Below are positions 1 to 64,000 of a DNA stretch of 64,000 bases, one piece after another. The translations under genes were made by a program, and so were the position numbers. The notes under the pieces are model-generated. The model saw nothing but the letters and a program-made list of their open reading frames with translations, made no database searches and had not been told where the DNA came from. Position 1 is the stretch's first letter. Each line of letters starts with the position of its first letter. Source of the DNA: Nereocystis luetkeana (lineage: Eukaryota > Sar > Phaeophyceae > Laminariales > Laminariaceae); NCBI GenBank assembly GCA_031213475.1, contig JARUPZ010000005.1, positions 8,986,988-9,050,987 on the forward strand, read 5' to 3'.

Positions 1-84
1 ATATGTTAGTATTTTAATTTTCTAAATATATATAGGGGGAGAGGTAGAGGTATCAAGTATTGTAGGGGTACTAAGGGTCATTCT

Positions 85-232
85 TATCGGATAGTTTGTT
101 CCCATAATTTCGATATTTTTTTCGCGAAATTTTTCATTATTCCATATTTTCCTGATCATATCGGAGAGTTTCTCCCCCACAATTTCGACATTTTTTTCGC
201 GCAATTTTTCAATCTTCCCTATTTTCCCGATC
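85..232. repeat. Two tandem copies of a ~74-bp AT-rich unit
   Basis: Two adjacent units begin TATCGGAKAGTTT at 85 and 159 and share an AATTTCGAYATTTTTTTCGCG core. They differ at a scatter of positions, so this is an old duplication. The short minus-strand frame across it only reflects the repeat and has no recognisable domain. Confidence 0.75.
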
Positions 233-1771
233 TTTTCCCCCCAAATGTGTGAAAGTTAACGAATTTGATAATTTCACGAATATTATAGTGACAGAACGCC
301 TCCGTATATATTGATACATATCTCCAAATATTTTCAAACTTTTGAATTTTTTTGAAAAAAACGCTCTCCGATGAGAATGAATGAGCCTAAGGAGCACCTT
401 CATTTTCTGAAACTCCCCTCCCCTTCACTGAAGAGGCTCGAGGCTTCACCTGACAACCGGCTCCGGTGCGCAATCATCGCATCATCGCACGGTCTACGTA
501 CGTATCATATACAAGTAGGAAGTCTTGTCCATCAGCCTTGAGCTAATTTTGTGCGTGTGTGTGTGAAGCTTCGTTTGATTTTTCTCGTACTGTTTGTGGT
601 ACTTTTTTGTGTACTTTGTGTGTGCGTTCGTGTGCGTGTGCGTGTCTTTTTTTTTTTTTTTTTTTTTTTCTGTGGTTCGTTGTGCGATTTTTCTTCTCTT
701 TCGCGTCAGATCTGGATGTAGTGGTGGGCTTTCAGCTCCCCGGATGAATCGATCGGTCGGTCAAATGATGAAATGTTTTGAGGGCAAAAGTGCATCCCTT
801 ATTTGTAGCAGCCCCGACCGCCGCACGCCTCCTTCCGTGGAAGAAGGTGCCTGTGATGGCGGCGGTGATGGAGAAGGGAGAAGGGAAGGGGAAGAGCGGG
901 GGGGGGGGGGGGGGGGGCGTAGTCATGTATTGTTTACTTTAGTCGCTTGATTGACCATCGACCCCGCATTCTTCCCGAGACGGGGCAGGGCGGGGAGGGG
1001 GGGGGGGGGGGGGGGGGCGGGGCTCTTGGAGGAAGGTGTGGGTGATGGTGGTGGTGACACAGGAGGGGAAGAGGGAGGTGGAGGGTTACGTGTTTGTGTG
1101 AAAAATGAGGTTTCGAGCGATCGAACGAAATAAAAGTCGCTACCTGGCATTCATTACCTGGTACCAGGCACCAGTCTGACTGTAACAATAATCGCCGTTT
1201 TCGGTTGATGTCATCAGAGTCCAAACGGGGATTATATTTCCGACCGGAGCGATACCTGCTAGCAGCCGGTACCGGTTTCCGCATGCACTGACGCGCTGTT
1301 GTTTATGCCCCTCGTAGTATCATGCGAGGGAGCATAACGTGGTAATCACAACCAAAAATGGTGTGTAAAACACGGAGAGATGTATACACAGCAGTATATT
1401 TTTGGGTCCGTCGCAGGGGGGAGAAATAACACCAGCCGCCATCGACATCCAGCCAGCTACTAACCCGTTCGGAGCCGCACCCAGGTTTTGGGGACAGGAC
1501 CCACAGTTGATGGGAATCGAGGCATCTTGTTTCCACAGTATATGTGTAACAATCGCCAAGTTTTTTTTTTCTAAGGTCGCTCGCGAAAAAGCACGAACAA
1601 AAAAGAGCCGCCAGATTCGAAAACACTCGGCGTACAATATATATATATATAATATAGTAATAAAAATATATTTATAGTACAAACCTACTGTCATCTCCGC
1701 GCACATTATTCCAGCACCCGTTTTAGTAGTGCACTGCAGTACGTAATAACACATACTGGTAAGAGTTTCAC
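233..1771. other. Gene-free stretch with homopolymer tracts
   Basis: No coding region is recognised. The stretch holds a T run near 648-670, two long G runs near 898-917 and 998-1017, GT-rich sequence at 550-640, and one TACCTGGTA at 1155-1163. Open frames here translate G, C or T runs and are not credible. Confidence 0.6.
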
Positions 1772-1816
1772 TCTAAATTCCAAGTATTTTGTCCCCCAAG
1801 ACGGGAATGCGGTCCT
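1772..1816. mobile_element. MITE family B, partial (right half)
   Basis: The sequence carries the B right arm: CCAAGTATTTTGTCCCCCAAGACGGGAATGCGGTCCTA. It matches the internal and terminal part of full copies at 46910, 54592 and 59272. The left arm and the closing TTAA are not clear. Confidence 0.6.
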
Positions 1817-2374
1817 ATATGGAATTTCCTCGTTGTCAGAATTTTCTGTGGGCCCAGGAGAAAAACACACGCACACACGGGGAACAGTCGGATCAGGAGA
1901 AACCGCTTCTGACCATGTTGGTCACGACTTGCAGCTCACTGACTCAGTGTTCTTGCGTAGATCTCTCTGCCCGTTCAGGCAAAAACCTCCTCAGATGTGC
2001 CCGTACAGCGAATTTGGAGCCTTTTCCATGTAAAACCACCAGCTGGCACACCAACCAAGAAGGCCTCTCGTCAGGGTTATAGAGGGTTGAGAGCTCCGGG
2101 TCGGGGGGGGTGGCCGCCGTCAGCCGAAGCCGGAAACAAGCTCACCGTACGAGGGGGAAAAATGCCTTACACGGTTTCGTGACGAAAACCTACCTCATTA
2201 GAACAGCATCATGTTATTCGGGCACGCCCAGGAACTTTGCCTGGACGGGCAGGTTTACGCCGGCTCCACCGACTAGTACCCCCCTGTCGCATAATACAAG
2301 GACCGGCCCAAACGGTCCGTACATTTCGGGGCATATTGGTGTTGCATTGGGTCAGTGTTGTCGTTGTCGTTGTC

Positions 2375-2405
<31 letters not shown>

Positions 2406-3504
2406 TTCTTGTTGTTGTTTTTGTTTTTTTTCTTGTGGGTTTTTGCGGACTTTTGGCTTTCACATTTGTCTCACAATTGCCCCCTACATACGGGAGCTGG
2501 CGCCTAGTTGCAACCCGCAGGTTTCGAAACTTACTTGCAACCCATACGCAACCAATAAAAAGGGCCGAGAGACGCGCCCTGTAAAACCCTATCCCTACAC
2601 GTACCCCACACGCAGTTCCACGCCTATCCACTGCTGTCCCCCAATCATGGCCTCAGATAGCCGCAGATGTAAAGCCTAGCTGCAGACGCACCCCCCTTCA
2701 GCATGGTCTCTCAAAATTCGAGACCGCTTTATACAGCGCAAGCAGCAACTTAAGCACATGTATTATGGGATGCCCTGCACAGCTTTCGAGGGTATGGGTG
2801 GGGGGCAGTTATGGTTGTCAGAGGTGGTGTGTCTGAACAATCTGCGTGCTGTCTCTACGCCGATTTTTTATTCAGAGCTTTTTGCAACCTGGGCTCCCAT
2901 TCCCTACCAGGTACAGCGCTAGTGAGGGCTGAACCCCATCTAGAACTGCAGCCACGTTTTTTTGTGGGAGAAAATGTGCTGTAATTTGTGTGGGATGGTT
3001 TGTCTTACGGTATTTTGTGTTACCCGTAGCCCCTTTACTACTGAAAAACACGGAGCCCAACTAAATCCAAGTAAGTTTTGCCTCCAAAATATGGATGCAA
3101 TCTGCAAAAAACTGAAATTGTGAAGCCTCAGGGTCTCTTTTTCGGGAACATATTTTCTGTCCGTCTGTCCGCAAAAACTGTACTTTAATCGAATGGTTTC
3201 ACCCGTTGAACATATGATATACATATTTATTTCCTGGGCTGTTCGCGGGTCATGACTCGACTCGCCGGGAAGTGTTCAAAATCTCCCGGGTTGGGTCGGG
3301 TCGGGTCGGGTCGGCGAAAAGCAATAAAAAGGTACGAGTACGAAGGAAAATTTGCTGTCAAAACTGACGTAAACGATTCGACTCTTGCAGCGTGAAGAAC
3401 GTCACCGATGGTATATTTCTGCTTGATATTATTTTACGTTTCACAAGGACAAAGCGGCAAAGCGATTTGACTTAAGAGAGCCCACAACTGGCTCCGACAA
3501 ACAC
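1817..3504. other. Gene-free stretch with GTT and GGGTC microsatellites
   Basis: No gene is recognised. A GTC/GTT trinucleotide tract runs from about 2354 to 2425, and a GGGTC pentamer tract from about 3278 to 3313. TACCAGGTA lies at 2905-2913. Open frames of 80-140 codons overlap on both strands and owe their openness to the trinucleotide tract. Confidence 0.55.
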
Positions 3505-3617
3505 TATTTTTCGGGCGACTATCGTAAATAGGGCCTATGGTACACAACAAAACCTTAGATTTTTAGGTATTTTTACTGAAAATAGTTTGGTCCTACTTGC
3601 TGTGGTCCTCCGTAATA
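3505..3617 (+). mobile_element. MITE family A, copy 1 (diverged)
   Basis: The copy runs from TATTTTTCGGGCGAC to GTGGTCCTCCGTAATA. The middle (GGNCCTATGGTAYAC, then TTTTTACTRNNAATANTTTGGTCCTA) matches the family, but the left inverted repeat is eroded. This is one of the oldest-looking copies. Confidence 0.7.
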
Positions 3618-4689
3618 ATCATGTGAAGGCAAGTATGACAAATACAGAACACACAGTCGTTTGACCTTGTCGAGTGCGAACGAGACCCAGAGATAACAGT
3701 GTTGTCGATCACAGTCTTCTCAGGCAACGTTGTTCGTCGTCTCCAGGATGCCCCGGGGTCGAGCCACGGAAGCAACAATAGGTGGGGAGCTCCAGACAGA
3801 CTAGAGTATCCCCAGCAACGCCTGGGGAACGTTAAAAATCCTTGTCTCCGAGATGTCTCGGGGTCGAGCACAAAGTGAACAGAAGGGGGGGAGCTCAGGA
3901 CAGACTTGAGTATCCCCTCTTCCCGACGTAATAACGCCTTGGCAACATGGATAGCCTCATCATTCAGGATACCACGGGTTGTTGGATTACAGAAGAAATA
4001 AGACGTGAGTAGGTCCTAGACAGCCTTAGACATTCTCCATTCCCGGCGAGCATTACGCCTAGGGAATATCACACTCCTCAACAACCTTTCAAGACGTTTG
4101 ATAACGGCTTCTCCGTCAACGAACAACTGGACTACAATAATGACGGGAGCAGTAGTCGCACCCCCCCCATTCACCCCCACCCTCCATCTCCACTTCCACC
4201 CTCCATGTCCACCCCCACCTTCACTCACACCGACCCGTCCACCGACCCACCACCTACCCCTACCGCAATCCTCAACCCCATCCCAGCTCCCTACCCCCCA
4301 CCTCAAGCCCCACCCACCTCTCACCCCCACCCCCACCCCCACCCCCACCTCGCCCTAATTTTGGCCCAGGCTTGTCGAGAAGAGGGCCTGCTGGGGCGTG
4401 ACGGGGTCGTGCGCGTGCGCGGGCGGGCCATGAAAGCTCACGAGCAGGAGCGCTACACGCTGGACCGGTGCTCCCTGCAGGCTAAGTTTCTCTTCGAACC
4501 GAAAATGAAACCGAACCCGACGCTGGGAACGAAACGGAATACGACAAAACCGTCGGCGGAGACGGGAAAACTTGGGAAAGCAGGAGCGGGAGCGAACGAA
4601 GAAACAGAAGTACACGCGGAAGAAGTGAAACCGTCGGGAGTTGTGGAAGCGCACGGGTGGAGGCAGAGGCAGAGACTTGACGAAGAGGA

Positions 4690-4724
<35 letters not shown>

Positions 4725-5814
4725 GAGGAGGAGGAGGAAGGAAACGCGTCTGAAAAGGGCGAAGGAGGAGGCGGGGTGAAAGGAGGGGACGGTGGTAGCG
4801 GTGACGACGGCAGCAGCAGCGGTGGTAGTGATTGCCGTGGTCGTAGTGGTGGTGGGGGTGGTGGCGGCGGCGGCGGCGGTAGTGGACATAGGGTTTTCAC
4901 GACCAGTAGCGATCACGTGAGAAGTAGAAGAAAAGAGCGGAGAGGGGCGAGAGTTGCACCACCAGAAGAAGGCGTGATCGAGCACCGGGGTGAGGGTTTA
5001 GAGGGGAAGGGGAAGCAGGAACGTCCCAGAAAGGGACGCCGGCGGAAAGCGGGGGCGGATCGATTGGAGGTGGGACGCCCGGAAGCGTAGCGTGACACCG
5101 TCTGGTCTGGATCCCGACTTTGTGTGATGCTATCGCGTGCCATAGAATGCACGGCGTACCTACAGATAGGGGACTATGGGTTTATAGTTTTCCGACATGC
5201 GGTACATAGGATGTGTCGAGATATGGGAAACGCTCAGAGATGTGCGTGGCCCCGGTTCTTCTCTAGATCGAGACTCGGCCGGGGACTCGATGGAGTGTTG
5301 ACGTTTTGGCCTTTTATTATTGTAGTACATGCCGAGACCTTACAAGCGGCAATTAGGGAGCGCATGCAGCAGCCCAAAATATGTATCATCACGCTGCGCC
5401 GTGTGTCGTACACCTCCTTCCGTTGCACCCCGGACGCCGGACACATACCCTACATTCCCCAGCCGCCCGGACTGCTTGATGTGGGCGATGCATGTAACCG
5501 CCATTTTATTTGCGACACTCTCTCACACCTCAGATACAACATATTCGACCTTTCCTGCTTCATTATTTAGATATTGGGAAGGGCAGATTCCTGACCTCTG
5601 TATAATCTACAGAGTAGCGTAGCTCATTGCCGGATGGGACCCGTGTACCCTGCATGATCTACTGTGAGACATGTTTCTTGGGTTGGATTTGTACTATGCA
5701 GATCCTGCACAATGTACGATAACGGTCCGGTTAGGATCTACAGTAGTATAGAGGATCTAGATGATCTACAGATAGATCGTGATGTATCTGTCCGACGTGT
5801 GCACTCTCTTCAAC
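3618..5814. other. Gene-free stretch, low-complexity C-rich and GGA-rich DNA
   Basis: A strongly C-rich strand at 4155-4350 (CCCCCA-like hexamers at 4322-4348) is followed by a G and GGA tract at about 4690-4740 and a GGT/GGC tract at 4795-4885. A plus-strand frame at 4641-5090 gives only Gly/Glu/Arg/Ser-rich peptide and has no domain. A diverged dispersed repeat lies at 5588-5790. Confidence 0.55.
5588..5790. repeat. Diverged dispersed repeat, paired with 26058-26230
   Basis: Both stretches share the order CCTGAYCT..., TAGCTCAT, CTGCATGATCTA, CATGTT, GGGTT and GTACTATGCA, with many differences between the shared words. They are probably two old copies of one unidentified short element. I found no inverted ends and no coding capacity. 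Confidence 0.4.
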
Positions 5815-6020
5815 TCAACCCTTTTAGCACTGCAGTTCCATTTTGGAGACGAGACCACAGTAAATAGAACCAAGTATTGTTACGTAGTAAAAATAGGGAA
5901 ACATATACCAGGTAGGTTTTTGTTTTTACCGTAGGTCCTATTTACTATGGCTCCCCGTAATGCTTAGAAATCGAGTGGCTTCCCCCCTAAACTGGACTGC
6001 AGTCCTAGCTAAAAGGGTTA
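5815..6020. mobile_element. MITE family B copy split by a MITE family A insertion
   Basis: The left B arm (TCAACCCTTTTAGCACTGCA onward) is at 5815-5850. The right B arm (GAGTGG ... GGACTGCAGTCCTA ... AAAGGGTTA) is at 5963-6020. The sequence between them is a near-complete family A element. Joined by eye, the arms have the usual B order and about the usual B length. B was therefore already present when A landed. Confidence 0.8.
5851..5961 (-). mobile_element. MITE family A, copy 2 (inside MITE B)
   Basis: It runs from GAGACCACAGTAAATAGAACC to GGTCCTATTTACTATGGCTCCCCGTAAT. Relative to other copies it has an extra CCAGGTA after the TA of ...ACATATA, giving TACCAGGTA at 5906-5914. The outermost left bases are eroded or lost at the junction with B. 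Confidence 0.8.
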
Positions 6021-6394
6021 TTGAACAACGTTGCCCAATGAGAGAGAGAAAACCAGCACCGGCATATATATCCCTGCGCCCCGCTCCCACCGGAGCACCT
6101 TGGCGGTGAGGCATGCCGCCTTACGCGTGAATGCACCACCCCCTACAGCCCAACTACTCCGCCAATCACGTCCATCTGCCGATCCGCCGCCGCACCAGTA
6201 TGCGTAGCCCTTTCAGAGGTGCACCCGCGCTTTTTTCGTCAAGAATATACTTGGAGGTTGTGGAGGATCATGTTTACAGCGCGGTCCAATGCCCGTGCTC
6301 TATGTATACGGTAGGGTTTTCACTTGATTAAGGTACGTAGATGCCTCATTTTTCACCGGCCACATTTTTCACTGACGGAGTTCCTGAACCAATG
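6021..6394. other. Gene-free stretch
   Basis: I see no gene, repeat or structured RNA that I can support. A short plus-strand frame at 6131-6331 shows no domain. Confidence 0.4.
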
Positions 6395-7034
6395 CAACTC
6401 TCGAACTACCCAATATCGTTGGTTCCCAACTCTCAAACTACTCAATATATTTGGATCCCAACTCTCAAACTACCCAATATCGTTGGATCCGACTGTTCAA
6501 CTACCCCATGTCGTTGAATCCAACTATCAAACTACCCAATATCTTCGGATCCAACTCTCAAACCACCCAATATCGTTGGGTCCCCACTCTCAAACTACCC
6601 AATATATTTGGATCCCAACCCTCAAACTACCCATTATCGTTGGCTCCACCTCTCAAACTACCCAATATCTTCGGATCCAACTCTCAAACTCCCCAATGTC
6701 GTTGGATCCCAACTCTCGAACTAACTAATACCGTTGGATCCCAACTCTCAAACTACCCAATATCGTTGGATCTAACTCTCAAACTACCCAAAATCGTTGG
6801 ATCCGAACTCTCAAACTACCCAATATTCGTTGAATTCCAACTCTCAAACTACCCAATATTCGTTGAATTCCAACTCTCAAACTACCCAATAACGTTGGAT
6901 CCCAACTCTCAAACCACCCAATATCGTTGGATCCCAACTCTCAACTACCCTATAGCATTAGATCCAATTTTCTAAACTGCCCTATATCATTGGATCCCAA
7001 CCCTCTAAACTACCCAAAGATATCATTGGATCCA
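6395..7034. repeat. 32-bp minisatellite, about 20 units
   Basis: The unit approximates AACTCTCAAACTACCCAATA followed by TCGTTGGATCCC, 32 bp in total, with point variants and a few units of changed length. Since 32 is not a multiple of three, the frame rotates through three peptides (NYPISLDP, KLPNIFGS and QTTQYRWIP types). Long overlapping frames (6324-6728 and 6451-6975) stay open because of this. I treat them as by-products of the repeat, not as genes. Confidence 0.9.
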
Positions 7035-7292
7035 TCGATGTGAGTGTACCGTAAAGAGAGCGTTGAGGTCACACAGGGGTGCGATCGGTTTTCAGCGCTC
7101 GATTGTTCCAGAACGGGAAAGGTTGCTAGTACCAAAACAAGGTTGTTTCCGGCATTATCTATCTGGTCAAGAATAACCTTCCGAAAATATGCCGTGTGAT
7201 GTGTGTGTTGTCTTCACACTAAATCGTTCTTTCTACCCAGCTAACCAGTGGTGGGTCAGTGCCCACCCCGATTCCTTAACCTAGAGATATGC

Positions 7293-7400
7293 TATTTCGG
7301 GGGGCCATAGTTAACAAGACCTAGGGTATACATAAAACCTATATGTTTAACAATTTTTACTAACAATATTTGGTACTGTCAACTATGGCCCCCCGTAATA
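7293..7400 (+). mobile_element. MITE family A, copy 3
   Basis: The full-length copy begins TATTTCGGGGGGCCATAG and ends CTATGGCCCCCCGTAATA, with the usual ACCTAGGGTATACATAAAACC and TTTTACTAACAATATTTGGT core. The TA at each outer edge fits a TA target duplication. Confidence 0.88.
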
Positions 7401-8044
7401 ATTACGAGGTCACAGACTGAGACAGAGAAATACTAAAACGAAAAGAATCGTGAACGAAACGGGTACAACAGCGAGTGGAAGGCCAACGTACCGGGCACGA
7501 GAACACAGCAACACGAGTCAGATCGGAAAAAAAGAACAAAACACAACAAAAAATAAACAAAACTGTTTGATTTTTTTAGAACTCTTATTATTATATTGCC
7601 GTCGTCGAGAAAACGTGCGCTGGAAAACGATCGCGCTCCTGTGGGAACTAAATGCTCTTTTCGGTAGATACCTAACCCATGGGAGTGAGTACCATCGAGC
7701 TTAGCTTAGACGTTTCCTAAAATCCGTAGTTGGAGCTCCTCAAAAGTGAAGAGCCCCCCAAAAAGGGATAATCCAATTTTAGCACGGGTCACAAGACTTG
7801 CGAGTAACCCCTTTAGAACTACGAGCACCTACGGTTTTTGGGGGAAAACTTCTCAGAACTTGTGTGGGTTATGTCGACAGTAGTATACCAACCGCACTAC
7901 TAGACGAAAATGCGAGGACCCGTTGGCCTTCATGGCCATAGCCCAACGACCCTTACACCTCCATTCAGATTGGTAAGGATTAAGGCTGGGTTCTTTCTTA
8001 CGCCCGCCGAGAAATACCCCCCTCGCTCTTCCGTTACAATAGAA
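7401..8044. other. Gene-free stretch before the satellite
   Basis: The stretch is A-rich at 7490-7570 and then mixed sequence. No gene, inverted repeat or MITE is recognised. Frames at 7450-7704 and 7910-8143 have no domain, and the second owes its tail to the first satellite unit. Confidence 0.45.
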
Positions 8045-10068
8045 GAAACGCGGGGCATGAGCATACTACGCTGCGGTGCGACAGAGAAGCAACCGTCGTT
8101 TGTTTTCTTCGCGGATACGGACGGATTGAGGCCAGAGAGTTGATAAACGCGAAGCCAGACACTCCAAATAAATGGAAGAATCATAATAACCCACCCTCTT
8201 TTACCTGGGGAGTACGTCGTCAGGCTAACAGCACAGCAGACACTATAGAGGAAACGCGGGGCATGAGCATACTACGCTGCGGTGCGATTGAGAAGCAACC
8301 GCCGTTTGTTTTCTTCGCGGATACGGACGGATTGAGGCCAGAGAGTTGATAAACGCGAAGCCAGACACTCCAAATGGAAGAATCATAATAACCCACCCTC
8401 TTTTTTTACCTGGGGAATACGTCGTCAGGCTAACAGCACAACAGACACTATAGAGGAAACGCGGGGCATGAGCATACTACGCTGCGGTGCGATACAGAAG
8501 CAACCGTCGTTTGTTTTCTTCGCGGATACGGACGGATTGAGGCCAGAGAGTTGATAGACGCGAAGCCAGACACTCCAAATGGAAGAATCATAATAACCCA
8601 CCCTCTTTTACCTGGGGAGTACGTCGTCAGGCTAACAGCACAACAGACACTATAGAGGAAACGCGGGGCATGAGCATACTACGCTGCGGTGCGACAGAGA
8701 AGCAACCGTCGTTTGTTTTCTTCGCGGATACGGACGGATTGAGGCCAGAGAGTTGATAAACGCGAAGCCAGACACTCCAAACAGAAAAATCATAATAACC
8801 CACCCTCTTTTTTTACCTGGGGAGTACGTCGTCAGGCTAACAGCACAACAGACACTATAGAGGAAACGCGGGGCATGAGCATACTACGCTGCGGTGCGAT
8901 AGAGAAGCAACCGTCGTTTGTTTTCTTCGCGGATACGGATGGATTGAGGCCAGAGAGTTGATAGACGCGAAGCCAGACACTCCAAATGGAAGAATCATGA
9001 TAACCCACCCTCTTTTTTTACCTGGGGAGTATGTCGTCAGGCTAACAGCACAACAGACACTATAGAGGAAACGCGGGGCATGAGCATACTACGCTGCGGT
9101 GCGATTGAGAAGCAACCGTCGTTTGTTTTCTTCGCGGATACGGACGGATTGAGGCCAGAGAGTTGATAGACGCGAAGCCAGACACTCCAAATGGAAGAAT
9201 CATAATAACCCACCCTCTTTTACCTGGGGAGTACGTCGTCAGGCTAACAGCACAACAGACACTATAGAGGAAACGCGGGGCATGAGCATACTACGCTGCG
9301 GTGCGATTGAGAAGCAACCGTTGTTTGTTTTCTTCGCGGATACGGACGGATTGAGGCCAGAGAGTTGATAAACGCAAAGCCAGACACTCCAAATGGAAGA
9401 ATCATAATAACCCATCCTCTTTTACCTGGGGAGTACGTCGTCAGGCTAACAGCACAACAGACACTATAGAGGAAACGCGGGGCATGAGCATACTACGCTG
9501 CGGTGCGATAGAGAAGCAACCGCCGTTTGTTTTCTTCGCGGATACGGACGGATTGAGGCCAGAGAGTTGATAGACGCGAAGCCAGACACTCCAAATGGAA
9601 GAACCATAATAACCCACCCTCTTTTACCTGGGGAGTACGTCGTCAGGCTAACAGCACAACAGACACTATATATAGAGGAAACGCGGGGCATGAGCATACT
9701 ACGCTGCGGTGCGATAGAGAAGCAACCGCCGTTTGTTTTCTTCGCGGATACGGACGGATTGAGGCCAGAGAGTTGATAAACGCGAAGCCAGACACTCCAA
9801 ACAGAAGAATCATGATAACCCACCCTCTTTTACCTGGGGAGTACGTCGTCAGGCTAACAGCACAACAGACACTATAGAGGAAACGCGGGGCATGAGCATA
9901 CTACGCTGCGGTGCGATAGAGAAGCAACCGTCGTTTGTTTTCTTCGCGGATACGGACGGATTGAGGCCAGAGAGTTGATAAACGCGAAGCCAGACACTCC
10001 AAACAGAAAAATCATAATAACCCACCCTCTTTTTTTACCTGGGGAGTATGTCGTCAGGCTAACAGCAC
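8045..10068. repeat. Satellite array, ten units of ~202-206 bp
   Basis: Units begin GAAACGCGGGGCATGAGC at 8045, 8251, 8456, 8658, 8863, 9068, 9270, 9472, 9678 and 9880, so spacing is 202, 205 or 206 bp. The T run after CCACCCTC is four or seven bases, which explains the 202/205 step. Units are nearly identical apart from a few recurring variants (TCG/CCG, AAATGG/AAACAG). The array ends abruptly in AGGCTAACAGCACA near 10068. Short frames on both strands repeat with the unit and are not genes. Confidence 0.95.
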
Positions 10069-10069
10069 A

Positions 10070-10908
10070 CCATGACGAGTTTTTTCCCGACAGGTATGTC
10101 ACCAAATGTTCGAAATCGGGACATTTCTTACACTGATGACAGGTATGTTTTTCCACGCCTGTTCACTTGAGAGTGAAGAGAACGTTCAATCACTTCAGTA
10201 GCGAGAACTCTCTTCCAGCTTTGTTCTGGCTGTTAGGACCCAAGAGTAAACTTGAAGGAACACGCGCGCCTCCTCGCGTCGCGTCTAAACAGCAGAAAAA
10301 AACATCGCAGCAGTCCCTCCGTTCGCTCTCTCTGTGGAAAAACGCAAGACTACAATTATTGGACGGGCTGATAGTGGAGCACGATTCATTGCGCACACCC
10401 CCCAACGGCCACAGCGCATATCAGTTTTGTTGGAGAGCAAGGTCACATATCAGACCTTGCAACGATCGGAACAGGCCAACGGCCAGCGAGCAGTGGCCAA
10501 GCTTTTTCTTCGATGAGGCATGTATTTTTGTTACGGCGGCGGGGTGATTGGATACTGTTGCAACGCCCTTCAAACGCCGGGCCAACGCATATGTGGTTGT
10601 TCGATAACGATACAACTCGGTATTTGATACGTCGGGAATAGAAAACCGCGGTAATTCGACGGCAAACAAACGTGTTCCGTAACAAGACACGTCGGGAAAG
10701 GTCCGAACGGAAAGGATTAGTTTTTGGTATTTTTGAGACACCAGCGGAATGGTCGGGGCGGGAATTAAAAATCGTGGTAATTCGACGGCAACCTTATTCG
10801 GGAACGAAACACCTCGGAAATGGTCGGGACGGTAACTATTAATAGTAAAGGCGGCAACAACGCGAATTGTACGTTAAACGCAGGAATACGACGTCAATCA
10901 CGGAAATG
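10070..10908. other. Gene-free stretch; GGTAAT/CGGCAAC-rich DNA
   Basis: No gene is recognised. From about 10590 the sequence is built of loose repeats such as ACGTCGGGAA, GTGGTAATTCGACGGCAA and GGTAATCGCGGTAAT. These grade into the dispersed repeat at 10909. Confidence 0.45.
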
Positions 10909-11080
10909 TGACGGTAATCGCGGTAATAATGAGATGGTGTTCGCGGTAATATGACAACGAACATTCCGGGAGACGACGGTAAACGCGACAATTTTTCGAA
11001 TGAATCGCGGCAACGTGGCAGTAGTCGTGGTACTGTCATGGTTATCGCGGGAATACAACGTGGCAGTAGTCGTGGTAATG
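10909..11080 (+). repeat. Direct repeat flanking the gypsy insertion region, left copy
   Basis: It contains GGTGTTCGCGGTAATATGAC, ACATTCCGGGAGACGACGGT and AATTTTTCGAATGAATCGC. The same order recurs in the same orientation at 25340-25503, beyond the gypsy element. The two copies therefore bracket the recombinase relic and the gypsy insertion. Confidence 0.8.
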
Positions 11081-11090
11081 TCATGGTTAG

Positions 11091-11315
11091 TTGTATATCC
11101 TTCGAATTGCCATGTTATTATTATTCTCTGCGACGTTCGGGGGGGGGGATCCACTGGCGTGGTACGAGAGCCGCGACACCGGCCGCTGACTCTCGTTGCC
11201 TATCGTACTTCCAGTACCCGGGAGTTCCCCCCCCCAGCCGACTGGTCGGGGCTCTAACAAACGCAGTCTCGGACGACCGAGGCCCCCAATGGTAGAAAAC
11301 CATTGACATACCCCA
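11091..11315 (+). repeat. 225-bp direct repeat, copy 1
   Basis: It begins TTGTATATCCTTCGAATTG and ends CCATTGACATACCCCA. It is nearly identical to 11703-11926, with 387 bp between the two. TG and CA near its ends recall a small LTR pair, but I saw no target duplication, so the class is open. Confidence 0.85.
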
Positions 11316-11702
11316 CTCTCCTAGTGAGAGCCCCGAATCGCAACCAGTCAAATCACAAACATGAACGAAATATATAATACGGTGTGGCCAGCACCATGTG
11401 GCCGCTCCGTTGCACCCACCTTCGACAGAAAAAAGGGCGGATGGGCGGGAAAAACCACAACGGTAGGCCTAGCCTCTAGGCCTATCAATCGGCAGCGAGC
11501 AGTGCCGTGCTCTCCTCGTGCACCTATTACGAGAAGCTAGAAGGGGGCACGAAACGAATGTGGCCGTCCTTCTCTTTTCTCTGCCTCTGGACAAATTAAG
11601 CCATTTAATTTCCGTCGGTAGAGACCATGACTACAAAAAATTAATTCCGTTGGTTGTGAACGAAACAGGCATCTCACGTGAACTTAGAGATACTACGCTT
11701 TG
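11316..11702. other. Spacer between the 225-bp repeats
   Basis: A 387-bp stretch without a recognised gene. A plus-strand frame from 11518 runs on into the second repeat and has no domain. Confidence 0.4.
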
Positions 11703-11926
11703 TTGTATATCCTTCGAATTGTCATGTTATTATTATTCTCTGCGACGTTCGGGGGGGGGATCCACTGGCGTGGTACGAGAGCCGCGATACCGGCCGCTGA
11801 CTCTCGTTGCCTATCGTACTGCCAGTACCCGGGAGTTCCCCCCCCCAGCCGACTGGCCGGGGCTCAAACAAACGCAGTCTCGGACGACCGAGACCCCCAA
11901 TGGTAGAAAACCATTGACATACCCCA
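11703..11926 (+). repeat. 225-bp direct repeat, copy 2
   Basis: This is the second copy of the repeat at 11091-11315. It differs at only a handful of bases and in the length of its G run. It lies immediately downstream, in minus-strand sense, of the tyrosine recombinase relic. Confidence 0.85.
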
Positions 11927-11946
11927 AATCCGAGGTCGCGTCTATA

Positions 11947-12528
11947 CTACGGTGTTCGGCCCCAAACAGTACCCTGGCCTGGCTGCCTCTGCCCTATCTT
12001 TCCCGTCTCTGCTAGTTTACGAGATACCATACCCGCGTCCTCTGGGTTATTGCGGGTGTACGTCTTGGAGAACTCTGAAGACTTCCATCTACCTTCTCTC
12101 TGGATCGCTCTCTGCGGCACTTCCCCCCCCAGCCGCCAGCGTAGTGGTTGCGGCGATACGCAACGAGTGGAGGCCAACTTCTCTGGAATCCTCGCTTCCG
12201 CTACCAATTCGCGAAGTGCCCCGAGGGCCTGCGTGTACCCCTGCACTCTGATCTCCTTACCGTACCGATACGACGACAGGGGGGCGCTTTCTGGCAACGT
12301 CGGATATCCCGACAACAACTCCACCATGAGAGCGACGGCACCACCGACTGCTCCTACCCCTGAACGCGCCCCGAAGGCGTCGACGCGTGTGCGCACGATA
12401 ACCGACCCTTGCTGAGCCTGGTCGCCTTTATGGCCTCGAAAGGGGACCTCGGTGCCGGTAGCCTGATGCCCCTGCAACGAGGTCAACCCCCGCTCCCCCG
12501 GGACTAACGCTACGTCACCCCTCGTCAA
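11947..12528 (-). CDS. Tyrosine recombinase (integrase-like) C-terminal part, transposon relic
   Basis: The 193-residue minus-strand frame has the end of a tyrosine recombinase. Residues near its last third read QREGRWKSSEF followed by SKTYTR. This resembles the GRW-S-x-F-x-x-Y-x-R block holding the catalytic tyrosine in Crypton, DIRS/Ngaro and phage integrases. Nearer the start, a FRGHKGDQAQQGSVIVRTR block resembles the segment with a conserved K in the same fold. The enzyme would cut and rejoin DNA through a tyrosine intermediate. I cannot tell a Crypton DNA transposon from a DIRS/Ngaro retroelement. It looks like a broken fossil, and neighbouring direct repeats may belong to it. Confidence 0.55.
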   Translation of the reverse strand: MTRGDVALVPGERGLTSLQGHQATGTEVPFRGHKGDQAQQGSVIVRTRVDAFGARSGVGAVGGAVALMVELLSGYPTLPESAPLSSYRYGKEIRVQGYTQALGALRELVAEARIPEKLASTRCVSPQPLRWRLGGEVPQRAIQREGRWKSSEFSKTYTRNNPEDAGMVSRKLAETGKIGQRQPGQGTVWGRTP

Positions 12529-12673
12529 GCCATGTCGCGTGTGCGCACGATAACCGATCCTTGCTGAGCCTGGTCGCCTTTATGGCCTCGAAAGAGGACC
12601 TCGGTGCCGGTAGCCTGATGCCCCTGCAACGAGGTCAACCCCCGCTCCCCCGCGAATAACGCTACGTCACCTC
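12384..12673. repeat. ~138-bp tandem duplication inside the recombinase relic
   Basis: Two copies, offset by 152 bp, start at CGCGTGTGCGCACGATAACC (12384 and 12536) and run to GCTACGTCACC. They differ at only a few positions, so the duplication is much younger than the surrounding decay. Confidence 0.88.
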
Positions 12674-12836
12674 GACAGGCAATGCACGAGGTGTACAATT
12701 CCGGACGAACAGGCGAATATTTCGTCAGACCTCGCAATGAGACCTGTAGCCCCATACCAACGACAGCCAAAGGACTCGGCCACCCGGGCCCCACGACAAG
12801 GCCAGGCCCTGTTCTCGCAACAACGTGTCCCACCAA
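12525..12836 (-). CDS. Tyrosine recombinase relic, upstream piece with a repeated block
   Basis: This 103-residue minus-strand frame ends with a second copy of the GERGLTSLQGHQATGTEV and FRGHKGDQ block of its neighbour. That block is duplicated in the DNA (12384-12521 and 12536-12673). The earlier residues have no clear match. It most likely belongs to the same recombinase fossil. Confidence 0.45.
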   Translation of the reverse strand: MVGHVVARTGPGLVVGPGWPSPLAVVGMGLQVSLRGLTKYSPVRPELYTSCIACRGDVALFAGERGLTSLQGHQATGTEVLFRGHKGDQAQQGSVIVRTRDMA

Positions 12837-13331
12837 ATAGGGCGACGATATACTTATGGGGTACCGGCGGCATTGTGCGACCGTGCCCCCCTTTTAATCC
12901 ACGTTCAACGAGCGGCGACGACGTGGGCAACTCTATTGCAAGTTTACGCGGTGGAAGTGTGACACGGCTGATAGTTTACTAGTAATAGTGCCAGCTTGGT
13001 TGCCCTCCGACGCACACCAAGCTACGAACTCAAGCAACGCCTGGATCTTATCCGTATTGAATGGAGGCGCGTGTCAAAACACGGAGCCCTCAGTAGCCCC
13101 CGAAAACAAAAAACACAAGGTCCAAGACCGGGAACCCTACGTATGAGCTTGGTGAGCCGACGGCGCAACCGACTGGCGGACGAGCTTGCTGCCAGCACTT
13201 CTGAGTCTAGTGCGATGCCCGCTTGCCCCGGACCTGGGCTCCCAACGGACGCTGACCCCGACGTGCAAGCTGTGCCTTTCGCGCTGCTGCTTCCGTACGC
13301 CCTACGATCGGTCTCGCCTCCGCCGAGGGAC
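12837..13331. other. Left flank of the gypsy insertion, no clear gene
   Basis: No domain is recognised on either strand. On the minus strand it may be the N-terminal side of the recombinase relic, because the relic's repeats reappear beyond the gypsy element. The last four bases, GAGG at 13332-13335, are the left target duplication. Confidence 0.4.
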
Positions 13332-13335
13332 GAGG

Positions 13336-13611
13336 TGTTATGATACTGCTTTGTATGAGCTTGAAAGCCCGGTAATTACCTGGGTTCTGGCACTGGGAAC
13401 GTATTTGTAGTACTTGGAAGGCGTATCTTAGGTGGGAAACCAGGGGTTTTCCAGAGAGGCACGAGCGTGGTCCCAGTCTCCGTCGTGCACGAAAGGAATG
13501 AAGTGGCTCTTCTATCTCTAAGCGAACATTAACGTGAGTACCAATGAGTACCGGCTTAATAGGCAGACCTGCCCAGGGATACAAAGTGTCCCGCTGTCCA
13601 TGACCTTAACA
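13336..13611 (+). repeat. 5' LTR of the gypsy element
   Basis: It is 276 bp, TGTTATG...CTTAACA, with short inverted ends TGTTA/TAACA. It matches 25013-25293 along its length. Confidence 0.95.
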
Positions 13612-14769
13612 AGCGGCGTCTTCGGCTTAGGACTTTTTGCCTTTTTGCCGGTACAATTTTTTTTCACTCTGTTTTTGCTTTCGTTTAGCTTTTTTTTAGA
13701 GTCAGTTTGCTCCACTGCACGATGGAGACTCACGAGGAGGGAGGGCCTGCTTCCCCTCGTGGTGGACGAGACACTGAGGCCCAGAGCCGCCCAGTGCCCC
13801 ACCGCCCAAGGCTCGTCGATGGAGACCGAGCGCCTTGTACAACAGACCACCAAGCGGAGCGTGTGTCTCGGCAGGAGCCCCGTGATGACGTGGATCGCGC
13901 GCCTTGTCCAACTCGCCCGTCCGAAGACCCAGGGCTGGGGCCCCTTGGAGAATCTCGAGCAGCTTCCGGCAGACGGACCTCGTTCAAGACCTTTTCCGAG
14001 CCTTCTCGCTCGCCGGGACGAGCTGTCATCCAAGCCACCTGGCTCCGCTGAGAGCGTTGAGCCAGCTTCTTCCGCTCTGGGCCGGAGAGCGTCGGACTCT
14101 TCGGAGCGTGTGGCGCGCGTAACCAGCCAGGCCTTGGGTTTTGCAGTTTTGACTCCCCACTCGTGCCTACTGCCGTCCAAGCCACCTGGCTCCGCTGAGA
14201 GCGTGGAGCCAGCTGCTTCTGCTCTGGGCCGGAGAGAGCCGGACAAACCTCGACGTAGCTTTTTACTGCCGTCCAAGCCACCTGGCTCCGCTGAGAGCGT
14301 TGAGCCAGCTGCTTCTGCTCTGGGCCGGAGAGCGCCGGTCAAACCTGGACGTAGCGTTTTACTGCCGTCCAAGCCACCTGGCTCCGCTGAGAGCGTTGAG
14401 CCAGCTGCTTCTGCACTGGGCCGGAGAGCGCCGGGCAAGCATGGACGTAGCGTTTTCCACGCCACCCAGCTGCGTCCTTCGCCGTCGGATCTACCTGCTC
14501 CTGGGCCAGATGAGAGAGTGATTGAGACTGTTTTTCCGCCTCGCACGATTCCACTGCTGCCCGACCTCGCTCGTACGCGTAGGATAGCCGCGAGCGATGC
14601 TGCCTCTCGTGAATTTTTTCCCGCAACGCGAGCGCACGATGCGATTTTTTCCGTGCCTGAACCACACGATGACCCACTGGATTTCAATATTGAGCCCGCT
14701 TCCCTCGCTGCTGTAGCTGCAAAGAAAGGACGATTCCGCGGGGAAATTCCGTGCTGCTGCGCGTTTTAA
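13534..14769 (+). CDS. Repeat-bearing ORF at the 5' end of the gypsy element
   Basis: The frame gives 411 residues, starting inside the 5' LTR. The middle is built from repeated SKPPGSAESVEPAASALGRR units, and the end introduces the FFPATRAHDA-type unit that continues as a second repeat series. No known domain is seen, and there is no signal peptide or membrane segment I can support. It could be an N-terminal extension of Gag or a leader with little selection on it. Confidence 0.4.
   Translation: MSTNEYRLNRQTCPGIQSVPLSMTLTSGVFGLGLFAFLPVQFFFTLFLLSFSFFLESVCSTARWRLTRREGLLPLVVDETLRPRAAQCPTAQGSSMETERLVQQTTKRSVCLGRSPVMTWIARLVQLARPKTQGWGPLENLEQLPADGPRSRPFPSLLARRDELSSKPPGSAESVEPASSALGRRASDSSERVARVTSQALGFAVLTPHSCLLPSKPPGSAESVEPAASALGRREPDKPRRSFLLPSKPPGSAESVEPAASALGRRAPVKPGRSVLLPSKPPGSAESVEPAASALGRRAPGKHGRSVFHATQLRPSPSDLPAPGPDERVIETVFPPRTIPLLPDLARTRRIAASDAASREFFPATRAHDAIFSVPEPHDDPLDFNIEPASLAAVAAKKGRFRGEIPCCCAF
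14020..14460 (+). repeat. Tandem coding repeat 1 of the gypsy element (four units)
   Basis: Four units encode SKPPGSAESVEPAASALGRR plus a variable tail. The last three are ~96-99 bp apart, and the first has a longer spacer. They lie in a long plus-strand frame (13534-14769, 411 residues). The peptide is Ser/Pro/Ala/Glu-rich and looks disordered. Its role is unknown. Confidence 0.85.
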
Positions 14770-15690
14770 TACTGCTGTTAGAGGGGGAGATGCGGCCGCT
14801 CGTGAGATTTTTCCCGCGTCTCGCCCACAAGACGGCGCACAGGATTCCAGTATTGAGCCTACTTCCCACGCTGCTGTAGCAACAAACAGAGATCCTGGCA
14901 ACTCCAGTACTGGTTCGAGTTGTGCTGCTGTTAGAAGGAGCGATACGGGCGCCCGTGAATTTTTTCCATGCCTCGCTCACATGACGGCACACTGGATTTC
15001 GGTATCGCGCCTGCGTTGCCCGCTGCTGTGCCCGCCCACGCCGTTTCTGCTGAACAATCCAGTACGGCTGCGAGTTTTGATGCTGCTGTTAGAGGTCGCT
15101 CGTGTTTTTTTCCCACGCCTCGCCCACAAGACGGCACACTGGCTTTCGGTATTGCGCGTGCGTTGCACCCGCGCCGTTTCTGCTGGAAATTCCAGTACGG
15201 CTGCGAGTTTTGATGCTGCTGTTGGAGGGAGCGATATGGTCGCTCGTGATTTTTTTCCCACGCCTTGCCCACAAGACGGCACACTGGCTTTCGGTATTGC
15301 GCCTGCGTTGCCTGCTGCTGTGCCCACCCGCGCCTTTATGCTGGAAATTCCAGTACGGCTGCGAGTTTTGATGCTCTTAGAGGGAGCGATATGGTCGCTC
15401 GAGAAATTTTTCCCACGCCTCGCCCACAAAACGGCACACTGCATTTCAGTAGTGCACCTGCCTTTTCCTCTGCCGTAGCCATCCACGCCGATTCTGCTGG
15501 TAACTACAGTACTGCTGCGAGTTTTGAGACTGCTGCTAGAGGGAGCGAGACGGCCGCTCGAGAATTTTTTCCTGCGCCCCGCCCACAAGACGGCATCGTG
15601 GAATTCTGTATAGCGCCTACCATACCCGCTGCTGTAGCGACCCGCGACGATTCTGCTGGAAAATATGCTGAGAAAAAAAAATGATACTGC
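14610..15690 (+). repeat. Tandem coding repeat 2 of the gypsy element (about seven units of ~145-160 bp)
   Basis: Imperfect units are centred on CTCGCCCACAAGACGGCACA, near 14817, 14970, 15114, 15261, 15413 and 15573, with a first weak copy near 14630. In one frame they encode REFFPTPRPQDGT, FGIAPALPAAVP and STAASFDAA-like segments. Units are far more diverged than the satellite at 8045. Confidence 0.8.
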
Positions 15691-15853
15691 TGTTGGAAGG
15701 GACGATGCTTATTATAGCCCCCCCAGTACCGGCGACGTACCTGCACCAAACACACTGGATGTTAGCACACGTACACCCCGTGACGACCGCATATATATCG
15801 CGCCACCTTCTCGGATCGATGCTGGCTCCCCAAGCGCTCGTAGTGCTCGATGA

Positions 15854-16903
15854 ATGGCTCGCCATGCCCTCATCACCGCTAGACAAGTTGCTGAAGCACG
15901 AGCCGTGGATACTGCCACCGCAGCTCCTTCGTTACACGATCCTGAGTTCCGCCGACTGCCGCCCCCTCCGGCCCCGGTGTCCCCCCCTGCCCCGGTGCCC
16001 TGCCCTGCCCCGATGTTTTTCGCCCGTCCCCGACTCAGCATGCCACGGACACCAAAGGCGAAGGAGAAGTCCCCCAGCCCCGCCAGGTCTGCCAGCGGCC
16101 TGAGGACTTACGGCTCCTCTCCCTCGTCGGGAGAGCGGACACCCCAGCGTCCGGGCCGGACGGATTTGGACGACGCTGTGGGCTACGAAGCCCGCAGTTC
16201 CGAGGACAAAGAGCGAACGACGATGCAAGGCGCCGCTAGGGAGACAGCGCTGGACGGGGATCAAGCCCCGCCCCCCCCAACTACCAGAGGCCTGGACCTC
16301 CCTCTCGGTCGAGGCCCAGGCGGCCCTCATCCGGCGCTGGTCAGACGTGCCGGACCTCGGCGGGGGGATCACGGCCTCTTGCAGCCGACGATCACCCCGA
16401 TGTCGCGACGGCCGTACGGGCCTAGACTGCCGCCGAGACCCTCGGAGCGACCTCGGCGGAAACCACCCGCCGCCGGGCGCAGGCGCTCACGGTGGCCGAG
16501 ACTGTGGCATCAGCGGCCGCTCGCACCGTCGCCGACGCTACCACTGCTTCGGAGGCCGCAAACAACTCTTCGAAGGAGGCCGCCGTGGCCTCGGAGGACG
16601 CCGCACGCTCCGCCTCCCGCGCCCAGGACTCCATATCCCGCGCCAGGGAAGCTCTGCGGGCGGCGCGGGCGGACAGCAGCACGGAGCCCCGTCGTGTTGC
16701 CGAGACAAGACACTCAGGGGAGCGCCTTCCCCTCGCCGAGACCGCGACAACCGCCACTCCAGCCCCCGGTTTTGACTCCTCCGCCACGCTCCCTCCTAGC
16801 GCCATCGCGGTCGACGCCTGGATCAAGCGTACCGGGGATCTGGATTTCTTCCAGGGAAGTGTCGCCTGCATGGCCGCCGCCCCAAATTCATGCTTCCCCT
16901 TGA
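15854..16903 (+). CDS. Gag-region ORF, Pro/Arg-rich, gypsy element
   Basis: A 349-residue plus-strand frame, very rich in Pro and Arg, overlaps another open frame (16492-16944) that gives an Ala/Ser/Glu-rich, coiled-coil-like peptide. No enzyme domain is seen. Its position before the zinc-knuckle ORF suggests the N-terminal part of Gag. I cannot say from composition alone which overlapping frame was used. Confidence 0.35.
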   Translation: MARHALITARQVAEARAVDTATAAPSLHDPEFRRLPPPPAPVSPPAPVPCPAPMFFARPRLSMPRTPKAKEKSPSPARSASGLRTYGSSPSSGERTPQRPGRTDLDDAVGYEARSSEDKERTTMQGAARETALDGDQAPPPPTTRGLDLPLGRGPGGPHPALVRRAGPRRGDHGLLQPTITPMSRRPYGPRLPPRPSERPRRKPPAAGRRRSRWPRLWHQRPLAPSPTLPLLRRPQTTLRRRPPWPRRTPHAPPPAPRTPYPAPGKLCGRRGRTAARSPVVLPRQDTQGSAFPSPRPRQPPLQPPVLTPPPRSLLAPSRSTPGSSVPGIWISSREVSPAWPPPQIHASP

Positions 16904-17898
16904 AGGCGGCTTCGAAGGTTGTCTCTGCCGCTCGCGAGCTCTGACTGGACATGCCCGAGGACGACCTCTCCGTTCACGACGCTTGGCTTGTCATGGCGGG
17001 TGACAACTGGAAGGCCCAGCAACGCCGGGAGCACACCATGGCCCTCGTGAAAATCCTGCGGCAGGCGCATGATTTGTGCTCCGCCACCGTTTTTTGGCCG
17101 ACCCCGATGGAGTATGGGCGCCATTGCAAGCGCCGGGCCGACCTCGGCGCCCAGGGACAACGGCTGCCGGACGTCGGACAGGGCTCGGGTCAGGCCCACG
17201 CCCCCTCCACCCCCCTCTCGGACGACAGGACTCACCGACCCCCGGGACACCAACATCGGAAGTCCCCGACGGCTCTGGGGCCCGTGACCACCCCTGCCGC
17301 CGCGATGAGGCCCGGGACCGCCGGCGTCCAAGCACGGGGGGAGCCTCGACAGGCCAAGACGGCAAGGCCCGCCGAGGACAGGGTTCAGACCATGGCAGGA
17401 GCACGTTTCGGCGAAACGGGGCTGGTCGGCGGCGGAACCGGGGCCAGGGGAAGGACAGCTCGAGCGACGGGCGAAATTGGAGCTACCGCCCGCGGGGAGA
17501 TGCGTCTCAGGCCAACTCTTCGAGGCCCTCCACGGACGGCAGCGGCGAAAGCCCCGTTCCCGAAGTCACCACCGGCTCCAAGAGGCAAGTGATTCCCTCG
17601 TTGGTGGAAGTTGCTTCCTCCGCCGCGCTTCTTGGTCGCCTGACCATGTCCGAGGACCGGGCCATGCCCGTGTCGTCTAACCTTGCCCACGCTCGCTCGG
17701 CGGCGATCGACTCCGCCGCCGCCGCCGCCGCCGCCGCGAAAAGCACACCGCAGACGTCCAACGGGCGTACAAACACCTGGGACTGAAAGATATTCCACGC
17801 ATTTCTGTTCTACCTTTTCCCTCCTCGATCAACCCTTCTGACGCCGCGCAGCAATTAACTCGTTCGGTTAAGGCCTCCACGTCTGATATTCTCATGAT

Positions 17899-19224
17899 GT
17901 GCAACGCAGCCACGAAGGCCTCAGTTCTGCCGATTGGATCCCCGGTTGGGAGTACCCCCTCAAGAAATCCTTCGCGCGCGCCATCGCACCTGACAGGCCC
18001 ACGACCGCCCCCCTCACTACCTTGGTGGGTGATTGTTTTTGGCAGGTGTCGCGCGCCCTCGCAGCTGGATCGACGGGACCGGAAGCGTTCACGCTCCTCC
18101 TGAGGCTGCTGAGCAACCACTTCGATCGCACCGACACGGGGGCCAGCTACACCAAGTTGCATAATTTTGGCGTACCTAACGGGACCCCCTCTTGCGATTT
18201 TAGCCGTGCTTTTCGTGGAGTGGTGTCGGCAGCGACGGGGACTGAGCGTGTTTTGGCTCCGGGGGTGGAGGTTGATTTGGAGGTTGTTCGGATGGCAGTG
18301 AACGAACAGTTCCCCAGCTTGATGCCCACGCTGTACCCGGGAGTTTTGGCTACCGTGTCGAGGCCGTTTGGTACTTTGGACGCCATGTGGCTGGCTTTTG
18401 AGACTCTCGCGAATAATAAGACACCTGCCATCAATGGCGAAAAATATTTTTCCATGCCTGCTTCTTGGACGAGTGTGCGGTCATCTGCCCCGTCGGGGCC
18501 CCGGCCCGCCGGTAATGGTCGCGGCCAGGGCCGGACGCTTCCTCGGTCGCCTGTTTGGCCGACGGGGTCGCGCAATAATCCGCATGTGATGAACGTCCAC
18601 AAATCCATCCCTGCCTGCCTCGACCCGTGGTTTGACACCGCTTCCAACTGCTGCCCCCTAGAAGAACACCACTATGCTGAAGTTCACGCTGTTTGCATGT
18701 CCATCCAGACCGAGGACCCCCCTCTCTGGAGCGGTCTACTTTCATCGTCCGCCCGCGCGGCCGCCCTCAGCGAAAACCGAGGCCGCTGTTTGAACTGCCA
18801 CGAAGACTCACACCCCCTCAGACAGTGTAGACATCCCTTTCAAAACCTCAGCGGTATTCTCAACCCCGACCTCGGAACTCTCGGCGACGACGGAGCGGCG
18901 TTCCGTCGTTGGCAAGAACGCATGACCCGACACCGCCGCGAAAATAACTCACGGCCGAACAAGAACAACCACAAGAAAAACAGGCGACGTTCAGGCCATT
19001 CGCGTGGGCAGCATCACGGCCAGGGCCACAGACAAGGTGACGGCTACACCACACACGCGAAACGAGGGCACCAACAGTCTAACTCCGGCTACCACGGTGG
19101 TGGTTCGACCACATCTGCCTTTTCCACCGCGGCTCCCGCGTCGGGGGTTCGCTACGGTGCCTCGCATAATTCGGACGGTAACCCCAACGGACGCCATCCG
19201 GGCACCTTCCGCGCCGGTAACTGA
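17899..19224 (+). CDS. Gag-like protein with CCHC zinc knuckle, gypsy element
   Basis: The 441-residue plus-strand frame has a helical-looking N-terminal half of the kind found in retroelement capsids. It then carries CLNCHEDSHPLRQC at residues 297-310, a C-x2-C-x4-H-x4-C zinc knuckle that binds RNA. The tail is His/Arg/Asn/Lys-rich and basic (about 340-400), also fitting nucleic acid binding. In the family, Gag builds the particle that packages element RNA in the cytoplasm. The NADAR ORF and protease follow on the same strand. Confidence 0.75.
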   Translation: MQRSHEGLSSADWIPGWEYPLKKSFARAIAPDRPTTAPLTTLVGDCFWQVSRALAAGSTGPEAFTLLLRLLSNHFDRTDTGASYTKLHNFGVPNGTPSCDFSRAFRGVVSAATGTERVLAPGVEVDLEVVRMAVNEQFPSLMPTLYPGVLATVSRPFGTLDAMWLAFETLANNKTPAINGEKYFSMPASWTSVRSSAPSGPRPAGNGRGQGRTLPRSPVWPTGSRNNPHVMNVHKSIPACLDPWFDTASNCCPLEEHHYAEVHAVCMSIQTEDPPLWSGLLSSSARAAALSENRGRCLNCHEDSHPLRQCRHPFQNLSGILNPDLGTLGDDGAAFRRWQERMTRHRRENNSRPNKNNHKKNRRRSGHSRGQHHGQGHRQGDGYTTHAKRGHQQSNSGYHGGGSTTSAFSTAAPASGVRYGASHNSDGNPNGRHPGTFRAGN

Positions 19225-20335
19225 CAGGTCGACGGCGGTTCGGCTCCTCCTGCCCGCCCGCCGCCAGCATTGCCGGGAGGAAATACATTGATTTCACAAG
19301 ATACACGCGGCCCAGGCTCGCTCAGCACTCAGCGTCGCCCTGCGCCGCCCCCCTCCCGCGCGTTGCTCCGTACTTCGGACCGACGCAGCGACTCAGCTCC
19401 ACCGGTTCTACCGAGGAGTCCCTGGGTGTCTATTCCGACGTCGGGAGCCCGCGCCTAAAACGCCTCTCCCCTCACCCTGGGCACGAGAGCAGGCGAGATA
19501 AACGCCCCTCTCCCGAACCGCGCGGCATCACGCGTGTCGCGCCGTTGCGTCGTTCTTTTCAGCGAGGGTGTGCCCCTCTTTCAACTCCCGGCCATGCGGT
19601 GGCGGTCGGTTTGAGGTGAAGGCAAACACCAAAACCCCGAGATCTCGGTTGAAACTCGACTCGGCGTTTCCTCGCCATAACGGTGGCCGTTATTTTCCTA
19701 TTAAGGAAGAGTCGACAAGATTAGCTACCTCGTCCCCCTTCCCCACCAGGTCTACAGGACGGAAGCCCTCTCCGGTGGATCCTTTGTTGCCCCCCACCGG
19801 AGCACCGTTCTTGAAGTCGTCTACAGAGTCTGCAGGCCCTCTTTCGTTTTCGCGCACGCCAATACACGTGCGCCGCGCTCCTTCGGCTCCAGTGGAACAG
19901 GAAAAACCTGGTACTGCCCGTCGAGCCAGTGGTGACTCGACAGCCTCCGGTCAGATCAACCGGACTGCATACCCGTTAAATTCGGAAGAATCGCAGCTCT
20001 CGTCAAGCAGAACGGGCTCAGAGCCCCCTGCCCCCTTTGGTCCAGGACAGAGATCATCGGGCGCAGTAAGAGAACCTTCTGGCGATTTTTTGCCTACGGG
20101 CAATGGTGACACTGAACCAGTATACGTGGAACCGGACTCGCCTCGTGCACCAGGGGCTCAGTGTTCTCAGAGAAGAACACTCCCCCAAACACACACCGCA
20201 ACGGCGGCCACCGACGACTCGACATCTTCGGTCTTTGACCCTACTCTCGAGTGTTCAACGGAGCGGGTGGTACTTTTCTGGCACCCCCCCTCCTAGTTTT
20301 CGCTGTGGTCCCCCTCGGTTTTTGTTATTGACGGA
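19225..20335 (+). other. Linker region between Gag and NADAR, low-complexity coding
   Basis: It includes a 242-residue frame (19568-20296) that is Ser/Pro/Arg/Thr-rich with no domain until its end, where it approaches the NADAR region. It may encode an unstructured linker between Gag and NADAR. I cannot assign a function. Confidence 0.35.
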
Positions 20336-20794
20336 GTGACATATTCCTGCGCGGAGCAGTATATGATGGCTGAAAAGGCTCGCCTTTTTCTGGACCACGA
20401 CACAGCAGAGCGGATTATGGCCTCGCCAGACCCTCGCGAGCAGAAACACCTAGGTCGAGGCGTGCATAACTTCGACTGCGCTACCTGGGACCGCGTTCGG
20501 GAAGACGCCGTCCTTGCTGGTTCCTTTGCCAAATTCACGCAGAACCCGGTCATGAAGCAGCACTTATTGAGGACTGGCAACAAAATTTTGGCTGAAGCCA
20601 GCTCTTTTGACCCCGTGTGGGGCATCGGTCTCCGGGAAGACGACCCCGAGGCTCAAGACCCCTCTCGGTGGCGTGGCAAAAATGTTCTCGGGAAAGCTTT
20701 TTCCGCCGTTCGCGACACCCTCCGCTCAAGTGAGGCCGGGTTGGCACCCCCCGCCTCCTCTCATCATTTTGCACTCCGACCAAGACTGACATAA
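20336..20794 (+). CDS. NADAR (YbiA-like) domain protein carried by the gypsy element
   Basis: The 152-residue frame matches the NADAR/YbiA family almost throughout. Diagnostic stretches are YSCAEQYMMAEKA (residues 3-15), the W-D-x-V-R-E-D block (51-57), AKFTQNP (65-71), LLRTGNKILAEASSFDPVWG (77-96), WRGKNVLG (112-119) and VRDTL (125-129). In the family the Glu, Trp and WG/N-LG residues form a pocket for NAD- or ADP-ribose-type ligands. Studied members act as N-glycosidases, such as YbiA on a riboflavin-pathway intermediate and DarT-linked NADAR proteins that remove ADP-ribose from guanosine. The ORF lies between gag and protease on the same strand, so it is probably element cargo. Its target here is unknown. 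The homology call is strong; removal of host ADP-ribose marks is inference. Confidence 0.85.
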   Translation: MTYSCAEQYMMAEKARLFLDHDTAERIMASPDPREQKHLGRGVHNFDCATWDRVREDAVLAGSFAKFTQNPVMKQHLLRTGNKILAEASSFDPVWGIGLREDDPEAQDPSRWRGKNVLGKAFSAVRDTLRSSEAGLAPPASSHHFALRPRLT

Positions 20795-20826
20795 TTCATG
20801 AGAGTTCCCCAGCGCCGCCTCGCCCT

Positions 20827-21261
20827 TTGACCGTGACCCGTGTTTGCCTAGGTCCTCCCTTGGAGTTTTCGACCCAATTTTCTGACGCGCCGGCAGATTA
20901 CAGCCCCGAGGTTTTGGCTGTCGCACCTGGTGTCGACCCCTCCTTCGCGCTGCCAGAGCACGGCCCCTGCCTCGTTGAGGCCACCATTACCCTCGATGAC
21001 GTCTCTTTTACAATCAAAATCGCGATTCACAGCGGAGCTGGCGTTCTTGCACCTTTTGGCTGCGTGGCGCTTCTTGACACTGGCTCCCCACAGACCTTCA
21101 TTCGGCGAGATGTTTTGGATCGCATGCTCGCAGTTGGTGCGGCATCCATCGTGTGCGAGCAGAAATGCGCCCCTCGTTCCTGGGGGGGTTTGGGCGAATC
21201 AACCCCTCTGAAGACATCGACGAGAGTGCTCCTGGAGCGTCCAATTTTTTTGAGAAAATAA
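20827..21261 (+). CDS. Aspartic protease region, gypsy element
   Basis: The frame gives 145 residues. CVALLDTGSPQTFI at about residues 79-92 contains the D-T-G catalytic triplet (Asp84) in the usual hydrophobic setting of retropepsins. In the family the dimeric protease cuts the Gag-Pol polyprotein during particle maturation. It directly follows the NADAR ORF. Confidence 0.7.
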   Translation: MTVTRVCLGPPLEFSTQFSDAPADYSPEVLAVAPGVDPSFALPEHGPCLVEATITLDDVSFTIKIAIHSGAGVLAPFGCVALLDTGSPQTFIRRDVLDRMLAVGAASIVCEQKCAPRSWGGLGESTPLKTSTRVLLERPIFLRK

Positions 21262-21487
21262 GCCTACGTGCTCCCTCGCAGTTTGCGCCTGCCTGGTTCC
21301 TCCCTCGGTGATGCAGCATACAGTACTCCTGGGAAGTGCCAGCTGAATGCGTTTTAATAGCCGTTCCTACCGCTCTCTACCACCTCGCTGCTCCGCCAAT
21401 TTTGGTCTTCCCGGACTGGGACGCTGTAGCCGACGGCTCCCGCCCCTTTCGCGTGTACTCTGACGCTGCGTCGACTGTTTTGGTGCC

Positions 21488-22033
21488 GTGCTTGAACAAG
21501 AACAACTGGACGGCTCGGTACGGCCCATTGCTTATATCAGCCGCGCTACTCTCGATTCCGAGAGGCACTGGACCCCGTTGGGCCTGAAAGCTGGCAGCAA
21601 TGTCTGGGCTATCAAGCGACTCCGCGGCTACCTATGGGGGACAAAGTTTCGCATATTTTCGGACCACAAGGCACTTGAGAGCATCGGCAAAGTAGGGGAT
21701 CATAACGCGCGAGTTCAGCGGTGGCTCGAGTTCCTCACAGCGTTCGACTACACCCTCGAGTACCGCCAGGGCAGCGCCAACGGCAATGCTGATTTTCTCT
21801 CTCGCTTGCCAGAGCCCGCCATAGAACACGACCGCAGTGGGTCTAGCAGCCTCACCCCGTCGAGGACGGGGGTATCTTCCTCATCCAGGCCCGCGGGCTT
21901 CGCACTCGCTCTTCCCCGACCCCCAGTGTCGGTTTGGGTGGGCTGGTGCCCCGCACCGAAAGTGCCGTCTTGGGTGGGCTGCCTTTCACCTCTTCGGATT
22001 TTCGCGATTTTTGCACACACGGGCCACGTATGA
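21488..22033 (+). CDS. RNase H region of pol, gypsy element
   Basis: The frame gives 181 residues, and the first ~105 match Ty3/gypsy RNase H. It has RPIAYISRATLDSERHW, WAIKRLRGYLWG, FSDHKALESI and the closing NGNADFLSRLP block, equivalent to the N-x-x-A-D-x-L-S-R motif. The domain removes RNA from RNA:DNA hybrids during cDNA synthesis. The rest is a Ser/Pro-rich linker leading into a repeat. Confidence 0.8.
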   Translation: MLEQEQLDGSVRPIAYISRATLDSERHWTPLGLKAGSNVWAIKRLRGYLWGTKFRIFSDHKALESIGKVGDHNARVQRWLEFLTAFDYTLEYRQGSANGNADFLSRLPEPAIEHDRSGSSSLTPSRTGVSSSSRPAGFALALPRPPVSVWVGWCPAPKVPSWVGCLSPLRIFAIFAHTGHV

Positions 22034-22189
22034 GGATTGACGACCTCTCTGCTCTTTCGGGGAGATTCGTCGCTCGTGTCTCTGCTTCCGTCGCCACCGT
22101 CGATCGCCGTCCTGGCTTGAGGGTTTTGTCACCCGCCGCCAACGCCGCTTTCGCTTCGGTTTTTGTAGTACCCCCCGGGGGCGACCAGG

Positions 22190-22775
22190 GCTCTGCAGAA
22201 GCCCCCGCTGCAGCGACGACAGTCGCCCAGCGCGCTCCTCCCCCGACGAGCATTTTACAGGGACAAGATTCCGCCGTGAGCACTGCTCCGGCCGCGTCCG
22301 CCCCTTCGGGCCAGGGCAATGCAGAAGCCGCCACTGTAGCGACGACAGTCGCCCAGCACGCTCCTCCCCCGACGAGCTTTTTACATTGACAAGATTCCGC
22401 CCTGAGCACTGCTCCGGCCGCGTCTGACCCTTCGGGCCAGGGCAATGCAGAAGCCCCCGCTGTAGCGACGATTGCCGCCCAGCACGCTCCTCCCCCGACG
22501 AGCATTTTACAGGGACAAGATTCCGCTGTGAGCACTGCTCCGGCCGCGTCTGCCCCTCCAGCCAGGGCAATGCAGAAGCCCCCGCTGTAGCGACGATTGT
22601 CGCCCAGCACGCTCCTCCCCCGACGAGCATTTTACAGGGACAAGATTCCGCCGTGAGCACTGCTCCGGCCGCGTCTGCCCCTCCAGCCAGGGCAATGCCG
22701 AAGCCCCGCTGCAGCGACGATTGTCGCCCAGCACGCTCCTCCCCCGACGAGCACTTAACAGGGAGAAGATTGCAC
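22190..22775 (+). repeat. Tandem ~125-bp repeat in the pol linker (five units)
   Basis: CCCCGACGAG recurs at 22241, 22367, 22493, 22617 and 22742, so spacing is 124-126 bp. The units encode APPPTSILQGQDSAVSTAPA and SGQGNAEA-like peptide, which is Ala/Pro/Ser-rich and probably disordered. They sit between RNase H and the integrase tail. Confidence 0.88.
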
Positions 22776-22776
22776 T

Positions 22777-23355
22777 GTGATCACTGATCTGGCCGCGTCT
22801 ACCCCATCGCCGCCTGGCACCCCGGCGCCTCCGACCGTTTTGCCGTCTTCCGGCCGCATCTCCACTCGGACGCGCCGACGAGCAACCGCCACCGCTGGCT
22901 CCGCACCGCCTGCTGTTGATAATGGCTTCGGGCCCGACGGGGCCCCTAGACCATCAGCCCGGCGCGCTATCACCCCACCGCGAGCCCCACGGCCGCAACC
23001 GTCCGCACCAGTCGTGTTGGCCCCGGCTCCTGCCGCTTCGTTGGTCCCGACGATACCCATCCCGTCCGAACGCGACCGCGCCGAACCCGTGGGAACCCCT
23101 CTTTTACGGCTTCCGCGGCTAACTGACGAACCGCCCGTCCCCACGAATGACTTGGACGCCCTCGGCGCAGCTGCCGAATTTCAGTTCGCCCTCGGCTGCC
23201 ACGCCCCCCCCTCACGATTTTCGAGCGTGCTGGAGTCGCCGGCCACCAAAGCTTGGCCCGCGACCACCTCGCCTATTGCGACTTGGCGGCGGACCGCCAG
23301 CAGCGCGCGTACGATATCGTTCGCGAACACCACGCCCTCACTGTTGCCCGCGTGA
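22777..23355 (+). CDS. Pro/Ala-rich pol linker ORF, gypsy element
   Basis: The frame gives 192 residues, mostly Pro, Ala, Thr, Ser and Arg, with no domain. It overlaps the start of the integrase-tail frame. It is likely linker sequence of the polyprotein or out-of-frame shadow. Confidence 0.3.
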   Translation: MITDLAASTPSPPGTPAPPTVLPSSGRISTRTRRRATATAGSAPPAVDNGFGPDGAPRPSARRAITPPRAPRPQPSAPVVLAPAPAASLVPTIPIPSERDRAEPVGTPLLRLPRLTDEPPVPTNDLDALGAAAEFQFALGCHAPPSRFSSVLESPATKAWPATTSPIATWRRTASSARTISFANTTPSLLPA

Positions 23356-24401
23356 ACCGCCGCAACTCCGCCCTCGCCGACGCTCTGCGTCCGGTCCCCA
23401 GATTTGACGTTGGCGGCTGGGCGTGGGTGTACAATACGGCGGCCACCATCCGCCAGGGGGCAAAACCCGACACGGACGCCAAGGTCCTCAAGGCCAAACT
23501 CTCACTCAACTGGACAGGCCCCTACAAAGTTCTCGCAGTTGGCCCCTGCTCCGCAGCGGACACCCCGGACGGATCTCCTCTTGGGGCAAAGCTCCTGTAT
23601 TTGGATCTCCCCTCCGATATGCCCGGCGCGGATGCTCGTCGGCGCGTTTCAGTTCAATGCTTCGAGCCCTGTGCCAACCCCCACGACCGTGGCGACATGC
23701 CGAAGTATTTGCCAGCGGGGTTGACGCTGTACGTGCTCAACAACTTCTCCAAGAAATCTCCCCCGTACCACGCCACCCAAGATGACGTCTCGACACCTCT
23801 TCACCGACTCGAAGTGGAAAATATTACCGGACACCAATCGGTTCGAGGTCGAGGTGGCGTCATCGCAGTGATGTACGAGACGCACTGGACTGGACTCTCC
23901 CGTCCATCCTGGGAACGGGAAATGGACCTTCAGCTTTCTCGCCAAGCAATTTTGCGCTACTGGGCCGGCACCCCGAACCAGCATCGTCAAACCAACCGCC
24001 TGTACCGCCGAATAAGAATCGGCGCGGCACAACGGGAGCTCTCTCGGAGTAAGAGCGAGCGGTTTCTGGCACCCGGCTATGGCTGTGTCTCGCACGTCGA
24101 CTGGCTTCGCCGACACTGCAACACCGTGCTTCTCAACGCGGCCCATTTTTGGTACAAGGGCGACCACGGACTGTGGTGGCTCGGCAAAATCAGCGCGACT
24201 ATGCCCACGGATGGAGTATATTTTGTTCGATTTTTGGACGACCCGGGACCGATCAAGCTTCCTCTTTCTCCGGCGCGCTACACGACTTCGACGAGAGCTG
24301 TACGAGGCTCTTGGTGTTTGCAACTTCACTTGGCTAGCGCGTTTGCACGGGGGGTCCAGCGTAGCGTAGACGAATCTCGAGGCGCCGCCGTGGATAGCTG
24401 A
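23253..24401 (+). CDS. Integrase C-terminal region with GPY, chromodomain-like and Tudor/agenet-like segments
   Basis: The 382-residue frame begins with a helical RQQRAYDIVREHH block of the kind that precedes the integrase tail. WAWVYNTAATIRQG and LNWTGPYKVLAVGP (GPY at 89-91) define the GPY/F module that ends many gypsy integrases. Residues ~187-236 (GHQSVRGRGGVIAVMYETHW, GLSRPSWE, ILRYW) read like a chromodomain. Residues ~298-345 (FWYKGDHGLWWLGKI, GVYFVRFLDDPGPIKLPLSP) read like a Tudor/agenet-type SH3 barrel. In chromoviruses, such tails bind histone marks and steer insertion. Two reader-like modules in series are unusual. GPY is secure, chromodomain fairly likely and Tudor a shape-based guess. 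Confidence 0.72.
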   Translation: MARDHLAYCDLAADRQQRAYDIVREHHALTVARVNRRNSALADALRPVPRFDVGGWAWVYNTAATIRQGAKPDTDAKVLKAKLSLNWTGPYKVLAVGPCSAADTPDGSPLGAKLLYLDLPSDMPGADARRRVSVQCFEPCANPHDRGDMPKYLPAGLTLYVLNNFSKKSPPYHATQDDVSTPLHRLEVENITGHQSVRGRGGVIAVMYETHWTGLSRPSWEREMDLQLSRQAILRYWAGTPNQHRQTNRLYRRIRIGAAQRELSRSKSERFLAPGYGCVSHVDWLRRHCNTVLLNAAHFWYKGDHGLWWLGKISATMPTDGVYFVRFLDDPGPIKLPLSPARYTTSTRAVRGSWCLQLHLASAFARGVQRSVDESRGAAVDS

Positions 24402-25012
24402 TTTTCGCTTCTTGGCTGCCCTCGATTTTTTTTCTTGACGTTTTCCTGGGTTTGGGCGGTGATCTTTCTCGTTGTTGACGTTTTCCGACTTTTCGGGTCG
24501 ATATTTTTTTTCTGGCAGGTGTGTTCCTGGGTTGTTTGTTTGAGTGTTTTTCTTGGGCTTGGTTAGGGATAATGTTCGCGTATTCTGTCCTGCCTACCCC
24601 CCCGCTCAGTGTTGGGGCTGGTTGGGTAATCGTACCACTCACTGTGGCACAGGACACGTTTCCCGAGTAGTAGGCTGGGTTTTCGATGTCTCTTGACATC
24701 TTCCGTGATACCAGGTATTATTCTTCTCGTCTTTTTTTTATGTTCCCTTTTCACTTTCCCTGCATCTTCCTCGCCCCCCCCCGTCGCGGGTGACATGGCG
24801 ATGGTTTTTCGTTGACGATTTCTTCCTGCCCCTTGAGGCTACGCTTCCTTTCATTCTTTTTTACGTACTTTGCCGGCTTCGTCGCCTTGCCGTTCAGAGG
24901 TGTGGGAGTGGGTTTTGAGGAGCCGCATCTTCGACTCATGTTCTAGTTGTGGAATCGGGGTTTTCATGAATTTCCCTCAATTCTGCATATACGGCTCATC
25001 AGAGTGGGCTGG
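24402..25012 (+). other. 3' untranslated part of the gypsy element
   Basis: Pyrimidine-rich sequence runs from the last ORF to the 3' LTR. One TACCAGGTA lies at 24709-24717. No gene is recognised. Confidence 0.5.
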
Positions 25013-25293
25013 TGTTATGATACTGCTTTGTATGAGGTTGAAAGCCCGGTAATTACCTGGGTTCTGGCACTGGGAACGTATTTGTATAATAGTACTTGAA
25101 AGGCATATCTTGGGTGGGAAACCAGGGGTTTTCCAGAGAGGCACGAGCGTGGTCCCAGTCTCTGTCGTGCTCGAAAGGAATGAAGTGGCTCTTCTATCTC
25201 TAAGCGAACATCAACGTGAGTACCAATGAGTACCGGCTTAATAGGCAGACCTGCCCAGGGATACAAAGTGTCCCTCTGTCCATGATCTTAACA
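25013..25293 (+). repeat. 3' LTR of the gypsy element
   Basis: It is 281 bp, TGTTATG...CTTAACA, followed by GAGG at 25294-25297, equal to the four bases before the 5' LTR. It differs from the 5' LTR at about nine bases plus one 5-bp length change. In that change a TA has become TATAATA. Confidence 0.95.
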
Positions 25294-25297
25294 GAGG

Positions 25298-26675
25298 CCC
25301 GTCCCCCTGTTCGTCAGCCTCGGCCGCCGCCGAGCAAATGTGAAGGTAATCGCGGTAATGAGATGGTGTTCGCGGTAATATGACAACGAACATTCCGGGA
25401 GACGACGGTAAACGCGGCAATTTTTCGAATGAATCGCAGCAACGTGGCAGCAGACGTGGTAATGTCATGGTAATGTCATGGTTATCGCGGGAATACAACG
25501 GAAACCGCAGTAGTACTGAAATCACAGCAACAAGGGATATATGTGATACACGCGGAAAACTTGGAACTGGTCTAACCCAACCAAACACCATTCAACTGCA
25601 GAACCCATATTTCCGAATGCAATACTACTGTCGGTAGTCCCGCCTCTCGTCGGTTTCCACTGTCTGGTCTCAATTACTGACGACGAGTATGCTTCAAACG
25701 GCATTGGCGTTGCTTGATGGGCCGTTTTTATTATCGGTACTTACTATAACGTGGCTTGGCGACGTGGTTTTCGCTCGGTAGTAGATGTTTCGACGGTAAC
25801 GACAAAACAATAGGCGCGCGGCAAACCCAAGCTTTGCCGTTACCGAAGATTTGGGGCGGGTATGTGATGTCCGTCATTCTACCGAGCATAGTCTGTGAAA
25901 TAAAAGCTCACCCTCGTGCACCCTACTCGACTCGGCGCAAGCCAGAATCAGCACGTAGTATTCTACCACTTGAGCAGAAAAACATGGTTGGCACCACACG
26001 TCGCACAGCGAATCGGTGCTCATTCCACAATCTAGGTATTTCAGGGAAGGTGCATACATACCTGATCTGTGTGATCTGTATGATCTGTATGATCTAGCTC
26101 ATGTTACCGGGTGAGAGCTGTACAAACTGCATGATCTAGCACAATAGCACATGTTACGTGGGTTAGATACGTACTATGCACAGCAACTCTTAACGGCAGC
26201 TTATGAGCTAGATGAACTACCGTAGATTAGGATATGTCCGATGTGTCGTTGGCACCCGAAAAACATCTTCGCAGAGGCAACTTAATTCCAGGAAAGTCCT
26301 CGGGTCCGTCGGGTGCCAACAACGACTGACAGGCCAAACGGAAGAATATTGAACACATTTTTCACAACTTCTGCGCCAGCACCCCGATTTCGGTCCTGAT
26401 GACCCCATGACGGGTCGAGATTAGGGGTAGGGTTCGGGTCTGGATCGGGTTGGCCACAGCGAAAACCAAGAAAACGATATTGGGAGTTCCCTGTCCGTTT
26501 CCGCGACACCCATACTGGTGTGTGGTTTTCTACACAGTGATAAAACGCGTCCGATGTATCACGCAGCCGGCAAAGTTGAGTACCAACACTCAATCGGTCG
26601 AACTCGCAGCTGTTGTGACACTTCCGTAAAAAGTCACAATCGACACTCTCGAAAAGGTCCAACTCTTGAAAAAAC
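25298..26675. other. Right flank, dispersed repeats, no gene
   Basis: The right copy of the direct repeat of 10909-11080 lies at 25340-25503, in the same orientation. A diverged partner of 5588-5790 lies at 26058-26230, with GATCTGTATGATCT words. Short frames have no domain. Confidence 0.55.
25340..25503 (+). repeat. Direct repeat flanking the gypsy insertion region, right copy
   Basis: It repeats GGTGTTCGCGGTAATATGAC, GACGACGGTAAACGCG and TTTCGAATGAATCGC from 10909-11080 with few changes, plus a short local duplication of GGTAATGTCAT. Confidence 0.8.
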
Positions 26676-26784
26676 TATTACGGGGTACCATGGTTAATAG
26701 GACCTACGGTACACACAAAAACCTTTATATTTCCCTATTTCTACCAACAACATTTGGTCCTATTCACTATGGTCCCCCGTAATA
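26676..26784 (+). mobile_element. MITE family A, copy 4
   Basis: The full copy begins TATTACGGGGTACCATGG and ends CTATGGTCCCCCGTAATA, with a TA at both edges. The core is ACCTACGGTACACACAAAAACC and TTTCTACCAACAACATTTGGTCC. Confidence 0.9.
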
Positions 26785-27689
26785 GAGCGCAAACACCGAA
26801 CTAAATATATACGATACTACTAGGGAATAAAAGGCCCTCCCGCCCCCACGGTGGTCGGGCCATATTCCTGTAGATAATATAGGAGCTATAATAGGTGAGC
26901 CAATACTACATACCCTGGTACATAGAATGGACAATCATTGTGGCCCCGTGCTTTAAATTAATGAGAACCGCTTTGTAAGTCACTTCATGGGACCTCAATA
27001 AGCGCTAAAATGATGAAGTATGTGCAATATTTATTTGATATGCTTGCTCCCTCTCTGAAATCTCACACTGCAACTTTATTTGGTCGTTGGTTGCAGCAGT
27101 GTGATGCAATACAATCTGCGGGTAATACGATAAGCGCACAGCAGAGGGACCACACTCGGAGTATGGACTGTTTCCGTGTCGAGCAAATTTCGTACTCTGA
27201 ATGCTGAGACTATTATTCATAGATAGGGTGCTTGCGACTTCAACATTGCGAGTGACTGGGAGTGTGAGCAGTACTCAACTTCAAACCTCTAAATACTGCC
27301 TAAATGTTGCGAGTAAGTGCGTGTGAGTAGTACTAAGGATCCAAATGCCACGAGTGCAAGGAATGCCCGCAGGGTCGGACGCCGAAATATCCGAATGAAC
27401 GGTCGTTAATATTATCACTTTAATCGAGAGGATGAGGTGTGTCAAATCGAGATGTCAGAGCAGAGGTCAGACGACCGTGCTGGTAGGATAATGAAATGAA
27501 AACGATGTCGAACTTACTTCATCACAAACACGAGGATGATGGAGACGGCAGCAGCAGTGGTAACGCAAAATGTAAATGCCGTACGAGACGTATCTGCACG
27601 AAGAACGGCTGTAATTATGGTGGTCACCGACAGAAGAGCGTGCCGGATTGGGTCTTCTTGAGCAAAGGCCAGACGATGCTCGTAAGTTA
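26785..27689. other. Gene-free stretch
   Basis: I see no gene or defined repeat. Words such as GCGAGTRACTGRGAGTGTGAG occur twice near 27246 and 27308, and grade into the next minisatellite. Confidence 0.4.
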
Positions 27690-28375
27690 TCAATATGGGA
27701 AGGTGCAGATACTACGCAGATGCTCCGAGTACCTTGGAGTAAAGTAACGAGTATCGGAGATAGATTACTGCAGGTACTTCGTGTACTCGGAGTATTTCAG
27801 GGCTCGATACTCCGAGATACTGCTCGTACTCGGAGTATTTCGGGTATGATCACTCTCAATACTGCTTGTACTCGGAGTATTTTGGGTTTCGATACTCTGA
27901 AATACTGATGTACTCCGAGTATTTTGGGGTTTATTACTCTGGAATACTCGTTGTGCTTGAAATATTTGGGGATTTTGTACTGCTCCTACTTTGAGTACTC
28001 GGAGTACTTGGGCATTTCGTACTGCGAAAACTTCAGTACTCGGAGTATTTCAGGGTTTCATATTCCGAGGTACGAGTAATACTCGGAGTATTCCAGGGTT
28101 ATATACTCCCAATATACTCCGGGTTAGAATATTACTCGGAGTATTTAACTCGGATGAAGAATTCCTGGGTTCAATACTCGCAATACTCGGAGTACTCCGA
28201 GTAATTTAGATGTTTGTACTCTGGGTACTCCTTGTACTCGACTTTAAGTGCTGCTCATACTCCCAGTACTCGGGAGTATTTGGGTCTTCAGCACTGCTCA
28301 TACTCCAAGTACTCCGAGTATTTAGGCCACCAGTACTCTAATACTCGGAGTACTCGGAGTACGAAAAAATTACTC
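27690..28375. repeat. Degenerate minisatellite with the core TACTCGGAGTA
   Basis: The 11-mer TACTCGGAGTA, or its complement TACTCCGAGTA, recurs about every 30-45 bp, spaced by TTTCGGGTTT-like filler. The core is nearly its own reverse complement, so units appear on both strands. Frames through it are not genes. Confidence 0.85.
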
Positions 28376-28679
28376 GGAGTGGCTGTAAAATAGAGAAAAA
28401 TGGGTACATAACTAACTGTGTGAAGAACACGGGTGAACTCGTCTCTCGCGTCCGGGTTGATAGTTGCGAGGCAGACAGACAGACGCGGCCAACCCATTGG
28501 CCGACTTCGCGCCCTGTCGGAGGTGAGTCGGTGTCGTATGCCTTCGGCCTACTTTTCATACCTGTGACGCATCCGGCCAAATCGTTCGTGAGTCTCCGCG
28601 TTGCGGTGATAGGCGGTTTGTGTTGTCTCACCACAGGTGCTGCAGGCAGGCTTCTTCCTTCCGCTGCTGTATGACATAA
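28376..28679. other. Gene-free spacer
   Basis: Nothing is recognised here apart from mixed single-copy-looking sequence. Confidence 0.4.
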
Positions 28680-29560
28680 TGTGACATGCCGTGGACACTG
28701 CCGCGGAATGTCGCGGGATGCCGTGGGCAGTGCCGCGGCATGCCACGACATCCCGCGACATTTTGCCACGATATGCCCGGAACGACTGCCGCGGAAAGGC
28801 CCACGACAAGCGCAACGGCAACCCTCGCGGCCCGTCACGGGCATGGCTCGTGGTAGCCACGGCACGCCACGCCGTGACCCACGGCAATACTCACGCAAAT
28901 CCTGCGGCAAGTTCCGCGGCCGTGCCCGCGGCAACACGTACGGCAAGCACTGCGGCAAGTTCCGCGGCAAGGCCCCGCGCGGACAGTCCCGCGCAATCGA
29001 CAAGGCCCGCGGAAAAACCTCTGACGCGTTCCACGGCAAGGTCCCACGGCAAGCCCCGCGGCAAGGTCCCACGTCAACACCCATGGCCGGTCCCGCGGCA
29101 ACACCCGCGGGAAGTACCGCGGTAACACCCGCGGATAGTCCCGCCGCTGGGAACAGGGTGCCAGGTGGACCCCCGGCGGCAGCTGCCACGGGCTTAATAC
29201 GTTTCTGCACCTTGTGGGTAGGGGCACGGTGCCAAGCGAGATGGGCCCACTGTAGGGTCAAGCCACCAAATAGGATCAGGGTGCCAGGTGGGGTCTCGCC
29301 GCGGTTCTTGCCGCGGGTGTTGTCGTGGGTCTTGCGGCGGAATTGCCGCGTGACTTGCCCCGAGTCTTGTCGTGGATCTTGCCACGGGACCTGCCGACGT
29401 ATTTACCGCGGGCGTTGTTCCGGGACTTTTTCGCGGATCTTGCCATCTAGGAATGTCGCCCCGGGACTTGCCACGATGTTGTCACGGATCTCACCACGGG
29501 TCTTTCCGCGGGTCTAGCCGTGGATCTTGTCGTGGGTCTTGCCGCGGGTTCTGTCGTGGG
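28680..29560. repeat. Degenerate CGCGGCAAG repeat, switching strand midway
   Basis: From 28680 to about 29140 the plus strand repeats CCGCGGCAAG-like 10-15-mers. From about 29290 to 29560 it repeats the complement (CTTGCCGCGGGT). The middle (29140-29290) is less repetitive, so the whole forms a large imperfect inverted arrangement. Long Arg/Gly-rich frames (for example 28681-29517) are explained by it. Confidence 0.8.
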
Positions 29561-29589
29561 TCTTGCAGGGTCCTACACTTTTTTACTTC

Positions 29590-29780
29590 TTCGTGGCATG
29601 CCGTGGCATTGCCATGGTACCACCCATGGCATACCATGGCATCCCATGGCGTGGCATAGGATTCCATGGGGGTGCCGTGGCACCACCGTGGCAACCCCCG
29701 CGAAACCGCCACAACGTCCCATGGCAACCCCACAACATCCCATGGCAACCCCCACGGCATCCCAACGTCCACGGCACCTA
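29590..29780. repeat. Degenerate CCATGGCA repeat
   Basis: CCATGGCAACCCC and CATGGCATCCCATGGC words repeat on both strands. It is probably a derivative of the neighbouring CCGCGGCAA repeat. Confidence 0.75.
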
Positions 29781-30084
29781 AGGTTAGGGTTAGATTAGGG
29801 TTCCATCGTATGACGTGGAGGTCCGTGGAAGGTTCCGTGGTATGCCGTGGAAGGTTTTGCAGGTGGTGCCACGGCAATGCCACGGCACGTCGCGAAAAAG
29901 GACAATAATGTACATCCCTTGGTTTTGTCACAATGCTTGCTGTGTTGCTGTTGCTGCTGTGAATACAGTACGGCATCCTACCGACTCCCCACGGTATTCC
30001 ACGGTATCCTACAGACTTACCACTTCTATTAGGCTCCTGTTCTACTAATAATGATGTTATGGAATGTTATTAATAGCACATGAC

Positions 30085-30613
30085 AGGTACGTACCTCCTG
30101 ACTCTCGCAGAGCCTCGGAAATATTAAGGCGCATGCACCTTTGTCGTGGCAGGCATCTATTAACTCGCCCAAACAAACAAACAAACAAACGAACAAACAA
30201 AACCGAAGGCGGCAGAGGGGCAACTCCTGATGTTCACGATGTTCCGTCGCTTGAGTACAGCAGTAGAGGAAAACTGGCAGCAACAACATCCAAGACAAAA
30301 AGTGTTAATACTCGTGAATCCCCCCCGTGTCCCACCTAGTAGGCAGGGAAGCAGGGGCCAACGAGAAAGAAAGAAGAGAAAAACAGAGCGACACTCGCCA
30401 ACCATTTTCAGAAATAAATGAAAATGGGCTTTTGAACGTACAGGTATATATACGTAGCGGGTTGGAGTTTGTTGTCAGAAAATAAATATAACCTGCTGTG
30501 TGTGTTAATGGGGATTTGTTTTATGATTTTTTTTTAGTATACCTCCCGGTGCCCGGGACTCAAAAAACACATTTATGGGGTGTCCGTATATTTTTGTGTA
30601 CCCACTCGTGTGT
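30085..30613. other. Unassigned sequence after the copia left end
   Basis: About 530 bp does not match the 3' LTR. An AAAC tetramer run lies at 30174-30200. No gene is recognised. Confidence 0.4.
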
Positions 30614-31063
30614 CCTAAGGCCGATTCTTATGACGTCAGATTTGCAGTCAGTTAAAAAGGTCTCTTTCAGCACGTTCGCATGGGTTTTTGCCCCGGAAAT
30701 GTTGAAAATTGGTATTTCTCGCCTCATACGAAATGTGTCGGGGTTCTCTCCAAGATCTATCAGGGGGCTGTTCCCGGTTGCAAGAAATCACCGTCGGCAC
30801 GTTTTCGGTCCAAATAAGGTGAATATGATTGCAATCGGGATCGGATCGAAGAATACTTTTTTTTTTCGTTTGGATCGTATTTGACCCCGTTGAGGGCCGA
30901 TTTTTTTCCTGTATATGGGTGAGAAGCGGGAAACACCCCCCGATATATCTTGGCGAGGGAGACCAATTTCGGACATTTCCAGGGCAAAAGCTCGTGCGAA
31001 CGTGCTGAAAGTTGTTTTTCGACTGACGGCAAAATCCGACGGCATGAGAATTAGCCTGCTAAG
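30614..31063. mobile_element. Fold-back element F1, ~450 bp with long imperfect inverted arms
   Basis: The left arm starts CCTAAGGCCGATTCTTATG and the right arm ends in its near complement (CATGAGAATTAGCCTGCTAAG). Arms of about 170 bp face each other across ~100 bp. Both strands translate to similar peptides (SFSTFAWVFAPEM and TFSTFARAFALEM), the signature of an inverted repeat. Its end sequence resembles the ends of the element at 56393. Confidence 0.8.
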
Positions 31064-31849
31064 CATGCATGCAAATAATATTAGCGGTAGTCATGTAGAA
31101 CGCTATTAATAGTGTCATCCCAACAGCAAAAAGGTATGCCTTGTGCGGTAGCTCCTCGGGGCCCTTTGAAGTCCAATCGGTCAGAAACATTGCCTCACAA
31201 GGCAAAAACTAAATAAAAGAACAACAGGGATCGGGAACCGATGTTATTGTAATCTACAAGTTTGTTGTTGTCACGTAGAGAGATTTCGGGGATTTAATAT
31301 GGTTCATATTATTCGGCTGAGTGCGTTTTAATAGCACGTGGCTCACGTTAACAGAGGGCACTGTTTGGTTGATCGCGCTTGTGGGGCTACCAAGCAAGTG
31401 GATACCGCACGGAACGGTGCTGGCAGGCAGACTGGTGGAACACGAGAACAGACGGGGTAGTTGCTTGCAGCTGGACAGCGGTCGCTCGCCGGGCCAGGTA
31501 TTTCGTGATTTACGATTCATCGCTACGCGCGCGGAGAGTCGAGGAAGTGGCGAGAGCCAAAGCAAAATCGGAGGTGGAGCGCTTCATACGTGGCACAGTC
31601 AGCGAGCGCGGAAGAGTCGACATCGCGCTGCGTCGCATCGGCCGGTACCAGGTATGTTTTTTTTTTTTTACGTGCTGATGCGGATTGTTTATTAGTCTCT
31701 TTGGCTCACGACACGCTTGTGGACGGAGGGCGTGTGCGTTCCGGGAGTGGCTCGAGCGAGGTGTGTTGCTGATGCCGAGAACAAAACGCGGGAGAATAGC
31801 AACAGTTCGACCTCATGACCCAAGCGCATGTAAATCACAAATCGCGGCA
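31064..31849. other. Unassigned 5' part of the outer copia element
   Basis: A TACCAGGTA lies at 31646-31654. Frames such as 31321-31695 carry no domain. This is probably leader sequence plus an older insertion. Confidence 0.4.
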
Positions 31850-32149
31850 ACGCGATATCATCGGACGCTCTCCCCCCTCGACCGAAGGCAGCGATACCAT
31901 GATACTCTTGATCGAGAGAGTGACAGCAACTACGCCTCTATTGTGGCAAGGTCATTTTGATAAGGATAAGCAAAGAAATGCGCGTGTAACTGATGAGGAA
32001 GGTCTGCCGCTGTACATTCCCAACCCAACAACTGACTTCTGAGCAAAGGAAAGAAGAAGAAAACACGCTCAACTCGATGAGCAGGTCAGTCTCATGGATG
32101 GAGGGCCTAGACGTATAGCGAAGGATGAAGACAATAAGACCCAACTCAG

Positions 32150-32990
32150 AGCGGGGGGTGGTGGGGGGGGCTCGAAACCGTGGGTCAGTGCAAGGATCAA
32201 CGGGATTACCGAGAATGGGCGAGCAAGTTTCGTATGTCGATGGGTCTCCATTCGCAGGAACTTCTGAAGATCCTCGACGGAGAAAAGTGCCCTGAAGGCG
32301 AGGGAACCGACGCTGCCACTGCAGCATCCAACTGGAAAAGTTGTAACAACCAGTTGCACTCCCTTATCTACTTCTCCACCGTCGAATCTGCCAACATCAC
32401 CACGAAGCCCTTCCAAGGCAAGTCTGGGGGCGAAATGGGCAACGGAGCTGCGGCCTGGGCGGCCCTCAAGGAGCGTTTCGCCGGCAACACCAAATAATCC
32501 CGGCGAGTCTTCAGGGAGCAGCTCCACGCCGCCGAGCTCCGACATGGTCAGAACGTCATCGACTTCCTGGCGACCATGGACGACCTCAAGCTTCGGCTTG
32601 AAGATATGGGAGAGTCCACACCGAAGGAGACGTTCGAGGACCTGGTGCTAAATACTCTCGTCCACTCGTCGGAGTACAGTTTCCTGCGGGACATGCACTA
32701 CAGGCAACCGTTCCCAGACGTCGCAGAAATCTAGCGAACAGCTGTAAACTATTTTATCGACGCACAGTCAAGGAAGTCGTCGGGGCCCGCGGTCTCAGGC
32801 CGTGGTGCGGCAATGGCCGCGACCAACAAAGACCGATGCCACCACTGCAACGAGTACTAGGCCACTTTCAGCGCGACTGCCCTAACCCGGGCAAGAAGAG
32901 CCGGTCGAAGTCGGGAAAGTCGCGGTGGAAGAACAAGGGGAGGCAAGGCGGTGGAGACCCCTCTCCAAAGTGGTGCAGCTACCGCAAGAC
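32150..32990 (+). CDS. Gag region of the outer copia element
   Basis: The stretch reads as a copia-type Gag, seen in pieces. It has a W-x-x-KFRMSMGLHSQELL block near 32210, an AAWAALKERFAG block near 32450, further on FLATMDDLKLRLEDMGE, and a zinc-knuckle-like CHHCNE...GHFQRDCPN block near 32837-32885. The order matches the UBN2/gag family followed by a CCHC knuckle. It ends where the inner copia element is inserted. Confidence 0.6.
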
Positions 32991-33002
32991 GACTACCTGG
33001 TA

Positions 33003-33249
33003 TGTTCGTTTGAATCGTTCCAGCAGCGACGGTTACAAGTTGTAGAGGGTTGCGTAGATATTCGCAGGCGTTATTGTGAATTTTGCCGTGTGCTCATCAT
33101 GAGGAGAGTTCGAGCACTTCGTTCTCCGTTCCGAGCTGCGAGCTAGGCTCCGCTCTCTCTCTCCTCCTCTGTCCTCTACTACAACGACTATAAATAATCT
33201 CATCAGACCACGTGGTGGCCAAGGCATCCAGGTTTGGACTCTACGAACA
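33003..33249 (+). repeat. 5' LTR of the inner copia element
   Basis: It is 247 bp. It contains CTATAAATAATC near 33190, which could be the core promoter TATA box of the element. Confidence 0.93.
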
Positions 33250-33290
33250 CACTAGTGATTGAACGTTTGAGGTCTGGTACCAGAAGCCAA

Positions 33291-34192
33291 GATGCCTTCG
33301 GAGAGGTCGGCTCACGTGGAGCACGATTCTTCGAGTGAAATTCAACAGCTGCGACGCGAGGTCAAGCTGGCTTTGGAGCAAAGCGAGGCATCGATGATGT
33401 ATGCCATGAGGAGCATGATGACCTAGTTCATGAGGAACAACAGTCGATCGGAGCCAGGCGGCGCTGAAGGCAGCGTTGCTGGAAGAGAGAGCCCAGCAGA
33501 GGTAGGAACCACTGCTGTAGGGGAAAGCCCACGAGGGGCAGTACCCACTGCTGAAGTACGAGAGACTACTGCTGCTGTTGAAGCAGGCATTGGTCGATCG
33601 GAGTCCGGCAGCGCTGAGGGTAGCGCTGCTGTAGGGGAGAGCCCACAAGGGGCAGTACCCACTGCTGTACGAGACACTACAGAAGGAGATGACACGATTT
33701 TGCGTGAAAGTGCTTAGCGTAATTTCGTAGCGACAGGACGCGGCGAAACTGCGATCGTCTGTCGAGGTTGGCCCACGAAGGGTTCAGCCAGACCAGCCTG
33801 GGAGAGCGGGAGAGAGAGGTTCATACCTCAGCCGTGCGTCTGGTGGTGACTCGACCGCGACTGCCGGTGGCAATGGCAACAGTGCCAAAACCGCCGAAGG
33901 TAGTACCTTCGCAGGGAGGTGCTTCAGATGTGGCAAGAAGGGCCACAGGGTTGCAAACTGCACGGTGAAGCTGTGCAATGGATGCAACGGACGGGGGCAC
34001 ACTGCTGATGTCTGCCCCACGTCGAAAGAAGAAGCTGTCATGGCAGTGGCAAGCGAGGTTGGAGCAAGGGGCAACGACCAAGAAAAAGGTACGGCCCAGG
34101 CCTCAGCTTTCAAGGCCGAGGAGACAGGTGGTCAGAACGATGATGGTTCGGGGGAAGGGGAGCCTCCTTGGCAGGTAGGAGACGAGGCATAG
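33291..34192 (+). CDS. Gag region with two zinc knuckles, inner copia element
   Basis: The region starts at MPSERSAHVEHDSSSEIQQL (ATG at 33291) with a short coiled-coil-like segment. It continues with duplicated GESPRGAVPTA-type peptides (about 33430-33690). CFRCGKKGHRVANC and then CNGCNGRGHTADVC near 33920-34018 are two C-x2-C-x4-H-x4-C knuckles in series that would bind RNA. The DSGAST-like protease start follows near 34200. Confidence 0.65.
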
Positions 34193-34351
34193 ATATGTGA
34201 TAGTGGTGCGTCTACTCACATGACGCCCTCAGCGGATTGCATGATCAACTATAGAGAATGCAACATCAAACTGCGGATCGCCGATGGATCCACTCGATCG
34301 ATCGAAAGTTACGGTGACATACGCGTTGCCTTTTGATCCGAAAACAGTCTC

Positions 34352-36361
34352 GTGCAAGTGCTGCTTACGAATGTTGCGCACGTGCCGGATCTCCGCTACC
34401 ACCTATTTTCCCTGCCCACTCTCGTCAAAAACGGCCACACTTTCGCAGGGCGCCCCACGGGGGTTGTAGTCAGGCTCAAGTCAGAGCGTTCGATCGTGTT
34501 TCCGCTGGGTGGGACCCTCTGCAGCCTGTACGGCTACCGGGTTGACCGCAGTTGTGGGGAACCTGCCTGTGCTGTACTCACCCCGGGGCAACCGCCTCAC
34601 AAGTCTGCGATTAACATCAATGACTTCCACTCCGCTGCTGGACACTCCCACGAGGTACTACTCCGCAAGACCGCGGAGCAGCAAGGGATTGTCCTCGAGG
34701 GAGAGCTGCTGGAGTGCCGAGGGTGCTCCATGGCGAAGGGTCTCCGCAACGGCATCAAGCAGTCCACACACACACGAACAGATAAGAAGCTTGGGAGGGT
34801 TTTTGTGGATTTGAGTGGACCTAAGGTGGTAGAGTCTCTCGGAAGGAAGCGGTTTACTCTCGTAGTGCGCGACGATTTTTCACGGTATACGTGGGTGTAC
34901 TTTATGCGCCACAAGTCGGACGCCACGGAATTGTTCGAGCGGTTTCTTGCGGATTGTCGTGCAGACGGTGTCCCTTCTACGGTGGTAATCGCCCGATCTG
35001 ATGGAGGTAGCGAATTCCGCGGGGGCAAGTTTGGCGACCTGTGCAGATCACGAGGGATCAAGCAGGAATTCACGACGGCCGGCAGCCCCCAATTCAACGG
35101 AGTAGCAGAGCGCGCGCTGGGTTTGATCGAGACGGCCGCAATGGCGGGCCGAATCCAGGCTAAAGAGCTTTTTCCCGGCGCGCAACTCCCGGCCACTGCG
35201 TCTTTGTGGGCGGAAGCGTCCCACTGGGCGTGTGACGCCTTGAACCGCACAGCAACGACAGCTAACCCTGAGAGCAAGTCGTCGCATGAGATGTGGCACG
35301 GTAGCTCCCCCCCAGTAGTACTACTACCTTTCCTCAAGCCTGGCTACTGCAAGGTGAAGAGGGAAAACAAGTCACAGGCGAAAGCACAAGAGTACTTTTA
35401 CCTTGGCCCTGCACCCAACTACCCCCGAGACTCAGTACAAGTATTGACGAGGCAACGCACTGTGCTAATCACGCGAAATGTCACCCGGCAACGCGTGTCG
35501 CCTGCACCACCTGTACCTACCCAGGCGAATGAATCTCTGTCGACGGAAAAGGGGGGGTCCGAGGCGGACGATGTGAGCACGTCGGATCGAGGTGGTGGGG
35601 GGATGGTGGATGAGCTGGACGATGGTCTGGCTCACTTGAACGACCTCGACGTGACGTGGGGTTTTGACCTGGACGCGTTTATGCGGGAGCACATACATCA
35701 GGTACCTGCCGCCGGCGAGGCCGGCGACGAAACACCCGAGACGATGGGTTCGTCTCAAGGGGGCGCCGTGGACCCCTCCTCGGCCCCGAGGGGGAGGGCC
35801 GAAAGCGACCCGGGTGCAGCATCAGCCTCCGACACCGCCCAAGGGGACGGTAGGGGTCCCCCTGCGATCCTGTCGGGTAGGCCAGCACACGAGCTCAGCA
35901 GCTGGGGACGGCTCCCTCCAAGGGTACGGGGCCGGACCCGGGGTCAGAGCCAACGCCTGGAGGGTGAACCTGCGGTGAACCAGCTAAGGATGGTTAAAGG
36001 AACCGCAGACGCGCTGCTTGCGGCAGCGTATAAGTGGTCGACGACGCCTGGGAGTATCCTGAATCGTACGTCATGGACGACGGAGGACGCAGTGGCATTG
36101 ATGGCCAGAGGACCTGCTGTGGAGAATAAAGGGGAGTTGAGCGTGTGCATGCCGAGTGGTTTCCCGGAAGACGTAGAACCGCCCCCGCAGTCCGTAGCAG
36201 ATGTAGAGCGTTCACGGAGTAAAGCGACGTGGCACGAGGCCATGCAAATTGAGTTGGACGGTCATAAAACGATCGGTACCTATGAAGCCGCGACACCGCC
36301 ACGAGGGCGGAAACCTGTAAGCGCGAAGTGGGTGTTCACCTACAAGACAAGGAGGGCATGA
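34352..36361 (+). CDS. Pre-integrase, integrase and start of reverse transcriptase, inner copia element
   Basis: The 669-residue frame carries the GAG-pre-integrase block (FHSAAGHSHEVLL ... LECRGCSMAK) with the His/Cys zinc site. The integrase core follows, with FVDLSGP (first Asp), ARSDGGSEF (second Asp) and the conserved Glu in QFNGVAERALG. A long acidic, Ser/Gly-rich linker follows, then the start of the copia reverse transcriptase (ATWHEAMQIELDGH, PVSAKWVFTYK). The enzyme inserts element cDNA into chromosomes. Confidence 0.88.
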   Translation: MQVLLTNVAHVPDLRYHLFSLPTLVKNGHTFAGRPTGVVVRLKSERSIVFPLGGTLCSLYGYRVDRSCGEPACAVLTPGQPPHKSAININDFHSAAGHSHEVLLRKTAEQQGIVLEGELLECRGCSMAKGLRNGIKQSTHTRTDKKLGRVFVDLSGPKVVESLGRKRFTLVVRDDFSRYTWVYFMRHKSDATELFERFLADCRADGVPSTVVIARSDGGSEFRGGKFGDLCRSRGIKQEFTTAGSPQFNGVAERALGLIETAAMAGRIQAKELFPGAQLPATASLWAEASHWACDALNRTATTANPESKSSHEMWHGSSPPVVLLPFLKPGYCKVKRENKSQAKAQEYFYLGPAPNYPRDSVQVLTRQRTVLITRNVTRQRVSPAPPVPTQANESLSTEKGGSEADDVSTSDRGGGGMVDELDDGLAHLNDLDVTWGFDLDAFMREHIHQVPAAGEAGDETPETMGSSQGGAVDPSSAPRGRAESDPGAASASDTAQGDGRGPPAILSGRPAHELSSWGRLPPRVRGRTRGQSQRLEGEPAVNQLRMVKGTADALLAAAYKWSTTPGSILNRTSWTTEDAVALMARGPAVENKGELSVCMPSGFPEDVEPPPQSVADVERSRSKATWHEAMQIELDGHKTIGTYEAATPPRGRKPVSAKWVFTYKTRRA

Positions 36362-36404
36362 TGGTAAAGACAAAGGCCAGACTTGTGCTAAAGGTTTTAG
36401 CCAG

Positions 36405-37256
36405 GTGCAGGAAGTAGATTACTTCCAAACGTTTGCACCAACTTCTTCGCCAGCGTCAGTTAAAATTCTGGCGGCTGTTGCCAACGAATGTGGTCTGAAG
36501 AGTTTTCATCTAGACGTCGCACAAGCTTTTGTTCGCGCGAAACTCGACGCCGAGATATACGTGAAACTACCCGGTGGGTGTGGTGACATGTCAGGAATGA
36601 TCATCCGCTTGAACAGATCACTGTATGGTCTATGGCAGAGCGGACGGCAGTGGGCCGGATTGTTGGTAGAGACCGTGGTAGAGTACGGTATGGAGCAGTG
36701 TAGGTCTGACCCGTGTGTTTTTCGCATGGTTGTGGACGGCAAGGTAGAACTGATCATGGCCGTCCATGTAGATGACATCGTAGTCGCAGGATCGGACGAG
36801 ACATGCAGAGATTTCCATGCCGCGCTAGTTACGAAATTCCCCACAAATAACCTCGGCGAACTGACTTGGTATACTGGTTGTGCTTTCAAACGCGACTGGG
36901 AATTGGGAGCATTGGAGATTACGCAGAAGGCGTTTATTGAGAGCATGCTGAATCGTTTTGGTGTTAACTCATCCTCTGACATCCCCGCGACCCCCGGTGT
37001 GGAACTAGGTCCAAGAGAGGAGGGCGGAATTTGGAGGAGACTGGCCGTACAGGGAGGCTGTGGGCAGCTTGATGTGGCTGTCGACCATGACGAGGCCGGA
37101 CATCTCGAACGCTGTGCGTGCTGTGGCGCGCCACTCCCGCAACCCAAGGGAGAGGCATTGGAAGGCAGTTTTGAAGATTATGGTTTACCTCCATGGGTCC
37201 ATGTTTATGGGATTGACTTTTGTGCGGGGTTCGGGATTGGATTTGACTGCGTATAG
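36405..37256 (+). CDS. Reverse transcriptase region, inner copia element
   Basis: VDYFQTFAPTSSPASVKILAA, FHLDVAQAFVRAKLDAEIYV and LNRSLYGLWQSGRQW match the copia RVT_2 family. The MAVHVDDIVVAGSD stretch holds the catalytic VDD of the palm. LGELTWYTGC and ALEITQKAFIESML continue the usual order. It copies element RNA into DNA in particles. Confidence 0.85.
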   Translation: MQEVDYFQTFAPTSSPASVKILAAVANECGLKSFHLDVAQAFVRAKLDAEIYVKLPGGCGDMSGMIIRLNRSLYGLWQSGRQWAGLLVETVVEYGMEQCRSDPCVFRMVVDGKVELIMAVHVDDIVVAGSDETCRDFHAALVTKFPTNNLGELTWYTGCAFKRDWELGALEITQKAFIESMLNRFGVNSSSDIPATPGVELGPREEGGIWRRLAVQGGCGQLDVAVDHDEAGHLERCACCGAPLPQPKGEALEGSFEDYGLPPWVHVYGIDFCAGFGIGFDCV

Positions 37257-37716
37257 TGATGCTGGCAAGTCGAACGATAGGCGCTCGGTATCGGGGACGG
37301 TAATTACCCTAGGGGGTGCGGCCGTCAGTTGGGCAAGTAGCACGCAGAGGTGTGTTACGTTGTCGACAGCAGAAGCAGAGTATGCTACCCTGGGTGAAGG
37401 GGTGAAGGAAGCTTTGTTTACGGGCGCGATGTTGTCGTGTATTTGTCCTGAGCTAAGCGGATCATGTGTTCGGGTTTTCGGAGGATAACCAGGGGGGCAT
37501 AGCGTTGGCTGAGAACCCTCTTAGTTCTGCGCGGAGTAAGCATATTGACGTGCGGTTTCGTTTTGTCTGAGAGCTACTTCGTGCTAAGAAGATCGACATT
37601 CAGTTCGTAGCTTCGCAAGAGCAGCACGCGGATATTTTGACGAAGTCCCTTGCTGCGACCCCTTTTAAGGCTCATCGTAGGTTCTTATTGAATCTGCCTT
37701 TGGAGGGTGAATAAGG
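37060..37716 (+). CDS. RNase H region, inner copia element
   Basis: MGSLMWLSTMTRPDISNAVRA, LTAYSDAGKSNDRRSVSG, WASSTQRCVTLSTAEAEYA and, further on, a HADILTKSL block are the standard copia RNase H signatures (YSDA, STAEAEY, ADxLTK). It ends just before the 3' untranslated part of the element. Confidence 0.82.
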
Positions 37717-38028
37717 GGGTATGAGCATTGTTCGATGTGTACCATGTTTGAGTGATACGAGGAATAATTTGTCAGGTAGTCAACCCTGCGCTACTTTGAG
37801 GGGCATGGGGGAGTAGGGCACCGCTTGGCATTTTATTTTCCGGCCATGGTCATCGTTTGGAGTGCGGCCGTTGTTCAATTGCAATGGTTTGGAGTATATG
37901 TGTTATACAGGGGGGTTTGACCCGGTGGCCGGGTGTCCTCCTGCGGGACTGTCGTTGGCTGTTCTGAGATCCTAGCAAGTCTTGAATGTCTCTTCGGTCT
38001 CGTCACTGCTGTGAAGAGCCAGGGAGGG
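37717..38028 (+). other. 3' untranslated part of the inner copia element
   Basis: It runs from the end of RNase H to the 3' LTR. AGGGAGGG immediately before the LTR is a plausible polypurine tract. No other feature is seen. Confidence 0.55.
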
Positions 38029-38272
38029 TGTTCGTTTGGATCGTTCCAGCAGCGACGGTTACAACTTGTAGAGGGTTGCGTATATCTTCGCAGGCGTTAT
38101 TGTGAATTTTGCTGTGTGTTCATGAGGAGAGTTTGAGCACTCCGTTCTCCGCTCCGAGCTGCGAGCTAGGCTCCACTCTCTCTCTCCTCCTCTGTCCTAT
38201 AATACAACGACTATAAAGAATCTCATCAGACCACGTGGTGGTCAGGGCATCCAGGTTTGGACTCTACGAACA
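38029..38272 (+). repeat. 3' LTR of the inner copia element
   Basis: It is 244 bp, with the same ends as the 5' LTR, followed by the GACTA target duplication at 38273. Confidence 0.93.
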
Positions 38273-38293
38273 GACTAGTCACGGCGACAATAA

Positions 38294-39433
38294 GTGCAGG
38301 GCTCAGCGAGAGATCCAGTCGCTGACTGCACGCCTGGCGATGCTGCAGCCTCCGGGGCAAGGCACTTTCGCTCACGTCGGGAGCGCACACCAGGCCGCTC
38401 TTCCTCAACCACCGTCAGGGGCTGCTGGTTTTGCTCACGTCGGGAGCGCGCCCGTGGCTCCGCCTCCTCCAAGACACAGAACAATTTTGGCTACTCGTTC
38501 ACCGCGATGGGCGTGATCCTACCAGCAGCGGCCACGCCGTCTCGTGGGGCTCTCACCGCGGAGTCCGGTGCTGAACCGGCGGAACCTGCGTCTGCTCCAG
38601 CGGCATCACTGCCGAACTACCGTCTACCCGATGGGGTCTTACGAGCGCTCATGGCGAGCACTCCCGACATGTCAGGTGAAGGTGGGCTTCACACCGACGG
38701 CACGTACATGGAGCTGCTAGTGGGCGGCGGGGCATCATTCAATTTCGTCGACCCGGAGCTGATCCCGGGACTGCCAGCCTCAATGCGGGGCTATGAACCT
38801 CTACAGGTTCCTCACCAGATCGTCGCGGCTGGCAAGCACATCCTGTATGGGGTAGCTGCGGGCACCATCAACGGCACCATTACCGATGACGATGGGAACA
38901 AGCGGGACTTCTCCTTCCATGCAATCATCGTCCCTGGACGGGGGACTAACCTGTTCTCCGTCTCCCTGGTCATGGTAGAGGGGATGGCTGCACTGTGCTA
39001 CCTGGACAAACCGCGGTTGGAGAAGGGCGACCTCGTTGTGGCGAAGAAAACCTTGGGTGTCGACGCAACGACCGGACAAAATATGTGCTCCATCGCTGTG
39101 GCGCTTGAAAACCGTTCTGGAATCTCCGTGAAGCCTAACGGTGCTACTTTAAAGGTGGTTTCTGCTGACCTGTGACATCGTCGCATGGGTCATGCCAACC
39201 GCAACAGCATGGAAGTTCTGCGGAAGACGCCGCACAGCGGTGTCGAATACAACGGTAACCTAACGCCGTGCGACGTCTGCCCATTCGGCAAGAGTGAGCA
39301 ACAACCCCACCCGAAGCAAGCGTCGTATGGCGTCCAGCGGCCGTTTGAGCATGCCACTGTTGACGCCATGGGGCCGGTCGACCCTCCGGCACTGGGCGGC
39401 TACACCTACGCCACCAAGTTGTTGACCAGCTGA
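38294..39433 (+). CDS. Protease and pre-integrase region, outer copia element
   Basis: The main frame (38294-39175) runs through a Pro/Ala-rich linker to a protease-like TYMELLVGGGASFNFVDPEL block, then ILYGVAAGTINGTI and GTNLFSVSLVMVEG, which mark the usual stretch between protease and integrase. The next frame (39185-39433) has MGHANRNSMEVLRKT and LTPCDVCPFGKSEQQ, the His/Cys zinc site of the pre-integrase domain. Confidence 0.75.
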
Positions 39434-39489
39434 CGAAGTGGGAGGAGATCTTCCTCACCAAGAGCAAGACGCACACTATCGACTCCCTC

Positions 39490-40533
39490 GTGCTGTTCAA
39501 CAAGGCCGTCGTGATTCCGTCCGGAGAGCGTTTAGTCCGCCTGAGAGGGGATGAAGGTACGGAGTTTTTGAGTGAGGAGTTCCGCCGATACTGTCTAGAC
39601 ATCGGCGTCAAGTTGGAGTTTGCGTCTACGAACACCCCTCAGCAGATCGGCGCGAACGAGCGGGCAGGTCGAACGCTTGCTGGTATCGTGTGCTGTTTGC
39701 TTGCTGATTCGGGTCTCCCGAGTTTCCTCTGGGGGGAGTTGATGCTGACAGCTGTCTATCTGACCAAACGGGTCCCACATGCGGCGTTGAGCAATTCTAC
39801 GCCCTACAAGGCACTCTACGGCAACGATGCTTACCTCGGGAACATTCGAGTGATCCGGGCTAGGTCGTTTGTACACGTAGAGACCCACACCAATAAATTG
39901 GAGCCGCCTGCTTGGGAAGGACGCCTGGTTGGATACTGCACGGACAGTAAGTCTTATGGGGGCTACAATCCAGCGATGAAACGTGTCAGAGAGAGTCGAA
40001 ATGTTATCTTCATTGAGACCCCCTCTGCACTACCTCGCGTGGAGGTCGGTGGTATTGACGACGGAAAGTTCACGTACGACGAGAGCGACGACTTGGTGAG
40101 GGATGTGCGCGAATACATGTCTAACCAAGAAACCGGCTCGCCTTCTCCATACCTAGACGCTGCAGAGCCGTTAGTGACTGATCTTTTGGGGCAAATCCGT
40201 GATGTCACCGACCGCGACCTTGTCATCAGCCCTGTTGCTCCGACCCCGCCTGTGTCGCCTGGGGGAGTGAGCCCTTCCGATCAGAGTTCTCCGTCATCTT
40301 TCCCTCCGCCATCTGGTGCTGCGCCCGGTGGTTCTTCGCGTGGTGGTTCTTCGCGTGGTGGTTCTTCACGTGGTGGTTCTGCGTCGCGCGGAGGTCGCGC
40401 GATTACACCGGCCGTAACCAGATCTGCCGCGAGCCAGCCCAACGCCAGGACCCTCAGCGAACTGAGACGGCTCGGTTTTGCGTACTTCACGAAGGGACGT
40501 CGCTCACAAGGACGGTATGTCTCGATTCGTTGA
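39490..40533 (+). CDS. Integrase core and linker, outer copia element
   Basis: The 347-residue frame has RLRGDEGTEFLSEEFRRYC (second catalytic Asp), NTPQQIGANERAGRTLAG (catalytic Glu in the ANERAGRT block) and LPSFLWGELMLTAVYLTKRVP. These match the copia integrase. A Pro/Ser-rich linker follows, with a run of four GGSSRGGSSR-type repeats near 40325-40385. Confidence 0.85.
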   Translation: MLFNKAVVIPSGERLVRLRGDEGTEFLSEEFRRYCLDIGVKLEFASTNTPQQIGANERAGRTLAGIVCCLLADSGLPSFLWGELMLTAVYLTKRVPHAALSNSTPYKALYGNDAYLGNIRVIRARSFVHVETHTNKLEPPAWEGRLVGYCTDSKSYGGYNPAMKRVRESRNVIFIETPSALPRVEVGGIDDGKFTYDESDDLVRDVREYMSNQETGSPSPYLDAAEPLVTDLLGQIRDVTDRDLVISPVAPTPPVSPGGVSPSDQSSPSSFPPPSGAAPGGSSRGGSSRGGSSRGGSASRGGRAITPAVTRSAASQPNARTLSELRRLGFAYFTKGRRSQGRYVSIR

Positions 40534-40584
40534 GTACGCGTATGCCGTGCAGACTATGCAACCGGGAGCTCGTACGCCGAAGTC

Positions 40585-41577
40585 ATGAAGCTTCCAGACG
40601 CAAAATTTTGGGGAGCTGCTGGAGACAAGGAAATGGCTAGTCTTCACGAGCTAGGAGTTTACAAGCTTGTTCCGCGATCTTCTGCTCCTCCGGGACAGAA
40701 AGTCATCAACTCCAGGTGGGTTCTGAAGCGTAAAGCTGACAACTCATACAAGGCGCGGGTGGTGGCTTAAGGCTGGAACCAGGTTCCGGGCCTGAACTGT
40801 GGGAACACGTTTGCTCCGGTTTGCCGTTTGCACAGCATCCGAATGGTGCTAGCCATTGCAGCGGAGCTGGACTTGGAGGTTGTTCAGCTGGACGTGAAAA
40901 CTGCTTTTCTGTATGCTGATATTGAGGAGGAAGTGTTCGTAGCACAGCCGCTTGGTTACGAGACTAAGGACAAGGATGGAGGCCCTCTGGTCACGAGGCT
41001 GGAGAAAAGCCTCTGCGAGCTAGCTCAAAGCCCCGGGAATTGGTTCCACATCCTTGACCCCGTTCTAAAGGTCATAGGTTTCATCCCTCTGAAGTCCGGC
41101 ACCTGCATCTACATATACCAGCATAAAAGTGGCACCGTCATCCTCACCTTGTACGTGGACGATCTACTCGTGATTGGTGGCAACATCGACGTGATCGAGA
41201 AGGTTGAGGCACAGCTATTGGACAGGTTCAAGATGACCGACATGGGCGATGTGTCGCGTGCATTTGGGCTGCAGGTCAACCGCAACCGTGCGGAGAAGAC
41301 GCTCAAAATCGACAAGGAGGACTACACCAAGTCCGCCCTGGAGCGATTTGGGGTTGCCAACTGCAAGCCTACGCTAACCCCCGGTTACGGGCCTGAACTC
41401 TCCACCAAGCAGCCGGAGGGGACACTGCTGAACGCTGACGAGAAGCAGAGGTACCAAGCGATAGCAGGAGCGGTCATGTACCTGGCCTCTGTTCTCAGGT
41501 ACCAGGTACGACATTATGTACAGCTCGAGTCAAATCTCTCGTGCTATGTCAAATCCGTCGAAAGTGCACATACATGA
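40585..41577 (+). CDS. Reverse transcriptase region, outer copia element
   Basis: VINSRWVLKRKADNSYKARVVA begins the domain. FAPVCRLHSIRMVLAIAA, VQLDVKTAFLYADIEEEVFV, LEKSLCELAQSPGNWF and LTLYVDDLLVIGG (VDD of the active site) follow in RVT_2 order, then DRFKMTDMGDVSRAFGLQV. The copia assignment is secure. Confidence 0.85.
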
Positions 41578-42084
41578 TGGCGGCCAAGCACATTCTGCGG
41601 TACCTGGCAGGGTCCACTGACTTTAGCATAGTGTACAAGAAGGGAGGCTTTAAGCTCACGGCCTTCTCGGACTCTGACTGGGCTAACAACCCGGACAACG
41701 GCAAGTCGACGTCGTGCTACATCCTGATGTTGGCCAGGGCTCCCATCAGCTTCAAGTCTGGTCTTCAAAGCCTTACAGCCATGTCCACAACGGAAGCTGA
41801 GCTGGTCGCATCGGCACTCGCGATGAAAGAAGCCGTGTTCTGCATGAACATGCTGACGGAGCTAGGGTTTGGGGAGCAGTTCGTTCAAGTGCCGCTTCAC
41901 TGCAACAACACTGCAACTCTACATGCTCTTGGAAGCCGTTCGTACAGTTCTCGAACCAAGCACATTGCACTCCGTCACTTCGACTCACTACATCTCCACC
42001 AAAGACAACGCCGCCGACATCGAGACCAAGCATTTTGCCAAGCCGCGTTTCCAGCAGCTACTTGACATCATCAGCAACGTCTGA
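41578..42084 (+). CDS. RNase H region, outer copia element
   Basis: AAKHILRYLAGS, LTAFSDSDWANNPDNGKSTS, SLTAMSTTEAELVASALAMKEA and SSRTKHIALRHFDSL, then a DIETKHFAKPRFQQL block, match copia RNase H. It ends about 390 bp before the 3' LTR. Confidence 0.8.
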
Positions 42085-42474
42085 TGTTAACGTCGTCGTC
42101 AACATCTTGTGATACATGCTTGTGTCACCAACCTTGTGTTTGTGTTTTTGTGGTTGTTTTGTGCATCTGTTTTTTGTGCAAATCAGCTTGCTACTTCAAT
42201 AGTCAACGTTCGGTCTCGCACCATTATTTCTGGTTGAACGAGCCATGTACGATTTAAGGCCATGGTCAGATTGGTTTGTGCAGGATACGATAGCAGTACT
42301 TTTACAAGCACATAAATGTATGCACGTAAGGTTTCTACTATTAAATAGTTAACGTATCGAATGAGCTTGCTTGCAGTAGTATGGAGTTATTTCTTGACTT
42401 CTTCTATTATCACAGACTTGATTTGTTTTTTATGACTTTATTTTTCTATCATTAAATTTCACATTGAGGGGGAG
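42085..42474 (+). other. 3' untranslated part of the outer copia element
   Basis: AT-rich sequence ends in ACATTGAGGGGGAG, a typical copia polypurine tract that primes plus-strand DNA synthesis. Confidence 0.7.
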
Positions 42475-42983
42475 TGTTATGGAATGTTAGCACATGACCA
42501 TGTATGAGTCAATGTTCAAGTAGCACTGCTCTTGTATCGTAGATTTTATAATATTGATGAAATACGTCAGCTGTGAGTTCGACTGATTACATAATTGATA
42601 CTCAACTTTGCAAGAATATAGTCTATGCACCGTCTCGGCATGTAACGTATATTATGCGGAGGAATAGCAACCGTATCGTATCTTCTCGGACGATCGAGTA
42701 TCTCACTCTCTGAAGTGATATCTAGCCGGATCTTGATAGCATCTCAGCTGGCTGTTCATCTCTGGAAGCTGCCGTCGTCTGGAATCCTGCATTCTCTGTG
42801 GAGTACATCTGTGTGTGTTGGCCATCTAAGCGCCAGTGTTTACGTGTTATCACATATTCTTCTCTCTACCGCACGGGAGTATCTTACTTCCAGGGCCACC
42901 GCTTGCCGGGTGTCATCTCTCGGCTAACACGGAGGACACAGCCTCTGTATACATTGTCAGGGTACAACGCAAATACCATAATA
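42475..42983 (+). repeat. 3' LTR of the outer copia element
   Basis: About 509 bp, from TGTTATGGAATG to CATAATA. Its first ~24 bases recur at 30055 with an added TTAATA in the middle. AATGA follows at 42984. Confidence 0.75.
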
Positions 42984-42988
42984 AATGA

Positions 42989-43460
42989 TAGCACCTGGAT
43001 AGGATAATACCCACAAGGTCTCATCGAGGCAGAGCTTTTTTTGGTAGCCTTTCTCGCAATCTATGCCGTTGTTGCTGCTGCTGTCAATCTACAAGACACC
43101 AACCATCTTTGGGTCTTCGGTAGGCTGTGTTGAGAGCTGATTGGTAGGATCTTTCTTTTCGATTGAAGTATTGGATAAAGCGAGACACACTTCGTTGGAT
43201 CTTTAATTGATTGATTGCAGTATTGGATAAAGCGAGACAGACCGACACAGCGAGACAAAAATACACTTTCGGAGCTTTGGTTGTTGACCCGAAGCAAGCA
43301 TTTTTTTTTTTTTTTTTGCGGATACGATACGATTAGCATGCCGCCCAACGGACATAAGAAGAATAGGGGGGTCGACGCCGGCGGAGAGAACACAACCATT
43401 CGGTGCGACCAAGCAGATAGTTTCAGTTTGCGATAAAAAACAAATGGAACCTCAAACCAA

Positions 43461-43493
<33 letters not shown>

Positions 43494-44914
43494 ACTATAG
43501 ATCGAAGGCAGAGACGGAGGGAGGACGGAACGACGCAGCAAGCGGAGAGCAGGGGGACGGGAAGCATGGGCGATAGCGCATCTATATATCTGGGCGACGG
43601 ACATACTACACAGTAGTAGTAGTTGAAAATATGGCTGTTGCAGTTACCATCATAATATCACTGAATGCGTGCTGCCAAGCCGAGAAAAAAGAGAGGGCCG
43701 ACGCGGGCGCGGAGAAAGAGGCCTCGGCGTGCACAGCAGTGCAATTTTCCGATGAAAAAAAATGAAACCTCGAAAACCCCAACCAGAGGCAGCACCAGAG
43801 GGGGGGGGCGGAACGCTCCAATCGGGGAGAGGGGACGGCAAACACTGGGCAAGATAAGCTGTACCTGGTACCTGGTAACGGTTATATTGAATGAGCTTAC
43901 GATAGCGTCCGGAAAAACGAAAAAAAGAGGGCCGACGCTGGCGGGGAGAAAAAACCCAGCATGCAGTGAAATTTCCGATGACAAAATGAAATCCCAAACC
44001 AAAAACCAGATCAAGGGCAGAGCCGGGTGGGAGGGCGAAAAGCCTCAAACAAGATTGAGACAGGGAAACCCCCATCGCTCTGACACACCTAAACCTTGCT
44101 TGAAGCCCACGAGCCGCGAGCCACGAGCAGCAGGACACAGGCGGTCGGCTATTGCCGCTGCTACGGAGTTTGTGCCGTTGCTGCTACTGCAAGCTGCTGC
44201 TGCCACAGGCTGGTGCTGCTGCCACAGGCTGCTGCTGCTCTGCTACTGCTCTGCCGACACTGCTATTAATAGTAGTGCTACATACTCAGCGTGAAAAAAA
44301 AACAAGACGAGGGATCCATGCAACTATGCATCCACCCACCCATCCACCAAAATCGTTCCTCGCCGCAGGAAAGAGCATTCTTCTTCCAACCACTCCCCCC
44401 CGCAAGCACTCGACGCGACCCCCCCCCCCACCCCTACCCCCCCCCCCCCCCCCTCAATAAACCCAACAAGCGAGCAGTGGAACTCCACCACCATGATGCG
44501 GCGTGGCTATTCGCAACCCAAACCGCTCAGGAAGGCCGCGGTGACTGATGAACCTGTGAGGCATCCAGTATATAGGCCACAAGCTCAGCCCTCGCGCGCC
44601 CCCCCGCCCCCCCACCGCCCTCCGCTTGAATCTGACACACGTACACAGTGATCACAAAATAGATTACAGGCAGGCGCGACGATTCCGGCGAGCTCAAGGC
44701 TCGCGGTGCGGTGGCCAAAAACAAAACAGAAAGCGGTCCTTCCTAGCAAAGCAAAAAACACTTTCTTATCTCTTTTTTTTTTTGTAATGGCCGCACATGT
44801 ATCATCGCGCCATCTCGCGCGGGGCACAGCAAAAACCCAACCAACCCGAGGACAGCACAAAGGAAAAGAGGGCAGAAAAAAAAAAGGCAGAAAAAAATGC
44901 TTCTGCTGTCCGCC

Positions 44915-44945
<31 letters not shown>

Positions 44946-45534
44946 AAAATACACACGCACGATGTCGCCGCGAGCCATCCATAGACGCCGGCTACCGAAG
45001 CGCACCATCAACAGCAACGAAAAATATATGAAATACCTAAAATAAAAGCCTAAAAAAAAAAAAAAGTTCCAACGAGAAACAAAACAAAGAAGAAAACAAA
45101 AAATACGAGGAAAAAAAAGAAGATAAAAACGGAGAGGAAACAAAAAAAAGGAATAAGCCGCGCCTCCTCCTTATCCTCTGTTTTTTCTTCTTCCTCCTTT
45201 TCCTCCACCACGCCTCTGCAGTCGCAGCGTACGAACGTAAAAAAATGGCCGGGAAATAGGAAGCCCTATTCCCAACTCCCTCCAGCAATGACGGCTACGT
45301 AGCGCCCTCGAGGCCAGTGCTACGGTGCGCATCCGGCGGCGGCGCCAGCAGAAAAAAAACAGCGCCGCGCGCAAGACGAAAGAGCCCTGCCCCTTACCCT
45401 AGGCGGGCACCTCGGTCACACAAAGAGATATAAGAGAGTGGGGTCCCTCCTCCCTCCCCCCTACGGCCTCCCCCCTCCCTTCCCTCATCCAATGACGGCT
45501 AGACGACAAAAAAGGTAGAAAAAACAGTAGACGG
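42989..45534. other. Gene-free stretch with microsatellites and three diverged repeats
   Basis: A TAC run lies at about 43460-43494, CT/GC trinucleotides at 44160-44260, C runs at 44405-44455, and C and A runs at 44905-44950. Three diverged copies of a block GGNCGACGCNGGCGNGGAGA ... GATGAAAAAA ... ATGAAACC lie near 43366, 43697 and 43932. Two overlapping TACCTGGTA motifs lie at 43862-43877. No gene is recognised, and the long frames run through homopolymers. Confidence 0.55.
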
Positions 45535-46055
45535 AACTTGGTTGTGTGGAAAATGTGACGCCATCAGCCCTCTCTCAGAGTAGCCCGAGAGAAAAACTCA
45601 GTCGTTGGAAGTTCAAAGATGTGTGGAATGGTGGAGCCAGCAGCAGCCTTCTCCCGCGGCTCGAAAGAAGACACTAGCTGAAGTTGAAGTTGATGTTGAA
45701 GTTGTGTGGATTTGTGACGCCGTCAGCCCTCTCCTACCCGGAAAAATCAGTAGTTGAAGTTGGAGTTGGAGTTGAAGCTGTGTGGATTTGTGACGCCATC
45801 AACCCTCTCCACGAAGTCAGAAAATGAAATAAACCAGTTGCATTCTGAGCTCAACAGCGGACTCGTGGCGCCATCAATCCGCTCCGTATAGACACCGCAG
45901 ACAGGGCAGACGTAGTCGAACTTCAAGTTGAAGTTGTGTGGAGGCATGACGTCATCAAGCCCTCTCCGTGGCAGAAAAAAAAGGTAGTACTAGTGGAAGC
46001 AGAAGTTGAAATTAAACATTTGCAGATTGATGACGCCGTCAGCCGCCAGCCCCCC
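45535..46055. repeat. Degenerate ~90-110-bp tandem repeat
   Basis: GAAGTTGAAGTTG, TGTGTGGATTTGTGACGCC and ATCAGCCCTCTC recur in that order at about 45540, 45680, 45770, 45920 and 46010, with variants. Units are strongly diverged. Confidence 0.75.
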
Positions 46056-46214
46056 CCCTCCACAAGCCTATATAACCGCTTCAGGCCGTTCGTTCGCTCG
46101 ACCACTCCTTCGTTCGTTCGTCCGCCCGGTTTTCAATCTTCGATCTGTCTCTCTCGCGCCCCCCTCCGAAGACTACAAGCGCCGTCGATCCAAAGGAGGC
46201 CATCATGAAGAACG

Positions 46215-46499
46215 TCATTTCTTCGCATCCGCCGCTTCCTTCGCCGCGGCTTCTTTTTCCGCCGCCTTACGAGCCTGTTTTTCCCTCATCGCTTGGGCGT
46301 CTCTGTGGTTTTCGAAGCATTTCATTTGAAAAATTTCAGCGGGGGGAAGGGGGGGGGGGGGGGGGATGAGTGGCGATGGGTAGAAAGGGGAGACGGATGG
46401 TAGAGGGCGTAGGGGGGGAGGACGTGCTGGGCGGGGAGGGGGTGTGTGGGGGGGGGGGGGGGGAGGGGGGTACTCATTGTCATGCATGCCCGTAGTCAT
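46215..46499 (-). CDS. Doubtful ORF with Ala/Lys/Glu-rich tail
   Basis: The first part is Pro-rich from a C/G run. The last 38 residues (CFENHRDAQAMREKQARK, then AAEKEAAAKEAADAKK) look like a charged helix. It could be the end of a real exon or chance. No family is recognised. Confidence 0.15.
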   Translation of the reverse strand: MTTGMHDNEYPPPPPPPHTPPPRPARPPPLRPLPSVSPFYPSPLIPPPPPLPPAEIFQMKCFENHRDAQAMREKQARKAAEKEAAAKEAADAKK

Positions 46500-46909
46500 A
46501 TGACCATAAACCCTTGCATCCCTACAATATCATGCATGACCATAGTCGTATGACCAGAGACTCTCGCACACCTACACAATGCCGGGACGGAGCACGTCGG
46601 GTTTTCACCGACCAGGCAGACACTACTTGCACCCAAGCGCTAAGGGCCGTGAGGTGTTCGGCGAGTCGGGTGAGCTGCATCGCACAACCGCTTGTGAGGC
46701 GGGCTTTTGCACATGGACGACAGCTTCAATGAGTTGATTTATTTTCTGGTGCGGCCACTTCCAGAGACAGCAATGGGGGTATAACTCTTCTTGCGTAACT
46801 GCCTCGTGGGTGCCTTGCCAGAAACACCATGCGGTGCGACGATCATTACCGGGGAGGGGGCATACACATAAAGGTAGGGGGTAGATGGTGGTACAGGAAA
46901 CAATACAGA

Positions 46910-47016
46910 TTAACCCCTTTAGAACTCCAGTCCCGTTTTGGGGACAATCCACTCAAACTCCAAGTATTTCCCCCCCAATTGTCCCCAAAACGAGACTGCA
47001 GTCCTAAAAGGGTTAA
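46910..47016. mobile_element. MITE family B, complete
   Basis: It runs from TTAACCCCTTTAGAACTCCA to GCAGTCCTAAAAGGGTTAA. TTAA at both edges and CCC-starting inverted ends recall piggyBac-type non-autonomous elements. The centre has GGGGACAATCCACTCAAACT and CCAAGTATTT. Confidence 0.9.
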
Positions 47017-48052
47017 GGGAAGTTAAAGGCAGAAAGAAAACGTAAACTTAAAAAGGAAGAAGTAAACGTAAACGTATTAGCCAAAGGTAAAAGAAGAGGG
47101 AACATGGAAGGAGAAAGGGAAGACCAAGGAAACAGAAAAGGTACACTGCGGTACAGGTATGCTTCGAAGTGAGACCCAAAAGGTACAGGGGAAGAGGTGA
47201 CTGTACAGGTGAAAGGAAAAGGTACATGTGAAGGCACAGCTAAAAGGCATGAGGGTGAAAAGGCAAACGTGAAAAGTCCCTGCCCCGCGACCAGAAAAAT
47301 ACTCGCGTTGACGATGCAGATGTGGCTGTTTTCCCGAGACAAAGCGACAGGAGTTGGCAAGAGAGAGAGAGAGAGCCAGAAAGCGAGAGAGGCACAAGTT
47401 TCGGCCCGGAAGCCTAATTTAATAGACGGCATAAATCGTGCAGTCCCTGACAATAGTAGAAACAGACATACCAATAATATCCAACATAAATAGCAAGAAA
47501 CTGAACCTGCAGCATTTTCGGGGACGACGTAATAAATAGTCGGGCACCACGTTAGAGTGGAATACTCTTTTCGAAGCATAAATACGTAAAACGAAGCGAG
47601 AAGGAGAATAGGCGACATCCCTTGCTCGTTATTATACCTGCACCCCTGGTATACCGCCGGTCACCACCGGTAGCACTCGCGACCGTACGAGCCGGCGGCT
47701 GGAAAATCGCCTTTTGCAGCTACACACTATAATACTGCGCTGTAGTTGCATGTTGCGTGGAACATTCCGCGGATGCACAATGTATACTGGCACCGGTCGT
47801 GATAAGACGCACCAGGGATTACTACTGCTGCGCATCAATACGCGGATATATACTCCCGACTTTTAAAAGGACGGGGAGAAAAAAACGGTTTGACGTGTAG
47901 CTCAACAACAACAACAACAAAAACAAACAACGAAACGATCGTAGCCCGCTTCCGAAGAATCAGAATCACGACCGGCCGTTCGTTTGCTTAAGGGGTTATA
48001 CAGCCAAAAATAATTACCCTAGCGAGGAGGCGGAGCGCTGGCGACAAGATAG

Positions 48053-48056
<4 letters not shown>
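47017..48056. other. Gene-free stretch
   Basis: It is purine-rich (AAAGGTAAAAGAAG, AGGTACAGGTGAAAGG) at 47040-47260, then mixed. An ACAACAACAA tract lies near 47905. No gene is recognised. Confidence 0.45.
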
Positions 48057-48118
<62 letters not shown>

Positions 48119-48145
48119 ACAGCGGCGGCAGCAACAGCAGCAGCA
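48057..48145. repeat. CAG/CGG trinucleotide tract
   Basis: About nine CAG units run directly into about ten CGG units and then a mixed CAGCAACAGCGG tail. Confidence 0.95.
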
Positions 48146-48369
48146 TCAGTGGCCTACAAACCACAACAAGCAGTACAGCGTACTGCGCAATTTAACCCGC
48201 CGTGATTCGATCCGCGAACCGAACGTACGTGGCGGCGAGAGCTGGCGAGAGCTGGCGAGAGGTTTCAGCGCTGCCTGCTGCCGCTGTGGTACAGCCACGG
48301 GTGTGCGTAGTAGCGCACCCCGAGTATACTACTATGAGTAAGTACATTACCGTGTACTTCGCATTTACT

Positions 48370-48985
48370 TCGAGGTACCCGGGCACCAAAACCTGTTATG
48401 CTGGTCAGATCATACCCGGGCAGGTAACCGGGGAGGTACCCGCGGGTAAGGTAATCGGGTAGGTACCCGGGTAGATACCTGGGCAAGTTGGAAAAGTACC
48501 CCCCGAACAAATACCCTACCGAACAACGATGGTTGAGCCGAGGGTGAGCACACCACAACTCGTGCGGTGGTACGACGAGGGACGAGGAGACGCACATACA
48601 CGTACACAATTTGCCGACGGAACTAATGTTTCAGTCTTATTTTTGGCGTCTTCTCCACAGGAGATCTACGTATAATAGCGGTGTTTCTATATGTAGCGGG
48701 TGCTCGGCTGAATTTTTTTCTGGCAAATTCATTGATTTTTTACCTCCACGGCTGGCTGCCGTCGTATGCTCCATTCCAACATACGCTCTGGGGATACCCA
48801 GCATCAAAACCTGGATACGCTGGGTCATATCACACCCGGGGAGGTGGGCAGGTGCTCGGGGAGGTGCCCCCAGAGTAAATACCCCAACTACCTGGACACA
48901 CCTCTGACCGGACAGACAACAGATCAAACTATGGTTGAGCAATAGGGGGTGAAATGCGACACCACAACTTTTGCATGATACCCGG
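48370..48985. repeat. Two diverged copies of a ~190-bp repeat
   Basis: Copy 1 (about 48385-48580) and copy 2 (about 48808-48985) share CAAAACCTG, TCATAYCCGGG, GGGGAGGT, CAAATACC..., ATGGTTGAGC and CACCACAACT in the same order. Copy 1 is also enriched in GGTACCCGGGTA words. Confidence 0.65.
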
Positions 48986-49027
48986 GTGACACCTGGGGCT
49001 TTTGTGCATGTACCACTCTGTCGTCCC

Positions 49028-49113
49028 TTAACCCTTTTAGAACCGCAGTCCCGTTCTGGGGACGAACCAAGTAGTTTGTCCCCAAAACGGGACTGCGGTT
49101 TTAAAGGGGTTAA
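49028..49113. mobile_element. MITE family B, short complete copy
   Basis: It runs from TTAACCCTTTTAGAACCGCA to GCGGTTTTAAAGGGGTTAA, 86 bp with a reduced centre (GGACGAACCAAGTAGTTTGT). TTAA is at both edges. Confidence 0.9.
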
Positions 49114-49804
49114 ACGTAAACACCTTCTCGATTGATTGTTAAACCACAAACTGTCCTTTTCTTCAGGGAGAGAGTGTTAATACACAATATATATACTTGG
49201 TATATAAATTCATATATATATATATATATCAGGTATATCCACGCGCTCCAGAGTGCACGGATCGCGCCGAGACCTCGACCGGCCGGGCTTCATGTGCCCG
49301 AGCATTTGGTGTTTTGCCCAAAAGTGCTTTGTACCAAGAGAAAAGTTGGCAAAAGTACGAAAATTTGACAAACATACGTATATATATATATCAGGTATAT
49401 ATATAATCCACAAAAACCACACAAGAGTTCGTTTCCATCGATATGAATTTCCACTTTCAAGATTCAAGATCATGTAGTCAAGATTCAGGAACGTGTGGCC
49501 GGCTTGACGACAAACTTTTGCTGAAAAAATACCTACCGTAATTACAGCAAAAAATAAAGACTGTCCGCCACGAAAAAAAAAATAAAGATCATCGCTGAGA
49601 CCTGCAGGGACGCGGCAAAGGTGTCAGGAGACAGCACTTTGACCCCTTGACGGACAGCAACTCTGCCTTGACATGCCGTGACTGACACCAAACATATAGG
49701 TTTTAGTATGGAACACTCGGTCCCATACCCCACCACCTCGACAGCGCGCATTTTGGCTGGCTTGATATGTCTCCCGACATCTTTGGTACCTGGTACGAGG
49801 TATC
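49114..49804. other. Gene-free stretch with TA microsatellites
   Basis: AT dinucleotide runs lie at about 49210-49230 and 49380-49405. TACCTGGTA lies at 49787. No gene is recognised. Confidence 0.5.
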
Positions 49805-49879
49805 AGTCTGGCCGGGAATATAATCACCATTCGGACTCGTATATTAATAGCGAGCCGATACTATATTCCCGGCCAGACT
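49805..49879. repeat. 75-bp hairpin with 18-bp perfect arms
   Basis: AGTCTGGCCGGGAATATA at the left faces TATATTCCCGGCCAGACT at the right. Weaker complementarity continues inwards. A diverged relative of one arm occurs near 60028 (GATATTCCCGGTCAGAGTGG). It may be a very short MITE or a fold-back remnant. Confidence 0.75.
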
Positions 49880-50442
49880 AAAGGCGGCCCGTTACAGGCA
49901 ACTCTCGAGAACCAGCACCCGTGACACACCCCTCAAAGGCCGTCACTCTGAGTACACATGCAGACTCGAGTACATTACCTGGTGTTTTGCTTCATCCTGA
50001 AACTCGTAAAAAAGTATGTACGAGTATACTTTTGTTTTTTTTTTGTGACCGCAGAGCTTGTATCCTGCAAGGAAGGAGAATCGGCACAGACACCGCGTGT
50101 GCTGGGTGTGGAAGGGTGGAAAAAACGAAGAAACACGCGGGGCACACATCGTTTACGCACTTGAACGTTCTGAAATCTAATCCCGCAATCATCAACACGG
50201 GCGTCGTTGATGCGAGGATGAGTTGATGAGACATCGTCGACATTTTTCGGTTGCCACATTACGCTTTCTTCGTCTCGTGTATTTTTAGGCAGCCGAATTT
50301 CGTTTTTTTTTGTGGTTTTTCGGATCTTCCTAGGGCTCCAGCACCTTTGTGTGACCACGGACTCCTTCGTCAGAGAGTTAATGTGAGCACAACAACAACA
50401 ACAAGAACACATACAACAACAACAACTATTAATATTAATACG

Positions 50443-50665
50443 GAGTGTTGGATATCGTATAAAAACAAAACGATATATATATGATATCAGAACATCGAGC
50501 TTTCGATATATCGTATAACATGCGATGTACCAGGTATACTACTACTACTACTACTACTACGTAGTGTTGGATATCGTACTAAAAAAACGGGATATGATAT
50601 CAGAACATAGAGCTTGCGATAAATCGTGTAACATGCAATGTACCAGGTATACTACTACTGTCAAT
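50443..50665. repeat. Tandem ~115-bp repeat with TAC run and TACCAGGTA
   Basis: GTGTTGGATATCGTA and TGATATCAGAACAT, then AACATGCRATGTACCAGGTA and an ACT run, occur twice (about 50446 and 50566). A third start follows at 50677. The ACT/TAC run varies in length. Confidence 0.85.
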
Positions 50666-50700
50666 ATTTAAGAGTAGTGTTAGATACCACGTACCTGGTA

Positions 50701-51220
50701 TATCGTGTCGCTTTTTTCGCCCTTCATCCCACGGCATCCCCGTGCTTTTTCATGCAGATACTGAACGAAAGCTTCGATGCGTCAAATATCGGGATCGTAT
50801 CGGGTACTTATATTTTGTTTATCGGTTTCGTGCCGAACTGGATTCCGAGATCGATATCCGATATCAACACTAGAATATATACACGGAGGTCTTCCCTCCC
50901 CCCTCCTCCTGACGCCCCTATAGGTGAGTAGAGAACACCTACTTTGTGCTGGTCAAGAAAACCCTTGTGCTCCTCGCTTCTTTTCTCTTTCCCGTGGGTT
51001 TGTACCAGGTATGTATATACCCCTGGTACACGTAGACACGGAGGTCGTAAGGAGGCGTGTACGTGCGTCCCCAGTCGTACGGTACGACGGTCAGGTCGGG
51101 TCGGCATGCTCATGTGGTATACTGCGGGTCACGTGCAACTTGCGCTGCCGTTGCACATCAGAAGCACCGTTGGGTACTACTGTACAACATCCGCTGTCGT
51201 ACCTACCACAAAGCAGAGCT
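50701..51220. other. Gene-free stretch
   Basis: TACCAGGTA lies at 51003. No gene or structured repeat is recognised. Confidence 0.4.
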
Positions 51221-51221
51221 C

Positions 51222-51270
51222 GCTCTTTTAGTACCGCCGTCCCGTTTCGGGGACAAATTACTTGGGAGGC
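51222..51270. mobile_element. MITE family B, partial (left arm)
   Basis: CTCTTTTAGTACCGCCGTCC and CGTTTCGGGGACAAATTACTT match the left half of the family. The right half is absent. Confidence 0.65.
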
Positions 51271-52041
51271 CCTATATCCCCTGCCAAGTCGATGGTAGCC
51301 CCCCCCCCCCCTGCGCACCCTGTGTCATTCTGCGTCGGCTGCGTCACCTTTTATTGTTATATTTGTGTCGCCCTTCGCTATGTTTTTTCACTTATTTTTC
51401 CCGTTTCTGTTGACAAGTTTCCTTCGTCCGTCTGTCCCTGTCCTCTTTGGGTCGGTTGTCTCGTCCTCGACCCACCAACTGGACATGGGGACAGCTCGTT
51501 TTTTGTTTGTCGTTAGCGTTGGCTCTTTGTCTCTACCCTCTTCTTGCCTTCTTGTCTTCTTGCCTTCCGTCTGGTCTGGTCTTCTAGTGGCGTCCTTATG
51601 TTGGTCCTTCAGCTGGACAGATCACACGCCTGAACGAACCAGCAAACAGCGACCTTGTCCTCGGGACTCGGCCTGCGCCTCGAGAGCATGTTCGCTTCGT
51701 TTTTCTTTCTGTCATCTATCTCTTCCTTTGAATTTTTTCCTTTCTTCTTCTCTCTTCGTGTTTCTCTAGCTCTTCTTTTCTCCTCTTCTTTTTTTCGAGC
51801 GCACATAGAATACCATGGATATGTTCCTGGTGTTATCCGGCCGTAAGTGATGCGGGATGGCATACCACATACCACAGCTCGCAATGGTCCCTCTACAATC
51901 GCCGGCGTGTACTTGTATGCGCCAGCCAACTGCCGGCACTGCTCCGCACGCTATCACACGGGCTAGTTAGCCCCATCCGCGCCAAGCGATTCCACAGGCA
52001 ACCCTCCACAGCGGGGGCGACCGGCACTACTCAAACCACAC
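51271..52041. other. Gene-free, pyrimidine-rich stretch
   Basis: T/C-rich sequence at 51340-51800 gives long Phe/Ser/Leu-rich frames without any domain. I do not call a gene. Confidence 0.45.
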
Positions 52042-52166
52042 TATTGCGGGGGACCATACTTAATACCAGGTAGGACCTATGGTACGTATACACAAAAACC
52101 CTGGTATATATTTACCTATTTTTACGAACAATATTAGGTTATATTTGCTATGGTCTCCCCCGTAAT
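52042..52166 (+). mobile_element. MITE family A, copy 5 (with added CCAGGTA)
   Basis: TATTGCGGGGGACCATAC is at the left and CTATGGTCTCCCCCGTAATA-like ends at the right. After TTAATA, where other copies go straight to GGACCTATGG, this copy has an added CCAGGTA, giving TACCAGGTA at 52074-52082. Confidence 0.88.
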
Positions 52167-52284
52167 AGAGAGGGACCACTTCTGCCGTGTACCGCCATGC
52201 TGCTGCTGCTGCTGCGCGTGTGTCGTGCGTCCAGCTCTAACAACTCCTGGCGTTGCAGTTCGAACATACATACCCCCCACGGCC

Positions 52285-52303
52285 AGGCAGGCAGACAGGC
52301 CGG

Positions 52304-52339
<36 letters not shown>

Positions 52340-52342
52340 CGC
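52285..52342. repeat. GGCA tetranucleotide tract
   Basis: About twelve AGGC units run in a row, with one or two interruptions near the start. Confidence 0.93.
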
Positions 52343-52442
52343 CCGGGCTGCTTCGTGTGGCCGATGGTACCGTGACCGCCACCAAACCTTTCCAGGGCTG
52401 CAGCCCAGCAGTCCCGTTGATGTAGGGGAGAAGCAGCTCATA

Positions 52443-52590
52443 AATTGACCGGTTTGTCCCCGAAATGGGGCACTCCAATGCTGCAGTCCTAAAAGGACCC
52501 TTGTTTACGTGCAACTCCCTAGTTTTTCTTACTGTAGTCTACTCTAATCCCAAGTATTTTGTCCCCAAAAACGGGAGTATGCGGTGGGAA
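52443..52590. mobile_element. MITE family B, two eroded right halves
   Basis: GGTTTGTCCCCGAAATGGGG ... TGCAGTCCTAAAAGG at 52450-52496 and CCCAAGTATTTTGTCCCCAA ... ACGGGAGTATGCGG at 52547-52582 both match the family's right side. They may come from one or two copies. Confidence 0.55.
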
Positions 52591-53434
52591 CAAGGAGGCC
52601 CACCATTCAGTCCGACGACTCTTCTCTCTCATAAAAGGGGCGGCGAAGCCTTCATGTATATATTTTTTTGCTCAACACAACATACCCATCCGACCGAGCA
52701 CTCGCATCAAAACAACACAAAAAATGAAAAGAAGGCATGGGGTTTGAATGAACGAATGAAGTAGCCCAACAGCTGTTATATATATACTACCTGGTATTTA
52801 ATGCCTGGTACTGTAAACTACTCCGTGAGCGGAAACACACACGAGGAGCGTTCAAAACATCAACATGAATACCACACGGTCTTTACATTACCGTTAAGAG
52901 TCATACCGTGCAACACCCATGATAACCACACCCCTCCACGGGACGCCACGGTAATTCTCGACAAAGGCGAAGAAAAATGCAAACGCCGGGTGATGATGCC
53001 GTCAGGATCCTTTTCCACAGCCCCCATTTTGGTTGTGGGTGCGCCCCCCCCCCCTTAAGGCACGTTTCGGAGTGAACCAGCTCGAAAATCATCTCAGGGG
53101 GTGTGTTATCTTCATCGCCCTGGTGTGTTTCGGTAAGGCTGTCACCGGTCACCTCTACCCGGAACAGAGTCAGCTAGCCGTAGGTAACGGGGACATCTGC
53201 CGAAACGTCAAGTGTCCTCTATCCCCGGTATGCAATCGCCTCCGTACCCGGCAGTGGAAACCCCGGGGATGGGTGAAGTTCACCAATAATAATGGTATTC
53301 ATTCCCTACGGGCTATTTTACTGATGTTATCCCCGGTTTCGCCGCAATACGCCTACGCCAGTCACTCCCAACGCTGAAATACAGGTATTCATATTACACA
53401 CACGTAGCTTTTTATTTTTGCTCCAACATACCAC
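52591..53434. other. Gene-free stretch
   Basis: TACCTGGTA lies at 52788, followed by a second ATGCCTGGTA word. A 114-residue plus-strand frame (53033-53377) contains a hydrophobic patch and several Cys but no family is recognised. Confidence 0.4.
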
Positions 53435-53880
53435 TCTGTCCCGAAATATAAGGACCGTTTGTAGTCCCGAACTATAAGGGCCGTTTGTGGTCCCGCAATA
53501 TAAGGAACGATAATTATCCCGAAATATAGAGGGACGTTAAAATTGTCCCGAAACAGAAGAAGGACCGTTTGTTCAACTGTAAGGACCGTTTTTTGTCCCG
53601 TAAACATAAGATTGACCGTTCGTTGTCCCCGAAATATAAAAGAAGGACCATCTGTTTGTCCCGAAAAACAAGGGACCATTTTTTTTTTGGTCACAAAATA
53701 TAAAGAAGGACCGTTCGCTTGTCCCGAAATACAAGGAACGTGTCTTGTCCCGAAATACGAGGACCGTTTCTTGTCCCACACAAGGACTATTTTTTTTTTA
53801 CCGAACTATGAGAAGGACCGTTTGTTGTTCCGAAATATCCGAAGGGCCGTTTCTTGTCCCGGTCTTACAAGGACCGGTTA
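53435..53880. repeat. Degenerate tandem repeat with core GTCCCGAAATATAAGGACCG
   Basis: Roughly 14 units of about 26-38 bp carry TTGTCCCGAAAYAY, then AAGGACCGTTT. Spacing and sequence drift. The long frames here translate the repeat. Confidence 0.88.
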
Positions 53881-54591
53881 TGTTTACAGGTGTCGACCTT
53901 CTATCTGGGGACGGAGTGGTACATCCGTACCCACGAGAATAAGAATGGTTGGGATCAAACCCCTCGGTCGGTCGTCCCAGAAAAAAAAACACACACACAC
54001 ACACACTTCAAAAACAATATATATATATATATTTTTTAAAGCAACGCTTGTTTTTCATATCCTATCGCTGAAAGCGCGAGAGAGCGAGTTGCCAATGCCA
54101 ACATTGAAATTTGATAGACGGAAATCGACGAGCGGCGGGAAGGCTGAATGAACCGAACCCTCTGCGAGATAAATATTGAGGCATGTACCGGGGGGGGGGG
54201 GGGGGGAGGAAGGCCCCCGTGACCACGGCTTGCTGCCCGAGAAGGCACAGCTGAGGGTAAAAACATGTTCCACGAGTTCAGCTTGGAAACTGGCCGTGAT
54301 GGGAAATAGTCTCGATTAAACGCGCCGGTATGGTATGTTGCACCAGGTGCTTCTTACGCACGATACGTAGTGCCTGGTACGTGATGTCACGCCTGTGCGG
54401 AAAGGTAACAAGGACCGTCGCGTTGTGAACATGGAACACCCGAGCGTCCTCCATACCTTTCCATTCAGAGCGAGCGGTACACACAAGGGTAGAGGTCCCC
54501 TCTGTAGAGCCGGCAACGGTATGCGCCAGCCAACAACACCGGCACTATTGCAGCGGCAACCGACACTAATTACTCCGCACACTGCCACTCG
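53881..54591. other. Gene-free stretch
   Basis: It holds an AC run at about 53990-54006, a TA run at 54020-54032 and a G run at 54190-54207. No gene is recognised. Confidence 0.45.
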
Positions 54592-54688
54592 TTAACCCTT
54601 TTAGAACTGCGGTCCCATTTTGGGGACAAACCACCCAAAACCCAAGAAGTTTGTCCCCAAAACGGGACTCCGGTCCTAAAAGGATTAA
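54592..54688. mobile_element. MITE family B, complete
   Basis: It runs from TTAACCCTTTTAGAACTGCG to CCGGTCCTAAAAGGATTAA, 97 bp with TTAA edges and the usual GGGGACAAACCACCC centre. Confidence 0.92.
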
Positions 54689-54761
54689 CACCATCTGCGC
54701 CAAGCGATTGCACAGGCGTTATTATAGCCCCATAGAGGGACCACACCTGTACGGAGGCCTC

Positions 54762-54869
54762 TTAACCCCATTAGTCCTGCAGTCCCGAGTTGGGGACAGA
54801 CCATACTAATTCCAAGTGCTATGTCCCCACATTATCCCCCACACGGGACTGCAACACTAAAAGGGTTAA
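54762..54869. mobile_element. MITE family B, complete, diverged
   Basis: It runs from TTAACCCCATTAGTCCTGCA to GCAACACTAAAAGGGTTAA, 108 bp. It lies only 73 bp after the previous copy. Confidence 0.9.
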
Positions 54870-56392
54870 CAACGACTTTCACGATCGGTCTTTCAAAGCT
54901 TCTTCGGGCTGCTGAATGGTCACGAACGTCGGGCTAGGAAACACTTCTGACCGAACTACTGCTTGCCGTGGAACACAAACTTGCGAACTGCGGACCGAGA
55001 TGTGTCTCCTCGTACCAATAGCTGAGTATATGAACTCCCGGACATTTACGAATCCACCGCTGAAGAACCCGTCATTCAGCAGTTTTCAGGTGTGCTGCTT
55101 GGTCTGCGTGTGTGCATGCCCCCAGTCACGCAGCCCGTAGCGTGAGGTTCGTTCAACCACGTAACTTGATCTGAAACTTTTTTGCTTGATCTTTCCTCTC
55201 CATGATAGGAAAAAGAGTCGGCACAGAACACGGGGCGAGCTCCTAACGCCCTCGGAGAAACTGAAACAGGTTCCCGCGAAGACATGAAGACAGCGACAAC
55301 CCGACACAACGGGACAGCAACCATCTCGAGCAAACATCTCCATGTACGACGGTTCGTCAGCAAGAAACGAGCACGGGCGTACGGCTGACGTCATCCACGC
55401 TAACAGCCGACCAGTCCACACTGAAACATAGTGGTTGCGGTTACAGCAAGCGTCCCGTCACAGCATTTTGTTCCGAAAAAAAAAAAAAACTGACGACGTC
55501 GGTTACGCCCCCTCCAAAGTGTAGTTATCAAGCGAAACCAGTAAAAAGTACCGGTACACAACTTTGATCTCGAGAGCCCACCAGTTGCACTGGGGGGGGA
55601 AAAAACAAAACGCGTGCGAGCCGTACGACACGTAACCGAAAGCGTATCAACGTCAATGACACTTGCTACTGGTATTGGTTTGTCGGTCTCGTGTCTCCTC
55701 ACATTAAATAGTAATACTTATTTCCACTCGCCGAGTTGTTTTTCCTTGCTGACTATCATACCAGGTGAGTAAAACCCTTATCGACAGATACACGAGCGTG
55801 CACGTACGTCGTAGCAGTATTTTTGTTTTTTGCGCTGAACGGAGAAAAAAAAGCGGACGTCCCACACCAGGAGGAACATCAGAACAACGGGGCGCCAGGA
55901 CGGCGGAGGGCCATCAACATGGCACCATCGCATCAGGACACGAATTTTCACAGGGTGCCGGTGTGGCCCGGTGTCCCTAGTACGCAGCAAAAACGTGTTT
56001 CAGTATCTGTGTCCTTCAGTTTCCTGCTGCTACGTGGAAGTAAGCTCGGAGTCAAGAGGCGACGTACTCCGAGCACCTACTCGTTTTGCAGTAGATAGAC
56101 AGACCACTGCTACGAACAGGCTCTAAAGTCACGAGGTCACGAGCACTCGTGTGCACCTGCCTGCAGGAACAGAGCAACCTAACTTGCATTTCAAAACCGA
56201 GAAGTGAAAAAAAAAAAAAAAAAAAAGGAAGGCGCCACTCGGCACTAAATCGTGGCGAGTGGAGAAAAAATTATCTCGTCGCTATCGTTCCACAGACGCA
56301 CCGCTCGGCGTATTCAGCACGCCCTCCCCGGTGTAGATAAAATCAGGTTGGAAATCCGTCCCAAAGGGGTGGGAGTGTTATCTTAAGACCGA
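54870..56392. other. Gene-free stretch
   Basis: A runs occur at 55476-55490 and 56207-56226. No gene, MITE or tandem array is recognised. Confidence 0.4.
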
Positions 56393-56915
56393 CTATTATG
56401 GGAGATTATTTCTGGGTTCTTCAGGAATTGAGTTTTTCGGCCAAAATAATACCAGGTACGCGTGTTACTCGGCGGGACAGTGAAAAAACACCTGCAGCCT
56501 CCGCAGGATGCTCCCCCGAGTTTTCCGAGAGATTTCTTAAACAGTTTTCCGTTTCTACAGAGTCTTAGGATTTGTTTTTCGGCGCAGACAACCAGTATTT
56601 CACTAGAGGGTCAAAAACAAGATTGCCATTTGTCAGAACTAGACGCAGAAATAATGGAACTTCGAAGCTTTTTTTTTGGTGAAGTACCATAGCGTCCTCA
56701 GAACTTGCAATATGGCCGAACAGTCAAACTACGACTGCTGTAGAGAAACGGAATACTGCTCAAGAAAGCTCTCGGAATACTACAGGGGGGCATCCTGAGG
56801 AGTCTACCGGCATTTTTGAACGCCCCGCTGAGTAAAATCGCGGGTTTTCGGCAATAAAAAAACCAACTAAAACTCAACAACCCTTCCATTTTTTCCCATA
56901 ATAATTGGTCTTGAG
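56393..56915. mobile_element. Fold-back element F2, ~520 bp with long imperfect inverted arms
   Basis: The left end CTTAAGACCGACTATTATGG faces the right end CCATAATAATTGGTCTTGAG. Arms of about 180 bp give similar peptides on opposite strands (SFPRDFLNSFPFLQS and SIPRAFLSSIPFLYS). TACCAGGTA at 56450 sits in the left arm only. Confidence 0.85.
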
Positions 56916-57016
56916 CGGGCGTGTGTGTGTTTTTCCCCTTTTTCATTCATCACTTTCGCCCTTCTTGTATCTCTCCTTCCTACTTGTGACTCAGATCTGG
57001 GGTCACACAATAATAA

Positions 57017-57125
57017 TATTACGGGGGACCATAGTTAATAGGACCAAATATTGCTAGTAAAAATTGTCAAATATATAGGTTTTCATGTGTACCATAGGTC
57101 CTATTAACTACGGCCCCCCGTAACA
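57017..57125 (-). mobile_element. MITE family A, copy 6
   Basis: TATTACGGGGGACCATAG is at the left and CTACGGCCCCCCGTAACA at the right, with the core in minus orientation (GGACCAAATATTGCTAGTAA). Confidence 0.92.
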
Positions 57126-58074
57126 GTAGGCTCTTCTTCCCCCCTCCCCACTACGAGGCGTGTTCGTCTCGAGTTCGTTCGTTACCGGGTTATTTCCTAC
57201 GGGGAGGGCGGAGGGGGGGGGTGTGCTAATCTTGCCTGCACATAGTGCACGTCTCCGGGGAAATCTCTTGAGGCGGATCTCGTTTCTTGCCGGCTTCTTT
57301 TTTTCTTAGCGAACGAATGAACTCTGTGCGTTTGCTCTACAAACATAGCGGGAGGTTGCTGCACCGGCGAAGACGTCAGAGGGAACACTACCAGATACAC
57401 ATACATATAGACGCACCCACTCCTTGAACTCTCCTGCTTCATATGTTGTCCTCATATACGGACTGCTGTGCATATATATACCCCACATGAGGCCATGTAA
57501 AACCCGTAGCACCCGCGATCGAGGTATCACACAAAGCCACAGCGTGGAAAGATGAGTTTCGACCAAAAATCCTCGATCTCGAAGCGGTTGCTTTTTATTT
57601 CATTTTTTATACCAGTATATCAATATAAACATACGTACGGCCTGGGCTGAACATGGGGGTGCCCCTGCTGCAACACCTACAGAGCATACCGCGCCCACAG
57701 CAGTCGTCTGTATGGCATACCAGCACCTGGTGGGGTAGCGCTCCCGCTGCTTTCAAACATGTAGCAATTTGTAAGACAACTCTGAAAACCTGCACGCCTA
57801 GCAGGACGCGCGATCGAACTGTCGCACCAAGCTCGGCAAAGACGATTTCGAGAGTAATTTTTCGATCTCACAGCTTCCGTTGTCTTTCGAAAATATATAT
57901 ATAAATACGTATATATAACAAATACCAGGTATATCATCATTCGCGCGTTGCTGTAGAGATAGATCAACAGATGCACAACATTTTCATTTCTTAACTCTTG
58001 TCTCGCACTCTCCGTGCCTTTGTACCGCGTCCATCTCATGCGAAACAAATCCATGCGCATACGAAGTCTGCTGC
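57126..58074. other. Gene-free stretch
   Basis: TACCAGGTA lies at 57923. No gene is recognised, and the frames are short and without domains. Confidence 0.4.
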
Positions 58075-58182
58075 TATTACAGGGGACCATAGTTAATAGG
58101 ACCTATGGTATACATAAAACCTATGTATTTAACCATTTTTACTAACAATATTTGGTCCTATTAACTATGACCCCCCGTAATA
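58075..58182 (+). mobile_element. MITE family A, copy 7
   Basis: TATTACAGGGGACCATAG is at the left and CTATGACCCCCCGTAATA at the right, 108 bp. This is close to the family consensus. Confidence 0.93.
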
Positions 58183-58298
58183 GCACATACCGCAGTAGAT
58201 AGGCACGATATCCCCGGTACCAGGTTGTAGGGTTACATAAAGACAACAGACACAGTAGTTGAGGTTATCGCATATTCGAGAAAACTGCTGGCCCACAC

Positions 58299-58407
58299 TA
58301 TTACGGGGGACCACAGTTAATAGAACCAAATATTGTTGGTAGAAATGGTCAAATATATAGGTTTTAGTGTATACCACAGGTCCTATTAACTATGGCCCCC
58401 CGTAATA
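58299..58407 (-). mobile_element. MITE family A, copy 8
   Basis: TATTACGGGGGACCACAG is at the left and CTATGGCCCCCCGTAATA at the right. It lies 116 bp after copy 7 and in the opposite orientation. Confidence 0.93.
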
Positions 58408-58478
58408 CGAGCACGAACTGCTGCTGTGTCGTATGTAGGAGACACGGGGCATCAACAATCGATAAGGCTAACCAATGG

Positions 58479-58593
58479 TTGATCCGGGGTGCAGTCCCAA
58501 TTGGTGGACAAAACCACTCAATTTCTGAGCAGTTTGTCCCCGCAATGGGACTGCGTTTTTTTTTTTTTTTTTTTTTGCCCTGAAAGGCGTTGT
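58479..58593. mobile_element. MITE family B, diverged, with a T run
   Basis: GTGCAGTCCCAATTGGTGGA and CAGTTTGTCCCCGCAATGGG match the family. A run of about 22 T interrupts the right arm. Confidence 0.65.
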
Positions 58594-58596
58594 AGC

Positions 58597-58705
58597 TCAA
58601 CCCTTCTAAGAACTGCAGTCCCGTTTCGGGGAAAAGCCAGTCAAACTCCAAGTAATTTGTCCCCAATTGTCCCCACAACTCGGACTGCAGTGCTAAAGGG
58701 GTGAA
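58597..58705. mobile_element. MITE family B, complete, diverged
   Basis: It runs from TCAACCCTTCTAAGAACTGC to GCAGTGCTAAAGGGGTGAA, with the centre CAGTCAAACTCCAAGTAATT. It abuts the previous copy. Confidence 0.82.
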
Positions 58706-58823
58706 GAGCCCCTCCGTAACTGCACCCACCGTTTGGGGGACAAAGCCCTTGGTTTTAGTTCTGAAAGGGTCGTCAGCGGAGAGGGTCGTCAGCGGAGAGG
58801 GTTAACGTACAACAACAGCAGTG

Positions 58824-59109
58824 GTGGCGGTCGGGCTATGGTGATAAAAATCGTCTCGTACACCACCCAGACAGCAGTGTTTCTGTCTTCCCCCGGCCCT
58901 ACTCTCGAAGGAGTGGCAAGCTACGTACCCTCTACCCTTTTGCTGTGCAGAGATCGATCAACAGACGTGGCGGTCGGGCTATGGTGATAAAAATCGTCTC
59001 GTACACCACCCAGACAGCAGTGTTTCTGTCTTCCCCCGGCCCTACTCTCGAAGGAGTGGCAAGCTACGTACCCTCTACCCTTCTGCTGTGCAGAGATCGA
59101 TCAACAGAC
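58824..59109. repeat. Recent tandem duplication of 143 bp
   Basis: Two copies start at GTGGCGGTCGGGCTATGG (58824 and 58967) and run to GATCGATCAACAGACG. I see one base difference, so this is the youngest duplication in the window. Confidence 0.95.
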
Positions 59110-59271
59110 GCAGAATAATTTCCTTTTTTTGTCTCTTGTCTCCCGTCCGTGGCGACAGAACTCGTAGGCATCTCTCATCTCGCCAGGTGAAGGCCGGGCC
59201 AGTGAGAGCGGTATAGGCGGCCTACGAACTAAAAAGAACTAGGTTTCGTACGAGTATGTTGGACTAACAAC

Positions 59272-59368
59272 TTAACCCCTTGAGAACCGCAGTCCCGTTT
59301 TGGGGACAAACTACTTGAAATTTGAGTGGTTTGTCCGCAAAACGGGACTGCGGTTCTAAAAGGGTTAA
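59272..59368. mobile_element. MITE family B, complete
   Basis: It runs from TTAACCCCTTGAGAACCGCA to GCGGTTCTAAAAGGGTTAA, 97 bp, near consensus. Confidence 0.93.
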
Positions 59369-59641
59369 CGCTTGGGCTCACTTTTTAGGGAGTGGGGGGG
59401 GGGGGGGGGGGGCGCTACGTACGACAATTGGATCAAGAAATCGTGCATTAGCGGCGAGCTCTGCACTGCTGTCTGTACACACCCTACAACTCTGGCCCGC
59501 AATATAAGGACCTTTTTAGACATCAATATGAAGACCAAGCTGTCCTTCCTTTGACGCTCAGAGCGGAATCTCAGACTACCTTTCTCTTCGTTGGCGGGGG
59601 CCTATATAATATAACACACCGGGTGATATATAACAACACAC

Positions 59642-59772
59642 TATTACGGGGGACCGCAGTAAATAGGACCAAATATTGCTAGAAAAAATAGGTAAATATA
59701 TACCTGGTACCTGGTAGTTTTTTGTGGGTACCATATGTCCTACCAGGGTATTTACTATGGTCCCCCGTAATA
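59642..59772 (-). mobile_element. MITE family A, copy 9 (three added CCWGG-type blocks)
   Basis: The copy has normal ends (TATTACGGGGGACCGCAG and CTATGGTCCCCCGTAATA). Inside, AAATATATA is followed by CCTGGTA twice before the GTTTTTT stretch, and TCCTA is followed by CCAGGGTA before TTTAC. These account for its extra length over the ~108-bp family norm. Confidence 0.92.
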
Positions 59773-60824
59773 GGGGGATAATTTAACACACGCCCTGTGT
59801 GCGCGTGGGCTGAATTTCTTGAGGCTATCTTCTCCAAAACCAGGACGTTGTTCGCACGCAACGAAAAAAGGGGCGGCCTCGGAGAGGTCTCGTCTCGAGA
59901 GATATTTCCACAAGATAAGACACATCGCTCGGCGTTTTTTTCTCTTTCTCCCCATTGTCGAGAAAAATTAGCTTGACCGGCTATATAAGACCCGTTTGTA
60001 CTATAATTATAATACCAAACGTAGCTGATATTCCCGGTCAGAGTGGTACGGTAGTATGGTGGGAAAAATAAATACCGATGTGCCTACATATAGACACGAG
60101 GTCGTTCAGATGCTCTCGGGGACCTAAGAGGTAAAATATGTCGAAATAAATCGACGGCGGTGGCAGCATCGGCCATACACGATGCATGTTGGTCAGTGTT
60201 CAGAGCTCGGGCTATTCGGGGGTATATAGGGGGTGGGTGTGTTCGGAGTGCAACGCAACCCGTGTTGGATACCACATACCAGTAGGAAGCTTCAGAAATA
60301 CAAAACTTTCGACACATACATACATCTCGAACGTGTTTTTTCGCTCCACATATCCCCTGTTATCCTGTCACCGCCGTGATTTCTATGCAGATATAGACCG
60401 AAAGCTTCGATCGATCTATCAAATATTGAACTACGGGTAGCTTCTTCTGCTCATCGGTATCGTATCATATCTTATCGTTTCGAACTCTTAACATCGTTCG
60501 ATGTCCAACATTGCGAGTGAACGTAAGGTGCAGCTACAGCAGTAAGGCGGACCTGGTATGTATCACCATGCGCGCAGATTGGGTGCATATAATGGCACAA
60601 TAGTCAGTTCCGCCGTCGGCTACTTGATACCCAGCCACTTTCGCAAGCTGCGTCGTGAATCGTCCGTCCGAGCAAGTCGAGACGAGATCTCTTCAAAAGC
60701 CTTAACGTTCAAACCCCTATTTTTTTTTCGGGTTAAAAACCGGCTCGGATTTTCAACCCTGGGTTTTTGTCATCTCAACTATCCTCGGTACCGCACCTGA
60801 CACTACTGTTTGTTTGCACCCTGG
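59773..60824. other. Gene-free stretch
   Basis: No gene is recognised. A relative of one arm of the 49805 hairpin occurs near 60028. Short frames at 60186-60440 and 60558-60800 have no domain. Confidence 0.4.
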
Positions 60825-60988
60825 TATTACGGGGGACCATAGTTAATACGACCTACGGTATACATAAAACCTATATATTTACCCATTTTTACTAGCAATA
60901 TTTGGTCCTATTAACTATGGTCCCCCGTATATAATTAACCATTTTTACTAGCAATATTTGGTCCTATTAACTATGGTCCCCCGTAATA
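60825..60988 (+). mobile_element. MITE family A, copy 10, right end duplicated
   Basis: A complete copy (TATTACGGGGGACCATAG to GGTCCCCCGTA near 60929) is followed by a second copy of its last ~50 bp (ACCATTTTTACTAGCAATAT ... CCCCCGTAATA). Confidence 0.92.
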
Positions 60989-63899
60989 CACCCTACTATA
61001 AGGTGTGGGTCGGAGGTTCTCCGCTAACTCCACCAAAAAAGTGGAGCAGATGGCGAGGTGCCGCTGTTCCCTCCTTACATAGACTACTACAATTAATAGT
61101 CTACCTCGTACAGCAGAAACCACGCCTGGTTCATCCATCCTTCCTGTATATGGTATATATTATACCAGGTATATATATATATACTTCGTATAATATATAC
61201 CAGGTACCAGGTATATGTGTACCGGCATATCGGAGCGCCAAACAGCCACAACGAACCGCATCACCGAAAAGGAGATAGGGGAGCTTTCTAGAAATATAGG
61301 AATTTCGACAATGTTTGATGCTTGACGAAGGAGATGACAAGAAAATAATATAAGAGTGTTTGCGAACAAGTGTCTTCAGAAATTCAATCACCTTCCGCTT
61401 CCCTTCATGGATCTTGGTGTGTTTGCGGACGAGGTGAACCAAATCCTGAAGGCGACGCCTCCGACATTGAGGAGGCAAGCGAGGACGTGCGGCAACGCGG
61501 CAAACAAAAATAAAAAAGAACAAGCCAACAAACAGCGTGTGAGTAGCAACGGCAGCCCAGCAACGGTATCGGCGGCAGAGTTGACAGCAGTGCCGCCACC
61601 GCCATCCCACGACCGCAAGCAGCAGCACAGCAAGCGGCAGCTAGCTAGCGCTAGCCGCAGCTAGGGGCAGCATCAGCTTGAGGAACAAAAACAAACAGCA
61701 TCAGCACTAGCACCAGCACCCGCTTCCATTTTTGCATTTTTCGACTGCTGCTGCTGCTGCTGCGCTCGGCCTACGTGCACCACAGCGCCGGCGCGCTCCG
61801 CTCCGCCGTCCCCGCCGCCTGCGCTGCTGCCGCTACCGCGAGTATGGTGGAATTGAAACGATACACAAGCTGCCATGCTGTCGCGCTCTACAGGCAAAGT
61901 GGTCCGAGCACGAGTACGAGTACGACTCCTTTCGGGACGACACATCCTCCACGACACCAAGCGAACGCGTACCGAAGCAGCGGGCCGACGGCGGTCCGCT
62001 GGCACAATCCAACGTCGATCGTCCGCCTTATACTCCAGCTACAGTACACCTGTCGAGCCTCAGTGCTCCCAGCGGTTGTCGTGTTGCGATAGCAAGCAGG
62101 ATGGTGCGTGGAGGCATGGAAGGTGCTTGGTGCTGAGAAGCCAACGACATGGGGAAAAAAAACCGTACCGTACATTTCGTCAAATTCCTAACCTTCGCTA
62201 CGTAAAAGTACTTTTTTGGCAATTTTTCGAGAATTGACCTCAAAATCCTACCTTCGGTATTCATTTCGAGGAAAGGAAGCAACAACAAAACACACACTTC
62301 CGCAAACACTGCAGCAAAATATTATAAAGGCATTATACATATATATGAACATCATGAATACTAAGCGACGAGTTGATATATACCGGTATATTATATATAT
62401 TATATATATATATATATATATATGTATACCTGGTATACTGCACTATAAATACTGCTGCAATTCCCGGTACTCTGCAAGTATTTGCGTACTTCCCACCTAC
62501 CAGGTATTATAATACCTACCACCAGGTACGTACTAAAATACCGGTCGAGCCAGGCATTTACAGTTTACACGAAAGTGCTTCGCGCTTCGCGTCCCTCGCC
62601 TGCGCGCCCGCGGTAGGGATGAAGCACACGTGGCGTCCCTTGTCCCCGTCATCTACAGATAGGTGTGGCTACGCGGAGCCTTCCCCGCTATGTTTTTTTT
62701 TGTAAATAATTTTCTCAATTTCCGCCGAAATAAAAAACCAAACACGGTTTTCGGCTCATTTTGGCTTTTTGAAAAAAAAACTGGAATAGGCTTGGGGGGA
62801 AAAAAAAACCCGGCAGACACCGAAAACACATTTTTTGCCCGGGTTGTTTTACCCCAAAATCGGCCTTTTCGGCCCTTTCGGCAAAAGCCGGCGGAGGCTC
62901 AGCCTAGGTGTGGCGCGGTAGCACGTATCGAAGGTTGTTTACGTTCTCATATACCATACGTATGACGTCAGGGTACGCCACGGCGAGACGACGCTATTAT
63001 TAATAGTAATCGCTAATCGCTATGTTCGTCGCGCTGTGCGAGTCGGCACAATGTCGTCACGACTAACGGTATATAGGTGCCGCTAGCCAACTAACCTCAA
63101 GTTGGTCGGCAAGTCGCCTTGGCAGAGCCAACAGATAGCCAGGCGACTTGCCTGGTTACTTACTGTACGGTAGATCTCGGGGTCGCGCACCGCCGCCGAT
63201 TATTGTTAACAGCAGTCCCTACCAGAAACAGCAGTATCGGTAAACCTCGAAACGATTTATTCACTTCGGCTTCGCGAGTTCTTGCCCCCCCCGCGAGGAG
63301 GGGCAAAAAATGCCTACGTATCATGGCGTGTGTGTGTGTGTGTTTTTTTTCTTTCTTTTAGTCGTCACTTTTACTTTCCAGCCTATAACTCGTAGGAGGT
63401 TATACCCTCAGAGATCTTACAAGCCGTGGTCACAGGCGTCGTCCCTTCTCCCCCCCGGTACGTACCTTTATTTTTAGTCGCGCTGAGGGTTCAGCATTCC
63501 CACTGCTCGTCGGTTTTCATCGAGTGTAGCCAACTCACGGTCTCGCGCTTTCCGCTAATAATCCATTTTTTCGTGCAAGAAAAAGTCCCTACGAGCATGC
63601 ACACGGTGAGACTTCAACCCACGAAATTGATCTTAGGCACGCGGACCACCTATCAAGCCACCGGGGACGCCGGCTGCTAGTTGCAGTAGTATTAAAAGGC
63701 TAAATTAATAGCTCGTGTACGTTAGGGTTGTACCCCTTCCAGAAAACAACCTCGGGGGTACTCGCCAGTTTTGGGGACCGAGAATTGTATCGCATTCAGT
63801 ACGTATGTAATACCAGAAAACATAAAACATATAAAATTATACGTCATGATAAAAAAGTAATGATACCAAAAGCCGTACGTACGATGTATCACGGGGGTC
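60989..63899. other. Gene-free stretch with microsatellites
   Basis: TACCWGGTA motifs lie at 61163, 61198, 61205, 62427 and 62498. A CTG run lies at 61746-61763, a TA run at about 62393-62424 and a GT run near 63330-63345. Overlapping frames on both strands at 61356-62237 are Ala/Arg/Ser-rich with no domain, so I do not call a gene. Confidence 0.45.
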
Positions 63900-64000
63900 T
63901 TAACCCTATTAGCACTGCAGTCTCGTTTTGGGGACAATTGGGTACAAATTACTTGGAATTTGAGCGGTTTGTCCCCAAAACGGGACTGGAGTTCTCAAAG
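63900..64000. mobile_element. MITE family B, cut by the window edge
   Basis: It starts TTAACCCTATTAGCACTGCA, continues through GGGGACAATTGGGTACAAAT and TGAGCGGTTTGTCCCC, and reaches GGAGTTCTCAAAG at the last base. The closing TTAA lies outside. Confidence 0.88.

Follow-up and report, generated by a model that had tools for sequence, protein, structure and literature searches.

In the 64-kb window (the whole stretch of DNA analysed here), the 9-mer TACCWGGTA occurs in 25 exact copies spanning positions 1155 to 62506, against a chance expectation of 0.26 (sd 0.54; maximum 3 in 100 dinucleotide shuffles). The initial annotation had reported about 25 copies with about 0.5 expected; its count was right and the expectation is lower. 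The copies within the range it gave, 5906 to 59716, were found again, but the true extent is wider, and among the positions it named only 52074 had to be corrected, to 52064-52072. The copies, together with a 6-nt form and the copia element that one of them adjoins, were as follows.

1155-1163, unstranded: exact copy, TACCTGGTA
2905-2913, unstranded: exact copy, TACCAGGTA
5906-5914, unstranded: TACCAGGTA within the MITE-A copy 5853-5961, at a site where the TA is bare in most other copies
24709-24717, unstranded: TACCAGGTA, compared with paralogues in L011 and L022
26911-26920, minus strand: 6-nt form, TACCAGGGTA
31646-31654, unstranded: exact copy, TACCAGGTA
32994-33002, unstranded: TACCTGGTA; its first TA ends the GACTA target duplication and its last base adjoins the copia 5' LTR
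33003-33249, plus strand: 5' LTR of the inner copia element
38029-38272, plus strand: 3' LTR of the inner copia element; GACTA comes next (38273-38277), without insertion
41500-41508, plus strand: TACCAGGTA, a frameshift in the conserved RYDIMY stretch of a copia reverse transcriptase gene
43862-43877, unstranded: double, exact copy, TACCTGGTACCTGGTA
49787-49795, unstranded: exact copy, TACCTGGTA
50528-50536, unstranded: TACCAGGTA, common to the tandem duplicate at 50641
50641-50649, unstranded: TACCAGGTA, in the tandem duplicate of the 50528 site
50692-50700, unstranded: exact copy, TACCTGGTA
51003-51011, unstranded: exact copy, TACCAGGTA
52064-52072, unstranded: TACCAGGTA within the MITE-A copy 52041-52168, at the element's second TA
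52788-52796, unstranded: exact copy, TACCTGGTA
56450-56458, unstranded: exact copy, TACCAGGTA
57923-57931, unstranded: exact copy, TACCAGGTA
59701-59716, unstranded: double, TACCTGGTACCTGGTA, within the MITE-A copy 59641-59773
59741-59750, plus strand: 6-nt form, TACCAGGGTA, at the second TA of the MITE-A copy 59641-59773
61163-61171, unstranded: exact copy, TACCAGGTA
61198-61213, unstranded: double, exact copy, TACCAGGTACCAGGTA
62427-62435, unstranded: exact copy, TACCTGGTA
62498-62506, unstranded: exact copy, TACCAGGTA

The motif was far more abundant than first noted. The 465-Mb genome contains 182,395 copies of TACCWGGTA versus 1,744 of the reversed pattern, and 15,917 tandem doubles versus 2; these counts come from one assembly and take in copies multiplied along with host repeats (L004/L007; a 528-bp array). 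A sample of twenty 10-kb stretches, taken at fixed positions on contigs C1-C5, gave 61 copies in 200 kb (2.5 kb being N), and 70 in 250 kb when enlarged by five further stretches. A genome-wide count had been proposed in the initial annotation as a check, and the enrichment was indeed there. Based on the window shuffles and the reversed-pattern control, chance origin was rejected. One form of the sequence, CCWGG, was dominant.

Comparison of 105 motif runs with the sampled stretches yielded 31 sites with a spanning paralogue. At 11 of these (5 in MITE-A, 6 in other repeats), one or more paralogues have just a TA at precisely that position; at 14, with pairs counted from both sides and the weak alignment at L017:9110 included, the insertion is common to the paralogues, and for the remaining 6 all or almost all alignments were gapped. 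At L070:4233 the insertion is the difference from a 97%-identical paralogue with a bare TA, and the same was found at L070:5454 (92.8% identity) and L070:1518 (90.6% in the example displayed). The 24709 site has one paralogue that kept the bare TA (L011:3879-3717, 85%) and another without the insert (L022:6320-6424, 95%), in which the TA is mutated. A repeat in L017 carries, at TA, both an inserted CCTGGTA (L017:3808) and an inserted CCAGGGTA (L017:3768).

The initial annotation had described a CCWGGTA insert in three MITE-A copies, and it is present in all three: after the TA of ATATATA-GGTTTT in the copies at 5906 and 59701 (the latter double), and at the second TA, GGTCC-TA-TTAA, in the copy at 52064. 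The near variant described for the third copy is CCAGGG at 59741. The CCTGGTA described between the GACTA target duplication and the copia LTR lies on the left edge only (GACTA-CCTGGTA-TGTTCG...), the right edge reading ...GAACA-GACTA. The copy at 41500 was considered as a coding coincidence, which the frame comparison ruled out by revealing an insertion. Within the motif, CCWGGTA is the derived part, a 7-bp insertion placed exactly at TA with duplication of the TA, a bare TA having become TA-CCWGG-TA at the copia junction, in the reverse transcriptase gene and in the paralogues. This agrees with the earlier description of a 7-bp addition, and alignments pointing to an ancestral block lost elsewhere were not found. 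A palindromic and abundant 9-mer might suggest an ancestral or functional motif, such as a binding site, that was lost from some copies, yet the block interrupts both the copia junction and the reverse transcriptase frame, is present at two or more different TAs of MITE-A, and is replaced by a bare TA in most MITE-A copies and in near-identical paralogues; we regard such a motif as scarcely credible.

Slippage of a heptamer repeat (TACCWGG)n could be suspected from the number of doubles in the genome, from the equal central bases in 40 of the 59 doubles listed, and from the arrays of this unit in bacterial MAGs. Bacterial intergenic heptamer direct repeats share the 7-nt unit, some being exactly TACCWGG, but they form arrays and are not single insertions at TA; one such repeat in print is TAACTGA, according to the portion of PMC4679880 available. 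Here, single copies made up 74 of 80 runs, for which the bare-TA paralogues speak against slippage; an initial CCWGG cannot arise in this way where only a TA stood before, and 19 of the 59 doubles have mixed A/T centres. Slippage is a highly unlikely source of the motif, although some doubles may be tandem duplications, because equal centres are more frequent than independent events predict.

The flanks of the 80 runs were two-fold symmetric around TA, left and right sides being alike (z scores: T+1 5.4, A+1 -4.8, T+3 5.4, T+6 6.7, A+7 5.5). This is an AT-rich symmetric target preference, part of whose +6/+7 signal may come from neighbouring older insertions and not from target choice, as 40 of 160 sides have a TA at distance 7, with spacers that resemble decayed CCWGG in 11 of these 40. 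When 87 single sites were oriented by their central base, no left/right asymmetry was found (p 0.25), and the symmetric preference without orientation bias is the pattern expected from a symmetric transposase complex. A symmetric AT-rich preference around TA is a trait of the IS630-Tc1-mariner family (pogo included), as are insertion at TA with TA duplication, terminal inverted repeats flanked by TA and a DDE/D transposase. The central base of the 74 single copies was unbiased (37 A : 37 T). In contrast, the 6-nt form is linked to A genome-wide: CCAGGG (TACCAGGGTA) occurs 11,422 times and CCTGGG (TACCTGGGTA) 1,578 times, a 7-fold difference, with 409 and 362 in the respective reversed controls. 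This excess points to element ends starting with CCAGGG. The symmetric target profile and the CCAGGG asymmetry are evidence beyond that of the initial annotation.

These patterns also bear on an assembly or base-calling artefact. The inserted core, CCWGG, is also the methylation motif of Dcm in E. coli, at which some sequencing models are known to err. However, insertions are common to the diverged paralogues of L004/L007 (84-93% identity), one-base variants of the motif exceed expectation (106 vs 50), and neither the symmetric TA profile nor the A-linked 6-nt form is expected from miscalls, so that we consider an artefact extremely unlikely.

Taken together, the TACCWGGTA marks are probably excision scars of a TA-targeting, cut-and-paste DNA transposon with CCAGGG ends and 5-nt overhangs. 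We infer the following course, in which a transposase would act. The transposon would insert at TA, duplicating it, with ends starting 5'-CCAGGG, so that an intact copy would read TACCAGGG...CCCTGGTA. Excision would leave TA plus a 5-nt 3' overhang, CCAGG, on either flank; the overhangs could pair via CC/GG, leaving a central A:A mismatch whose repair to A or T would give TA-CC(A/T)GG-TA. The sixth base would sometimes be retained, giving TA-CCAGGG-TA, and TAs flanking old scars would be targeted again, giving doubles.

The initial annotation had suggested a search for elements bounded by TA-CCWGG and CCWGG-TA; no element with CCAGGG ends was found in about 0.33 Mb, which included 4 of the 28 DDE_1 transposase loci. 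In the window plus 250 kb, TACCAGGG occurs 22 times, followed by TA in 12 cases and by unrelated continuations in the other 10, with no CCAGGG-ended element; nor was one present in an 8-kb stretch dense in the motif. When 792 near-matching ends were compared with one another, 207 pairs proved similar, and the 71 displayed were ordinary repeats. DDE_1-type transposase families target TA, and their genes had 28 matches in the genome; at the four loci, no CCAGGG ends lay in the flanks of about 1.5 kb, beyond which the ends of a longer element could fall. A DDE_3 search gave 0 matches (30 candidates scored), and a viral collection contained no exact match to a MITE-A end or the triple motif. MITE-A was rejected as the source because its ends, TA-TTACGGGGG, cannot yield CCWGG, and so were MITE-B, most copies of which end at TTAA, and a PF03184 element common to L071 and L073, whose left edge is GTA followed by CAGTGGGGGG. 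The latter element would instead suit TACWGTA scars. The copies of TACCTGGGG at 8202-10036 belong to an approximately 200-bp tandem array and are not element ends.

About 182,000 scars without a visible donor are an odd ratio, which counts against the excision model. The footprint reading of the initial annotation is supported in part: a derived insertion at TA, an excess throughout the genome and the logic of a TA transposon all held up; since a transposon with CCAGGG ends was not found, the footprint step itself is one that we infer. The other idea put forward there, a new kind of templated micro-insertion, is disfavoured. A telomerase-like, polymerase-templated or recombinase enzyme adding CCWGGTA directly at TA, with no prior transposon, would suit the missing donor, the one fixed block and the mostly equal centres of the doubles. 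Templated addition is directional, though, whereas the flanks lack left/right asymmetry and show two-fold symmetry in their preference around TA, and the A-linked CCAGGG form looks like one more base from the end of an element; we find direct addition improbable. It is likewise rather unlikely that, with no transposon ever present at these sites, CCWGG is added as a fixed pentamer and the TA duplicated by a nuclear enzyme whose target complex is symmetric at TA, the 7-bp unit itself having spread some 180,000 times.

Excision scars of known systems offer close parallels. The Sleeping Beauty footprint is TACWGTA, one Mos1 end also starts with CCAGG, and Stowaway MITEs end in CTCCC, which differs from the end CCAGGG proposed here. 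Tc1/mariner footprints (Sleeping Beauty, Tc1, Mos1) likewise show a TA target, TA duplication, a palindromic remnant and an ambiguous centre. In the accessible text of PMC7827188, Sleeping Beauty scars are the 3' overhangs, as proposed for TACCWGGTA, and one CCTGGTA is listed for a Mos1 paper (PMC2642840). Tc1/mariner cleavage lies two to three nucleotides inside the element (excerpts of PMC2170065 and PMC7827188), leaving 2-3 nt between the TAs, whereas 5 nt lie between them here, with 6 nt as a minor form, in about 180,000 copies and with no element found in about 0.33 Mb. We do not claim that the source belongs to Tc1/mariner. Stowaway/Osmar5 scars in grasses retain 1-4 bp of the terminal repeat between two TAs, and insertion beside an old scar is reported (PMC1925063, in the parts available); they differ from site to site, in contrast to the one dominant sequence here. 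In brown algae, Mariner-Tc1 elements of Ectocarpus comprise 17 families and about 12,000 copies, according to sections of PMC12477816, the main text of which does not contain the words footprint or excision. PiggyBac duplicates TTAA and excises without a scar, and PIF/Harbinger duplicates 3 bp, whereas here a 2-bp TA is duplicated and a scar stays. Ciliate-type eliminated sequences, also bounded by TA, are retained in the germline and missing from the soma. Among the matches listed, the titles and abstract openings did not report TACCWGGTA scars.

If the marks are scars, the genome keeps up to about 180,000 excision traces, some of them copied with host repeats, of a transposon family that is now rare or gone, and this record could be dated and mapped. 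Each 7-bp scar shifts the reading frame it enters. Cutting with a stagger of 5 nt and with CC/GG overhangs that anneal to each other would, to our knowledge, be new among TA-targeting transposases and would, if true, also account for the uniformity of the scars. Element ends that read CCAGGG are a definite prediction that can be checked.

The exact motif TACCWGGTA (W = A or T) occurred 25 times in the window, in 22 runs of which three were doubles (two in tandem), compared with a mean of 0.26 and a maximum of 3 in 100 dinucleotide shuffles of the same sequence, and the excess proposed in the initial annotation was thus confirmed. The enrichment was also present genome-wide: the 465-Mb assembly, in which the window lies on G000:C5, contained 182,395 sites, compared with 1,744 for the reversed pattern, and the double TACCWGGTACCWGGTA was found at 15,917 sites against 2 for its control. 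Under a second-order Markov model of 264 kb (the window and 20 further stretches), 86 copies of the canonical 9-mer were counted where 2.2 were expected, an excess ranking fifth among all 9-mers, behind four simple repeats. An artefact is unlikely to be the origin of the motif. Our literature search found no published account of such scars among the papers listed; the available portion of an Ectocarpus transposon paper (PMC12477816) describes none, and its main text lacks the words "footprint" and "excision".

TACCWGGTA is a derived insertion, as judged from sequence comparison of repeats. The claim that some copies of the dispersed repeat MITE-A carry an extra CCWGGTA at a TA that is bare elsewhere was supported by 26 copies from the window and stretches L001-L024, in particular by copies 5853, 52041, and 59641. 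Most copies read ATATATA followed by GGTTTT, or nearly so. CCWGGTA followed the TA of ATATATA in copies 5853, 59641 (twice), and L010:6292, and stood at a different TA in copy 52041; at this second TA, copy 59641 had CCAGGGTA. Less clean cases of further insertion included L022:7447 and L022:7220. We compared the 105 runs with enough flank, and a paralogue spanning the site was available for 31 within the stretches examined. A bare TA at the exact point was present in at least one paralogue for 11 of these (5 MITE-A sites and 6 other repeats), often accompanied by others in which the TA was mutated or the alignment gapped; the insertion was common to the paralogues in 14, and 6 had only or nearly only gapped alignments. 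The cleanest cases were L070:4233 (97% identical paralogue), L070:5454 (92.8%), and L070:1518, which had two empty paralogues (90.6% identity in the example displayed). One repeat unit in L017 carried CCAGGGTA at 3768 and CCTGGTA at 3808.

The window also contained the following repeats.
33003-33249 and 38029-38272: LTRs of the inner copia element, target duplication GACTA
46910-47017, 49027-49113, 54592-54688, 54762-54869, 58599-58706, 59271-59368, and 63899-64000: MITE-B copies of about 100 bp
8036-10072: units of about 200 bp repeated in tandem (93-96% alike)

At the inner copia element, the right LTR ran directly into GACTA, and on the left, as the initial annotation had stated, CCTGGTA lay between GACTA and the LTR. 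The simplest order is that the element landed and the insertion then struck the TA of its target duplication. Moreover, a copia reverse transcriptase in the window was split over two reading frames, one encoding LRY and the other RYDIMYSSSQISRAMSNPSKV; the change fell on motif 41500, where the homologues P0003-P0006 and P0021 had RYDVMY, RYDIMY, or a near form. The few named matches among the 120 listed were brown-algal (Pylaiella littoralis and Ectocarpus), and the host is accordingly presumed to be a brown alga. A second frame change in this gene (41544-41572) was apparently a 4-base ACAT repeat away from TA. Most MITE-B copies ended in TTAACCC...GGGTTAA, so this family is probably a TTAA-type (piggyBac-like) MITE. 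The region 27784-28361 held many copies of a heptamer, TA-CTCGGAG/CTCCGAG-TA, within about 600 bp. In bacterial metagenome-assembled genomes (L030-L069), TACCWGG formed arrays in which the unit was repeated three to five times, with a triple in at least 40 stretches; the hosts among the matches listed included Acidimicrobiia, Deltaproteobacteria, Gemmatimonadetes, Planctomycetes, and Chitinophaga. The unit is that of the alga, but the alga has single insertions at TA rather than arrays.

The bases outside the scar differed from those at ordinary TAs at +1 to +3 and +6 to +8 (z up to 6.7, 80 runs): T was raised and A nearly absent at +1, followed by A at +2, T at +3, T at +6, and A/T at +7, with an additional preference for A at +14 (z 4.0). 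Read outward, the left and right profiles agreed, and no difference between flanks was found when 87 single sites were oriented by the central base (p 0.25). A TA stood at distance 7 on 40 of 160 sides and at distance 14 on 32, compared with about 7% of ordinary TAs by our division. Neighboring motifs numbered 7 at a gap of 7 (0.05 for random TAs) and 6 at 8-49 bp (1.6 for random TAs), and the same comparison gave no excess past 150 bp. We read this close spacing as repeated hits beside old scars. By our count, 11 of the 40 distance-7 pentamers had at most one mismatch to the four C/G bases of CCWGG; old scars, not target choice, therefore account for some of the signal at +6/+7 and +14. Old neighboring scars do not explain the preference at +1 to +3.

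A 6-nt form pointed to the shape of a putative element end. TACCAGGGTA was found at 11,422 genome sites (reversed control 409) and TACCTGGGTA at 1,578 (reversed control 362), so the extra G accompanies a central A. Seven TACCAGGGTA sites at G000:C1:1305185-1308353, spaced exactly 528 bp apart, were a tandem array bearing this form. If the remnant is an element end, the end would read CCAGGG; a 5-nt CCAGG overhang could then self-pair via CC/GG with one A:A mismatch, the repair of which would yield CCAGG or CCTGG.

Elements bounded by such ends were not found in the window, the stretches, an 8-kb scar-dense stretch, or four transposase loci. In the window and 25 stretches, 12 of 22 TACCAGGG occurrences continued into TA as scars, and the other 10 had unrelated continuations; TACCAGGG was absent from the 8-kb stretch. 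When 792 near-matching ends from the window and L001-L024 were compared with one another, 207 similar pairs emerged, and the 71 of these that were listed were tandem or dispersed repeats. The DDE_3 profile had no genome match at E 0.001, while DDE_1 matched 28 places, several with open frames; TACCAGGG and CCCTGGTA were absent at four of them (L071-L074), with flanks of only about 1.5 kb. The footprint reading is favored by insertion at TA, symmetric targets, and the A-linked sixth base, but its donor was not found in the sequence searched. The missing donor would suit the main rival, direct insertion of the pentamer without any transposon, which neither the target symmetry nor the sixth-base pattern supports. 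The pogo-type DDE_1 element of L071 and L073 had a common edge, GTA followed by CAGTGGGGGG (L071:37, L073:1221), which would predict TACWGTA scars; the excess of TACWGTA (87 vs. 33.5 expected, 264 kb) is consistent with the same reasoning applied to another family.

One-substitution variants of the motif numbered 106 against 50.5 expected in the 264 kb, an excess of about 56 compared with 84 for the exact motif. By our reckoning, one-off copies would equal or outnumber exact ones after a long steady process, and the mean age of a single pulse would be near 7% divergence; activity was therefore neither solely recent nor solely ancient. The 97% identical empty paralogue of L070:4233 points to fairly young events.

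Sleeping Beauty leaves TACWGTA, and to our knowledge no uniform 5-nt scar was known. According to PMC7827188, the Sleeping Beauty scar equals the 3' overhang, and the proposed CCWGG scar would likewise be the overhang. The scars of grass Stowaway and Osmar5 comprise 1-4 bp of the element ends (PMC1925063), whereas the scar here is a uniform 5 nt. Because the scar is not of 2-3 nt and neither element nor transposase was found, Tc1/mariner or pogo membership is not claimed; in its mode of action, the process works like TA-targeting cut-and-paste excision.
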